A stretch of DNA of 64,000 bases, taken from the NCBI GenBank assembly GCA_033439295.1, contig JAVTLE010000014.1, positions 434,001-498,000 on the forward strand, read 5' to 3'. This document shows positions 1-64,000 of the stretch, one piece after another (the stretch's first letter is position 1; the number at the start of each line of letters is the position of its first letter). The notes below the pieces were generated by a model that saw only the letters and a program-made list of their open reading frames with translations, was not told where the DNA came from and ran no database searches. The stretch comes from Deuterostichococcus epilithicus. Its lineage: Eukaryota; Chlorophyta; Trebouxiophyceae; Prasiolales; Stichococcaceae. Made by a program: the position numbers and the translations under genes.

Positions 1-109
1 GCCGCCTGTCTGCGTCACCTGCAGCAGCCCGCTGCAAGCCCTACTCTGCAAGAAGATAGACCTTGCAAGGTCACAGGGCTGGCTTCGCCTGCTACCGCAG
101 GGCCGTGCA

Positions 110-3100
110 ATGGCCGGAGTGTTTGGCAGTGGCGGCGGCAGCGGCGGTGGTGGCGGGCGCGGCAGCCGCGCGGCGCAGAAGCGACCCGTCGGCAGCTACA
201 CCCTGCCGCAGCTGGACGGGCCACTGGACCAGGACACGGATGCGGCGCTGCCGCAGCTGTTTCCCGATCCGTCCACCTACCTCAGGTGCCCAACCATGGA
301 GCAGAATCTGTCGGATCCCTCCGCCGTCAGGATGAGTTCAACGTTACCGCTGTCATTGTCACTCATCCTTCGGCTGAGTGCGGGCCAGGTGCCGCCTGGC
401 CTGCGGGACACCACTTGGCGTGCTTGACGAGTTGGCAGAGAGGTGGGACCCTTGCTGGCACGTGGTAGAGGCACCCCAGCCCGCTTCCCACAAGCTGTCT
501 GAGGCGTTCATGTGACGCTTGCAGCCTGCGAGACGCACGAGCATACCGTGCCTGGCTGTCCTGGTCGCACAAGCCGGCCTCGATGCGGCACGTGGTGCCG
601 TCGAAGGGCCACTTCTCACTCGGCCGCACCCGCGCCTTCAGCGGGGATTTGGCCACTCACGGCGTCCTGGCTGCCATGCTGAAGGTGAGGGGCCCGGACA
701 GTGAATCAAGGACTTCTCATTGCATGATGGGCCGCAGGGGCGGGAACTGTAGCCATGCCTATCGTCCTCAATGGTCTTGCACAGGGGTAGTCTGTTCATC
801 GTTCGTCACAGATTATGTGTGCGGCCCCCATGTATGCGGCATAGGCGGTTGGAACCCTGTGCAAAACGCAGGCGCGCAGCTTCGGGCAGGAACTCATCTG
901 GTTGCGGTCCTTCAGCGAATCCGACGTCAAGATGGTGCTCAACCTGATCTTCAATCTGCGCGACGTGGGGTGAGCGCACGAAAGGTTGCGCCACCGAGCA
1001 TTCTCAGCCTCCAAAGCATGCTGTGCGATGTTCAAGTGCAGGGGAGCTTGTGGCTCCACCAGCTGCAAATCCGGCCTGTGGTTGCCTGGCTCAACGTGTG
1101 TTGATGCGCTAATGCTGGGAGGGTCGTGACGCTGTGACTTTGTGAAACTTCCCTCTGGCCCCAGGTACAACCACTGGGTGCTGTTCGTTGGCGCTCAGCC
1201 CGGCATCTGCAAGGCGCTGCTGAAGGCGCTCCCCAGCGCAGGTGAGGCAGCCCCCACATTCGTCTTTGCGACCCTGTGTAGACGCACTCATTCGTCCAAG
1301 TCTTTCCGCAGTGCTGAACCAACCCACCCCTCATGCCGGCACGATGCCAGACGGGCCGCCTCGCATCCCTCGGTGCGGCTGCTGTTGTGCTCTTGTACTT
1401 CAGCGACGATCAATTGCAGGCTGCGTGTGGGACAGCGACTGGAGGCCAGAAGCGCCCGAAATGCCAGAGGCGCTGCGGGTGCTGCCGCTGGACGCCGCGC
1501 ATGCCGCTGGCTGGTGGCAGGTGCGCCATTCTCCCTGTCCGCCCTCGCTCCTGCCTGGCATTCTGTATCTCGTTCGATGGCACGTTGAACAGGCATGTGA
1601 GTGTAGTACTAATGCAAAGCAGTGCCAGCATTCGAACGTTTGAGATGTCCCTTGTTCAGGGTCCTATGAGACGCTGGCTGGCATGAAGGCAGCCTGCAAC
1701 GGTTTCACAACCCTGAAAGTGGAACAACGATCGGTGCCCTCAAGCACATCGTCCCCGCTCGCAAGGGAAATCCAGCCCTGGTTCCGGACTCCAACCTCTT
1801 AACCGCCGCCAAGGCGCGATGTGGGCGCGCAGGTGCTGAGGGTTATGCGGCGGGGGGTCAGCGTCCTGAGCCTGGCCGGAAGCGTTCTGCTGCATGATGA
1901 CGTCTACAAGTGCGCTGAAATTGCCAGCCCTGCCTCATATCCATCGCCTCGACCCACTGCCTTGGAGCCCAGCACCTCGACGTGGCAGACATGAGTGCCG
2001 CCAGGATAATAACCTCGGCGGGCTGTCGAAGTAGACCTGCGGATGACTTGACCCTAGCAAGTCGGCGGACATGTCGTCTAGGACCGAGCTCCCTTGCAAG
2101 CACCCTTGCTTTTCGGCGTTCAACCCTACGGGTCCTCTGTTTGCCACGTCGCACAGGTACCTCAAAGCGGACCCGTGGCGCCTTGGGGCGCTGGTGTGCA
2201 TGGTCGAGGGCGAAGGCTGCAACACTGACGTCATCTACATCAATGCCGCCGCCGCGTCGCCGGGCGGGCCTACGGCTCACCTACTGTGGCAGCTGGTGGA
2301 CAGGGTGAGCCGCCCTGACACCTTGTGGGGCCATGCGCTCTGTGCCCGCTGAGCATGGCCGCGCGGCCAGCCACATGCGGCGCACTCCTGCCAACAGATC
2401 AGGGTCTTGCACCTGGTTCCAGCGTGCTCACGTGACCCGTTCGAGGTTGGAAAGCGCAAGGTCAGTGGGCACGCAGCCGCTGCGCCGGTCGGAGGAGCCG
2501 GCGCACCTCCACTGCGCTGGCTAATGGCAGCGCCGTGCCCGACTGGTGGGACAGTTCTGTGCACCTCAACCGCTCATGCAGCATTCTGGCCGTCCTCCGC
2601 GCAGCCTGTGCGGTGGTCAGAGGAGCCGGTCGCATACACCGCGCTTGCTGGCGGTGGCGCCACGCCCGGCTGGTGGGAGCAGGAGCTCTTCACGGAAGCG
2701 CTGCTGTCGGCGAAAGCGGGACTGGCAGCGGCGCCGGTGCACATGCGGCAGCGCTTCCAGGGGCATTGGCACAAGGCGCGGTCTCGAGCGATGACCCTCC
2801 GGCGCTCTCCTCTGCTGAAGGGTCTGGCTTGGTGGAGTTCGCTGGCAATCGGGCATAAACAGCCCAAAACGCCTGGTCTGTTCATGCAGTCGATGCCGTT
2901 TTGAGGGGCTAGAACGGAACTGATGTCATTTGGCTATGCTCGTCTGTCCTGGTAGGATAATGGCACCGCATGAACATGTGCGCGCCTTCCACCCGATGTG
3001 GCAGAGCGTGTATGTGCAGCGGCGTAAACATGCGGTGGACTGCTGCGGCCAAGGCAGCTCCTGTGGGATTCGCGGTAGGGTCAGCCAAGGGCCGACACAG

Positions 3101-6100
3101 CTGACACGTGCCGGTGTTGGGCTGCAGTCGAGTGGCGAACTTGAATGGCAGTCGGTCCTGCGTACTTCCGCCGCGGCAGACCGGTGGCGCTTTGGCCTTG
3201 GCGAGTCATGTGCGCCCCCGCCCCCCTCCCCCACCTCCCTTTCGCCCTCCTCTTTTGGCCTCGGCCCGCTATTCTTGTCCTGCCCTCGTCAGGCACCTCC
3301 CTCCGCGGCCCGACTGTCAACAGAATCATGCTGGCACCCGACGCAATCTGCATGTGCCCAAAGGCAGGAAGCGTCTTGCTGCGGCGCGGTTGCAGACCTG
3401 CGTCCAAAGAACAGTCGGTGTCAACCGCCGTCCATGTTCTATTGAAGGCACCTTTCGTTTCGGTCTTCTTCTGTCCTCGAGCATGCGCATTCCAAGGGAC
3501 GTCTATAAATGCAGCTGCGCCTTGCCATGAGCCACGAGACATCGCAGACACGGAACCTGATGGGTCTCAAGACCTGAAATTTGAGGGGGCCGTGCCTGCT
3601 GCAGGGGAGCACCTGCGAGCGCAGCTGCGCCTGCCAGAGCGCGGTGCCAGGGGCCCACCGATCTTTAGTCGGCCGCGGGGCGCCATGTCGGCACGCCTGT
3701 GGGAGCAGCTGCAAGTGGAGGGCAGGTCAGACTTGCTGCACACCCAAATGCGTGCACATATACATCGTTCCAAAAGGCATGGTTCTCGAGTGCCTATGGC
3801 CTGTGCATCATCTCGTCCTGACACCCAAACAACCATTGCGAAACATCCACTTGCTGCATCGACCCCGCCTCTTCGACGAATCTGCACTGCGCCTGCACCT
3901 GAAGGCACATCACCCCGAGTGAGCCAGCGCATTTGCCGCACCAGCTTGTCGGAGCCAGAAATATGCTCGGAAGTGCATGCGACGGCGCTGAAGCTGGTTC
4001 ACAATCCGCTCGCAGCACGCCGCTGTGGCGAGATGGCGCGGGCGACTCTTCGCACGCGTCGCAGCAGTCGAACACCGCTCAGGAGGAGCTGCCAGAGGGG
4101 AATGACGCGCCGGAGGAAATCGCCTTGGTCAGCAACTACCTCAGCGACCCGTACCAGCATTACCTCATTGGGCCGTGGCGAGGTGCGACGCCGAGGCCAC
4201 TCCCTCGCGTGGATCTTTTTGCGCGGCTCGAGTGCAAGACCCTGTCGCCCAGCTACAGGCTTGCTCCTGGTTTGGAGGGCGTGAAGGACAGAGGTGCTGG
4301 AAAAGCTATGCATGGGTTGGACCTGCACACACCAAAGTCCATGCGCTTGAGCCGCAGCGCGGCCATACAACCGCCTCCCTGGTAGCAGGCTGGAAATTGC
4401 GCTCCATCGCCTATCGTCACCAGGCTGGGGGCGCTGTCTCAATATTGAGAATTCCATTAGCAATATGCTGCCAGTGATGTGCGCGCAGAGTATGAGTGCG
4501 GCAAGTGGTGGGGGCGGCGGCCGCCGCGTAATGCCATTACCAACCTGCTGACACTTCGGGGCGGTCCCGCAATGCGGCCTTTTGTGCTCAAAGTCCTGGG
4601 CTGGTGGCATTGGAAGGTGCGGACCAACCTGTCGGGCCTCACTCGAAGTGAGGGCGACTGCTTTCCATCTTGACTGGGTTTGGGCGTGGCTGCTGCAGGC
4701 TTGGGAACCTATCGTGTCACCTGCAGTCGGTCAAACCTGTTTACGCTGTTGCGCCGCCTTTGCAGCATGCACACTCTGGGATGGCCAACCTGGTCATCAG
4801 GCTTTGCAACCTGCTTGCATGCGCTGCTCTGCAGGTGCACGATGTGGCGGCTCAGCTCGCGGCGGGCAACCCTGGCCCCTTCGACTTCTCGCAACCGGGG
4901 GTGGCGGCGCCGCCGGTGGTGGCCTACGCCCCGGCGTTGCGGTTCGATCGGCTGTCGCGGCTGGAGCTGCGGGCAGCCGTCGTCAGCATTGCAGCGGTGA
5001 GACCACGTCGGTGACTGGTTGAGTGCCCAAACAGGGGCACCACTCGTGTGGTGCAGGAGCAAGCGCCGGGCAGCCGGACTTTCTCTCTCATTGAGGGGCA
5101 ATCGCAGGATGCAGGCTGGCGCTGCGCCGCTGTGATGCAACAGGCGACAGCGGCTTGCTGTTCCAGCACGAGTCTGCTGTGCCGTCATCAGAGGCGAGTT
5201 CGCATGGACACACTTGTGCGTTTCAGCGCGGCTGAGCAGCGCATTGCCTGCTGGTCAGCTGGACGCTGCGCTAGCCGCCTAGAACAGCAAGTCGGCTGCG
5301 CCGTTGGCAGCCGGCCCAATGTTGTGCCACTGTCCCCTGCCCGGTCTGCTGCGCCTGATGCGCAGCGCCGCTGCTGCTGCTGCCCTGGGCCTTACTCGGT
5401 ACAGCAGGGTTCCAACTGTATTCACATCCACACCGCAGTCCTGCTGCAGTTGCACCGCACATGGCACGCCTCAGCAGCCGGCTGCCGGTGTAGCTGCAGC
5501 TGGGCAGCCCTGGCAATGCCGGCAGCCACAGGAAAAGGCAGCGCTAGCCTCAGAAAGCATCCTAGCGTGCCCTGCGGCCTCCTGTGCCATGGCAAAAGAC
5601 CGCCTTCAAACAAAAAATCCTCCACCCTCGTTGTGCCTGCAGATGGCGCTGCTAAGCGGGCGGCTCCCCGTGTGGCCGCTGCTGGGCTGCGGCTCGCCGG
5701 CGCTGCTCGACCCCCCGGACGCTGCGCCGCAGACCTGCTCCGCCGGCGCACTCGAGTGTGGCCGCTGCTGGCAGGGCGCGCGCATGGGCGCACAGCTGAT
5801 GACGGTACCGGTCGTGGACGAATGGCACCCTGCGGAGGCACTGTCGTGCCACGCCTGGGGCGAGGACCACTGCCCCTCTCAGGTAGGTTTAGAGTTTGGG
5901 TGTGCTGCGCAAGCGCAAGCGCACAAACTGAGGCACCATCCCTTCCTGCCAGAGCTTCTCTGGAGGCTGAATGATGTTGGCCGGGCGCATGGTCGCCCCA
6001 CTTGATGCTGAGGAGTGCAGTGCCCGAAGAACAACTGGATTGCAGTGCCCCATTGATCAGCAGGTATCACAAGCCAACCCCCTGCCCGCAGGGAGTGAAG

Positions 6101-6806
6101 TACCCGGACTTCAAAGCGATGCTGCAGCACTGGGGCGCCGACGCCAGCGCGGGCCAGGCGGCGGCCCATAACACGCTGTGGCACCACGCGGCCCTCGGCA
6201 GCGCAGCCTCCAAGCACGGCGTGTCGGATGCGCTGGCGTGGTTCCACCACAGGGTGGAGCCCACCCAGGAGCAGGCGCAGGCACTGCTGGCGGAGCACGA
6301 GGGGAAGCAGGTGCGACGGCTGGCGCATGAGTGAAACCGTCTGTGGCAGACCTTCTTTCTGTGGACCTTTAGGCTGCTGTCACTGATCATGCAGCAGAAG
6401 CCAGTGGGGGGTTTGGCAGGTGTGCTGAGAGCTGCACAGGTCATGGCTGCAGGGTTGAGGGAATGCGGGGTACCACTGCTGCTTGCTTGCACTGCCGCAA
6501 GCAGAGCTTGGGTGGCCTGGCGCATTCCGAAAGGAGTGGCCTCTGCCCCTACCGCCCCATGTCACCTCGACAAGCTGGTCCTGAAGCCCACGCTCAACCC
6601 CCCCACTTTGAGTAGCTGGTATACTTGCCTTGAAGAGAAGTTCTGTTTGCCAGGTGGTGTACCTGGGCATGGTGCCGGTGCTGGCAGACGCCCGCTCTGG
6701 ACTGCGAGGCCAGCTCACGGAGTTTTTCGAGAGCTGCCTCGGCCAGCTGTACTTCGGCGGCGACAGGGCCGCCTTCGAGGAGCTCCTGCCGCCGCCGCCG
6801 CAGTGA
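110..6806 (+). CDS. putative nucleotide-diphospho-sugar transferase (GT77-like), multi-exon
   Basis: Spliced gene, probably a Golgi glycosyltransferase of the Nucleotid_trans (PF03407/GT77) type found in plant and algal cell-wall synthesis. Recognisable exons: 110-283 (Gly-rich start, then SYTLPQLDGPLDQDTD); about 583-686; about 880-970 (LIWLRSFSESDVKMVLNLIF); 1165-1241 (YNHWVLFVGAQPGICKALLK); about 1410-1520 (VWDSDWRPE); about 1815-1910 (VMRRGVSVLSLAGSVLLHDD); 2158-2304, which joins as VYK|YLKADPW and runs to CNTDVIYINAAAASPGGPTA and LVDR; 2605-2800 (RWSEEPVAYTALAGG). Later exons include 5642-5881 (MALLSGRLPVWPLLGCGSPA), about 6092-6310 and about 6652-6806 (VVYLGMVPVLADARSGLRGQ), ending at TGA 6804-6806. 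The chosen start is the first ATG of the Gly-rich exon. A good acceptor just upstream of it means a 5' exon could lie outside the window. The fold is recalled from family pattern, not searched. The part from 3100 to 5000 is poorly resolved, and a second gene there cannot be excluded. Confidence 0.55.
2474..2677. repeat. tandem exon ghost in the glycosyltransferase gene
   Basis: Positions 2474-2550 are a decayed copy of 2602-2677, offset 128 bp. Both begin with an AG acceptor, continue with codons for an R-S-E-E-P or W-S-E-E-P motif, and end at a shared TGGTGGG core. The downstream copy stays open and fits the gene. The upstream copy hits a TAA after about 15 codons in the same phase. Confidence 0.8.
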
Positions 6807-7584
6807 CCCTGCTGGAGAGCTGCAAAAACACCACCGCTGCTGTCGAAGCAACAGGCACGCCGTGAGGCGTGCGGGGCAAGCCTGGGGGCAGCAGGCGGCG
6901 GCTGCTGAGGCACACAGCAGGAGGAGGGTGTCGCCATCATGCAATGCTTTGGTTGATTGGCGGCATATGCAGTTACAGAAATAAACCTTGACATGCACGA
7001 AACATGAACGAAAGGGGTACATCAGCATTTGCTTTCGGGAGAACAGAAAGCTAGGTAGTACTGGCACTTATAAACTAGCGACAGGCTTGCTACGCTGCCG
7101 AAGCAGCGCCGCCAGTGCAGAGCATGTCTCTGGCGGCGTGTCTGTCGGGCAGGTACTCATGGATTGAATTTCGGCTTTCTGCCACCGCTTGGACGTACAG
7201 CATGTCCGAGCTGCACGCATCTCGTGTGCAGCGAACTGGGTGACATCCGGAGCATCGGTCAAACTGTCAGTCCTGCTTGCTGTACAGCTGCAGTGTGCAG
7301 CTTCTGTAAAGCCCACCCTGCAGCATAATGCCCGCCAATGAATCCCTTCGAAGCGAAGCCAGCGCAGCCATGGCACATGGCCGCAAACGAGCGCAAGTCT
7401 CAACAATTGAACATTCAAGATTGTCAGAGGCCTGAACAGCGGTGGCAAGTCGACGAACTGCGCTGCGAGCGGCCTACATTTGACCCAGCAGCCACAGGCA
7501 TCAAGTTAGCTCGAAACTGTCCGAGAGCAGCAGCTGAGCCTTTTACAGCTTGGCCGCTGCTGAGGCGGCCGGCAGCGTGCCGGC
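6807..7584. other. intergenic: 3' end of glycosyltransferase and eRF1 promoter
   Basis: No convincing coding region. A TGTAA, the usual green-algal polyadenylation signal, occurs near 7305. The last few hundred bases should hold the eRF1 promoter and 5' UTR, but I see no clear TATA box or operator. Confidence 0.4.
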
Positions 7585-10500
7585 ATGGCCGACAAGCACG
7601 GAGACGCTGACGATGGTGACAAGCAGATTGAGCTGTGGAAGGTCAAGCGGGTGAGCACGGTGCACAGTGGATGCACAGTACAACATGCTTTCGATCAGCA
7701 ATCCACGACAAATGTCTGTATGCTGTGACACCTTCACATGCATCAAAGCATACTTGACAGGGGTGCCGGCATAGAATGCCAGTGTCTTTCTGGGTGCGAC
7801 CTCCAGAGCGCAGCTGCGCAGAGTCATGCGCGAGTGGAGGAGCACAGCTCTGCATCGACATACAATGCCTGTCCCAAATGCAGCTCATCAAGGGCCTGGA
7901 GGCCTCCCGCGGAAACGGCACGTCCATGATCAGCCTGATCATGCCGCCCAAGGATCAGGTGGGGCGGGGCCGAAGTAGCCTGCTGACGCAGCTTCGCACA
8001 GCACTGCCTGTGGCCGATGCTCAGGTGTAACGGCAGGTCACATGCCTCTGAAGACCTGCTCGTGTCTCAGGTGTCGCGGGTGCAGAAGATGCTGGCAGAC
8101 GAGTTTGGCACGGCGTCCAACATCAAGAGCCGCGTCAACAGGCAGTCGGTGCTGGGCGCCATCACCTCGTGTCAGCAGCGGCTGAAGCTGTACAACCGGG
8201 TGCGGAAGCGCAAAGGACTAAAGGTCTGCATGCACACCCCATGACGTGCACAGGGGCTCTGTGGCCAGCAGACTGTTATGCTGCGGGGGCGGCTGCACGT
8301 GCGCTGCGGTATGGTGCCCCACTGTCCAGAAGGCATTCGCAACAACGTGTGGCTTCTGCCTCCAAGATTGCCCAATGCCGCCATCCTGTCGAGAGCAGCA
8401 GCCGGCAGTGGCCGCTGATGGCAGCGATTGCTACCTTGCCCTTCCCTCAGGATGGCGCCAGCAGGACGCCCCTCCCCCCCGGTGGCGCCGCTCTGTCAGT
8501 AGGAGTAGCGAGGCTGTTTCTTCTGCTGCCAAGGAGCATGGGCACGGCATGGCTCGTCGCGCAGCGCTGCTGAGCGGAAACCGCAGCTTTGAGCCTTCAT
8601 AGCGTTCACCGCTCTTTTGCAGCCTTGCTGCAAGAGGCGCCTGTGGAGGCGCTGTGCCGCCAGCGACTTGACAGCACGCGGGGGGTCGTGTGCTGTGTTC
8701 GCTTGCAGGCGCTGCTGACTCAGCTGGTCGGACGGGGTCATGGAGCACACGCGTGGAGCAGCAAGTCGATGTTAATTCCCTCTATGGAGGGGCCGCCAAA
8801 TGGGCAGGTCGTATGCACGGGCACCATCCTGACGGAGGAGGGCAGAGAGGACACCGCTGCCGTGACGGCATCTCAGCACAGCCCTACACCTGTCACACCC
8901 GCCCGGTGGGCAGGTCATACACACAGTCACTGTCTCGACGCAGGAGGGCAGGCTGCGCAAGCCCACTGACGCGTCAAACATCACGGTTTCGACTTGTTCT
9001 GCGCAGCAGGTGCCACCCAACGGGCTGGAACTGGTGACCTACACGGGCTACATTGCGACGGAGAAGGCAAGGCGCACAAGGTCAAAAACGTATTGACATA
9101 GCATCTCACCTGAACTGCGCCATTTCCACCGTCTTTCAGGTGCCGCCCAACGGCTTGGTCATCTACACGGGCACCATCCTCACAGATGAGGGCAAGGAGC
9201 GCAAGGTCAACATCGACTTCGAGCCCTTCAAGCCCATCAACACCAGCCTGTACCTGTGCGACAACAAGTTCCACACAGAGGCGCTGTCCGAGCTCCTGGA
9301 GTCTGACTCCAAGTGAGGCTTGACCTGGAGTGATCATTTGAGCGTATTTCCTGTGCCCGTGTGGCAGCAGGGGCAGCATGGAGGCTTTGTCAGAAATGGA
9401 GCCTGTCGGAGTCCCGATCTTGAATGAATTTTGGTCCGAGACTTGAGGTTCAGTGCAACATATCGATGCCAACGGCGCTCTCAAACCACAGCCTGCGAGT
9501 GTATGTGACACAGAACCTGTGCAAATAGGCGCCTTTACAACCTTTACTCTGGTGTCAAGCCCGGAGCTTGCGCGGAAGTGCGCAGGCCGCGCGTGCTCTG
9601 TGCCCCCGACGCTTTCCCGGCAGTGCGCCAGCCGTGTTTCCTCCTGTGTGTCTCAGCAGGCTGCTGTCTGATCTATACTCGCAGGTATGGATTCGTGATC
9701 ATGGACGGCAACGGCAGCCTGTTTGGCACAGTGTCCGGCAACACGCGGGAGGTGCTGGGCAAGTTCAGCGTGGAGCTTCCCAAGAAGCACGGGCGCGGCG
9801 GGCAGTCGGCGCTGCGATTCGCGCGGCTGCGCATGGAGAAGCGGCACAACTATGTGCGCAAGGTGAGGAATTGCGATGGAGAGTGATGCTGGTCATGGTC
9901 ATGGGAGAACGGCATTGGATCTGGCGCCCGGCGGGTTTTGAGCGGAATTTGAGCGGAGCGGCGCTGGGTATACAGCAGGATGGCGCGTGCCCGCCGGCGG
10001 ACCGCTGCACGCCGATGCAGCAGCATAGCCCAATGGGTTGGGGGACGTTGCAGCAGTCTTGAAGCTGCTGCCTCGACAGATCCCGTGCCGAGAGCTGTCC
10101 GGCAAGCAACCTGCACCACTGACTTGGGTGGCGGGAAATGGGCAGGAAAACCGTGACGAAACCAACTCCGCCGATGGCCTGGCCGCAACCCTGATTCGCT
10201 ACACTGCGCCGTCTCCCAGGTGGCGGAGCAAACGACGCAGTACTTCATCACCAACGACCGGCCGAACGTGGCGGGGCTGGTGCTGGCCGGCTCGGCGGAC
10301 TTTAAAACGGAGCTCGCCGGCTCCGACATGTTCGACCAGCGGCTCAAGGCCATCGTCCTGCTCACCGTTGACGTCTCGTACGGTGCGGCGGTTGCACCTG
10401 CTTCCAGCTTCCGCTATGGGCTGGTGTGCGTGCCTCCAGGGGCTTGCTCGCCTGAGGTCTGTGAGGTAGTATAGCAGCCTGCAAGCTTGGAGGGGTGCTT

Positions 10501-12500
10501 GGCGGCAAGAGAGGCAGCGTTCAGAAAGCCTGTTGAAGCAGTTGCCTCCTGAAGCGACATTGGCGCCGCACTGCAGGCGGCGAGAACGGCTTCAACCAGG
10601 CCATCGAGCTGTCAGCAGCCGCTCTGGCCAACGTCAAGTTTGTTCAGGTGAGCTGCTTGGCCTGTAGTATCATCTTTGGTGGCGAGCACTGTGTGCCCTG
10701 TGCACACTGCATCCCAACAAGGCTGACGACCGTGCACATGCTACCATGTCGGACAGCGCCAGCCACATGCGACCGACATCTTCGCAGCTTTGCCTGTTGG
10801 CCAGGACAGCCGCTGGGAACTGCACAGCCGCTGGGAACTGCACAGTCTGCTTCACGCAAGCCGGTTGCAAGGCTTTGAGACGCATCCCGACCTTGGGCGG
10901 ACCGCTGCAGACGCACTTGCGCTCCGCTCGACCGACCGCAAACCTCCCGCTTGCGACCCACCCGCGCAGGAGAAGCGCCTCATCAGCAAGTTCTTCGACG
11001 AGATCAGCCAGGACAGCGGCAAGCACACCAGCGGCGTCAAGGACACGCTGGCTTGCTTGGAGATGGGCGCCGTGGAGACCCTCATTGTGTGGGAGAACCT
11101 GGACATCCAGCGGCTGGAGGTCCGCAACCCGTCCACAGGTGGGTTGTACTCACTCGTAATCACCTTCTAAAGACATAGTCGCGAGCTCGGGCACGTCCCT
11201 GCCGCCCGGTGCGCCCCCGACAGCACCATCGTGTGTGGGAGGCTCTCAACGTGCATTTGAGAGCCCCGATATCCAATGGCTGGAGGTCCGCACCCCGTCA
11301 ATGGGTGCGCGGCTGTTTGTATCCCCGCGCCGGTCAAGGAGAATCGTGCAGCTGGCAAAGGAACGAGATTGATGCAGTGCGATATGCAGAAATGCTGAGC
11401 AGGGCAGCAGCACGCCATGTGTGGCGCTGTCTGTGCGAGAGAACGGAGCGCATTGCGCAGAGTTAGATGCGATATACCTGCGATGTCTCGCTCACGATGC
11501 TATCGTTCCCTGCCGCCATGCGGGCAGGACGCCATCGTGTTACCAGCTGACGCCAAAGCAGCCCTGCATTGCGGCGCTATCGAGGAGTGTGCGGCACTCA
11601 ACCTAATGTCCATGCCTGAGCCATCGTCGACCATTCCCCACCCGCAGGGCAGGACGACATCGTGCTGCACCTGACGCCGGAGCAGGCGACAAACGACGAG
11701 TTCTTCCGCGACAAGGAGACTGGCGCCGAGCTGGAGGTCACCGACAAGAAGCCGCTGCTCGAGTGGATGGCGGAGAATTACAAGAAGGTGGGAACTTCTT
11801 CTGCTAGTACCTCCGTAGACCAATGTAGTTGTAGACAGATGAACTGGGCAACTCGCACGAGTTTGCTTGTCAGGTGCGTATGTCTCGGGTGTCCGGCAGC
11901 GCAGCCGCAGCAGGCATCCTGGTGATGGCCTTTGGGCGCTGTGCCGGCTTGCTGGAACCTCAGAACTTGGGCACGGTCGCTCAAGCGTCAGAAAGAGATG
12001 TGGTAGGCATGGCGGGAGGGTGCTGCAAGTGCTGCAGGCCTGGCTGGCGTGGCCATACCCCGCAGCACTGATGTCACTGGGATCGGGCACGTTCGAAGTA
12101 TCAAGGGATGCAATGTCGCTGTCTGGCTGATACCATGCTCTGCTCTGCACTGCAGTTTGGTTGCCAGCTGGAGTTCGTGACCAACAAGTCGCAAGAGGGC
12201 TCGCAATTCTGCCGCGGCTTCGGCGGCATCGGCGGCATCCTGCGCTACAGCGTGGACACCACCCTGAACGAGGTGCGCCCTCCGTGTGCCGCCTGGCAGC
12301 CCCGTGCATGTATGTGAGACGCGAATGGCGCGGTTGTTGCTAGCGGTTCTCTTGGGCAGTGGCGCCGGCTGTCAAGAGAGAAAGTCCCCACCCGGCTCAT
12401 TTCATACTTGTGGATGCGCGCTATCGATGTCACATTTGCCGTGGTGCAGGTGGACGAAGACCTAGACAACATTTCATGGGCGTCGGACAGCGACATCTGA
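7585..12500 (+). CDS. eRF1: eukaryotic peptide chain release factor subunit 1 (eRF1)
   Basis: Cytosolic class-1 release factor that reads all three stop codons and triggers peptidyl-tRNA hydrolysis with eRF3. Eleven exons: 7585-7650, 7884-7958, 8071-8199, 9140-9312, 9685-9862, 10220-10382, 10577-10647, 10970-11138, 11648-11787, 12156-12272, 12450-12500. All introns are GT-AG and all phases agree. They give 443 aa, against 437 in human. The N domain has the stop-codon-reading TASNIKS motif (exon 3) and the YLCDNKF motif (YxCxxxF, exon 4). The M domain has the catalytic [20 protein letters not shown] block (exon 5). The C domain has [17 protein letters not shown] and [20 protein letters not shown], which form the eRF3-binding part. 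The acidic tail ends ..SWASDSDI. The intact NIKS and YxCxxxF motifs fit a standard genetic code. Introns 3 and 8 contain ghost copies of neighbouring exons. Confidence 0.97.
8789..9217. repeat. three successive ghosts of eRF1 exon 4 in intron 3
   Basis: The start of exon 4 (9140-9217; [20 protein letters not shown]) has three decayed copies in the 940-bp intron before it. Copy 8789-8852 reads [20 protein letters not shown]. Copy 8895-8962 reads [21 protein letters not shown]. Copy 9007-9089 has an AG acceptor and reads [18 protein letters not shown], then shifts frame by one base and stops. Spacing is about 105-130 bp. Confidence 0.9.
10806..10845. repeat. 18-bp perfect tandem duplication in eRF1 intron 7
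   Basis: The unit ACAGCCGCTGGGAACTGC occurs twice head to tail (10806-10823 and 10824-10841), followed by ACAG. It is a short, recent intronic duplication. Confidence 0.95.
11084..11310. repeat. ghost of the 3' part of eRF1 exon 8
   Basis: The end of exon 8 with its donor (11084-11143) recurs in decayed form downstream at about 11228-11310. The shared core is ATCCA followed by GGCTGGAGGTCCGCA and CCCCGTC. The copy has an internal insertion and a stop. Unlike the exon 4 ghosts, this one lies downstream of its parent and carries the donor side. Confidence 0.8.
11521..11694. repeat. ghost of the start of eRF1 exon 9
   Basis: 11521-11563 copies the start of exon 9 at 11646-11694. The shared core is GGGCAGGACG, C, ATCGTG followed by CTGACGCC and AGCAG. 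A weaker third copy may begin near 11491. Confidence 0.75.
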
Positions 12501-14382
12501 TAGATTAAGAAAGCCCGACGCGGCCGCCTGCATGCATGGCATAGCTGCAGCATTCATCAGCACGACTATTCTCTGCTGCTGGAGGGCGCGACGGCTGGCC
12601 GGCGTAAAGGGCGGCAGGGCCGGGACCTGCTGGCATCTCTGCGCTGCCTGATCCGTGTGTCGGCACCAGCCTGCAGTGAACGCCACGGTTGCCACCGGAG
12701 TAAGAATGAGGATGTGGGCAGAGGTGTGCAGGGTGTCAGTGTTGCGTCGGTTGGGTATCCACTCGCCCCATAGAGTTATGGAACAAGCGTCTCCGAAATG
12801 GGAGTAGGACAGCAATTCCCAAGCGTTTTAAATGTCGCGGCTGTCTGGCCAATCCGGCGCTGCCGCAGCGGCTGTCAGCCCCCCTGCATGGCGGCATGGG
12901 GCCACCAATGTGCAAAGCGCGTGGTGTATCCTGACTCTAGCAGAGCGACACTCTGTGCTCGACGTGGAGGCCACGGTTGCCTTGCAGCAGCTAACAACAT
13001 GCAGACGTGCCAGGTTTTGGTGCCTGTCAGGCTGCTAACAGCAATGGGTGCCCACAGCCTGCCGGCTGATTTGCAAGGTAAGCTGTCACCTCGGGCCATC
13101 TGCCTTGCCCAGCCTTGAGATGCTTTGTTTGCAGAGGTGTTTGCAGAAAAAACGCCCTGGTCAGGTAGGAAGCGAGCAAGAGGGCAGAGCGTAATCCTGT
13201 CGTGCTGTCGGAGGTTCGCCGGCATCGTCGTACTCGTCCATCCCGGAAGGGGTGCAGTGACAGATGGAGGGTGCAATCACTTCATACGGACTTCCATGCG
13301 ATGAGTTGATACATTTCATCACACTGCTGCATCAGATGCGATGCCGCCGTCCCTGATTTGAGGCAGTGGCAGTGTTCATCATGTCGGGAATCTTGATTGT
13401 GTTGTGAGTTATAAGAGGTCCGGCTGCGTGCGAGCCAGGCACGATAGGCACGTAGATTTGCGGTCTGATGAGAAGCCGACCCGGATGTCATTGGCTCATT
13501 GCGCAGAGATTATGCGTGTGCTGTCTGCACCATGGAACCCTAAATTTTCGGGGGCTCAAGAGTCCTGATTTTGGTGAGTCAGCTCGGCCCTACAACGTGT
13601 GGAGGGAAGGCTTTAGTTCAGCAAGGCAGGTTCAGCAAGTTCAGCTTGTGTGCTTCAGGGTCCCGCCAGTCAGCGAGGCACATCTTTCGAAACGATCGCA
13701 TAATTGGTTTAGCTGGCAACAGCCGCCAAACCGTCCGCACAAACCGTCAACAGCGCCACTGCGTGAGCTGCGTGAGCTGGACTCGCACTGCGTGAGCAAT
13801 TCGCCGGCATTCTCGCCGGACCGCGGGCGTGTCTGTGCGGCACAGGCGCCCTTCAGCCATCACATCCGCTTCCGTAGGTGAGGCTGCGCCTGGCGTGTGC
13901 AGACAAGGTCAACGTGGGGCGGTTGGAATTGGTCACCGAGCTCTCAAAACCGCGGCTGCTTCGAGTGACGACTTCAGCCTCGAGAGACGACATGTATGCT
14001 GGGCAGTGAAGCTTGTCCAATATGCAAGCTTCGGGCTGCGTTTCGGCCTTGTTAGCGAATGTTCTCGGACGACCTCGAGGCGACACGGGGAATGCCTAAC
14101 CCAAGGATCGGGCGGGAATGAGCCGCACGACGCCGTCCACGGTCCTCTAGCTGGTCAGAACCAAGGTCTTGCCGGCTCTCTGTCGGAAGCAGCGATCAGC
14201 GCCGGTGTGCCGAGTGCGGTCCTTCAGGGATCCTGGCGTGTGGCGGCTGCTCGGCGGCTGGCTGTGCTGCGCTCGTCCGCTTCAGCAATTATGGTCTCGA
14301 TCCGACACCTCGATGGCGGTGCTGCCGGCGTCGTCGCGCATCTGACGCGATACGAAATATCTGCATGCAGGTCGGAGCGACG
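12501..14382. other. intergenic between eRF1 and sorbitol dehydrogenase
   Basis: Contains the eRF1 3' UTR and the promoter/5' UTR of the next gene. Short repeats of CTGCGTGAG lie at about 13760-13797. The ORFs here have no splice pattern, family signal or third-position bias that I trust, so no gene is called. Confidence 0.4.
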
Positions 14383-17352
14383 ATGGCAGCCCGGCGGGCC
14401 GCCGCTCTCCTGGCCCAGCGCCTGGCCCGGCCGTCGGTCGCGGCCACAGCGTCGGCCTACAACCCTGCGCCTCTGGCCGCCAGCCTCGCCCTTCGAGGCT
14501 ACAGGTGAAGCTCCTGGTGCTTCACTGCTCTTTCACGTGAAAACCTGTTGGACGCACTGGGTGCGCAGCACAGCCAGAGCCCCGATGCATCCCACTTACA
14601 GCTGCCTGCTGCAACACCGTCTGAGACAGCGTCGAACCGAGGCCTGACGCGTGCTGATCGCAGCGCTCTGCCGCTGCCGAGCGATCCCACCGAGCATATC
14701 CAGCCCGCGTTCTCTAACGCGGCCGCGGTGCTGCACGGCATCAACGACCTGCGATACGAGGAGGCCCCGCTGCTGCCGGAGACGGTCGCCCCGGGCGCCG
14801 TGCGGGTGGCCATCAAGGCCGTGGGCATATGCCGATCCGACGTCCACTATCTGCAGAAGGTCCGCATCTTTCCGTGCGCAATGAGGCGTGTGAGTTTGCA
14901 AGAAGTCCTGCACCCGTAGCAAGTGAGTCTTACTACAGCGAGTCACCGCTCCCTGGGCACAGTATCTGGCATCCCTGCAGCACATGCTTCACTCGCACCT
15001 GCAAGTGCTGCAGGATCACTGACTGCATGCTTCACCACACTGCACAGGGTCACATCGGTCGCTTTGTGGTGAACCAGCCCATGGTCATTGGCCACGAGTC
15101 CGCCGGCACTGTTGTTGAGATCGGCGAGGGCGTGCAGCACCTACAGGCGAGAAAGCTTCGAAAGTCCTGACCATCTTGTGTTCTGCCTTTTCTCGTAAGC
15201 CGGGGTACAGCATGATGCATGCGTCACATGGAGCATTGGGTCCTCCCTGTGCGCCTGCCGCTTAGATTGCCCGCAACACATCAAGATTCTCGCAACACTC
15301 ATCACAGGTGGGTGACCCGGTGGCTATCGAGCCCGGCGTTCCGTGCTCGTGCAACAAGCACACGCGGGAGGGGCGGTACAACCTGGACCCCGACATCAAA
15401 TTCTTTGCCACGCCACCGCACCACGGCTCCCTCGCACAGGTGCTCTTCTCCCTACACCAGCTCCTCCTTATAATTCTGCCACAAGACTCGCAACACACTC
15501 ACAACACACACTCCGCATCTGCATGCTGTAGATGCACTGCATGCGAAAAGCCGTGCGCTGGTCTGCACGACAACCATGCAACCATGCCGGGTCATTCTGC
15601 ATGTTTTTTCTGAATTTTATTTTTGATTGTTGCTCCGCAGTTCATCGACCACCCAGCGGGCTTCTGCTACAAGCTGCCGCCGGGCGTGACGCACGAGGAG
15701 GGCGCCATGTGCGAGCCGCTGTCTGTGGGCGTGCACGCTGTGCGTCGTGGCCAGGTGTCTCCTGGCATGGACGTTGCTGTCATCGGCGCCGGCCCCATTG
15801 GTGAGCTGCTCTGGCTGAGTCACAGTCGCCCTGGTCGATACGAGTCAGCCGCCATGCCATACCAAATGCCAGCGCTTGGACGACTATCGGAGATCTCTCC
15901 CCCTGTCGTCCTGCAGATCGTGAGTGTCTTAGGATTAGTCAACCTGCTAGTATGGCTGCCTCTACAGCTGGGGCCCCGCAGCTTCCGATGTACGAAGTCG
16001 CACCCACACTCCCCAGAGACTTCACTAGAGAGCCTGTGACTTTCTGCTGAAGCTTCCAGGTTTTCAGAGACCTGCGACTCACTGCCAGCTGTGCTGCTGC
16101 GCTGCAGGCCTGGTGTCCATCATGGCGGCAAAGGCATTTGGCGCTGGGAAGGTGGCAGTCGTCGACATGAATGAGGCAAACCTGGAGGTGCACTCCTTTT
16201 GCCCTCTTTCCAGTAGCGATCGGCTTCGTTGCAGTCGTTGCAGTCGTTACACGCTCATGTCCCATGGTCGTGTGCAATGGCAGTGCATGAGGTATGCACA
16301 TCAGGGCATGTTGGCACGTGCCTATCATACAGTTGGTAGCCGCCTGTGACCCAGAGCCAAGAGAGCCCGAGCTCTTTCGCCCAACCGTGTCTTGCCTGTC
16401 TGTCGCGCAGGTGGCGCGCCAGATGGGCGCGGACATCGGCATTTTGTCTGGCCGCACTGAGTCCCCCGTCGCAGTTGGCGACCGCATCAAGTCGGTGCTG
16501 GGCCCCGACGGCCCCTCTGTGGTCATCGATTGCGCGGGCTTTGAGGCCACCATGCAGGTGCGTAGCCTGGTCTGTCTGGGTGTGCTCGCCGTCTGGGTGT
16601 GCTCACCGTCTGTGTGCGGCTCGGCGTCGCACTGGAGGAGCGGCGCCAGCGGCGCAACGCCACTCGCGGCGGCGACTTGCCGCCCCCAGCGGGCATTGTC
16701 AGACCCTATGTTCGCTTGCGCCATCGCACAGGAGCGCTCGCTCAAGTAATCACCCTCACAAGTGCAGACAGGCTGGGTGCATGTGCCGACGATGTTCAGC
16801 GTTTGTGCTCCCACCTCGAGCAGGCGGGGGTGCGGGCGTGTTCCGCGGGCGGCAAGGTGGTTCTGGTGGGCATGGGCGACGAACTCATGAAGCTGGACAT
16901 GACGCACGCCGCCACCCACGAGATCGACATCATCGGCTCCTTCCGCTATGCCAACACGGTGTGTGATGCTTGTCCTTCGCTGTCAACTCCCCTGTGAACC
17001 GTGCTGTCTCCTTCCAAACAGTCCAGTCAGATGCCGCTCTGCCTTGTGCCGGGCATCAATCACAGCTTGCCTGCACACCAGTTGCTGTGCAGGGCATGCT
17101 TATCTCCGGCAGTCTTTCACCCCAGCCAGCCAACCCTCGTCTTCAGCTGATCCATGTCCTGACCTGCACGGCTTTTCCTCCCCTTCGCAGTATCCGCTGT
17201 GCCTGAGCCTGCTGGAGCACAAGCGTGTCAACGTGAAGCCAATGATCACGCACCGCTTTGGCTTCACCGAGGGCGGCGTCGCCGACGGGTTCGACACTGC
17301 GGCGCGCTCGGCGCAGACCAAGGCCATCAAGGTCATGTTCAACCTGGACTAG
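14383..17352 (+). CDS. zinc-type polyol dehydrogenase, sorbitol (L-iditol/xylitol) dehydrogenase family
   Basis: NAD-dependent medium-chain dehydrogenase oxidising polyols to ketoses. Exons: 14383-14504, about 14574-14859, 15048-15146, 15308-15439, 15641-15800, 16108-16187, 16411-16557, 16824-16958, 17191-17352. The match to plant SDH runs the whole length. Catalytic-zinc ligands are Cys in GICRSDVHY, His-Glu in [16 protein letters not shown], and the Glu of [10 protein letters not shown]. The Rossmann motif is [21 protein letters not shown], and the end is [20 protein letters not shown] to IKVMFNLD. Odd points: the structural-zinc loop reads [20 protein letters not shown], so the usual four-Cys site is broken. 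The usual G-x-C-G-S-D is C-R-S-D. Intron 3 (15147-15307) starts with GC. The N-terminal extension, Ala/Arg-rich from [20 protein letters not shown], looks like an organelle transit peptide. The start of exon 2 is chosen by phase only. Confidence 0.92.
16575..16625. repeat. 17-bp tandem repeat in SDH intron 7
   Basis: TCTGGGTGTGCTCGCCG is repeated with one change, then a third decayed partial unit follows. It lies just after the donor of exon 7. Confidence 0.9.
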
Positions 17353-18683
17353 GCTAGGCGACTGCCGCATCCCGCTGGAGCAGCGGCGGCAGCAGCGGCG
17401 CCGACGGCGAGGGCAACCCACTCGTGATGGCTGTTAGCGCCGTGGCGGCGGCGGCGCTGGGCGGCACAGCTGACGCCCATGGCTATATATACATATCAGA
17501 CAATGCCGATCCAAACTCCAAGACCGCGTATGCCGCTGACGCAACAAGCAGCGGCCCGACCGGCAGACACGGCGGCGACCTGCCGAGCTGCGGGCTGGCG
17601 ACTGGTGACATAGCACTGATGCAACAAGGAAGAATTGGCTTGAATGGCTGTGACGGCGGGCTGCGGCCCGGCCAGCATGGCGCTTTGCGCGGTGGGCGAC
17701 AGGCGCCCCGCGCCGGGCATTTCGAGTTTCAGAGGCTGGCGCAAGTCCGGGGCCAGCAGACGCCGCCGCGAGTGCGCGCCCATGCTTCGAACTGTGGGCG
17801 TTCCTCCGGCTGCAGACGCTTCCCAGGCTTGCCGCTGGTTTCTGATGCAAGATTGAGCGCCGTTGGCTGGTGTGAGAGCAGAGGGTCCAGCCTGCTGGCC
17901 GCCAGCAAGGGGCAAACTGGAAAGGCAAGAACGGGGGAGACGGTCGATGAACAGAACACCATTGGCGCATGTTGCGGGTGCCTGTGGCCGTCAGCGGTGT
18001 GATAGTCCTCGAGCTGCGTCTCGCAAGAGACAAGTGGTAGCACGGTTGCTCGTTTGGGGTGCCCACAGCTTTCTGCTGTGGGCAACCACAAACCGGAATG
18101 GAAAGTTCACCTGTTTTACAGCATTCTGATCTTTATTGCATGCTGGATACGTTAGACGAGCTTTGGGCAGGGGAAAGGCTTCTCTCCGTCAGTCTACAGG
18201 AGCTGTGGGTGTGGCGTTATTCTCCTGACACCTTTTCTGTGTAATATCTCAGCTGAAATGACCCTTGCTTCTGCCAGCCACAGGCCAGGCCTGTGGCAAC
18301 GCTCCATAGATGCTCCTTCCGAGCACCCAGTCTTGTTGCCCAGCGTGTACAATCCGACGAATCCCCTCTCTACCCCCAAGCTAGCTGCGTACCACAGTCA
18401 TTCTCTTCTTTTCCCAGGCACTTGCGCACGAGACAATGGACATGTTGACTTCATGCCATCAAATACCACCGCCTTTCCAACCTTTCCTCCATTGAAGTCC
18501 GTTGGCTTCGACAATGCTATCGGATGTCAGTGCTGCCTACTCTTTTTGCTCTGACACCTTTCTCTCGTCCCCCAATTTGCTGGCTGTACCACATTGATCA
18601 TGCAGCACTGCCAGCCGCAGGGGCTTCTCCGCACTGCCGGGCAGCTCCGGCATCGGGAGGCGCAGCAACCATGCTCTGACGCC
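17353..18683. other. convergent 3' ends of SDH and cytidine deaminase
   Basis: No gene recognised. TGTAA-type signals occur on the + strand near 18239 and, read on the minus strand, near 18115. Either could serve as a polyadenylation signal, but they lie far (about 570-890 bp) from the stop codons. Confidence 0.35.
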
Positions 18684-21093
18684 TCACGCGACGCTTCTTA
18701 GCTGCGCAGGCACGACAGTCAGCTGCGCCACGGGCGCGATGTGACGAAGCAACAGCTCCACGTTATCGGCGTGGCGCACCGCCGCCCCCGGCAGCTCCAC
18801 CAGCACCACGTGCCTCACCTGCAGTTGCCAACAGATGGAAATGCTGGCTGGTCTGCTATCACGGCCATTTGCCGTTGATGACCATCGATGACGGCGAAGC
18901 CTGCTTCTGCGGTCCGTCCAGGGTTGCGGGCAGCAGTGCCTCGGGAGTTGCATGTGTGTTCCACAGATGCGAGAACATTTCATAGATGAGCGCCACCACG
19001 CTGCGACTCCCTACATGTCCACCGTGCAGTGCAAGCCGCGGCCATGGCTACGGCAGCATTTCAGCCCCCGCCGCCATGTCAGGCAATACCGTGTCGCACT
19101 GCAGCCGCAGCCGCGACCGACACCAACCTCAAACAGCGGTGCTGCACCCACCTCCTCGTACGATGCCAGCCCTGCGCGCACCGCCGCCGCCAGCGCCGCC
19201 TGCAGTGGCCCCAGCCCCGGGTTGAACGCCGCGCTCTCGAGGTACGCCCCGTAGTGCACCTCGCCGGCAGCGGTCACAACGGCGGCGCCCGCCGGGCAGC
19301 GCGTGTACGGCGCATAGGCCTGCGCAGCAGCAGTCCCAGTTCCTCCAGGGCAACCGCCATGATGTTGTGGGCAGGGACAAGTGCAGCTGGGCCTCTGAGC
19401 AGGCCTTGCCTGGTCTTGGTCCTCAGATGAAGCGCACCATTGGCTGCCATCACCTTTTATGGGGGGTTTGATCTGCAGCAGGCTCCTTGCACGAGGACAG
19501 AGCCGCCTTAAGGCACGGGCGCTGCAAGACGCCATTTCTGGAATAGACCGTGTGCGCCGCCATGCCTGAGGTGGCAAGCGCTGCGCAGATCCCCTGGCGA
19601 CTGCTGGTGACTGCAAGCTGCGATCAGAGGATCGGCCCTTGCTGTCGCCAGTTGGTCTGCGTGCAGGCCTCCTGAGCTTTTACCTGGTTCGCTGCCAGCA
19701 GAGCGGCGACCGCCGCCTGTCGCACCAGCCGCTCGTCCTCCGCCGTCGCTGCCACCGCGCAGCGGCAGTTGTCGGCCCCCGCCGCGCAGCCGCAGGCGCC
19801 GCCGCCGTCTGGCCCCGCCACGCGTGCGCCGTCGCACCCGCACCGCTGGCCGACACCTGCCGCAACGTCTGCCGCCGCGGCGGCGATGCCGTTGTCCTGC
19901 GGCTGCAGCAGCAGCGGCGTGGCGGCGTCCTCCAGGAGGTCCGCCGGACCAAAGCGCTGCGGCAGCAGCTGCTCCAGGGTGTATTCCGTTGGCGGCGCGC
20001 CGAAGCTGATGCGGATCGTGTCCTGTGGGGAGCAGCATCGGGGCATCGGCTCACTTGATGACGTGCGGGGTGACTCCAGCCACTGGCGCTTGGTTCCGAC
20101 CAGAATTGACAATGTCGTGAGCAACCTGGCGGGAGTGGCCCACAGGGGAGCTGCCACACGGGCGCACTGCGCAGCTGCAGCACCGCGTTGGGCCTGCGGC
20201 TGGAGCGGCTGCACACGTCGGGGGTTTGTGAGGGTGGACGCACCGCGCACACCAGCTCGGAGTAGAACTGGCGGCAGTGGCCGCACGGCGCGGCGGACAC
20301 TGCAAGCCGGCGTAGCGCCGTCTCCCCATGCCACGCCACGCTTGACAGCAGAAACTGTTCCGCATGCACCTACACAGTCGCGCACACATCCTCAGGTTGC
20401 ACCGACATGACATCCTCTGGAATGCCGGCGGCCAGCAGGCCATCACGCAGCAGCCCAGCCACAATGTGCCGCATCGGCAGCGACGCTGCATTGACCTGCC
20501 TGCACAGTACAAGCCCAGCTCCTGCACTTCTGACCAGCAGCACACGGCCTCTGTGTCGCTGTCAGGAGGCGGGAGGGCCGGCTGGGCGCCAGGTCTCACC
20601 GAGTTGTTGAGGGGTGTGCCCGGAAACTCCAGGTTGACGCCAATGTACACGCTGCCGCTCTCGCCAAGTCCCACCGCCCTGTGGCGCACATCTCATGGCA
20701 TCAGTGCCGCTGCATGCGTACGCATGCTCCCGGTCTGCAATGCCCCCACCCGCGCTGACGTGGCGGGCTTGCGGTCTTGCCGACGGACACCAACCGAAAT
20801 GCGCGGCGGCCGCTGTGCCACGTGTCCACAGGGCACCTGAATAAAGCCCCACACAACAGCAACTATTTCACTCACCCAACGTGGAACTTGGATATGGGCG
20901 GCCGTGCGAGCGCCGCCGCGGGCTCTATCAGCGCCTGCAGCAGCTCAGCCTCGCTGAGGCCGTGCCGCCGCCTCCATTCCGCCACCTCCGCCGCCGGGAT
21001 GACGAAGCGACCTTCGAGTGCTGCGCTGAGATCCGGAAGTTGTGCATTGGCCGGCGCTGCGGACGCATCGGCTGCGGCGCCGGGTCCAGCCAT
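18684..21093 (-). CDS. CDA: cytidine deaminase, plant-type two-domain
   Basis: Zinc enzyme of pyrimidine salvage converting cytidine/deoxycytidine to uridine. Minus-strand exons: 21093-20876, 20678-20600, 20369-20253, 20022-19684, 19319-19152, 18818-18684, all GT-AG and in phase, giving 351 aa. An in-frame ATG at 21135 would add 14 residues. The catalytic domain has KFHVGAVGLGESGSVYIGVN, then VHAEQFLLSSVAWHGE (zinc His and proton-shuttle Glu) and SAAPCGHCRQFYSEL (PCxxC zinc cysteines). RFGPADLLEDAATPLLLQPQ follows. The C-terminal inactive repeat has AYAPYTRCPAGAAVVTAAGE and YLESAAFNPGLGPLQAAL, as in Arabidopsis CDA. Exon 4 carries an extra Ala/Gly/Cys-rich insert (about 60 residues with C-G-C, C-G-C and C-R-C motifs) between the two domains. 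Divergent from NECAP. Confidence 0.95.
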
Positions 21094-21135
21094 GGGCGGC
21101 GCAGCGGCCTGTCCACCGATTGCCGAGCGGCGCAT

Positions 21136-22013
21136 CTCGATCCTGAGAGCGAAACGGTGTCGATTTCACTGCACCGAGCTTGCTCAGGCGAATGACTGCT
21201 CTGTTGCACTGGTTGCCGCTGCCGCAGTAGGGCACAGGGCTACGGTGTTTACCCTGACGCAACTCGAGTGAGGCGCAAATGAGTTGAATAACCCGGCTGC
21301 TATTACTAGGATCACGATATCTGATGCCACAGCACGGCCAAGGAGTCCAATTCACCAGTCGCACGGCGGATGTGCAGTGGTTTAGGCATCGAAAACATTA
21401 TTTGGGCCGGTCAAGCGCTGCATTCATCGAGGCAGGATCTTTTGTGCAGCTCAAAGGCACCTTCTGCTTCAGTTTGCAATGCGAATGCGTTCTGGCACAG
21501 CGGCGCGGGCGCTGCAGCTCCAATAGCATGCTAGGCGTGATTGGGTATCCAGGTCTTTGTCCTCACAAGCCTGCAGCGCGAAGTTGAAGGAGCTCAGCTT
21601 ACAATCGCATGTGTGCACGACGCATCGCATGCAATACAAGCTGAGCAAAGCAACTGCGACCTTCAGGCAGCGTTGCAGCATCATCGACGGTGCAGTGTTG
21701 TGTCAGAGTTTGGCGCACCCAACCTGAGACACTCTGCGCTGAGCTGCACCCATTGATTCACGCGAAGTCTTGTCAGGATACAAGCAACCGATAATCGGGA
21801 TTTTCTACTGTTGGAAGCTGGTTCAGGAGGCTGGACTTGTGCAAGGCTGTTGCACCAAGATGGCACGAGCTTCGGGCAACGCTTGGCTATCGCTGTTGAA
21901 GAATGAGTGTATCTGCACCTCTGCAGTGGGTTTCGCCGTCAGATTCGCATCGCCGACCGCGCTCACTTGACGTTCCAAGTGTCCAGTCGGCGCGCGCGCT
22001 CTCAGCCTCAGCC
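21136..22013. promoter_or_regulatory. bidirectional intergenic region between CDA and NECAP
   Basis: These 878 bp separate two divergent start codons and must hold both promoters and 5' UTRs. It is less GC-rich than the flanking exons. I see no TATA box or operator I would defend. Confidence 0.5.
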
Positions 22014-23554
22014 ATGCTGGCAGGCTCGGCGGGCCCCCGCCAGCAGGCAGACACGAATGAGGAGGTGCAACATTCTGAGCTCACCACCTTCCAGTGCCGT
22101 GAGGCATACGTGTACCAGATTCCGCCCGCGAGCACTGTCGGCCATCGTGCGGAGCTTTGGGATGTGGATCACTGGCTGCAGGTAAGCATTCATGTTAGCC
22201 GAGTGCAGATCAAGCTTGCATGCAGACGCTACGGCTGCTAAATCCCGGTTGACCGAACCTTCGTGCTTCCGACTTCGTGGATCTGACAACTCATGCGCAT
22301 GTATGCGGCATGCACTCCATGGTCCATGGTGTGGGGTGAGCAGGATGTTGCCAGTCCTGGAAATGCATGCAGGATGCCACGCTCCAGCCAAGACGCGACG
22401 GTAGCCGGATCACCACACATTCCGAGATGATGCACTTGATGTCCGTGCCTGTCTTTGGCTGCGCCTGCAGGAGGTCTCGGCGGCGGTGGTGAGCTGCCAG
22501 GACGAGTGTTGGGTGCGGCTGTTTGACAAGGCCACCGGCGAGCTGTTTGCAGAGTGCCCCATCCCGCAGGACAAACCGATCATCACGGTAGGTCGCCGAC
22601 TCTGGCTGTCTTGCGGGTCTGAGCAATGCAAGCATACGACAGCGTGGTTGGGTATGCCTGGAAGCTCTGCAGCGTGTTATCATGATGGTATGGGTTGTAT
22701 CATGGCATATGTGATAGCATTGCTCGACAGTAACCATGTCTTCCACTCCACATCCTCTGCAAGTTGCTGACGAAGCCGAGGTACCAGTGCAGTCTGCAAA
22801 AAGTCTGCAATTATCGCACCCTCTGAAACGGATCTTTTGGTATGACTGCTTGCATCCATTCTCCTCGGTATCATCTGACTTTCGGCAACGCTGCAGGTGG
22901 TGGAGCCGGTGATGGACTCCAGCCGCTACTACGTGCTGCGCATTGTCGACCGCGAGTCCGGGCGCCACGCCTTCATCGGCATGGGTTTCCGGTGGCCATC
23001 CTCACTCTTTGTCATCATCACTCGTGTATTATTCGTGCACGAGCTGCGACAGGTCAGGCTTTAGAATGCATGTCACGATGAGCGAATCTTCGCAGAAAGG
23101 GGAGCAGTTCTGCACACACCAGCCGCAGCAGCCCGAGCCTGGCAACTGCCTGCCGCCACAGCACCTCTTGCCCCCCTGCCCTATCCTTTGGCAGGGGCTG
23201 GTCCCTGCAGACGCAGACGGACATGCTGTTTGTACGTCCAGCATAGCATGTTCGCAGACGTACTACGACACTCACAAAGAAAATCCGTATACTCACGCTC
23301 CTGGGTGGCCCGCTAGGAGCCCACTCAGGCATCGGGCTTCATCGCGGCTGCCCCTGCAATTTTGAGCATTTTATACCACATCCTTAAACCCTGAAACCTG
23401 CATGCGCCCCCCCAACCTTGCAGGGAGCGCAATCAGGCGTCGGATTTCAATGCGGCGCTGGACGACCACCTGCAGTACCTGCGCCGCAGCCGCGAGGCGG
23501 CGCGCCGGAAGCAGGAGTATGCAGCAGCCGTGGCCGCCGGCGGCAGGGACGCAG

Positions 23555-23600
<46 letters not shown>

Positions 23601-24188
23601 AGGGTGTGCCACCGGGCCGTCCCGTGACTTGGCTCTGAAGCCGGGGCAGACCATCACCGTGGCGCTGCCGACGCGGGTGAGGGTGACGATGAGGACATGT
23701 CTTGTACCTTTGGGCGCACAAATGCACCTTGAAGTGCACATTGTGTGCAGCCATCCTGAGCAGCAGCACACACCCACGATGCATGACGCCCACGGTCTCA
23801 GGGAAGCTAGGCAACACACTGCTGGAGGCCAACACCCTGCACTGCAGCCAGCAGTGTGTTGGTCGGCCTTCACGAAACCGTGGGCGCCTCCTGGCATGAG
23901 CACCTTCAGGATCCTACGGCATACTTCCGCCTGAATTATAAGATGAAGAAATCGCTCGAAATTTTTGCAGGCGACTGATGGGGCGATGACGACGCCGCCG
24001 GCGTCACGGCTCGGCAGCATGGCAGCCAGAGCACGCCTGACGTTCTTCAATGCCAGTCCGACGCCAGTCAAAATGAGCTCCGCCTCAGGCGGCGCAGGCA
24101 GGGGCAGGCCCACAGACGGCTCCCCGCCGACGCTGCTGCCGCCGCCGCCGCCGCGCCCGCGACTTGCCCCGTCGCCAGCCGCCACATC

Positions 24189-24257
<69 letters not shown>

Positions 24258-25214
24258 GTATCTCACCTCCGTGCCAGCAGCAGACAGCAGCGTCACCCCG
24301 CCTGCACCTGTGGCGACACGTGCGGCTGCCATCCGCGTGCCGTCGCCAGGCATGGGCTTTATGGCAGTGTCGCCAACGGCCGCTCCGGGACGCCGCAGCA
24401 GCGAAGGCGGCGGCGACGGCGACGGCGACGACAGCGGCGCGGCCAGCCTCTTCTCCAAATTCAGCCTGGTGCGTCAGTGCGAGTGGCACAAAATGTACTG
24501 CAATCATCCCGCCGCATCCTGGCTTCGCACTCCAAAGTTCATTCGATGAGGAAACCTGTCTTTGGGGGCCCCGAGTGTCTTAAGCGAGTCGCCTTTGGCT
24601 CCAGTGGCATCATTGCCGTGCCACAGTCCGATGACGAGGCGATTCAGGAGCGGCAGGGCGAGCCCGGCGGCAGCAGCGGCGGCGGCGCCGCCGGCAGGCT
24701 GTTGGAGGCTCCCGGCCCGCGCCCCATGCGCGTGTCGATGACCATCGCTGACGACGATGCGACCTCCGATGCTGCCTCGTTCGCTGGGCTTTCTATGCAG
24801 GTCAGCCCAAAGCGCCATTCTCCCGAACAGCACTCTCTAGCCATCCTGGCGGGGCTTTGGCTGTGTAATGTCATGCATGCGTGTATGCTGCTGCGATCGC
24901 ATCGGCCTCATTGCGTCTAATATTGGAACTATATTACTGGTGCATCGCCTGCAGACGCATTGGCCCCCTGCCACCGCACTGTGCAGGCGCACACCTCTGG
25001 CGGCAGCAGCGCCATCGGCAGCAGCGCCACAGCCAGCGACGGCGGCGACTCCGAGGCAGACGAGCCGTCCGCCGCCAGTGGGGCCGCAGCTGCAGGTGCC
25101 CCGGCTGGGAAGGAGGCCGCAGGGGGCAGTCTCAGCGCGGATTCGCAAGAGGGGCCGGCGTCTGGGCAGACGTCCGGCAGCCTCAAGGACGACTGGGGCG
25201 ACTTCGTGAGCTAG
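22014..25214 (+). CDS. NECAP: NECAP-like adaptin ear-binding coat-associated protein
   Basis: Endocytic accessory protein that binds AP-2 and regulates clathrin-coated vesicle formation. Seven exons: 22014-22181, 22471-22587, 22897-22991, 23424-23676, 23971-24468, 24627-24800, 24987-25214. All are GT-AG and in phase, giving 510 aa. The N-terminal PHear domain (DUF1681) is clear: REAYVYQIPPASTVGHRAEL, CWVRLFDKATGELFAECPIP, VVEPVMDSSRYYVLRIVDRE, HAFIGMGF|RERNQASDFNAA and LKPGQTITVALPT. The remainder is a low-complexity tail with poly-Gly, a Pro-rich stretch, 22 Gln and Ser/Ala/Gly-rich acidic segments. The C-terminus is DDWGDFVS, a WxxF motif as expected for adaptin-ear binding. At about 510 aa it is roughly twice the length of animal NECAPs (about 270 aa), because of the tail. 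Domain confidence is high. The functional role is from the family. Confidence 0.93.
23557..23598. repeat. (GGC)14 trinucleotide repeat, poly-Gly in NECAP
   Basis: Fourteen perfect GGC codons in NECAP exon 4, followed by GGA and GGG, encode a poly-Gly run after the PHear domain. Confidence 0.95.
24190..24255. repeat. (CAG)22 trinucleotide repeat, poly-Gln in NECAP
   Basis: Twenty-two perfect CAG codons in NECAP exon 5, in frame. The absence of CAA interruptions makes the tract likely to vary in length between strains. Confidence 0.97.
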
Positions 25215-26432
25215 AGATAGGGTTATTGGAGCCGCTGTGAAGATCTTGACGCAATGCAGCATGGCCAGCAAGTCTTTCAGGTGGCTCAAACAGTTTGGAG
25301 TAAGTTGCCAGCCGCTTTTGGAGCTTACGTGTTCGCCAGCATTCGAGGACCTTAGTCTGTGCCTCCAGAACGGGCAATCATGTCGCCACCAGCAGTTGCC
25401 AGGCAAAGTAGCGCGTGAGCGTGCACTAGCTGGGGTGACGGTCCCTAGACTTGCATATACCGAAGCATCATCGAGCGCTTTGACTGAGCACTCCTTTGAG
25501 GAACGAGAGTGAAGCCGCACACAAGGGAACGCGAGGTGCATGGTCGCCCTGGGGACAGTGCATCTACAGCACTGCCTGGGGACTGCACCTCGGGAACGCC
25601 TCTTTATGCCAAACTTATCAGTGCTCAAGATGCGGCTACACATGAATGTAGTTGTTCAGACTTTACATTCACCCCAATCGACCACCCAGCGAGTTTCGCT
25701 CACGGCTGCGACACAGCCTCCTACCCGGCCAGAGCTCTGATCGGCAAAGGTGCGACAAGGTCTTGTTTCAGTGCAGACGCCTGTCTCACACCCTCTGCCT
25801 GCCAAGTTCCTTCCTTCAACTGCCCAAAGCCGCATGACAGGGGCCCTTGGTCGCCGTGCTACGTAATTGCACCAGTGAAGAGCGGCATGCCCCCAACACG
25901 TGCCGCGATCTAGTCGCCAATTACGGCCGTGCACGGTTCAAGAGACCGACGTTTGCAAAGCCTCACACTGCTCAGCTTCTGTCTGTCGTGGCCCAGTGCT
26001 GGACTGAACGTCTTGGTGCCATGCTCTGTCGTCGCGAATTGCTCCAGACTGGCTCCCTTCCGCAACACGTGTTTGCCTAGTACTGGCAGGCCCGATTGTC
26101 TTTGCGCGATCAAGCGCCGCATATGGATTGCAGCAGTCGATCACCTGCCAAGCTGGGACGCCTGCAGTGCATCACCCTGCTGACGCAGGATCGGTCTATG
26201 CCGCCCGCTATCGGCCTATGCCCTTGGCAAGCTCATCCCGCAGCGCGCCAGCGTTTCCGTTCCCCACATGCTTTTCATATGCTCAGGTCGCTATAGAGAC
26301 AGGTCAGAGAGTTGCTGCGGCCGCTTTCGACCAACATTCTGCACTGCTGTCGGCGTGTCGAAATGATTGCTGCAGCCCCCGGTCGATCGATCACCTCACA
26401 AGGACAGTGGAATAGTGCTCACGCAGGGCATC
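25215..26432. other. intergenic between NECAP and carbonic anhydrase
   Basis: Both neighbours are on the + strand, so this holds the NECAP 3' UTR and the CA promoter. No gene or RNA recognised. Base composition is more even than in exons. Confidence 0.4.
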
Positions 26433-27801
26433 ATGGGCGTCAAGAGCGAGGTAGAGGCGGCGAATGCAGAGTTTGCATCCAAGTTCGCGGCCGACGACAA
26501 GACCAAACCGGGGCCGCCCGCACGGCGTGCTGCCATTGTGACGTGCATGGACGCGCGGCTGCACCCGGAGAAGTTTCTTGGCGCCAACATTGGTGCGTGC
26601 ACATGCTGCTGCAGCATGACAGCATGAAGATCCAGTCGTGACGGCTTAGAGTGCAGTGTCTCCATCGCAGTGCGGCTGACGTCTCAACCGCAGTGCGGCC
26701 GACAGGCGGCGCCATTTGCAATCAGGCGTCTGCTGATTCCGGCTGCAGCTCCTGCATGTTTTAACGCGTCCGCTTTGGTGAGCTCGGCTTACAGGAACTG
26801 AGAAACCCACTTGTCGTCTGTTTTGCAGGCGACTTCCACGTGATCCGCAATGCCGGCGGGCGCGTGGATGAGTCTGCAATCCGCAGCCTGGTCATCTCGC
26901 AGCGCCTGCTGGGCACCAACGAGATCTTCGTCATCCACCACACCAAGTGCGGCATGGAGAGCTTCGGTGCGTCATCTACCCAGCGCAGTTCTGCGGTACA
27001 TGGGGCCAGTGCCGCCTGGGCAGAGGGCGTCTGGACTGCGGCTGTGAAGTCCAGGGCGGGCGGCTGCCTCTGTGCACCTACCGCACCCACGCTGCGAACA
27101 TGGCGGACGGCTCTGCTGACGCACGGTTCTGCCGACACAGCCTCTGAATGCATCCGATTCAGTATTGAAGAATGCATTGTCTCTGCCGCCGCAGAGAATG
27201 ACGACCTCAAGGCCAAGATCAAGGCCGACCTGGGCGTTGACGCCGGCGACCGCGACTGGCTGCCGTGAGTCTCTCCGACTCGTTCGTACCAGACAATCCA
27301 TGTCAGACAATCCGATGCCTCAGCCTCAGCATGAGACCTCGTGCTTGTCTAGGTCAAAGTGTGTGAAAGTGGAGATATGCAATTGAGCAGTGGCCTGATG
27401 CGCACATGTGCATGCCCTCGCAGGTTCAAGGGCCTTGAGCAGTCTGTGCGCACCGATATCCAGATTGTCAAGGACTCGCCGCTCATCCCTGCCGACATCC
27501 AAGTGCACGGCTACATCTACGAGGTGCGCTGCTCGTCATGACGCGGGCCCTGCATGCTTGTGGAGTGCTCCTGGCGCCAGAAATTGCAGCTTGCTCAGCA
27601 GTCCGCCTTGCTGCCATGGTTCGGGGCGGATCATTGACATGTCACGCACCATCGTCAAGACCAGATAGCGTCTCAGTGACATAGCGATGTGATGCGAACG
27701 CCTAACTCGTTGCCTGCCGCAGTCAGCAAACATCACTTCCCCAACCGATATTGACATGTTGCATGCAGGTCGAGACAGGCAAGATCGTGGAGGTCAAGTG
27801 A
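26433..27801 (+). CDS. beta-carbonic anhydrase, small Cab-type
   Basis: Zinc enzyme interconverting CO2 and bicarbonate. Five exons: 26433-26592, 26829-26966, 27195-27264, 27424-27523, 27769-27801, all GT-AG and in phase, giving 166 aa. Zinc and active-site motifs are complete: [20 protein letters not shown] (Cys, Asp-Arg pair), [40 protein letters not shown] (HxxC), then [20 protein letters not shown] and [17 protein letters not shown]. Length and the LISQRLLGT/HHTxCGM pattern match the short bacterial/archaeal Cab class rather than the larger chloroplast beta-CAs. No targeting peptide is visible with this start, so a cytosolic location is inferred. An in-frame upstream start would add about 22 residues. 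Confidence 0.95.
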
Positions 27802-28282
27802 GAAAGGCTGCTATTCACATATCTAAAGAAGGCTGCATGTGTGACGGCGGCCGCCCACTATACACACTCTCCTGGAGTTTTAGTGTAGGCTGCTCGCTCA
27901 TGAGGCTCAGGTTCTGCAATCATACATCAATTGCGGAAGCTTGCTGGCCGTGACCAGTTTGCAAAACATTGCATGTGAAGCCAGGCTGCTGAAATCACTC
28001 TAGGCGACATGTCCGTTCAGTACTCGTCGTATTTTTAACCAGGACGCTGCAACTCCAGAAATCGTCCAACATTTGGACCTTCGCGTTCCACTGTGTCTGC
28101 AGCTCCACAGCGTAATCGACCAGACTTCAAGCTCGTAACCTCCTGCAGGATGTCCTGTAGAAAGCCGCCTGTTGTCGCCACCAAATCTTATGATGCAGCA
28201 GGGCTGCGAATGCGTCACAGCCGCAAATCATCCTGTAATCAAGGTGCAAGATCGTCTCCCAACCCACTGACAATTGAATCCG
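27802..28282. other. convergent 3' ends of carbonic anhydrase and METTL22-like gene
   Basis: No coding signal. A TGTAA near 28233 is a possible polyadenylation signal for the carbonic anhydrase transcript. Confidence 0.4.
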
Positions 28283-31066
28283 TCAATATGGCACCCAGAG
28301 CTCCCACAGCTCCAAGTCGTTGCCGCGCTCATACTCGAGCACCCGTGACACGGCGGCCACGTCCAGGCGCCTGCCCACGATGCGGCTTGCGCCAGCGTCG
28401 GCGCTGCTAACGGCCGCTGCGCCGCCGTGCACGCCCCGGCCGCTGCCAGCAGCCTCCGGCTCTGAGAGCGGTGTACAGCCTGCTGCAGCCTTCTGGCCGG
28501 CAGAGGTGGGCTGCGCAGTGAAGAGGGTGCGCCAGTGGTCGTATGCGGAAGCCCGCGCGTCCTGTACACGTGCGACTCTTCAGGTCAGCGTTGGTGCTGC
28601 TGACCGTTTCCGATCGAGAATCATTCAGAGACTGCCGTGCACAATACTGCCCTTCAACAACAGCACGACTGGGAAACAACCGGCAACCCACATCGAGCCT
28701 GCTCAGGGGCACAACATCTTGTTGCGCAGCGAGTTGCAGCCAGCGCACCAGCGATATCCTTTGGTATTCTTCCTGCCTGACTCCTCGTAGATCTCCAAAA
28801 AGATTGAACTATTGTGAACTGTTGTTAGACGGCTCTCACCATGTCGCGCAGGGTGAAGTTGTACCGCTTCTCCAACGCCACATACATGCGTTTCCTGCTG
28901 CCGCTGCCCACCACGTCTACAGCAGCGCCCCCGCTGCTGCTGGGGCCACAGCGGGCGCCGCAGCTGCAGGAGGGCGGCTGCAGCAGGGCAGCGGCAGTTG
29001 CCATGAAGGCCTCAGTCAGGTCGTTGTCATACACGGTGTCCGCAGCCAGGAACACCTGCGACCGTGCAACGCGGGCGGTCGCATGCTGACCCAGACTTTT
29101 GGTTTGAGGCACAGCCGCAGAGCACTGACATCAGGCTGTGCCGCAGCAAGGCTAGCTGCGGCACACAGCAACCATCATGCGAGTTGAGCATCAAGTGAGT
29201 GAGGATGACTTTCGGCATGTCATGACTGCGTCCTTGATGGCCATGAAACGCGCCAATCTGAGCCCTGGTTGATGCAGCCAGAACCCACACAGTGGACCCC
29301 AGAGGCCATATATAGTGCACCTGGGCCTGCTGCAGATCGGCCACCGCTGCGGCTCTCCAGCCATGAACAGCCGCCCAGCGGCCCAGAGCCGCCAGGTCTA
29401 CCTCAGCGGCCTCGCCGCTGCAGCGGCAGCTGCCGCCGCCGCTGTCGCCGCCGCTGTCGCCGCTGCTGCCGCCACCATGGATACTGCTGACAGGAGCGCC
29501 GGCGCAGCAGCCGGCCAATGTGCCCTGGGCAATACAGGGAGCGCAGGATGCTGCGGCGGCAGTGCCCCTGCTGGCGGCAGCTGCCTGGACTGCACAGCAG
29601 TTGCACGGCAGGGGCGGCGGCGGGTGTTGCCAGTCCAGACCATGCACTGAGACCGCGCCTGCGCCGTGCGCATGTGACGCCGTATTTGCCGTAGCATTCT
29701 CCTGCACACAGGTTTGGGTATACAGCTCGATTCTGCACCAGAGGGTATATGAATTAAAAAAAAACCCCAACGGGAGTGGGCGCGAATTTGAGCCACAGCA
29801 AGTGCTTAGCACGATGCAGGAGATGTCTCAATGCCCACTGCAAGCCGTCAAGTTCCATGAACGCTTCACACATCCTGCAAACCCCAGGAACTTGGCCTGC
29901 AAGGCCCAGCACAGCAGCCCGATGCAGCGGCAGCTGCCCTGATCCGGGGCCACAAGACTGCGGCCCACCCGGCACGCCGGCGTCAGCCGGGGCAGGTCCG
30001 TCAGCAGAACCCGCCGCGCCGCTCGCGCCGCGGCGACGCCTGCCACGCCGCATCCGGCGCCGAGCTCCACGACTGTGTGCTCGGCGACCACGCCCGGGCA
30101 GGACAGCAGCAGGTCGGCCAGCAGCAGCGTGCCGCGCCACACCTGAGTGCAGCAGCTGGACGTCAGCGTGAAGCCAAAAGTAGTTGGCGGTGTCGGAAAC
30201 AGACTTGCCGACCGTTGGTGGGGTTTGGCTGTTGCGAATATGCGGACCTGGTGCAACGATGAGCCGCACAGCAATTCATGGCATGGTCGCCAACAAACGC
30301 TTATCGCATTCGGCGTTGGACCAACAGAGGCATCTGCCATGTCAGCTGGGTCGTCCAGTCCGGCACTGTTCTCACAGATACAAGACCGACAGGTGCAGGC
30401 AGTCGCGGTCAGCATGCCACTCGCCTGCCGGCCGACCTCATCGAGGCTGGTGGCCATCGCATGGCGCACGATGATGCCCTGCCGGGAGTCGAACTCAGCG
30501 ACGCAGCCGCCCGCTCCGTGCCGGTCCTCACTGCCGCCGCCGCCGCCGTGTTGTGCTGCGGCCGACTGTCGCTGACCATTTGCTACCATGCGCGCCCGCT
30601 TGACGATGACATCACCGTCTGCGTCCAGCGTGACTGCGCAGCCGCCCAGGCTGCCAGGCATGCTGTCGGTGCTACCCAGACTGCCTGGCGCCTGCAGAGC
30701 GCCCCGCGCCTGCGTGCTGTCATCACGGCCGTTTTCCAAGCCGCCCCCTGCTGCCGCGCCCGCATCCACCGCCGCCGCTCTGCCTGCCACTGCTCCGTCT
30801 GCTGCCGTCTGCGCTGCTGTCGTGGCGGCTACGATCGTCCCTGCTGGTGCAGCGAAAGCCGCCGCGGAGGCGCCAACTGAGCCGCCACCGCCTGTCGCCG
30901 CCCGCCACGCCTCCCGGAAGCGGAACACTGTGGTGCAGCTGCGCGCGCAGGACCGCGCCGCGCCGATGTGAACCTCGCTGAGCACCAGGTCTGCTGCGGG
31001 ATCCAGCTCCCACTCGGCTTCCCCCGCCGCCACTGCCGCTGCGCCCGCCACAACACCATCTGCCAT
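28283..31066 (-). CDS. METTL22: METTL22-like lysine methyltransferase (PF10294 family)
   Basis: SAM-dependent protein methyltransferase; animal METTL22 modifies Kin17. Minus-strand exons: 31066-30425, 30142-29969, 29701-29321, 29055-28840, 28561-28283, in phase, 563 aa from the ATG at 31066. Landmarks in order: LVLSEVHIGAARSC near the N-terminus; IIVRHAMATSLDEVGRQ|VWRG at the exon 1/2 join, as in METTL22; LLLADLLLSCPG; the SAM-binding motif VVELGAGCGVAG; LLTDLPRLTP; VSVHGLDWQ; FLAADTVYDNDLTEAFMATA (motif D-x-V/F-Y-D); ALEKRYNFTLRDM; ASAYDHWRTLF; and the end VLEYERGNDLELWELW. Intron 1 (30143-30424) is GC-AG, 282 bp and open in frame. Ala/Gly-rich inserts in exons 1 and 3 have no counterpart I recall. 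The true start could be further upstream (in-frame ATG at 31225). Confidence 0.88.
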
Positions 31067-31348
31067 TGCACCCCCAGCCAGCCCTCCCGCGATGTCGCCA
31101 AGCCCTGTGTTCAAGGGCTTCGGTTGCAGCAAGATGACGGCAACACAGGGCTTCACACATGACGTGTGCTGTAGCAGCGCACCACGCAACGGAGAATGCA
31201 ATTTGATGATAGTGCTCGCAACCACCTCAGGTCAGGGAACAGCGCTGCATCGATTGCCACCGCTGCATTGCAGTCCCAGGCCGGTGACCACGAAATTCGA
31301 CTACAAGCAAGCCCAAATCCGGCAGTCTCACCTGCATGCGGGAGTGAT

Positions 31349-31881
31349 TCAGACAGAGGGCCGGAACGGCCGACTCTCTGCGGCCTTGTCTCGAATCGCC
31401 GCCAGCTGGTCGGCAGCGGCGCTGCGGGCCGCGGTCTGCTGCCCCTTGTCAGCCAGGCCGCTCTTCTGCAGCGACGCCGCCATCTGGTCGTGGTTCGGCG
31501 ACAGCGCGAGCAGGATGCCAGTTCCCAGCACCGGCCACGCCAGGAAGTGCGCCCACTGCGGGGACAGCAGTACAAATTTGGCATGGCCTTTCAAATCTGG
31601 CACGGCTTTCAAAGTTGGCATTGCAGTCCGTCGAAGCTGGGTTTGCAGCTTCGATTGCATCTATAGTCTGAATGCACAGCACAAGCATCTCTCCACCGCA
31701 TCGCATTGTTGTGATGCAAGAAGACTCCTCATGCAGTGAGTGCAGCGGGCCGGCAGCAAAGGAAATGCAACAGTCTTGCCTTGAATGGCAGTGTCTGCTT
31801 CTGCCTGTAGAAATACGTTGTGGCAGCAACCAAAGTCGTGCCTGCACCAATGAGTAGTCCCTCTCGCTCTCCCAGCGGCAT
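31349..31881 (-). CDS. small two-TM membrane protein, UQCC3/CBP4-like candidate
   Basis: Two-exon gene of 102 aa: 31881-31780 and 31555-31349, joined in phase 0 across a GC-AG intron (AAG|GCAAGA). Exon 1 encodes MPLGEREGLLIGAGTTLVAA and a first hydrophobic helix. Exon 2 gives FLAWPVLGTGILLALSPNHD, a second helix, then a charged coiled segment (MAASLQKSGLADKG...AADQLAAIRDKAAE). The helix-SP/TP-charged-tail layout recalls the bc1-complex assembly factor UQCC3/CBP4, but the similarity is short and the first helix is extra. Another small mitochondrial or ER membrane protein is equally possible. It lies between METTL22 (same strand) and THADA (divergent). Confidence 0.4.
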
Positions 31882-32412
31882 TGCCACAATATGTAGAATG
31901 GCCAGAGTCGGCAATTGGAAAGCTGCCTATTCAGCACCGTCTTTGAACCTGTTTTGCAAGCGAAAGCTGTCAGATATGCGCACGGCAAGTCCACCTTTTG
32001 GGCAAATACGTGGCCCGCTGGCGGGTGAACCTGCCTGCATGCAACACAGGGTGTCTTTCGGTGTCGGACTTTGCGCCAAGTCGGGCGGTGCCAGCTACAG
32101 GGTGCTGCTCATATTTTTCGAGCATTGAACAGTATCCGTTTGTGCTGTAACGTGAATGCTGAACCTTACAAGACGATCCGAGACTTCTTGCCACAACCTC
32201 AAGAAATTTACTGATTTATTGCTGCCACGGGATGGCACTGCCGTAACCTGAAGACTGCGCAGGCGAGATGACAATTCGACGAGAATATTCGACCCCATGA
32301 ATGACCAGCGGCCGCATAAACACCATCGCAAAGCCCAACTCTGATCTCAGCGTCGGCGGCCAAGGGGCACCGCCACGGCAACAGTTGCTCTGCTTCCTCA
32401 TAAGATATCGTC
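31882..32412. promoter_or_regulatory. divergent intergenic region upstream of THADA-like gene
   Basis: These 531 bp lie between the start codons of the small membrane-protein gene (-) and the THADA-like gene (+). It is relatively AT-rich, with no recognisable element beyond that. Confidence 0.4.
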
Positions 32413-35400
32413 ATGGCCTCGAAGCTGCAAAAGATGCAGCACAACGGCCGCTGGGGCGACTCCGGCATCGTCTTCCCGCCAGTGTACCTGCAGCAGGTGC
32501 TGCGCCAGTCCTTGCGCGCAGCTTGCGCCGCACGGTGGACGGCTGGACTGTTTGATCGTTCGGCGCAAAGTTTGTCAATGCGGAATGTTTCTGCATACAA
32601 CATTGGAACCTCGTTTGTGTCTCCTTCTCGAGGGATGTACATTCGAGCATCTAGTGTGACGGCTGCGTCCACCAATGCAACGTGGGAGATCACTCCATAA
32701 ACTCGTCTTTGTTGCAGGTGACAGCCGCAGCCGCCAACACGACGGAACTGCCGCCGCAGCTGCGCACCTTCCTCGAGCGCCTGTCATCATTCGTCCAGCT
32801 CCGCACGACGCGCGGCCAGGTCAATGCCATCAAGGCAAGACCTCTGAAGCTGCTCAGCAATTTGGTATGATCGTATGCAAGCTATTGAGTATCTGGCCGG
32901 GAAAACGCTACAACCTGCTGGATCTGTTCTGCGTGCCGAAATTGAAATGCGCATTTTGGCGTCCTGTCCATGCGCATCCGAGGGCACACTGATCATGACT
33001 GGTCCTCACGTCTCATGCAGCAGCCGGGTGTCCCTCTGATGCAAACTGTCAAAGAACGGACCACGCGGTTTGGCTTATCTTGCACCAGTGGCAAGCAGTT
33101 GCAGTGGCTGAGCAGCCGGGCTCCGAGAGTCTGCGATGCGGTTCTGGCTTGCAACCACAAGCTTGGGCTGCTCTTCAGAAAGCTCGAGTCACGCTGCTCC
33201 CGGCTGTTCAACTGCTTTCCACTGCCATCACGGTTCGCATCAGCATGGTGTCCCGAACCTCCCTCCCACAACGACTCGGCTCCAGATGCGAGCCTCTCCC
33301 GCCGGCCGCAGGGGCTGTGCGCGCCGCTGCTGGCGGCGGCGGCGCCGGGCGGCCTCGACGGCTGCGGCTGCGGCGGTGGCGGCGTGCGCACTGCAGACCG
33401 NGCGGCCCCGCGGGCCGCGCTGCGGCTGACGGCGCTGCTGCTGTTTCTGAGCAACTCGCGGCCGGCGCACCGGCAGCTGCTGGCGCAGCTGTCACGGCTG
33501 CCTGCGGCCTGGCTGGCGGAGTTGTGCGGCGTGATCGTGCAGCAGGTGCTTTCTAGACTCACACATCGCATCGAATCAGACGTTCGAGGTGTTGGGTGCT
33601 GTCCTTCGTTGCAAGAGACATGTCGGATCGGCATCGGTGCTTCTGGCACAGCTGGCGGCAGCCAGACAGGTTGCGGGTCGCAGCAGGCGGGTCGCAGGGC
33701 GGCCAGGTCTGTCTGGACGGCGTTTCACTTCTGCCTGCGCTGCCATGCACATGTAGTTCAGTGCAGGCCTGCCCTTCTGGGCCCGGAGTGTCAGATGTCG
33801 CTGGACTCCAAACCGACACCCTTGAACGACTCTTGCCTACAGGTACTGGCGGTGGCGGCCGCGGCCGGGGGCGGCGCAGCCAATGGAGCCGCCGACGGTC
33901 TTGTCGGCGGCCAGGCGCTGCCGCTGGCAGAGGTCATGGTTAGCCTGCTGGACTGGCTGCCGCTGCGGAGCCACAGCAGGTGGTGCTTTTGGGTGCTTTG
34001 CTTGCGATCCAGACACTGCTGCAGACTGCCATAGCCAGCGGCAATATGCGCATGCACCTTCAGGTGGCGACCCTGAAGACTGAAGACCCTGCAGAACCCT
34101 GGCAATTGCGGGGGGCCCACTCATCAGTTTCCATTGAACTGATGCCGCGACATCTTGCGAAGTGTTCCGTCATCTCGGCCGAGGTTGCTCGTCGTCTTGT
34201 GCATCTCAGGGAGCTGTGCACGCCAGTGGCGCGCTGTCTGGCGGCCGCCGCCGCGGGCGCAGCGGCAGAAATGGCACAGCCCGGACGGCAGCTGCAACAG
34301 GCGCTGCTGGACGAGGCTCAGGACGTCGTCGCCTCGCTGTACTTGCTGCTCCAGGTTGATGCCATCCTCATATGTAGTCCGCATGCACAGTTACGATTTG
34401 CAGGGCATGAATCTTGGGCTCGGGACGCCGTCGCAGTTGCTGCTGCAGGTTGGTAGTGCGCCGCCGGTCTCTGGTGTGACTTGCATGGGCAGCGCGCCAG
34501 GTGTCCTGGGGCACTCGCCGACAGGCCAGGACCGGCATTCGGCCCTTGATGGTCTCCGCTGCTGCTTGCCGCAGCGTGAGGGCGCAGCGATGGCAGACGC
34601 TGCGGATGGGAGGGCAGCGGTCGTGGCGATCGCAGATGCCATGGTTGCGCTGCTGCAGGCAAGTGCACCTGACTGGCCAAGTAGTAAATAACATTCCTGA
34701 ACCCATCGGGAAATGCCCGCAGTCCATCTTGTGGGCTGCCACTTCGGTCTTGAGCCGATGTGTCTCTTCATGCGCTGCAATGCGAAAGCTCCACAGCCCT
34801 GGCTCTCACATGCAAATAGCTTGCGGCAGCTGCAACTTCACCGGGCGAGGCGTTGACTGTAGTAGACTCACCTCATGGCCGATGTAGGATGGGAACTCCT
34901 GGTCTCAAGACATGAAACTAGGTGACAAGCAAGCTGATAGGAGCATGCAAGCGGCTGACGAACACCAGTCGACTTGATGCACTAGCCGACTTGGAGAGTC
35001 AAGCATCGCCTGGCCTTTGATGATGAAACCCGGCTTGCTCCTTCCTATGCCTGGCTCTTGAGCTCCCCAATATGCCCGGGATACTGGTGCTGGCCAGCAG
35101 TCGAAGCATCTTGACGTCACTGTTGAGGCGGACCCAGGACTGACGCCAAGCATGCAATTCCTCGATGACTGGGTGGTCCAGGGCGCTGTCGTTCGGAATC
35201 AGCATGTTTGGATGCTGCTGCTAAACCGGACTGGCATTCCGCAGCGTATGGCGCTTCGTGAGTTTCCAGGTGGTGAACAGGAGACCGAGGGGCCAGACGG
35301 TCAACATGCTTGCTGTGGTAGCCCGCCGCTCATTCGGTCCAAAACCTCTGCAGGCCACATGCGAGATTGACGACAACGCCAACGGTGACTGACCCCTGCC

Positions 35401-38400
35401 TGGCTCCTCGCAGACGCCAGCTGTGCCGCGGGATCTGCTGGGGAGCGCCGCCGTCACGCTGGCCGCGGCCGCCGCGCTGCCGGCGGTGCAGCCACAGGCG
35501 CTTGCCGCCGCGCTGGCTGGCGGGCTGCTGCCCACAGTGGCCGATTCTTGGCTGCTCCCTCAGAGCTCTCATGGCCTGGTCGGTATCGTGGCGGATGCGA
35601 TGACGGCGCGCGGTACCGACCTTGCCGAGCAGCTGCGACGGCTGCCGCCCATGGCTCGCATCTGCGCCATCAGAGGTACCGCAACCCTTTCTTGTGCCAT
35701 CTAGATGTTGGCTGGGTGCTCTTGCTCCTGATCATTGGCACGAAGTAGAACGGCACGAGCTTTCTTGGTTCCATGATAGGTTCCATCGGCCAATATTCAT
35801 TCGTGCAAATGAATAGGTGTGCTGTCCAGCCTGCCACTCGCGACCCTCTGCGCCAACCTTGCACGCCCTCCAGCCGGGGAAAAGGCTCCAGAAGAAGCCG
35901 CCACCACTGCCTCGCGAAGCTCTCCTGCACCCTGGACGTTTCTGGTGGACGGGGCCCTGGCGGCGGCGCTGACAGCAGCGGAAGCACCAGCAGATGCGCA
36001 CCACCGCCTGTTCGCCATCATGGCGGCAGCGGTCGCCCTGGAGCGAATCAAGGAGGCCCTGGAGGTGGGGCGGTGACAACAGACCTTTGATGGTGTCCCC
36101 TGCCTGATGGCATGCAGGAGAAGCACAGCAGATACAGTCCAGCACGGCTGCCGATAGCGCCGCCTTTGCGCCATGTGACCCCGTTGCTGAGTAAGCCAGT
36201 GACTGTGACCCCTCAGCAGTTGCGCATACCATATCAAGCATCAGCAAGCACGATGTGCAGACGACCTCGTGCCGTTCCAACCATCAGCAATCACGATATT
36301 CTGGCGGTTCATCGCGACCTCCTGCTTGCTGGGCCGCAGGCGGAGCCAGCTGCTCCTCAGCCTGTGTCTGCGGCGCCACGCGCTGCGGCAAGCGGCGATG
36401 CCTGGCAGCCGGGCCAGGATGACGCGGACTCAGGTGCTGCAGCTTCATTATTCACACAGCCAGGGTCCACACGAAGTGTCGAGATGAGTACGAAATCGAC
36501 ATGTGGGCCTGCCTGCATGCTCGTTTGCTCATATGCCCGGTCCTACCCTTATTCGTATTTGAGACCTGAAATTTCTGCTTGAGTTTGGGTCGCAGGCCTG
36601 CTGGGCATACAGCTGGGTGCGCCTTCTGACTCCGACGAAGGCTGCGCGGTTGGCGAGGCGTCGCAGCCGGGAGAGGCAACGACGGATACGACGCAGGGAC
36701 GCTCGGCGGCGGCGGCGGGCGCGGATGCAGCCGACAGTGTGCCGCTTGCGGCGCCGCTGCTGTCAGAAGCGCTCCTGCGGCGCATCCTCCAGACCGTGCT
36801 TGCCAACTGGGAGGTGACACATGATTTGGAGTTGCGATTTACACACGTTTCGAGTGGCACGAGCAATCGGTCGTGCTGCAGATTGTCAAACGCAACTGCG
36901 CAAGCAATTTCTTGTGCTGTAGGCAGAGCTCGAGGCTCTGGATAGTCACCTGATGGCAGGTCTATAGTGCCAGTCCTCGGGCATGAGGCCTTTACAGTAC
37001 TTTGCGGAGCCTGTCTTACTCTCATCGATCAACCAGCTGATGTCACCACATCAGCTTGCCTCGAGATGTCGCTGCTTGCTTGAGCGGCGCAGTGACCTGT
37101 GCCTGGATGCGATCTTGTTCTTCTGGCATTGCCATCCTACTGTCTCACGCAAACAGCGGTAGCTCTTGGAGTTGAGGCGTGCTCTGGGCTGTGGCAACAG
37201 CAGCAAGCTGTGGGTATGTGACTGCGGCACGAGAGTCGCTGTCAGATCAGATGGATGGGCAGAACGAGGGCATCTCTGGGGAGGATGACAATGTGGCATG
37301 GCACTCTGGGCCGCTGCAGTGGCACTGCTCCAGAGATTGCCACATGGTTTGAGGGCAGCCACAACTGCTCTAGCCTGTTCCACAAGCAGAGCAGCTGCAG
37401 CCATAAGTGTAGCCTCAGTGACGTTGGTTGCAGATACCTTTGCAGCGTCCCTGGAGGCAGGCAGCACACCAGGCAAGACAAGCTCATGCAGCAATCCTTG
37501 ACACGCTGCAGGACAGAAAGTGTCTAGCACTTGCTACCGCATCAGCTGGTCTATCCGCACCTTTGGGCTGACTTTTGACTGTTGTGTATTCACAGCACCC
37601 GATGCCGCAAATCGCACGGCAGGCGGGCATGGCATTCGACACCCTGCTGGCGGTGGCGCAGCTGCAGGAGAACAGTCCTCGCAGCAAAGCGGGTGCTGGC
37701 GGTGGCGGTGGCATCGAGTTGCTGCGGTCCATTGCGCAGGACCTACTGGCCACAAGTGCGCACATCGCAGTGCCTGCGCTGCAGTGCAACTCGTCTATGA
37801 CTTCGAGCCTCAAGGCGCAGTTGCGTAGCGGCCATCGCCTTCCTGTCACTTGTTGTCGGCTGATGCCCAGGCAAGCCCTTGAAGCTGGCCCTGTGTCTTG
37901 CCTGGCCGTTAACCCTCAACTGACTCACGCCTCTTGATGATGCACACTCCTCAATCTCACAGCCTTCCTCCATGCATGTGGCAGTCGTACGGACGAGTCG
38001 GCACTGCTGGCGGTTCTCATGTCGCAATTCATACTTGCGTGCCACCCTCGTTGCGCCATGACGGGGGGCCTGCTGATTCTGACGCCACAGCTGTTGCCCA
38101 TGCAGGCGGCAGCCGCAAAGGCAAGTTTGCGCCGCTGGCGGTGCTCGTGCCGCGGCTGGGCGCTGAGGCCGTCCTGCGCCTGCAGCCGGACCTGCTGTGG
38201 GCAGCCCTGGCGGCGATGGCGCAGCACGGCGTCTGCTCATCGGCCGCGGCGCTGTGGGCGGCGCTGCTGGCGGCGCTGCGCGTCGAGTGCCGTGCGGAGG
38301 CAGGCAAGACTTCTGCCTCGCACTCCTGGCAAAGTGGATGCTGATGCTGGGCTGGACACTGCGGCATGCACCCAGAGGCATGGCGGTGGACCCAGAGGCG

Positions 38401-41400
38401 GCACGGTGGGGCGCCTGCGGTGCGAGGCTGCAGAGCTGCAAGTGCGGCTGCGCCTGCATGTGCAGAGCAGGCGCGCAACACGTTATTGGCATTCGCCAAC
38501 ATGCCTGGGCAGGACTGCATTATGCTGTGGCGTTGACAGTGCGCCCCCGCTGCACAGCGGCAGGCCAAGGCGTCCCTGGGCACTGCACGGACACGACACC
38601 ACACCCGAGACCCGGGTGGTGTCCTTGTTCTGGCGTTTCCATCCCTGGTCCATGGCTGTCGCTGTGTTGCCAACGTCCAGCATTGCCACGTCATGCCAAA
38701 ATAGGACCTGCAAGAGGTTGCCTAGCGGCCCTCAAACGCGCTTGCATCCAACCATGCGCACGTGGCAACAGTCAAGCTGGCTGACCGGTCCATCGATTAC
38801 TTCAAGTAAGCCAGCATGGCAGGCCGGAACCTTCCAAGAAGTCCTCCGGCGAGAGGCCTACATTGTGACTGCCAGCCCCTGAACCCAAGCACACCTGATC
38901 CGTACCGCTGGCCGGCCCCAAACTGCTCTCACACTGCGCAGGCGGTGCTCTGGCAGGCGATGCCGCGTGGCGCGCCCGCTGGCAGCCGCCGCTACTGGCG
39001 GCGCTGACCGGAGGCTTCCCGTCTGCAGCTGGCCCCCCCGCCAGAAGCCGCAGCACAGCCTCGGCCACGGCCCCAGGGCCGCCCGCCGGCACCGATGAGT
39101 CTCCGTCTTCAACGGCAGCACCACCCGCGGCAGGCGCAGGGCCTTGTGCGCCGCCCGTCGGGGCATCATCCGCAGGCGTCAGCTGGCCGCCGGGCTGTGG
39201 ACACTCGGAGGCGGCGACGCTGCTGCGGGGCCATTCGTCCACATATGCGCTGCCGCCGGCGCTGCGGCTGGACCCAAGCAGCCTGGCGCTGCTCGTGGGG
39301 GCGCTGCTGGCGCTGCCAGACGCCAGCATGCAGGTGCGAACGATGTCCCTGACGAGGTTCAGAGCTCTTGAGAGCGTGTAGAGCGTGTTGAGCAATGCTG
39401 GGACGGGCGGCCTGGCGCTGCACGTGGGCGCGCCGCTGAAGCTGCCAGGCGCCAGCGCGCAGGTGCGAGCCAAAACACCTCTGACATGGTATGAGCCTGT
39501 GAAAGCCGGGGTTGTGCTGGACTCGGCAGGCTGGCGCTGTGCTGCGGCTGTCTGATGCGAGTGTGCAGGCAACACCCTTGAGCAGTGCAGCGCTTCGAGG
39601 GAGTGAGACGAAGGTGCTGAGGGCACCCGAAGCCAAATGCACAATATCTACAACTGTTCTGCTCAGCGCGGTGCTGAGCAACCTAGCAAAGCTTTGCTCA
39701 GAAAGAGCTGCAGACGGCCTTTGTGCAGTGTGTAAACAGCTATGTGGTTTCAGGATGTTTGCATACCCTACGATTTACTAGGCCTTGCAGGCGTGGCGTA
39801 GCGCAGTGGCAGGGTCCTCCGCCGCTTTCTGATCCCGATGACTCTTGCTGAGCAAAGGGGGGCATGCAGTCGGCAAGCTTCCCACAGCTGCTGCCCCGTT
39901 CGGGGAGCAGCATTGTCCAGAGCTGATTGAGCGGGCACATGTCCCTGCAGCTTGCGATGGCTGCAATGACATGACTCCCTGATTCAGCCCTGAACCGGCC
40001 ATGGCCCGCCGATTGGGGATTCCTAGATCACACACTGTTCTTTCTTGCGCACACTCACTGCTGTGTGCCTCAGCAGGTGCCGGCGCTGCTGGCGGTGCTG
40101 AAGGTGGGGCGCGCACAGGGCCTGATCGACGACCTAGACGACATCGTGTCCGGCTTTGGGGGCGGCTCCAGCGGCAGCATCAGCAGCGACGGCGCCGGCG
40201 GAAGCGTCAGCCCAGACGCCGCCGGCGTGGCGCATCGCACCGCCAAACGTGGCGCCGGCAGCGGCGCATCAGACCAAGGCGGCGGCGGCGGCGGCGGGGT
40301 GCGGGTGCCGTTCGCTTTGCTGGCGGCGGCGGTGGGCAGTCGGCGGGAGGGCGTGCGAGTGGACGCGCTGCAGCTCATCTGCACCAACCCTCGCACCTCG
40401 TCGCTGCCAGGTGGGAGCAGGGTCTGCGGTTCTGGGGTGTTCACCGCCAGGCGTATGGTTGCGGCGACACCTATGAGGAGGTTGAGTGCAGGGGCACCGG
40501 CACGGCGAGGCGATTAAGGCGCCGTAAGCCTGACATGAGCGGACACGCAGCTTTGTGCATGGCACGAACGATGCAATGCACAGGCACAAGCTCATCAGCT
40601 CGCACATGCGAGAGGAAGGTCTTGCCCAGGGCATTTGCAAGCGTGTTGCAGAGACTCTGCGGGGTACCATTAGGCAGTTGCGATGGACAGCCCGGCACAG
40701 TCGGTGTCTACACTTGCTTGCAGCCAGCTGAGACGCACTGTAGACGATGACGTATAGTGAATCTCAGATGGCTCAAGTAGGTGTGAACAGCGAATATCCA
40801 CACGCTAGAGCATTCATACACGAAGAAGCTGGCTCAAGCACGCCTCTGCCGTTGCTTCGGCTGCTGCATGCCTGTCCAGGCACCAGCGTACCAGGCTGCA
40901 CCGTCAAAGGGTTGCCACGCCTCAAAACCCGCTCCGCGCATTGCGGCAAGTCATGCTCCATAATCATGCCCCAAATGCGCAGGCGAAGCCGAGCTGCGGC
41001 TGATGCGCCTGGCGGTCGGTCTGGCCTTCCGCGCCACATCCCGCTCGCTGCACAACAAGTGGCGCGGCCTGGCCTCCCACTTCCTCACGCGGCTGCGGGT
41101 GGCGGCGGCGGCGGCGGCCCACCGCGCTGCCACGCAGGCGCGCGGCGGCGGCTTTGGGCGGCACGGCGGCGGCGGCGGCGGAGAAGTAGACCCTGAGAAG
41201 GACGCCGCAGGTGATGTCTCGCTGTGACAGTTTTCGAGTCGAGGACGATGTGTCTGGCAAATGTGCCTCGTGGCCATGCAAAGCTGGAAGGCAAGGCGCT
41301 CGTGTTTTAAAGAGACGCTGCGGCAAGCATCAGACTTGCAGCCTGTATAATCCGTCCCGGATCTCTCGATCTCCTGTCAAATCAGGGTCGGTTGGCGCAG

Positions 41401-44400
41401 TAGTGCTGGGCGAGCCGCCATGCTTCTCACCCGGAACCTCACCAGCAAGCGGCAGACAGCATTTCGAATTGCCTTGCACTGTCTCTCGTGGCAGCTGAGC
41501 CCGCCGCAGAACTGGTCGATGATAAACCCACCAGTACTGGCTATCTGAAATCAGCTAGAATCGCCTTCCTGGCCCCCTACAGCAGGACACATATCCAGGT
41601 ACTGTTCGGTACGGCTTCGATTGGTTCTGCGCCAAGCTGCGAGAATTTGGTGCCACAGTGGCGGCCGCCGCACCCCGTGTTGCTCACGAAACTCGCTGCA
41701 CCATCTGCTGCAGGTACATGCCAGGCTGCTGGGGCCTCTGCTCCCTTATCACAGCAGTCCTGCAAGGGCAGACGCATGCGTACGGTGGCTGACGGCAGCG
41801 GACACCGCGTTGCGGCACATGTGTTCTGCCCGTTCACGACGGCACCTCCCAACGACTGTGCTGTCACCAAGATATTTTGCCCTCCTCCATCCTACCACAG
41901 GCCTCGAGAGAGCGGGTGCGTTCCTGCGGTGGCTGACGGCCGCCATTGCCGCGTCGCTGCACCCGGGCGCGCCGCACGCCCGGCAGCAGGCGGCACTGGA
42001 GCTGACCACCATGCTGCTGGACGTCTGGGACGACCAGGTAACAAGCTTCAAAGGCATGTTGCAGGGGTTGGCTCGTTGCCCGCTGGCACTAGCCAAAGCT
42101 GTGGTTTCCAATGGCACTGTGGGCAGTCCATCTGCAGCCCTGGCAGGCCTGAGAACAGCGCCGTCATGGACTGCCGCTGTCGTGCAGGTGCCTCTGAACC
42201 TGACCACGCCTCGGACTTATGCAGCTGTCTAAGGCGTAGTTAGGTCGCAGTAGTACCGTGACTGCAGTGGGACAATACCATATGCACCGGCACCCGAAAC
42301 CTTGAGGAACCCGACCAGCACAGTCGCTCATGATGGTGCCCCACCTGTATCCGCGAGCGTACCCATAGTTGGCGCTGAAGCTCTGCCTCTGCGGCATTCC
42401 TGCTCATGGGATTGCGTAGTTGACAGGCGGGCCTTGCGCATGCTGCACGTCCCTAGGCGGTGTTGTCTCGGGGTGCAGCGCTGTTTGCGGCTCTACCAGC
42501 TCCGCAGCCTTGGTTCTCCTTGGTGCCGCTTTGATGCCAGCCAACAGCAGCACTCCTGACACCGCTGAAGCGCGGGCTGCATCCTTTCTCAAATGTCTCT
42601 GTCACCTCATGTGGCCACCCTATAGCAGAACTGGCACTGGCACATGTGGCACGACCGGCCGCGCCTGCCAGGCCCGGCAGCCAAGGGCCTGCATCTGTGC
42701 GCAGCGTCAGCAGCGGGTTCTAGGCTCGGCATGTCACACGCTTGTGGGGCTGCGCACCATCACATTCTGCGGCGCCATGGGCGCTGACTCCGCGACGCCT
42801 GCACAAGGCAGTCGGGCACACTGTGCTGACTACAAGCTCCTGTTGCAGGCGTCGGCAGGCACTGCCGGCGGCAACCCTGCGGCCACGGCTTCCGACTCGC
42901 ACCCGCCGCTGCGTGCCGCCACCGGCGCGACACGGTCCATGGCCCGCGGCCTGAAGGCGGGGCGGCCAGCCTCGGGCGCGGCACTGGCGGCGCTGGCCCC
43001 GGACAAAGTCTTTGCTCCGGGCTTCCTGGGTCCCAGCATGGTGCAAGTGCTGCTGGGTGAGGGCTGCTGTTCCTCTAGAAGGAAGTTTTTTCTCTCACTG
43101 CTATTGATGTCCTGGTGCGTGCGATTGCAGCTTCAGGTGCTGGCCAAATGCAGGGTTGATGCTGTTGGTGACTGCCATGGCACGACAGGTGCTTGGGCGT
43201 AGAGGGGTTGCCGCCTCTTCGTACTGGCATATGACGTGCCATGGCAGATCGGTTTGCAAAGCCCGGCAATGTACAGGCTGTGCTGCATCTAGCCGCATGT
43301 GCGCTGCCGCGTCTGCAAGGCACGCGGCATGGCAGCGCTTCCCACACCCTCCGGCGGCTGGAGGGCCAGGCCTTGCATGCTTCCACAGTCGCTGCCTGTT
43401 TCTGCATTGCAGGCATGCTGACGGACAGCTGGGAACGGCTGCGGGAGTCTGCCGCCGGCGTGCTTGCGCGGCTGCCCACGCCGCTGCCGGGGCTGGAGTC
43501 ACCCAGCCAGGTGCACTGGCACTTCGACTGCAACGCTCGGCGCTGTCCATAACTCTCCACGGATCGCTGAGGCCAGGGACAGTCAGCCTGGACCAAGCAT
43601 GTTGCACTTTTCTATGCAGCTGGAGCGATAGCGCACAAAACTCCCGTCGCAGATGGACGCAGGACATGAGCAGCATTCGGACAGCGTGGTTGCGGCTGTG
43701 TGCTGTGACAGCTCATCTGCAAGCGTTGCCCTGGTGATCGGACATCTGCAGGATCTTCCCTTCTGCCTAGACGCCTTCAAATTGCAAACCCAGGTGGACA
43801 TGCTGGCAGCTGCCGCCTTACGGCTGCTGGCCAGCCCTCGACCCCGCGACAGTGATGGCGGCGCCCGCATCCTGGCGCTGCTCGCCCAAAAGTACGTCCT
43901 GGGGCTCGGCTGGGGGCTGCGACCCGAGACGCGTCCTCATGGCGACGATGCTGCAAGCGCGAGCTGCGGCGGCACGGGCGGCAGTGGGCATCAGGAATAC
44001 GGGAGCGGGATGCCGTCTGACAAACTGGTGGCAGGCGTCGCATTCCTGGACGCCCTGTGCGACCAGCTACAGGTAGGAGGTTCTCGCAGTCTCGAGCCTC
44101 ACTCTGAGTTGCAGCGGGCCTGCAAACCACGACTTATGCCGCGGTGACATGCGCAGAGGCATGATGGGAGGTGGCTTTGAGCCTGCCACTGCTGGCGGGT
44201 TAGCGGACGCAAACGTGCACCATATGTTCCTACTTGGCAAACTGAGCTGAGGGTGTAGGTGCTGCTGTGGGGAGGTGCACTTCGCAAGGGCTGACCAGCG
44301 TGCCCTGGCGTCAGATAGGTGCCAGAGCATGCACAGCCATTTCGCAGGAACCACCACAGCTGCATGAGTCGTTGCCTCGGTGTCTGCCAATTGAGCTGAT

Positions 44401-47400
44401 TTCAATTAGCACCTCTCATCTCACATCCAGATGCATCTTGGGCTGGAAGTACTGCTGCCAAAGTACTGAACCCTGCCGCCTTCACCCACTGCGTTCTGGG
44501 CCGCAGGTCGCCTTGGCCCCGTCTTGTGTTTGAGGTTTTGCTGGACTGCGGCCAAACGAACCGAAAGCGAACTTGCCGTCTGCACACAGGCGGATGTGGA
44601 GGCGGGACGGCACGACGTCGCCGCAGCAGCACGCCGCAGCCTGGCGCACGGGCCGCTGCTGGCCGTACGCAATATTGCGGATGCATTCCCCTGGAGAGGC
44701 GCGCAACATTCACTCCAGCTGCCTCCAAACTTTTGTTTGACTCTTTTTCACGATATTGTCTGAGCACCTCAAGCTGTCGTGCAGCTCGTTGGAGCGATGG
44801 CAGGCATCGTGCGACGTGCTGCACGCTGCCTTCCGGCGCGGCAGCCCGGCACCGCAGGTTGCAAAAGGTGTTTCGCCATTGCGATGGCTTGCGGTCACTC
44901 GTCTCATGCAGAGGTGGAGGCGGATGCAGCGGCCAAGCCGGCGGCGCAGGCGCTGCTGGCCCGGCTGGCGAGGCTGGCCATGGAGGCAGCACGGCTGGCG
45001 CTGCCGGCGCTCGCGCGGCCGCAGACCGCCAACACGAGTGCGACTCCGAAGGTTTAGGGTTTAGCTCTGTTTCACTGCTGGCCTCGGCCCTCCGCATTGA
45101 CGTGGCCGCCTGTGCTCATGTCGGCGGCTGTGGGCGTCGTCAGCTGTGGTGCCGACTTGCCCAGTCTGGCGCATGTACCATGTCGCGTCAGCAGGGTGGC
45201 TGCAGCATGGCAGCGCGCAGCCTCCTTGCTTGGCCCGCGTGCCCATGCTGATGGACCCAGCATGACTTGCAAGCCTGGCAATCGAGCTTGCAATCCCCCT
45301 TGAAGCATCCCCCGTGAACGTCCTGCAGCCGCAGAGGATGTGCTGGGAGAAGAGGATGACGAGATGGAGGACGCCGCTGGGCCGGAGGGTGCGGCGCCCA
45401 GCGACAGCGGCAGCGAGGCAGGGTCAGCCAGGTGGGCCATGGCTCCTTACCCTCCAAGCTCACGCTGTGCTGGCGACAAGTGGCGAGGCTGGGTCTGCAG
45501 GCCAGCGACAGCGGCCAGTGTCAGTGGCAGCTGACGGCCAGTGTTGCAGCAAATCACCGGTTATGTTAGACCGGACCCGCTCCCTGACCGTGCGACTGGG
45601 CTCATCGTGCGCTGCAGGCGGGCTGGCGGCGAGGTGGCGTCCCCAATGTGGCCAAAAACACAAACAACCCTCGACTCACTGCAAATGTGTGCCTTTGATA
45701 TATGACGTAGGCGGGCAGGCGGCGAGCTGGCGCCCGCGGCGCAGCTGGTGCAGACCGCCAGCTGGCTGACGATGAAGGAGGCTGCGCTGCTGACCGGCAC
45801 CCTGGCGCGAGCGCTGCCGACGCCCAGTGAGTGTGTTCATTCGGGTCTCCTTGCTTGGGGCAACCAGCCTGGCGCCCAGCGATTTTTCCTTCTGAGACAT
45901 CGGGCAGCGATCCTCCCAAACACTCAAGTTCCGGACTGCGAGCTCAGCCAGCTCGGCTGCCCGGGTCGGGGCCAAGCCTTTTTTGGTGATCCACCAGGAC
46001 AGCACTGGATTATCTGGCGGATCTAGCGTTAACTGCCAGACATCGGCGCAGAGTGGCATGCATTTCATCAGCGCAACCCCCGGGAGCTGCGCCCCGGGTG
46101 CGCAGCTGTCAAACACATCCACACCGGCGATGTCTTTCAGTGGAGGTCGAGTGCCTGGTGCGGCTTCATGCGCACCCGCCAGTTGGCCTACTGGAGGCTT
46201 TTGCATGGACTGCAGCGATGTGTGTGCTCGCCAAGGCTGATGATCAGCGCACAATTTCCCGCTCTAGAAGGCTGCCCAGGCCGGCATCAAATGGCCTTGC
46301 CGCTGCAGACCTGATTTGTCCCTTCGGATCAGGTATGGTGCCAGCAACACTGGCACCCTGCTTTTCGCCACCCGGCCTTCATTGCTTCCACCTAGCAGGC
46401 TAGCGGAAGTGGATACTCGTAATCTGAAGCAGCCGGGGGTGAGAGGTTGCTGTCTACAAAGTCTCGCAAGGATGCGAGCTGCAGCAGGTTTCCCATATCA
46501 TTGTTCTTGCTTTTGACATGCGGCCAGATGGACGCCCTGAAGAAGCAGCTCATGGCGCTGAGCTCCTGACAGACCTTGCCTACTGCATTGTTGCATCGTT
46601 GCTGCTGTGCGCCGGAGGCACGTTGTTCGACATGGATGCCTCGAGCGTCTGGGGGCGCAGCTGCTGAGCATGATCACGGTTCTGGACCCCGAAAGAACCT
46701 GATCCCGGTTCAATGCTCTATCGTGCACTTCATCAATTGTGCACTTCAGGCTTGCTGCTGTATGGATGAGCCCTGGAGCGGCCCGGGCGCAACTGCTGGA
46801 GCGATGACGGCGCAGGCAACCTTGCGCATTCTTCCCTGGGGGTTTTTGAACTCAATGGTGCTGTTTTTTCCAGGCATGCTCCTTGGCAAGGAGGCCCTGC
46901 AGCAGCTGGGGACGCAGCTGCTGGGCGCGATGACGGCGCTGAAGCACAACGGCGCGATCGAGAAGGCGCAGGCCGGCTTCCACGCCCTGTGCTCCAGGCA
47001 AGGACGTCGTCTGAGAGGGGCAAATTGCCATCAGATTCGAGCAGTGCGGTTGACGCATGTTCGCACAGAACGCCACACCTTGGAGCGCTGCTGAGCCTCC
47101 TCAGTCTCTGGGCAGCACCAGATGCTGGGCACCCGCTTCTGCCTGCCAATGAGCAGATTCCATGTAGAGGCCCCCTCGCCCCGAGTGACCATCAGTGTCC
47201 TGGTGGCAGGCGGCTGTTACTGCCGAGCGGGCGTGTTGATGCGGGCAGTACATCTCAGCTCTTCACACCCTAGAACTTCAGCTGTGTTTTTCCGACTGCT
47301 GACTGCATTGCGTGGCGTGTGGCATGTGGACTCCACCGCTTCCTGACAGCTTGCAGGCGTGTGGCTGGCCCCACAGCCACTCCATGCCCCAACGCCACTC

Positions 47401-50400
47401 CCGCTGCACGCCGCGAACGGGCCGCCGCGCAGCGTCTGCAGCATGGCAGGGAGTGTCGCTGCCGGTGCTCTCTTGGACGGCACTTCTTCCACAGCTTCCT
47501 GCATCCTGCTGCCTGCAGGCTGCTGCTGGAGCCGGACCCCGCGTTGGCGGCGCTGCCGAGCGCCTGGCTTGGCGAGCTACTGGACGCCGCAGCCGCGCCG
47601 CGGCAGACGGTGGACGACGTCATACGGCGCTCCGCCGGCAGCCCCTTCGCCGTCACCGCCATCCTGCTGGCGGAGCCGGCGCAGCAGACCCATAAGGTTT
47701 CTTGAGCACAATGGCCGGAGGCACAGGCGATGAGCATGTTGGAGGCATGCTGGTGTCGAGGATCCATCAGCCCGTGTGCCAAGCCGCAGCGGTGGCGCGT
47801 GTGTGCGGCAGTCAGGCCAGGACTGCAGAGGCGTATCGCCTCTGCCTTGTGCGCCTGTCCTTGGCCGAGAGCCCGCTCCTGTCCCCACACTTGCAACTGC
47901 CCAGCGGCACATGCATAGTCTGGGGTCTGCTGCGTCTTTCGGACCAGCGACATGCTCAAACCAGAGGCCGGCTGCAGGCTCTCGCTTTCCTTGTCAGTGT
48001 GCGATGCCCACTCAAGGCCTCAGACCGGGCGACACCATGCTTTTCTCATCCCTAAACCTGCCAATTGAAATGGCTTACTTCTGTCGCTGTGCTGTGACTG
48101 CGACGCACAGGTGTTGCTGACGACCGGGCTGCGGCGGCTGCTGGCTGATGCTTGTTCGTTCTGTTGCTGTGTCGCACAGGCGCTGCTGACGACCGGGCTG
48201 CGGCGGCTGCTGGCGGTGGCAGGCGACGCCGCCGCGCCAGAGCCCTGGCCGCGGGTGCACGCGCTCAACATGCTGCGCCTGGCCTTCTCCGAGCGGGACC
48301 TCGCCATCGACGGCTCCGCCTTCCTCGCAGAAGGTGACGGTGCCTGGGGATGGCTGCCCATCGAATGCATCGGTTCAAACCTGTTCATCACCTGATGGCC
48401 CGCCAGCCATCCCTTCCTGGTGTACAGTTCCCCCGGCCTGCAATCTGTGGGTCGGCTGAGGTGCCGAGGCAGTCGACTCGGCTGCGACTGCAACCCGCCA
48501 CATTCAGAAGCAACGTACGAAATTCGGCTGCCCCCCGCCGCACAGGCCTGCAGGCTGCGGTGCTGGCGGCGGGCGACGCGCGGTGGGAGGTGCGCAACGC
48601 CGCCAACCTGGCCTTCGCCGCCATGGCCGCCCGCCTGCTGGGCTACAAGAACCTCCTGCCGGTGAGCACGAGTCGAGGTGTTCTGCCCGTCCATCTCTAC
48701 ACGGCATGCCAGGCGCCGCCTTTGTGGCACACAAAGTTTGCTTGCAGTTTTCTATATCATATAAAATATTTTTTGCCGTGCCCAGCGCACGCCTCTACCC
48801 CAGCTGCTGAGCGAGTGCGACAGCATTGCCTGGAGCTGCTGCGGCTGCAAGCACTGGTGCAGGCCTCATCCCGCTCGAGCCGCTGCGAGTGAGAGCATTC
48901 CCGCGGCGCTGGCGCCTGCCTGGTATCAAGCGCAGGCGCAGTCCGGCCCGGTTCGGACCGTTGGCGGCGGACCTGTCCCAGTGGCACCCGCAGCTGCGAG
49001 GCTTCCTCCATTGCTGCGCCATCTGGCTGTAGAGCCGGCTGTTACAAATGTGTCACGGACACTCACACTTCTGTATCGCTTAGGTTTTGTTTTGTTGTGC
49101 GCAGGGCCAACCGGGGCTGTCTGCGACGGACCTGTTCCAGCGGCACCCGGCGGTGCACGGCTTCCTGCTGCGGCAGCTGGAAGAGGCAGCGACGCAGCTG
49201 AAAGCGGGGAGCGCTGCCGCCGGCGGCGTGGACGTGCACCCCAGCCTGCTGCTGGTGCTGGCACTGCTGTCGCGTCTCGGGTGGGTCGCTGGCTGCGACT
49301 GACGCTGGCCTGCTCTCATGAACCCGGGCCAACAAGTGATGCTCAACGAGTCCCGCGCGCTCCCATAGCCAGCTCAACCGGCCGCTCGAACCCCACAGCT
49401 TGCCTTATGGTCGATCTCTCGTGACACTGCCCAGCTGGCGCATGAGTAGCCCTGCGCAACTCCCTCCTGGCCGACTGCGCCAAGTGTCCCGCCTCCCAAA
49501 CAAAGTTGTGCGTGTGTGTTATCTCCAGGCCCTCGTCTGAGGTACGAGCAGCGGCGACGGGCCCGAATGGCGGTGGCATTTCTTCATCTTCCCCCTCGCC
49601 GGCAGACCTCCTGCCGGCGGTTCGCGCCTGCGCCGCGGCGCCGGTGGCTGCGCTGCGGGTCATGGCGNCAAGGGCGGCTGTGGCGCTGCACCCGCCCGGC
49701 GGCGGCGCGGCGGCGCTGCGGCAGCTGCTGGCGGCGCTGCCGGGCGCACCGCCCATCCAGCACCACAATGCGGTGCGGTTCTCCCTTTACAGGACCGGTC
49801 CTGGTGCGCAGCAAGGGCATGAGCGAGGCGCCGGTGCACTGGTTTGGCTCCTCGAGCTGGGAAGCGCGCCCGCTTCTGCAGCCTAGCTAGCGCTCCGTAC
49901 CCGCATTTCAGAGCAGTACATGCGCTCGTTGCGTGGCAAGTTCCCTCTGAGCCTCCGCCGCGACCGCCCCCCGCAGGTGCACGGGCAGCTGCTGCAGGCG
50001 CGGGCGCTGCTGGCAGCGCAGCTGACGGGCGGCTCGCGAGACGGCGATGCGCTCCTCGCCGCGACCGCCCCAGCATTCACGTGCGACCAACCGCACATCT
50101 GTGCAGCTGCTGCTGTGGCCTCGCTGGGCACATTTGACTGAACAAGGCCGTCAGCTCGCGAGCTGGGCTTGCCCTCTGGGCGGCCACCGCAGGCTGCTGG
50201 CGAGCCGCAAGCTGCTGGCGACGCCCGCTCCATGCTGAGGCACTGCGCGGGTCTGTAGCTTCGAAACCTAAACCTAAACCCGAAGGAACGATCCTGGTGT
50301 CCGAGCCCGTCGTGTCCATGCGCACAGATCCGCGCTGTGGCTGACGACGGCGGCCTGCAGCTGCGCTCCCATACGCGTAGAGGCGGTGCGGCTTCTGCGG

Positions 50401-53400
50401 GACCTTGCAGCGCTGCCGTGCTCGCCCGGCAGCCGCCAGCCGGGCGCCTTTGCTGCCGCCGCCGCCGAAGCGTGCTGGCCGGAGCTGCTCAGGTGCTGCT
50501 CCGCTACGAGTGGCACCAACAAGTTTGACTGGACGTGGAACCCTCGTGCTGCATGCGCCGCTACGAGTGGCAGAAACTCAATGCATATGCCCACTGACAG
50601 CATCTTCGGTGGAAGTCATTCCATGTCGCGACCTCCGCAGTCGGTGCAAGGCGCGGCAGGACAAGACCGCTTGTGTGAGGGCCTGCAAGGGCAGTGCCCA
50701 CGGTAGCGCCGGGCGTGCGGCGCTGTCGGCGCTGTGAACGCCGTACAGCACACTCGATGTTTGCTGCTGCAAGAGAGCCTGTGTGAGGGGCTACAAGGCA
50801 CTGCCTTTAGGCACTGCCGGGCGTACAGCGCTGTGCAAGCGTTGCTGCTGTGCTGTGCTGCTGCTGTTGCTCAAATGTATTCTGCATGTGAACACCTATC
50901 GCTGTACACAGCAACGTGCGAGCTGAACGGCCGGCGGAGGGCGCGTGATGACTGCGCTGTCGAGGGCACTGCTTTGCAAAGCTGTTGATGCAGCCGTAGT
51001 AAACACTCCTCATTGTTTGCAGTTCACAGCTACCTGCTGCATGGATGCGGCATGGGGAGCTAGCTCCGCTTGCTCTGCCTACTCAGCTTGCAGTGCGAGC
51101 CCCGGCTTCTGTTGCTGCCGCGTGACTCCCCGACTCAGCGCAGCAGGCCATCCTGGCGTGCAGGTCAGGCAGCGACAGCGGCACGGACGCGGCAGACCCG
51201 ATGCGCAGCATCTGGCACCTCGAGCTGGGGCGGCTGTGCTGCGGGCCGCTGCTGCCGCTGCTGCCGGGCGCCGCAGCCGCCGGCCAGGGACTTCAGCAGC
51301 CACACGCGGGCAGCGCTGACGGGCAGGGGCCAGGCTACGATGTTGTTGCCCGGGTGGCAGCGGCGATCAGCGTGCCATCAGAGGACCTGCGAGCATCGGC
51401 ACTCAAGGCACTGATTGTCGGGGTGACCGCACGCCAGTCTCCAGGAGAAGGTGGGGTTGCTGCTTTGTGATGTGCACGAATGGTTTTGCGCAGCCCTGCA
51501 GCCCTCAGCCTGTCCAACAAACCTGCAAGACTGTCCAGTGCCTTTCGCCTGCAGCTCGGCTGCTGACAGTCTTGATACCTATCCGGCCTGTTGTCGGATG
51601 CACCTGGTGTTCTGCTGCAGACTGGTCTGAATCTGCTTTTCTAACCTGTCAGTCAGCGACGTGAAGATCCAAACGTGGAGTGTCCAATGTGTCCAGCACA
51701 GCTTGTTGGCGCAAGCGGCGGTCGTGTTGCTGATGCGATGCAGGCGCGCAAGCGTGGGCGTGGCTGTTGCCGCCGCTGGCGTCCCGTCTTCAGGCCGGGG
51801 AGCGGCGGCCAAAGCCGCTGCGCCGTGCTCTGCGCCTGGCCGTGCTGCTGGCGCATCATGCAGGGTGGGTCAGCGCTTCGGCAACGGGTTGCTCCGTGCA
51901 GCTGACAATCTGGGTCCATTTGCCATTGACCTGGAGTGTTGATGCCTGGTGAAGCGTCGTACCCATACCAGCCTGTGACTTGACAATGAGAAGCTCATGC
52001 AGCTGTCGTTTCATTTACCAAAGCTGCAATTCAGAGCTGCAACTCTGACCTTGGCCGGCCTTTTCGTTCTGCAGGCCTGGGGAGGCAGGCATTCTCTGGC
52101 GGCAGGCGCAGGCAGCCTTCGGCAACAGCAGCTACCCCGCAGTCAAAACCGCCGCGCTGCGCTGCGCTGGGGCCGCGCTCGGCCGGCTGCAGGAGCTTGA
52201 TGGCAGTGACACTTCCGCCGCGCTGCCGGCGGCCGCAAAGGCAACAGTGTCAGGTGTGGGAGCGGCGCGTGCTGCAACAGCCCGTCATCCGGACCATCTC
52301 GAAGTGGCTGCGGCGGCGGCGAAGTCAGGTGGAACAGCTGATGGCGCAGCAGAGGCGGCGGGCCTCACAGCGGCGCCCGGCGCCCCGCCAGCCGCGACCA
52401 ACGGGGCGGCGCCAGCGGAGCTACAGGGGTGGTTGCTGGATGACGTGGAGGGCAGCAGCGGCGCCGCTGCCGCGCCAGAGCTGCGGCTGGCGGCTGTCGA
52501 TACCCTTGCGTCCTCAGGTGCCCGCATTTCTGTGCAACCAATACAGTGCCAAGGCTTTGGCGCTCATGCTGCCGGTTTGCTCACAAATGCATCTGAAGAG
52601 AGCAGCAGTGCATGTGCGGACTAAGACTTGCGCTGCGGCTGCCCTGCTCAAGGCATGCTGCATCGTGGCACCGCCTCATTGCTAGGTTGTGTCGCGAGGT
52701 TACACAGCCCAGCTGTGATGGGAGTCGTGCGCCGCGGAAGGTTCCGAGCTGTACTGCTACACGTACGCTCAGGCTCAGGGTTTGCAGTGCGGAATGTGCG
52801 ACAGCAGCGTCTCAGCAAGCGGTCCTGCAGCCCAGAGCCCTTAACAGGCAGTTGCGACTGCTGGGTGCAGGCTCAGGCTGACGCTGCGACCCCACAGCCT
52901 GCAATCCCCGTCTGAGCAGCTGCACAAATTAGCCGTGATTGCCTCTGGTCATCAGCGCAGATCAGAATCTGTGCCGCTTCCCCTTATGACTTGGCGTAGG
53001 CTGGCCATAGCGCAGACTGAACGCATAGAGAAAGTCCAGGCTTGTAAACTATCGCTCTTGCGTGAGTTCGAGCAAGGGTCCCATGTCGGCTAGATAGACC
53101 GTTTGTTGATTCATTTCTCTGCTGATCCTGATCCCCTGGTTCACAGCAGGACAACTGAACACCTTGAAATGGTACAGGTATGCTGCGTCTGCCGCCGCCG
53201 CCGCACTCACAGCAGCAGGAAGCAGGTGGATCGTGCGCAGCGGCCGACGCAGCGGAGATGGCGCTTCAGGCGTGGCTGCTGGCTGTGGAGCTCATGGAGG
53301 ACGAAGACGATGAGGTGAGCTGTCAAAGTACTGACAAATTGTGGGCCTGAACCAAAAATGTTATGGCCCTGAAGCCCAGCGACTGCTCCGCCTTTGGCCT

Positions 53401-55069
53401 CTGAGCTCCAGCGACACAACACCGAACGGTCTGCACAATACAATCTCCTGCGGCGATGTGCTGCTGCACGAGATGAAGGCATTATCATCTGGACCCCAAG
53501 CGAGTCACACCACAACCTTATCCCTGTGGCAGGTGCGCGGCGCCGTCGCGGCTGCCGCCGCGGCAGCCGGCGCCCCCCGGCGGCGGCGGCCCCGTGGCCG
53601 CAGACGCCTGCGTCGAAGTGGTGCAGCCGGCGGCCTTCGAGCTGCTGGCGGCACGGTTTGGCGCCTTGCCGACGCTGCACGCCCAGCTGCTGCGCTGGAT
53701 ATGCCCGCCGCAGGCCGCGGGTGAGATTCACATGGTATATGTTGCATGGTGTTGGCAGCCGCTCAGTTTCCAATGTGCAGCTGTCGTTGTGAATGTTCCT
53801 CTGTCAGCCTTCTGCTCTTGCCCCCTTCTGGATCGACAGCAAGCTCAGCAGTCGCAAGTGCTCGTGCCCCCACTGCTGCAGGCGCCGGCGCGGTCCAGGC
53901 CGGCATGCCAGCCCGCCTGTTCGGCCGCGAGGCAGACAACCAGCACGAGGAGCCGCTGGGGGTGGCGCGGTTGGCAGCGGGCGCGTTGCGGCGGCTGCAA
54001 GTAGGGGAAGCGAAGGAAGCAGGGGAAGGCGGCGGCGGCCTGCACGCTGCGGTGCGGCAGTGGCTGGTCGCATCTCTTGAGGTGAGTGTGCCGCTTCTTG
54101 ATGAGCTGCCGACACTGCACACGGCATGCTCTGGGCTTCTGGCACAGCTTTTTGGTTGGACAGGCAGGCAAAAGAGAAGCATCTGGACCGCTGCTGTTGA
54201 TGCGAGAAGGGTGCTGGCTGCTGGCTGCTGGCTGCTGGCTGCTGGCGGCTTGGCCTGCGGAGCGCCGAGGACATAAATGTCAGCCCGCACCAAGGTGCAC
54301 CTTCGTGCCTGGGCAGGCCTTCTCCCGCGCGGCGGAGCGGGCGTTGGCAGAGTCCCGAGCGGCGGCGGAGCCAGCAGGCAGCTCTGCATCGGAGTCCCTG
54401 GGCGGCCCCACCCAGCGGCCGGAGGTCTTTGACACACTGTGCCGGCCGCTGCTGGCGGCCTGGGCTGCGGCGCCGGGGTTTGCGCCGCCAGCAGCGGCGG
54501 CCGGCCCCGCAACCCCTGCCGCCCCTTCGTTGGCGCAGCCTGACACACTGCAGGCGCTCGAGGCGCTGCGGCGCGGGGCCGGGGCGCTGTCGGAACTGCC
54601 GCACGTCCACCCGCAGCTGGGCAACCTGCTGGTGCGCCGCCGTGCTGCATGCCGCTGGACCATGATGTCACTGGAATATTTGCGTCACGAACACTTGGCG
54701 GCTTGACAGCGGAGCTCACACCTTCCTGCCCTTGGAGCTGGGTGCTCGACCGCCACCCACAGAGCCCAGCCGCCTGGCGACCAGCGTCAGCGTCACTCTG
54801 CTGTGTCGTCAGTCAGTTTTCGTGCACCAAATGGGTGTTGATGTCGTACCAGTGGGCAGCACATTGCCACTTGGTGCGCTCCTGCTGAACTGCCAACCAC
54901 TGATGTGGATACCCTGCAGGCGGCTGTTCTGCGGATGTGGGCGCCAACGGCAGAAGCCGTCGGCGCAGGCGATTCCGTTACCAAGGCGCACGACAGTGTG
55001 CAGGAATGCCTGGGGGACGCGTTCGATGCAGCATTCGATCACATGTCCGTGGCCATGAGTGCAGCATGA
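32413..55069 (+). CDS. THADA: THADA/TRM732-like HEAT-repeat protein (DUF2428), about 30 exons
   Basis: Large helical-repeat protein. In yeast, Trm732 partners Trm7 for 2'-O-methylation of tRNA position 32. Exons include 32413-32496, 32718-32834, 33312-33545, 33843-33979, 34210-34353, 34575-34658, 35414-35675 (PRDLLGSAAVTLAAAAALPA), 35817-36066 (RGVLSSLPLATLCANLARPP), 37596 on (HPMPQIARQAGMAFDTLLAV), 40075-40410 (VDALQLICTNPRTSSLPG), 40983-41210 (LRLMRLAVGLAFRATSRSLH), 41901-42037 (AFLRWLTAAIAASLHPGAPH). The DUF2428 core is unmistakable: TASWLTMKEAALLTGTLARA (45757-45830), LKHNGAIEKAQAGFHALCSR (about 46938-47000), TVDDVIRRSAGSPFAVTAIL (47608-47696), PRVHALNMLRLAFSERDLAI (48250-48330), DARWEVRNAANLAFAAMAAR (48550-48662), FQRHPAVHGFLLRQLEEAAT (49100-49280). 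Later exons give AVKTAALRCAGAALGRL (about 52075-52515), LMEDEDDEV (about 53273) and the stop at 55067-55069. Several introns start with GC (after 32834, 34658 and 38303). Some joins (for example near 36066/36596) are unresolved. One gene is the best reading because family order is kept throughout. Confidence 0.85.
33630..33680. repeat. possible ghost of THADA exon 3 end
   Basis: A CTTCTGGCACAGCTGGCGGC stretch in intron 3 resembles CTGCTGGCGCAGCTGTCACG at about 33478 in the preceding exon. The match is short and partly Ala/Leu codon bias, so it is tentative. Confidence 0.3.
36322..36720. repeat. possible ghost of a THADA exon
   Basis: 36322-36455 translates to LLAGPQAEPAAPQPVSAAPR then ASGDAWQPGQDDADSGAAAS. 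The exon at about 36596-36720 gives LLGIQLGAPSD..VGEASQPGEATTDTTQGRS. The order of LL-G, AP-S, A-x-QPG and D-x-x-x-G-x-A-A elements matches. Low complexity weakens the case. Confidence 0.4.
39281..39573. repeat. two downstream ghosts of a THADA exon end and its donor
   Basis: Exon end plus donor at 39281-39339 (CTGGCGCTGCTCGTGGGGGC to GCAG|GTGCGA) recurs at 39410-39468, offset 129 bp, and again, more decayed, at 39529-39573. The first copy keeps GCGCAG|GTGCGA intact, so it retains a usable 5' splice site. Confidence 0.85.
41750..41965. repeat. ghost of the THADA exon coding for FLRWLTAAIA
   Basis: 41750-41820 copies 41896-41965. Both have CACAG at the acceptor and share the 14-bp core CGGTGGCTGACGGC. 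The ghost translates as ARADACVRWLTAADTALRH, the exon as LERAGAFLRWLTAAIAASLH. Offset about 146 bp. Confidence 0.9.
43236..43505. repeat. weak ghost of the THADA exon LTDSWERLRESAAGVLARLP
   Basis: 43236-43325 reads MADRFAKPGNVQAVLHLAAC then ALPRLQGT. The exon at 43412-43505 reads LTDSWERLRESAAGVLARLP then TPLPGLES. The match is mostly at protein level. Confidence 0.4.
45618..45735. repeat. ghost of a THADA exon start
   Basis: 45618-45642 matches 45711-45735 at 22 of 25 bases, offset 93 bp. Each is preceded by an AG acceptor (GCAG and GTAG). The real exon leads into the TASWLTMKEAALL block. Confidence 0.85.
46614..46943. repeat. two or three ghosts of the THADA exon GMLLGKEALQQLGTQLLGAM
   Basis: The exon start at 46871-46943 is copied at 46614-46686 (shared GGCGCAGCTGCTG-type core and matching flanks along the whole length) and at 46746-46812 (shared 13-bp core GCGATGACGGCGC). 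A third, fainter copy may lie at 46526-46560. Each copy ends with the same order of codons for Q-L-L-x-x-M/I-T. Confidence 0.85.
48101..48214. repeat. recent 69-bp tandem duplication of acceptor plus exon start in THADA
   Basis: 48111-48145 and 48180-48214 match at 33 of 35 bases, offset 69 bp. Each is preceded by CGCACAG and a similar T/G-rich tract, so both acceptors are intact. Either copy could be used, and the upstream one would add 23 codons (69 nt) without changing frame. Confidence 0.95.
48931..49180. repeat. ghost of the THADA exon coding for FQRHPAVHGFLL
   Basis: 48931-49027 copies 49100-49180. The ghost reads ADLSQWHPQLRGFLHCCAIW then stops. The exon reads TDLFQRHPAVHGFLLRQLEE. 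The DNA shares GGACCTGT-CCAG-GGCACCC and AGGCTTCCT or CGGCTTCCT elements in order. Confidence 0.9.
50501..50572. repeat. 57-bp offset duplication with a 15-bp perfect core in THADA
   Basis: CCGCTACGAGTGGCA occurs at 50501-50515 and 50558-50572, with similar flanks (GCTGCT/GCATGC before, ACTCAA/ACAAGT-like after). Confidence 0.85.
50669..50834. repeat. 108-bp offset duplication in THADA intron
   Basis: 50669-50726 and 50777-50834 share CTGTGTGAGGG or CTTGTGTGAGGG, CTACAAGG or CTGCAAGG, GCCGGGCGT and GCGCTGT in order. Neither copy has a sustained frame, so both may be ghosts. Confidence 0.8.
51776..52195. repeat. ghost of the THADA exon coding for AVKTAALRCAGAALGRL
   Basis: 51776-51850 reads SSGRGAAAKAAAPCSAPGRA. 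The exon at about 52110-52195 reads NSSYPAVKTAALRCAGAALG. The DNA shows a common order of CAAA-CCGC-GCG and CTGCGC elements. Confidence 0.55.
54212..54246. repeat. 7-bp tandem repeat (TGCTGGC)5
   Basis: Five head-to-tail copies of TGCTGGC in a late THADA intron. Confidence 0.95.
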
Positions 55070-55669
55070 AAAGGTTCATGACGACGGCGCAAGTCTTTCT
55101 GCAAACTTGACGTTGCTCTGCACGGAATGTGCAGTGTCAGTGTGCTTGTCTCGAGACTTGCTGTTGAGATGTTCAGCAACGACGTCGTAAAGACACTCAG
55201 AACTCACCCAGCGCCAAGGCCGCTGAGCACACATTAGGAATTTCTGTCGGCGGTGGCAACGGCAGTGGCGGTGGTGCAAGCGGCGGCAGCTCTGCTGGCC
55301 TGCTGGCGTCGTCATAGGCACTCAAACTCACTATTCACGTTGCATCATCGACCACCTGAGTTGCAAGGGGATCTGCGAAGGCACACAGGAGATGCAAAGC
55401 TAGGGTCTTGTGAGAAATCCTCTCATGACGTACTCCACACTGGCAGCACCGAGTGAGTGCAGCGGCGAGAGCACCTACCCATACTTGCACCGTTTGCAGG
55501 ATGTAAACTTGAGATCTTTTGACATCAGGAGGTTACATTTGGCCGCGCCAGGGTTGCCAGCAGAATCTCGTGCACCGGCAACGTCACCGAGGTGCAACTA
55601 GCCAAGGTTGCGTCCTTGGCCGCAACGCCTGGCTTTTCCTGTTGCTAGAAGGTTTGCGACGCTTTGAAG
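55070..55669. other. intergenic between THADA and heme lyase
   Basis: Both genes are on the + strand. A TGTAA lies near 55502. No gene recognised. Confidence 0.4.
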
Positions 55670-57927
55670 ATGGGCACCAGCTCCAGCAGGGAGCGGCAGG
55701 GCGACGCCGCAACGCCCATGTCCGCCGGTGACTGCCCGGTGCTCAATCCCCAGAGCCCGCCGGATGCCTCGGCGACCGGCGCGGAAGGCAGCAACTGCCC
55801 CATTCCCGAGCGCTACCGCAAGGGACCGGTCTACAACGTCTATAACCAGCGCATAGACGGTGCGTAGGCGCGCAGACGCATTGTTTGCCAGCCCGCTTTG
55901 AACGGCGCCACCCGGACCCTGCAACGCTCATGGCGTCGTGTTCCATGCTGCAGACGTGCTTTCGTTAGCCGGATGCGCATCGAACTGGCATGTCGTGGAA
56001 CATGGCATCCCGTCATGCAACCCCTGGCATTGTGCTGTCAGCGAGGGGCGACACCGCTTCCCGCAGGCGCGCCGCCGCCGCAGCAGCAGGTCTTCCTGGA
56101 CCCCAGCAACAACATGCCGCGGGAGCCGAACCAGCGGCCGTGGGCGGGGCAGGCGGCGCCGCTGTCCACACAGCGCTCTGTGTCCAGCATACCCAAGGGC
56201 GGCACGGAGGGCTCCTGGACCTACCCGTCGCCGCAGATGTTTTACAACGGCAAGCAGTGTTCTGGTGAAAGTCGCTAACGGATCGCACGGATTGTCGGTC
56301 GCAGGAAATCCTTGGTGCGTTATGAGTGCACCCGCACCGAGGCTGGGCTTCCGCCTGCTAGCCGGCGGCGCTGGGGAGGGCGCTTGCGGCAGCCACCAGT
56401 GGTCATCGAGATTGTCGAGCGATGATGCACACCTGGGGTCATCGATGGCCCGACAGCGGCCATCAGGCTGGATGCCGCAACCTGCACTGGCCGTCAAGGC
56501 AGCACCATGCACCTGTCAGCGATCTGCGTCGTGTGACGCCTCAATCACACCAGACCCCTGCACACAGCGAGCTAAGTTGTTTTCCCTCTGGCGCAACTGC
56601 AGCGCTCATGCGGAAGGGCAAGGGCGAGGGCGTCACTGAGGCCGACATGGACTCCGTCGTCCACGCACACAACTGTGAGTCCTCCGACACACTCAACTGT
56701 AGAAGCGGTTGTCGTCCGACCCGCCAGCCACAGCAGCCGGCACTCGGAGACGAACGGTTGCATTGCCTGCTCGCGCATTCTGGCCACGGCAGCGGCTTGA
56801 TAGTATGGCCGGGGCAGCATGCTTGGCGCAACAAGCCAGGCAGATGGTTGTGCAGCAGTCTCTGGAGAAGGTCAAGTAGCCACTGCCGACGCCTCACAGC
56901 ACAGATGTCAGGTGTGCGACAGTGTGCGACAGCCATGTCCGAAGGCGGCTATGTTGGCGGACGCACATACCGGAACCTGAACCCCCGCTGCGCTGTGCCC
57001 CCTGCGCAGCCATGAACGAGAAGACGTGGCAGCGGGTCCAGGAGTGGGAGCGGCTGCACGAGGGCCAGTGCGGCGACGCGCGGCTGTCGCACTTCATGGG
57101 CCGCCCCGACGACCTCAGGTGAGGTCGTCTGCAGAGCGCCCGCAACGTGTCGAGTCGTCGCGAGGTTTCCGCCTGCCCTCAGAGGTCGTCGCACTCGTTG
57201 GCGCCGGCGCTGGCTTGACAACAGCTGGGAGATTGCGCGTCTGTTTCCTGGCCGCCACGCGCCAAATGTACACCTCCCGGAGGGCTGCCGAACACTGCTG
57301 TGGCGGCCCTCTTGCAGGAGCATTCGCTCCATCATGTCGAGCCGGCGCCTCGCTCCTTCCTGGCTGCTGGCAGCCTGAATAGAACTTACGTGCGCCGTAC
57401 CGCGCAGCCCGCTGGCACGGCTGAAGTCCTGGGCGGGCAGGCCGCTGCCCTTCGATCGCCACGACTGGTGGGTGGACCGCTGCGGGCAGGAGGTCCGCTA
57501 CGTCATCGACTTCTACTACCACGAGGAGAAGGGCGGCACCCCCGACGTGAGTTGAAAGTCCTTCAACTCTCCAGCGACGCGGCAGCTTTCAGGCTCAGCG
57601 TCTGTGCCACCGTTTGTCGGCAACGCTCTTGGCCTCCACCCAGGTCGAAGCGTCTTGCCCCCTCACCGCGTCAGGTTGTGGAGTGGCATTGCTCCTGCGA
57701 TGTCAGAAGTGCTGCCGTGATATCAGGGATCCACACAGATGTGAGCAGCTTTGCCAGTAGCCCCACCGGATGCACGTCCCACTTGCTGATGTTTGCTGAT
57801 GTCGGCACCGCAGGCGTTTGAGCTGACAGTGCGGCCGGCACTGGACTCACCGTCGGCGGCACTGGACCGCCTGAAGATGAACATCTACATCGGGGTGCGC
57901 TCTGCAGATAAACCATCACACCATTGA
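55670..57927 (+). CDS. HCCS: holocytochrome c synthase (cytochrome c heme lyase, System III)
   Basis: Mitochondrial intermembrane-space enzyme attaching heme to apocytochrome c. Exons: 55670-55859, 56067-56249, 56603-56674, 57010-57118, 57408-57546, 57814-57927, giving 268 aa, the same length as human HCCS. The N-terminus has two CP heme-binding motifs (GDCPVL, SNCPIPE). The family core follows: [62 protein letters not shown] (the His that ligates heme), [52 protein letters not shown] and [20 protein letters not shown]. Intron 2 is best read as GC-AG (AACG|GCAAGC), restoring N-A-L-M. Using the GT donor at 56265 would instead insert five residues (GKQCS). The start is the first ATG, giving [10 protein letters not shown]. 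Confidence 0.95.
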
Positions 57928-59145
57928 CGCATATTGGGCGTCGAAAGAGCCTGTTCGCATTGCGAAGAAGAGAGTGCAGGGCTGTGTGTTGCGGGCGTGT
58001 GCATGGAGTGGATGGGGACCAGTGCTCCGCTGTCTCAGCGGTGCATGCTAGATAGCTCGGCCACATGACTGGACGCTGACCGCATTGTGCGTGGCGCGCA
58101 GTGTGCTAGGTGGGGCCTGCCCTGCCCGCTGAGTGGCCACCCCAGCAGGTTCAGTGGCGTGGCTGCCGCCGCAGCCCCACAGCAGCAGCAGCAGTGACAG
58201 GGAGGTTAGTCGTCGGAGTGGGAAGGAAGACTTTCGAATCGCGGAGAGCTGTTCCAGCAGGAACCCGCCGGGGTGTTGTGAAGGGAACAGGTACAGGAAT
58301 GCAAGAGGCAGGCAGCGCCCGGAGNGNTGGGGGGGCAGTAGCAATGAACCACGAAGGGCTGAAGAGGAAATTTGCAAGGTAGTGTTCTGCGGTAGTGGCA
58401 AATATGCATGCTAGGTGTGACGAAAAATTGTCACCAGTTCATACCTAGCATACGATGGGAAAGGTGGGAATCTGGGAAAGTCGTCAAGATACTGGAACGC
58501 CATATGGTTTACAGAATCTTCAGCCTACCTACTGATACCATGCCACATCAATGTGTGGGTATTGACAGGGTCTTGAGAGCAACACAACAGGGTGCCGCAC
58601 ATTGACGCATCGCAATTGCGATGCAACATCGCTGCGTGCGTCAGACGAGCGCGCGAGGCCGCAGCCAAAACCGGCATGCAACCCCGCGTGTCGAGCATCC
58701 CCAAACGAACCACCAGTGTACTTTTATAAACTGCCAAAAGATGATGTAATTACTCAACTCTTGTCTGTTGCCGCTTGCTGTGGTGCGGGCTGCAGGAGAC
58801 GCGCAGGGCACAACCCCCTTTTGTGTGCCACGACGCGAGCTGCACAGGCTCAAGCCAAAGGACCTGAGCGCTGCACAACATACGCCGCAGCAGGAGCATG
58901 CGACCTGCAGCCTGACTGCTGCCCAGAAACAGAGGTGTGCGTGTGTGTCTGTGGCACGACTCGTGGCCTTCCCCGTCCCCCTCCCCCGTACAGCGGCGAC
59001 GGCATGCCTGCCCAGCGACATGCCGCGCTTCTCGGGTGACTCTTCCCCGGCGGGGCAATCTCTGCCCTTCGGAGGGAAACGCTGCATGCGCCGCCCGAGG
59101 CGACCCTATCATCTGCTAGACATCCTGTGCCGCGGAGCAGAAACC
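57928..59145. other. intergenic, heme lyase 3' side, with ambiguous bases
   Basis: No gene recognised. Two undetermined bases lie at 58325 and 58327. A TGTAA occurs near 58743. An AAACCCTAA telo-box-like motif is at about 59143-59151, just past the 3' end of the next (minus-strand) gene. Confidence 0.4.
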
Positions 59146-59705
59146 CTAAAAATCATTCGGACGAGGCAGCGGTGGCCCCACCACATGGCACCCATCGAAA
59201 TGGGTGCCGCGGCGGGGACCGCGCCGGCAGAACCCTGCAGAATTACTGGTAGTCTGCTGCGTGGTGCTTCCCTCTTGTTGCCGACGCCGTTGCCGGCTGG
59301 CTGGTGTGTCATCGTCTATCCATCTTGTGGGTGGCAACACCCGTGCGCCGGTGGAGCGCTGTCGTCTTGTGTGTTGGCCGCAGCGGCGCCTGTGCAGCAG
59401 CGCCAGCGCTGCCACTGTGCCGCGCTCAGGCCCAGGCGGGTGGGCGGTGCAGCGTGATGTGCGGCACGCCGACGGCGGCCGTCGGGCGCGAGACGCCGCC
59501 GCCGAAGGCAGCTGCGGCGGCCTCGACCGACGGCGAGCGGCCGGACGGCGCCACCGGGGCGAACGCCGAGCGGGCGCTGGCGGCGAAGGCGACGCCGGCA
59601 GCGGCGCCTGCTGCTGGCGCTGCTGCTGCTGGCGCGCCGCGGCCTGCGCCGCAAACTGCGCCGACAGCTGCGCCAGCTGCGCCTGTGCGAGCGCCGCGGC
59701 GTAGC

Positions 59706-59741
<36 letters not shown>

Positions 59742-62348
59742 GGGCCGGCATGGCAAGCGGCGACAGCGTAGAGGCGCTCGCCGGCAGCGGCGACTGCGGC
59801 GCGGGCAAGCCGGCGATGGCGGCGGCAAAGGCGGCCGACAGCTGCAGGCTCGGCAGGCGCGGCGGCGGCACGCTGAAGGTGGGCGGCGGCGCCGCTGGCG
59901 CGGCGATGGCCGGCGCCTGGGACGCCGCCAGTGCGGCAGCGGCCGAGGCGGTGGCGGCGGCGGCCATGGCGGACGCCGTGGCGACAGGCGCCGGCGGCGC
60001 GACAGGCGCCGGCGCCGCGACGGGCACAGCCCGGGCCGCAGCGGCGGCAGCGGCCGCGGAGGCGGCCGAGGCGGCGCCAATGGCGGTGGCCACGGCGTGG
60101 GCGGCGGGGGGTGGCGGCGCCTGGGCGCCAGCAGCGGCGNTGCCGTTGGGGGCGCCGCTGTCGCCTGCCTGCTGCTTGGCCCGCAGGCCCAGCTGCGCAC
60201 GCATGGCCTGGTTCTCCGCGGCCAGCCGGCGCATCGTCTGCCGCGTCGCCGTCTCCTGCACTGCGAGACTCGCCTCGAGCTCCTGTGACAGAGCGGCACG
60301 AACTCGCTGACTGGCTATAATCAAGCTGGACAGAGCCTCAGTCGGGGAGTGAGCAATGTTCGCATGGTCCTCAACTTCCTCTGTGGAATGATCCGGAGGT
60401 TTACAGCAGTTTCGAGCTGTCATAGCAGCCAGCCGGTGCACACTCCATTGGGCCCTAGATTTGCTGCGTTAGACCAGCACCTGTAGCAGGCTGATCGCAA
60501 GCTGGCAGTGGCACAGTGCACCCAACTTGCAGCTTCGCGTCAGCAGTGCTAGTGGCAATAGGGGAACTGGCAAATGTAATACAACCGTGACTATCACTCT
60601 TTCCCATCTCCCATTTGAGCAATCGGAGGGTGTGAGCTGTGAGTTCCCTGCAACCTGTACCTGGCCTACCCCAGTACGACTGGGAGTATATGAAGTTTCT
60701 CGCCAGCTGCACGAACAGGTTGAGTCAAGTCGCAGCCGGCAACTGCTGCAACCGTAGCTCGCAAGGCGCAGGCGGTATTGAGATTACGGAACCAGTCTGA
60801 CCAAGATCCACGAGTTCCGACAGGGGCAGTCTAGCGACTGCGAGAGTGGTCCTGAGACAGCCTTCCGCAACAGGGGGCAGAATTGTTTTACGGGCTGACG
60901 GCCGTCCACTCACCTGGATCAGGCGCTCGCGCTTCTCGCAGTGGGCACGCACGGCGCCGGAGGCGATGCCGCGCACGATCTTGGCCAGCGTGTGGCGTCC
61001 GGCGTCCTCGCCAGCGCCGGCACCGCAGCCCAGCAGCGGCCCGACCAGCTGGCACTCCGCCGCGAGCTTGGCCTCGTCCTCCTACAGGACGGGGCGGCCA
61101 TCGGTTGAAGTCGGTTGGGCACCCAAGATGTTTTCAAGTCGGACGGTGCTCATCTGACCGCAAATGTGCACCTTGCAACACCTCTGGCAAGTTGGAAGGC
61201 GCAGCACAATTGTGCGACAAGTCTGTGACTGGCCGCGTGAGGTTGCTCACGCTGCCAGTGAAAGGTGTGCCTCCTCCCTGCCGTGGCCACAGCACCGCCG
61301 GCTCGTAGCGACATTCCAGAGAGGTGCAAGGCCATCACAGTGCGGGAGCGGGGGCGGCACCTTGNGNAACAGGCGGCCNCAGAAGCGGCCCTTGTAGCCG
61401 CCGGCGCGCGGCTCTGCGCTGCCGGCACGGCCCTTGCCGGCGCCGCCGCCGCGTGCCTTTGTCTTGGGCGTCTCTGGTGGCGGCGTGGCCACGTTCGGCG
61501 TCGCGGGCGGTGATGTGGTCATGGTCGCACGTGGGGGCGGCAGGAAGCTGGAAGCAGCCACGATCACCATGGGGGCCGAAATTGGCGCCAGACCCGGTGG
61601 CGGCGCCATGAAGCCATGGGCCGGCTGCGGCGCGGCTGCGGCGGCGGCGGCGGCCGGCGGGCGACCCNGAGGCGGCGCCGCAGCGCTGACGCTGGGGCTC
61701 AGGGTGCTGCCGCCGGCGGCGGCGGGGACAGCGCCTGAAGCACGCGTCGCGGCGGTGTCAGCAACAGTGGCGGCGGCCACCAAGGCGGGCGCCGTACCAG
61801 AGGAGGCAGACTCCGGCGCCGGGGAGGCGTGCGGCGGCGACGACGATTTGGAAATGGCAGGCACGGCGGCGGCGGGCGGCAGCGCGAGCAGGCGCGGCGT
61901 CAGCGGCGCAGCCTCGACGGCGAGCAGGCCCTCGTTGAGGGGCGGGCAGCTGCTGGCCTTGTTGAGCGTCTCCCCGTCTGCAAAAGCGACGTGAGGGTGT
62001 CACCCATTGTGAAGAGTGCTCTGCTTTCAGATGGCGATGGAGCCCTACCATGTTCACACAGTGTCTGACCAATCCAAATCTGGACGCAGACTATCGTCGA
62101 GGCTGCCGAGCTCTGTGGCACGCACCCGTGGTGTGAGAGGACATGTCCGAGCAGTCGGTGTCGGCGGGCTTGCTGGGCGCCGTGGCAGCGCGGCGTGCCG
62201 GCAGCTTGAGGCATGCCCGCTTCGCTGGCGGCGCCCCGGTGGCAGCGCCGCCTGGTGCCGCTGGGAAGCGCGCATGCATCGTGCGCTTGTTCTGCGCGCG
62301 GCGGCTGGTGCCAAATCGCGGCCCGGCGCTGGCGGTCAGGGCCTCCAT
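59146..62348 (-). CDS. Ala/Pro/Gln-rich, probably nuclear protein of unknown function
   Basis: Not a family I recognise. Minus-strand exons 62348-62126, 61977-61361, 61081-60914 and 60282 downward join in phase at GT-AG sites. Exon 1 has a basic stretch, PPAKRACLKLPARR, that could be a nuclear localisation signal. Exon 2 is Ala/Pro/Ser/Thr-rich and ends with a Gly/Arg/Lys segment (KARGGGAGKGRAGSAEPRAG, then GYKGRF). Exon 3 (KLAAECQLVGPLLGCGAGAG, HTLAKIVRGIASGAVRAHCE) and the start of exon 4 (ELEASLAVQETATRQTMRRL, AAENQAMRAQLGL) form a predicted coiled coil. A long Ala/Pro/Gln tail with 11 Gln follows. The C-terminus is uncertain. The open frame runs to 59146 as Arg-rich sequence, but after about 59600 another frame, ending at TGA 59426-59428, looks more protein-like (GGGVSRPTAAVGVPHITLHR). 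A last intron or an indel is likely. Undetermined bases at 60140, 61366, 61368, 61379 and 61668 lie inside exons. Confidence 0.55.
59707..59739. repeat. (CTG)11 repeat, poly-Gln on the minus strand
   Basis: Eleven CTG units, read as CAG on the minus strand in the frame of the coiled-coil exon, give 11 Gln. Gln-rich sequence continues past it. Confidence 0.95.
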
Positions 62349-64000
62349 GGTCGATCGGCTGTCACCTGAACTTGGCAGCGGGTGCGCGGAATGGGTGCTG
62401 TCTGCTGCCTGCAATGAAATTAGTAAACAGCGTCAGGGGATGGAGCAGCGCACTGAAGGCAGTAGGCCTCTTCCAGGCCCACACAGAGGCAGCTAACCTG
62501 CTACAAATGATGACTGAAGTTCACGACACAGATGTGTTGGCAGCTGGCACCCGGGGCAGGCCGGCTGTAGCCTCGGCCGCACCAGCGTGCGTGGCCTCAT
62601 CGATGGCTGGCACCGCCCCCAAAGTATGCATCGGATGAGATTCGCTGTGTGCACTGTGCCTGCTCGCTGAACCCGTATACGGCACGCACGGCAGACAACG
62701 CTGAGAAGGCACCGCACAATCAGTCGGCTGCAGTCTCAATGGTGAGAGGTTATTGCGGCAGGATGGCACTACGCGATTGAAGGGCCGCGTTGGCAACCTC
62801 CGACGGAGGTCTATTGAGGTGAGCCAAGCGTCCACATACCAACAGCGGCACCGCGCCCTTGGCCGGTCAATGCGACAGGAGACGATAATGTGCGAATAGG
62901 AATCAGACACCGAGACACTGCGGCGCGGCCACGAGCGCATGAAAAGTGCCTCGCGCGCCTAAAAGTGCTCGCTGCAGCGCAATCGACGTGTCCCCCAAAA
63001 GCCCCAACATAACAGCGGCCGACCGCCAGGCGATACGATTGGCGCGAGTACGCGAATCGGCAGCAGATGAGAGGTGCAGCGCCTAGGCCGCAGATCAGCG
63101 GTTGCTGACTCCGGTCAGCAAGCGCCGAAGAACTCGTCTCGAAAGTCAAAGTACAGCCGAACCCCCCGTTTGAAACAGCTGGTCCCAGGCGGCCCAGGCG
63201 GCGACAGCCTGACGGCTGAAGAGCACTTGGCAGCAGCTCGACGCCCGTATGAGCCCCGTAATGGCACCGTTACGCGCGCGCCAGAAGGAGTGCCGTCTAC
63301 CAAACGACTTGAACCTGGACGAAGGCCGGGGCTGGTGCGCACGGTCGCACGACCAGACGGCACCCGTGAAGCGAAGGTCGCCTAGCTAAGCAGCCCCAGA
63401 GTGGCGCTTGCGTGGTTCGGGCGGCTGGAGGCTCCGACAGCGAGGTTGTTGGAGGCAGCGTCTCGTGAAGCGGAGGTGTGGCGCGGCTCTATTGCCTCGG
63501 CGCAGCTGCCGGCACGCTGGATGCGTGCCCCGAAAGACATACGAGGGCACGCCGGCTGTGGGGAGGCGTCAGCAGCCGGCCGCTTGTCAGACTGCAGCTG
63601 CGAACCAGTCAGACTTGCCTGGGGGCCGAGGGGGTCGAGGCGGGGACGTCCGGGGCTCAACAGCTCGCCGTGCGGGAGGCCATGGCGTGGCGGCGACGGC
63701 GACGCCGGAGCGGGACGGGCCCGGAGGCGGGTGAGACCGGCGCACTGCCTTGCGCAGGCCCGACGGCAGCGGCTTGCACCGCGGCAGAAGGGGAATTCTG
63801 CCCTTCACTTGAGTCCCTCCACGTGACATTGCTGACCTGGAGATTTGAACCTACTATTCGTATCAGCACCCGCTGCTGCCAGCTTCGCGTGACGCATGAC
63901 GTGTGTCGGGTGCTGCATGTCGGACGGTGGTCCGTCTTGCACCCTAATCAGCACCTACTCGGCGATCGATAGCGACAATCGAACGGGATGCAGTCATAGC
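62349..64000. other. unassigned end region
   Basis: Holds the promoter of the minus-strand gene and otherwise no recognisable gene. An open frame at about 63080-63385 (+) is Arg/Pro-rich (TREAKVA at its end) with weak third-position bias. Another runs to about 63826. Neither matches a family I know, and they could be chance frames or part of a gene or element beyond the window. Confidence 0.3.

Follow-up and report, generated by a model that had tools for sequence, protein, structure and literature searches.

Tandem duplication across an intron-exon boundary has been described in the RdRp gene of potato (PGSC0003DMG402000361) (Ma, Lan and Niu 2016, PMC4974935), where, according to the accessible text of that paper, the single case is read as a new intron with a cryptic donor. 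In a related model, a short tandem duplication of an AGGT-bearing exon segment is rescued by splicing and thereby makes a new intron (PMC3443670, as far as its available text describes). On the side of mutation, fill-in synthesis by Pol alpha-primase at break ends yields small tandem duplications in human and mouse cells, and the accessible sections of the same study connect naturally occurring insertions, both human and plant, with the repair of breaks (PMC8355091). Exon homologues in introns have also been found by similarity search in work on tandem exon duplications, whose available part concerns exon duplication with alternative splicing and puts the exonic bases having an at least 80% homologue at 0.08% in fly, 0.06% in worm and about 2% in human (PMC9013439). 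Introners, as portrayed in the excerpted text of PMC9860276, bring bulk gain of intron sequence, green algae included, and share sequence between genes. A genome-wide account of junction-crossing duplications was absent from the matches listed in our literature search, whose scope left subscription journals mostly outside, and this constitutes weak evidence of novelty. Human introns reportedly arose from tandem arrays according to a PNAS paper of 2007, and duplications are said to be the subject of a rice paper of 2014 and a paired-nick paper of 2016.

The window analyzed herein, a 64,000-nucleotide stretch of the Deuterostichococcus epilithicus genome, contains introns that carry ghosts, namely decayed copies of the neighbouring exon's edge sitting in the adjoining intron. 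The initial annotation knew of no genome whose introns grow in this manner throughout. Given the published potato gene, the kind is not wholly new; in contrast to that one case, about forty matches were found in the sampled loci, and the copy is left to decay in an existing intron. Likewise, existing introns lengthen here, whereas the AGGT model creates new ones, and the ghosts match the neighbouring exon, unlike introners. Exon edges under neutral decay are involved rather than exons duplicated for alternative splicing, and the exonic bases with an at least 80% homologue amounted to 0.57% when only adjacent introns were considered, by a method differing from that of PMC9013439. The short direct tandem duplications resemble the products of Pol alpha-primase fill-in, a likeness that for this alga is drawn from the product only.

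A complexity-filtered self-BLASTN search of the window (at least 34 bits, 40-500 bp offset) yielded 14 pairs (near 2472, 5457, 8788/8793/9007, 11093, 11522, 37970, 39278, 46649/46770, 48089, 48964 and 50662), and all of them except that at 50662 involved either the edge of a predicted exon or a ghost of such an edge. The features are summarized in Table 1.

Table 1. Ghosts, reference exons and a partnerless tandem pair in the window.
Feature	Position	Strand	Evidence
Acceptor-type ghost, acceptor and start of exon 2605-2736	2472..2551	+	76.5% over 81 bp to 2600-2678, offset 128
Used exon, reference copy for ghost 2472	2605..2736	+	HMM gene model
Weak acceptor-type ghost of exon 5643-5882	5457..5508	+	75% over 52 bp, offset 182, 36.5 bits
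eRF1 ghost a (PPNG...TGTILTEEG), start of exon 9138	8788..8844	+	79% over 57 bp, offset 350; tblastn E=5e-5
eRF1 ghost b	8899..8951	+	75.5% over 53 bp to ghost a, offset 106; tblastn E=0.005
eRF1 ghost c, CAG precedes	9007..9085	+	75% over 80 bp to 9137-9210, offset 130
eRF1 used exon	9138..9312	+	protein without ghost aligns with eRF1 structures, E=2.5e-215
Donor-type ghost, end of eRF1 exon 10970-11138	11259..11307	+	79.6% over 49 bp to 11093-11141, offset 166
Acceptor-type ghost of eRF1 exon 11648-11787	11522..11561	+	82.5% over 40 bp, offset 125
Acceptor-type THADA ghost of exon 38106-38291	37970..38025	+	73% over 56 bp, offset 128, 34.6 bits
Donor-type THADA ghost, end of exon 39176-39333	39407..39468	+	85.5% over 62 bp to 39278-39339, offset 129
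Weak ghost of THADA exon 46874-46988	46649..46679	+	84% over 31 bp, offset 257, 34.6 bits
Second ghost of THADA exon 46874-46988	46770..46813	+	82.6% over 46 bp, offset 124
Acceptor-type ghost of THADA exon 48180-48333, best preserved in window	48089..48145	+	87.7% over 57 bp, offset 69; exon part 33/35
Ghost of THADA exon 49105-49280	48964..49026	+	76% over 63 bp to 49123-49180, offset 159
Intronic tandem pair 50662-50726 / 50770-50834, no exon partner in gene model	50662..50834	+	75.8% over 66 bp, offset 108

Among the particulars given previously, the identity of 48111-48145 to 48180-48214 (33/35) and the match of the two donor-type copies to the ends of their exons were reproduced, and of the three gene labels eRF1 (PDB match) and THADA/TRM732 (Pfam DUF2428) stood, while the 'glycosyltransferase' at 101-6803 gave no Pfam match; no pair was found near about 52.1 kb, where the finding had been said to end. 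In the eRF1 gene, three decayed copies lie ahead of the real exon, and tblastn recovered two of them. A presumed eRF1 paralogue on another contig (C11), considered for intron comparison, was discarded: tblastn with the window eRF1 (E<=0.01) gave no match in its loci L001/L002, and thus it is not a close eRF1.

The main sample for repeat pairs comprised 224 kb (the window and 16 loci), in which the pairs of one array were each counted separately, while pairs of low complexity and an array of coding repeats (L013:6400-7800) were left out. Direct pairs of at least 38 bits numbered 40 at offsets of 60-200 bp, 7 at 200-400 bp, 0 at 400-1000 bp, 2 at 1-3 kb and 11 at more than 3 kb; no inverted pair reached 38 bits in the 224 kb, and two replicates of Markov-1 sequences gave no pair at 60-200 bp. 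An extra 60 kb contributed 7 direct pairs at 60-250 bp (one in L020 and six in L024, none in its four other loci) and 6 inverted pairs, every one of them more than 400 bp apart. Loci L001, L002, L026 and L027 were without a pair at 36 bits or more. A predicted exon was touched by 44 of 47 pairs with offsets of 40-500 bp, and a coding segment was joined to a non-coding one in 32.

Comparison of introns with exons over 284 kb gave 46 matches in 40 of 539 predicted introns (7.4%), whereas the two controls, exons taken from other loci and the opposite strand, gave 1.5 and 2, respectively. Exon-edge matches are thus enriched in introns, in line with the initial annotation. Chance or base composition is thus ruled out by the Markov-1 sequences, the opposite strand, the other offsets and the exons of other loci, and the exon-edge copies in introns of this genome are a confirmed observation. 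After filtering, 43 matches were left, 36 of which had offsets of 60-200 bp and 35 of which reached a splice site within 5 bp, and none covered a whole exon. The lengths of the exon part and of the spacer were both broad. Duplicates comprising intron end, exon start and splice signals were present, most clearly at L024 9202-9467. By eye, a CAG or a donor was still visible beside many ghosts.

These features are probably best explained by short tandem duplications that cross splice junctions, after which splicing keeps the exon-proximal copy and the unused copy decays neutrally. Tandem duplications of about 60-250 bp (median offset 132 bp) would arise in and around genes, and those spanning an exon-intron junction would give a transcript with two copies of that splice site. 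Splicing at the copy beside the exon body, which the open frames and the eRF1 protein alignment point to, would restore the old mRNA, and the intron would thus harmlessly gain the length of one repeat. The unused copy, partly exon and partly intron, would then be free of selection and decay. Because the real exon changes little, the exon half of that copy could probably be recognised for about twice the time that its intron half, or a wholly intronic duplication, could. By analogy with the mammalian cells treated in the accessible part of PMC8355091, the duplications may come from staggered double-strand break repair.

The earlier proposal of junction-crossing local duplication with decay was borne out by the direct orientation, the offsets, the partial-exon extent, the codon-position pattern and two young full-period arrays. 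Mismatches in ghost blocks were spread almost evenly over the codon positions (0.233/0.229/0.282), and 27 of 38 blocks contained a stop or frameshift. In the young array of L024 (period 133), exon part (51/57) and intron spacer (72/76) are repeated together, and that of L019 (period 66) matches at 62/66. On the intron side, 29 sites were picked and 25 were long enough for an anchored test in which only small indels were simulated and in which a ghost other than the nearest was used at L019; homology exceeded the null at 10 of the 25 sites and lay at or below the simulated 5% level, that is, weaker than in the neutral simulation, at 17. The BLAST blocks (median 56 bp, with 27% of them at 85% identity or more) were likewise shorter than the simulated ones and higher in identity, all simulations assuming our own duplication sizes and indel rates. 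At L012, three ghosts match the exon at 39/48, 48/56 and 39/48; the first of these lies nearest to it yet does not resemble it more than the farther two, which counts against successive duplication because the nearest would then be the youngest. Intron-side breakpoints were mostly too decayed to place, and by inspection the ghost acceptor at L024:7353 seems to have been lost by deletion.

An unlikely alternative is that a process bounded by splice sites, such as RNA-templated repair or the synthesis of filler DNA, places copies of exon edges in introns together with unrelated spacer; if true, its signature would be block ends at splice sites, an intron side decaying faster than neutral and few strong duplications without an exon partner. 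Block ends at most 9 bp from a predicted exon edge in 26 of 41 BLAST pairs, the low intron-side homology and a spacer continuing the exon in only 1 of 31 cases (p<0.05) agree with it, the last result also dismissing the idea that the spacers are simply continued exon. In the 224 kb, a single strong pair (at least 38 bits) lacked an exon or ghost partner, that at 50662 in the window. Against such copying, the young arrays repeat the intron part along with the exon part, intron-side homology does exceed the null at a share of the sites, the exon part and spacer lengths are broad, and pairs with similar offsets occur within non-coding segments: 24, some of them ghost-ghost or simple-sequence pairs, versus 2 (score of at least 105, 520 segments). 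Among the best 26 such pairs, several were ghost-ghost or simple sequence and, by eye, roughly half were unlinked to a ghost. As weaker pairs thus also occur inside introns, the exon mainly renders the events visible. The ungapped view had suggested unrelated spacers, as in a target-duplication-like insertion; this stays a minor rival, with the flanks (p<0.05 on the left in 14/52 and on the right in 6/52) and the spacer homology of the young arrays against it.

It is quite improbable that the ghosts serve as alternative or mutually exclusive exons, maintained for a splicing choice. The gene finder takes a few of them as exons (eRF1 9010-9066, THADA 39382-39462 and L008 near 7407-7594) and 11 of the 38 blocks have neither stop nor frameshift, but their partial extent and the decay of the other blocks, with near-even mismatches over codon positions, speak against this, and with ghost c left out eRF1 can be aligned to known eRF1 over its full length. 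Intron creation through duplication of an AGGT-bearing exon segment, which shares the mutation class in the accessible text of PMC3443670, seems very improbable, since the ghosts mostly lie within longer introns at the side next to the copied exon, whereas such creation would put them at the far end of an intron built wholly of exon sequence. Introner-like or transposon insertion with a duplicated target would make spacers flanked by repeats look as they do here, but is extremely improbable: an all-against-all comparison of the 539 introns (284 kb) gave 11 matches (E<=1e-3, complexity cut) and no family, the longest match joining two introns of L004 and another being the L024 array, and no sequence besides CAG-type simple repeats recurred in more than two introns. 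The ghost repeats are also well above the usual length of target duplications. Hardly any weight falls on an assembly artefact, that is, merged haplotypes or misassembled reads. Scattered Ns of 1-2 bases and the scarcity of near-identical copies, as collapse would produce, are compatible with it, but the copies differ by about 7-30%, decay like neutral DNA and sit at splice edges, which artefacts would ignore.

Regarding pace and extent, the duplication had been called continuing, which is unproven because the youngest copies are too few: only 1 of 47 partly dependent pairs, several from one array, had at least 93% identity, versus 8.7 predicted under a constant rate (p=8e-4, simulation with our own parameters), which speaks against random duplication at constant rate for the youngest classes. 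The 47 comprised 41 BLAST pairs and 6 of the 7 from the extra 60 kb, one wholly coding pair being dropped. Nor are most ghosts acceptor-type, as had been thought, for donor and acceptor types were about equal over the 539 introns (25 matches to the 5' exon and 21 to the 3' exon). Introns 'filled' with ghosts was an overstatement, considering the proportion of introns with a detectable one and that 42 offsets together account for 3.9% of intron length. Introns with a ghost had a median length of 485 bp versus 222 bp for those without (p=3e-11), longer introns offering more search space.

Where transposons are few, the lengthening of introns is difficult to trace, since their sequence wipes out the record of its past, and the exon-edge ghosts probably make one route of this lengthening visible. 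As a ghost event retains a conserved reference copy, the size, place and relative age of the duplications can be read from one genome. The HMM gene model took several ghosts for exons, which is a warning for gene finders. Genome-wide measures of the small tandem duplication spectrum, of its share of intron length and of the loss rate of spare splice sites would thus come within reach.

Direct repeats were surveyed in the window, C12:434001-498000, plus 16 sampled 10-kb loci spread over eight contigs (224 kb in all), and later in six more loci from six contigs (284 kb in total), of the 46.8-Mb, 21-contig genome, which looks photosynthetic to judge from its 39 chlorophyll-binding domain matches. 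Two contigs, C2 (14,706 bp) and C8 (29,103 bp), are very small beside the megabase contigs and are perhaps organellar or unplaced. Self-BLASTN of the 224 kb (at least 38 bits, without pairs of low complexity or the coding array at 6400-7800 of locus L013) detected 40 direct pairs at offsets of 60-200 bp, seven at 200-400 bp, none at 400-1000 bp, two at 1-3 kb and 11 at still greater distances, with no inverted pair at that score, and two Markov-1 control replicates gave no pair at 60-200 bp. The later loci added seven direct pairs at 60-250 bp and six inverted pairs, every one at an offset above 400 bp. The observation of the initial annotation was borne out and extends beyond the window into the sampled loci, but unevenly, as these last seven direct pairs were confined to two loci and the other four lacked a strong pair.

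The exon edges used herein are predictions, because genes were modelled with a small hidden Markov model whose training material was at first hand-set eRF1 exons and afterwards the sample itself. The eRF1 protein aligned over its full length with a solved eRF1 after omission of two spurious exons, including one ghost, i.e., a decayed intron copy of the adjoining exon's edge. The sixteen-exon gene predicted at 101-6803 of the window had no Pfam match, leaving its earlier glycosyltransferase label unconfirmed. The introns of the window and loci L004-L019 showed the splice consensus CAG/GTGMG and YGCAG/G, and GC donors, permitted by the model with a penalty, made up approximately 5% of the predicted donors.

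Alignment of 539 introns with their own flanking exons (score cut-off of at least 110) produced matches to the upstream exon in 25 cases and to the downstream exon in 21, spread over 40 introns, as against 0.5 and 1.0 with exons of other loci, and two and zero with the reverse complement. Together with the direct pairs and their clean controls, these counts confirmed that exon-edge copies are present in introns beyond chance. In the 43 matches left after removal of low-complexity ones and the L013 array, the offset was 60-200 bp in 36 (median 132 bp) and a splice site lay within 5 bp of the match in 35; the matched fraction of the exon had a median of 52%, the exon's far end was reached once, and a whole exon was never covered. 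At offsets of 40-500 bp, the first 224 kb contained 47 pairs, of which 32 were coding/non-coding, eight overlapped predicted exons in part or for the most part with each copy (two or more of these being ghosts miscalled as exons), four were wholly coding repeats, and three lacked exon contact, two of these being ghost-ghost pairs.

Positions of ghost chains, telomere-like clusters and the only intron-internal pair without an exon partner in the window
Feature	Sequence	Position
Ghost chain, eRF1 intron	Window	8788-9085
Ghost chain, intron	L012	3520-3860
Ghost chain, intron	L019	6684-6984
Ghost chain, intron	L009	3120-3383
Intron-internal pair without exon partner	Window	50662-50834
Telomere-like clusters	Window	5886, 45049, 50270
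Telomere-like clusters	L004-L010	L004 8789; L005 2125, 7240; L009 2209; L010 2426
Telomere-like clusters	L012-L024, among others	L012 5977; L016 3975; L022 596; L024 371, 4950, 8716

Other repeats were also observed. A search of the 284 kb for 12-mers of the CCCTAAA repeat (at most one mismatch) found 19 clusters (17 in predicted introns, two intergenic, none in exons) versus none in one Markov-1 control. On the gene sense strand, there was a tendency for TTTAGGG forms to sit just inside the donor (within 40 bp in five of seven) and for CCCTAAA forms to sit near the acceptor (within 51 bp in seven of ten). The motifs may be scars of break repair or may act as splicing signals. A coding tandem repeat at L004 5257-5559, entirely within one predicted exon, has an offset of 123 bp (41 codons) shared with many ghosts, and L013 6461-7748 is the long degenerate array left out of the counts. 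In an Aha1-like gene of L008, exon-like copies at 7407-7457 and 7544-7594 (82% identical) are both called exons, and the Pfam AHSA1 match begins at the second or its neighbour; the gene model may have taken a ghost for an exon there.

In the clearest case, at L024, the 133-bp unit is made up of the last 76 bp of the intron and the first 57 bp of the exon; the ghost matches the real exon at 51/57 positions and the intron spacers match at 72/76. Reading on from the ghost leads to a stop within the spacer, in contrast to the real exon, whose frame is open. At L019, two 66-bp units are identical at 62/66 positions. Both duplications plainly hold both sides of the junction. Intron-side homology exceeded the null at 10 of 25 sites, and 520 non-coding segments contained an excess of internal pairs, 24 versus two (score of at least 105), several being ghost-ghost or simple-sequence pairs. 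Because of these young arrays, the intron-side homology and the non-coding pairs, random short tandem duplication is the simplest account, with the exon serving as the preserved reference copy. Following a recount, we consider it probable that short tandem duplications cross the junctions and that the copy not used in splicing decays. Exon-ghost mismatch rates of 0.233, 0.229 and 0.282 at the first, second and third codon positions, with a stop or frameshift within the block in 27 of 38 ghosts, are as should be expected of free decay beside a conserved exon, and argue against a reading of the ghosts as alternative exons; by eye, ghost splice sites seemed neither retained nor purged.

Four misfits keep alive the idea that exon-edge-specific copying, rather than random tandem duplication, places these copies in introns, which we nevertheless regard as improbable. 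The first is that intron-side homology did not rise above the simulated 5% level at 17 of the 25 sites, and that the observed blocks were shorter and more identical than the simulated ones; medium-sized indels, which the homology simulation lacked, and selective loss of surplus splice signals may be the cause. The second is the scarcity of near-identical copies, given in figures below. Third, 44 of the 47 BLAST pairs from the first 224 kb touched a predicted exon, a bias that a looser search lessened without removing. Fourth, similarity at L012 did not increase with proximity to the exon: the nearest ghost matched it at 39/48 positions and the farther two at 48/56 and 39/48, which speaks weakly against simple succession.

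Tandem duplication across junctions thus stood as the core of the initial interpretation, while its extent, continuity and novelty had been overstated. The 42 offsets below 300 bp total 6,091 bp, or 3.9% of 157,964 bp of intron. Among the 47 pairs of the identity test, one reached at least 93% identity versus 8.7 predicted by a constant rate (p = 8e-4), and three reached at least 90% versus 12.6 (p = 4e-4); a continuing source is not supported, since either the process has slowed or near-identical copies are absent from the assembly. As for precedents, the available text of earlier reports describes a single tandem duplication across the same junction type in potato (PMC4974935), reviews new introns arising via exon-segment duplication (PMC3443670), and works out in mammalian cells a route to small tandem duplications at break ends (PMC8355091). 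Among the titles listed, in a search mostly outside subscription journals, none was a genome-wide treatment of intron growth by junction-crossing duplications.

Ghost-bearing introns were longer (median 485 versus 222 bp, p = 3e-11), partly because longer introns give more search room. A copy at least 80% identical in the adjacent intron was found for 0.57% of exonic bases (10 ghosts; 438/76,643 nt); the available text of a survey by another method gives 0.08% for fly, 0.06% for worm and approximately 2% for human, whose introns are far longer (PMC9013439). Read across these differing methods, the figures hint that the genome of D. epilithicus may be enriched in exon-edge copies.
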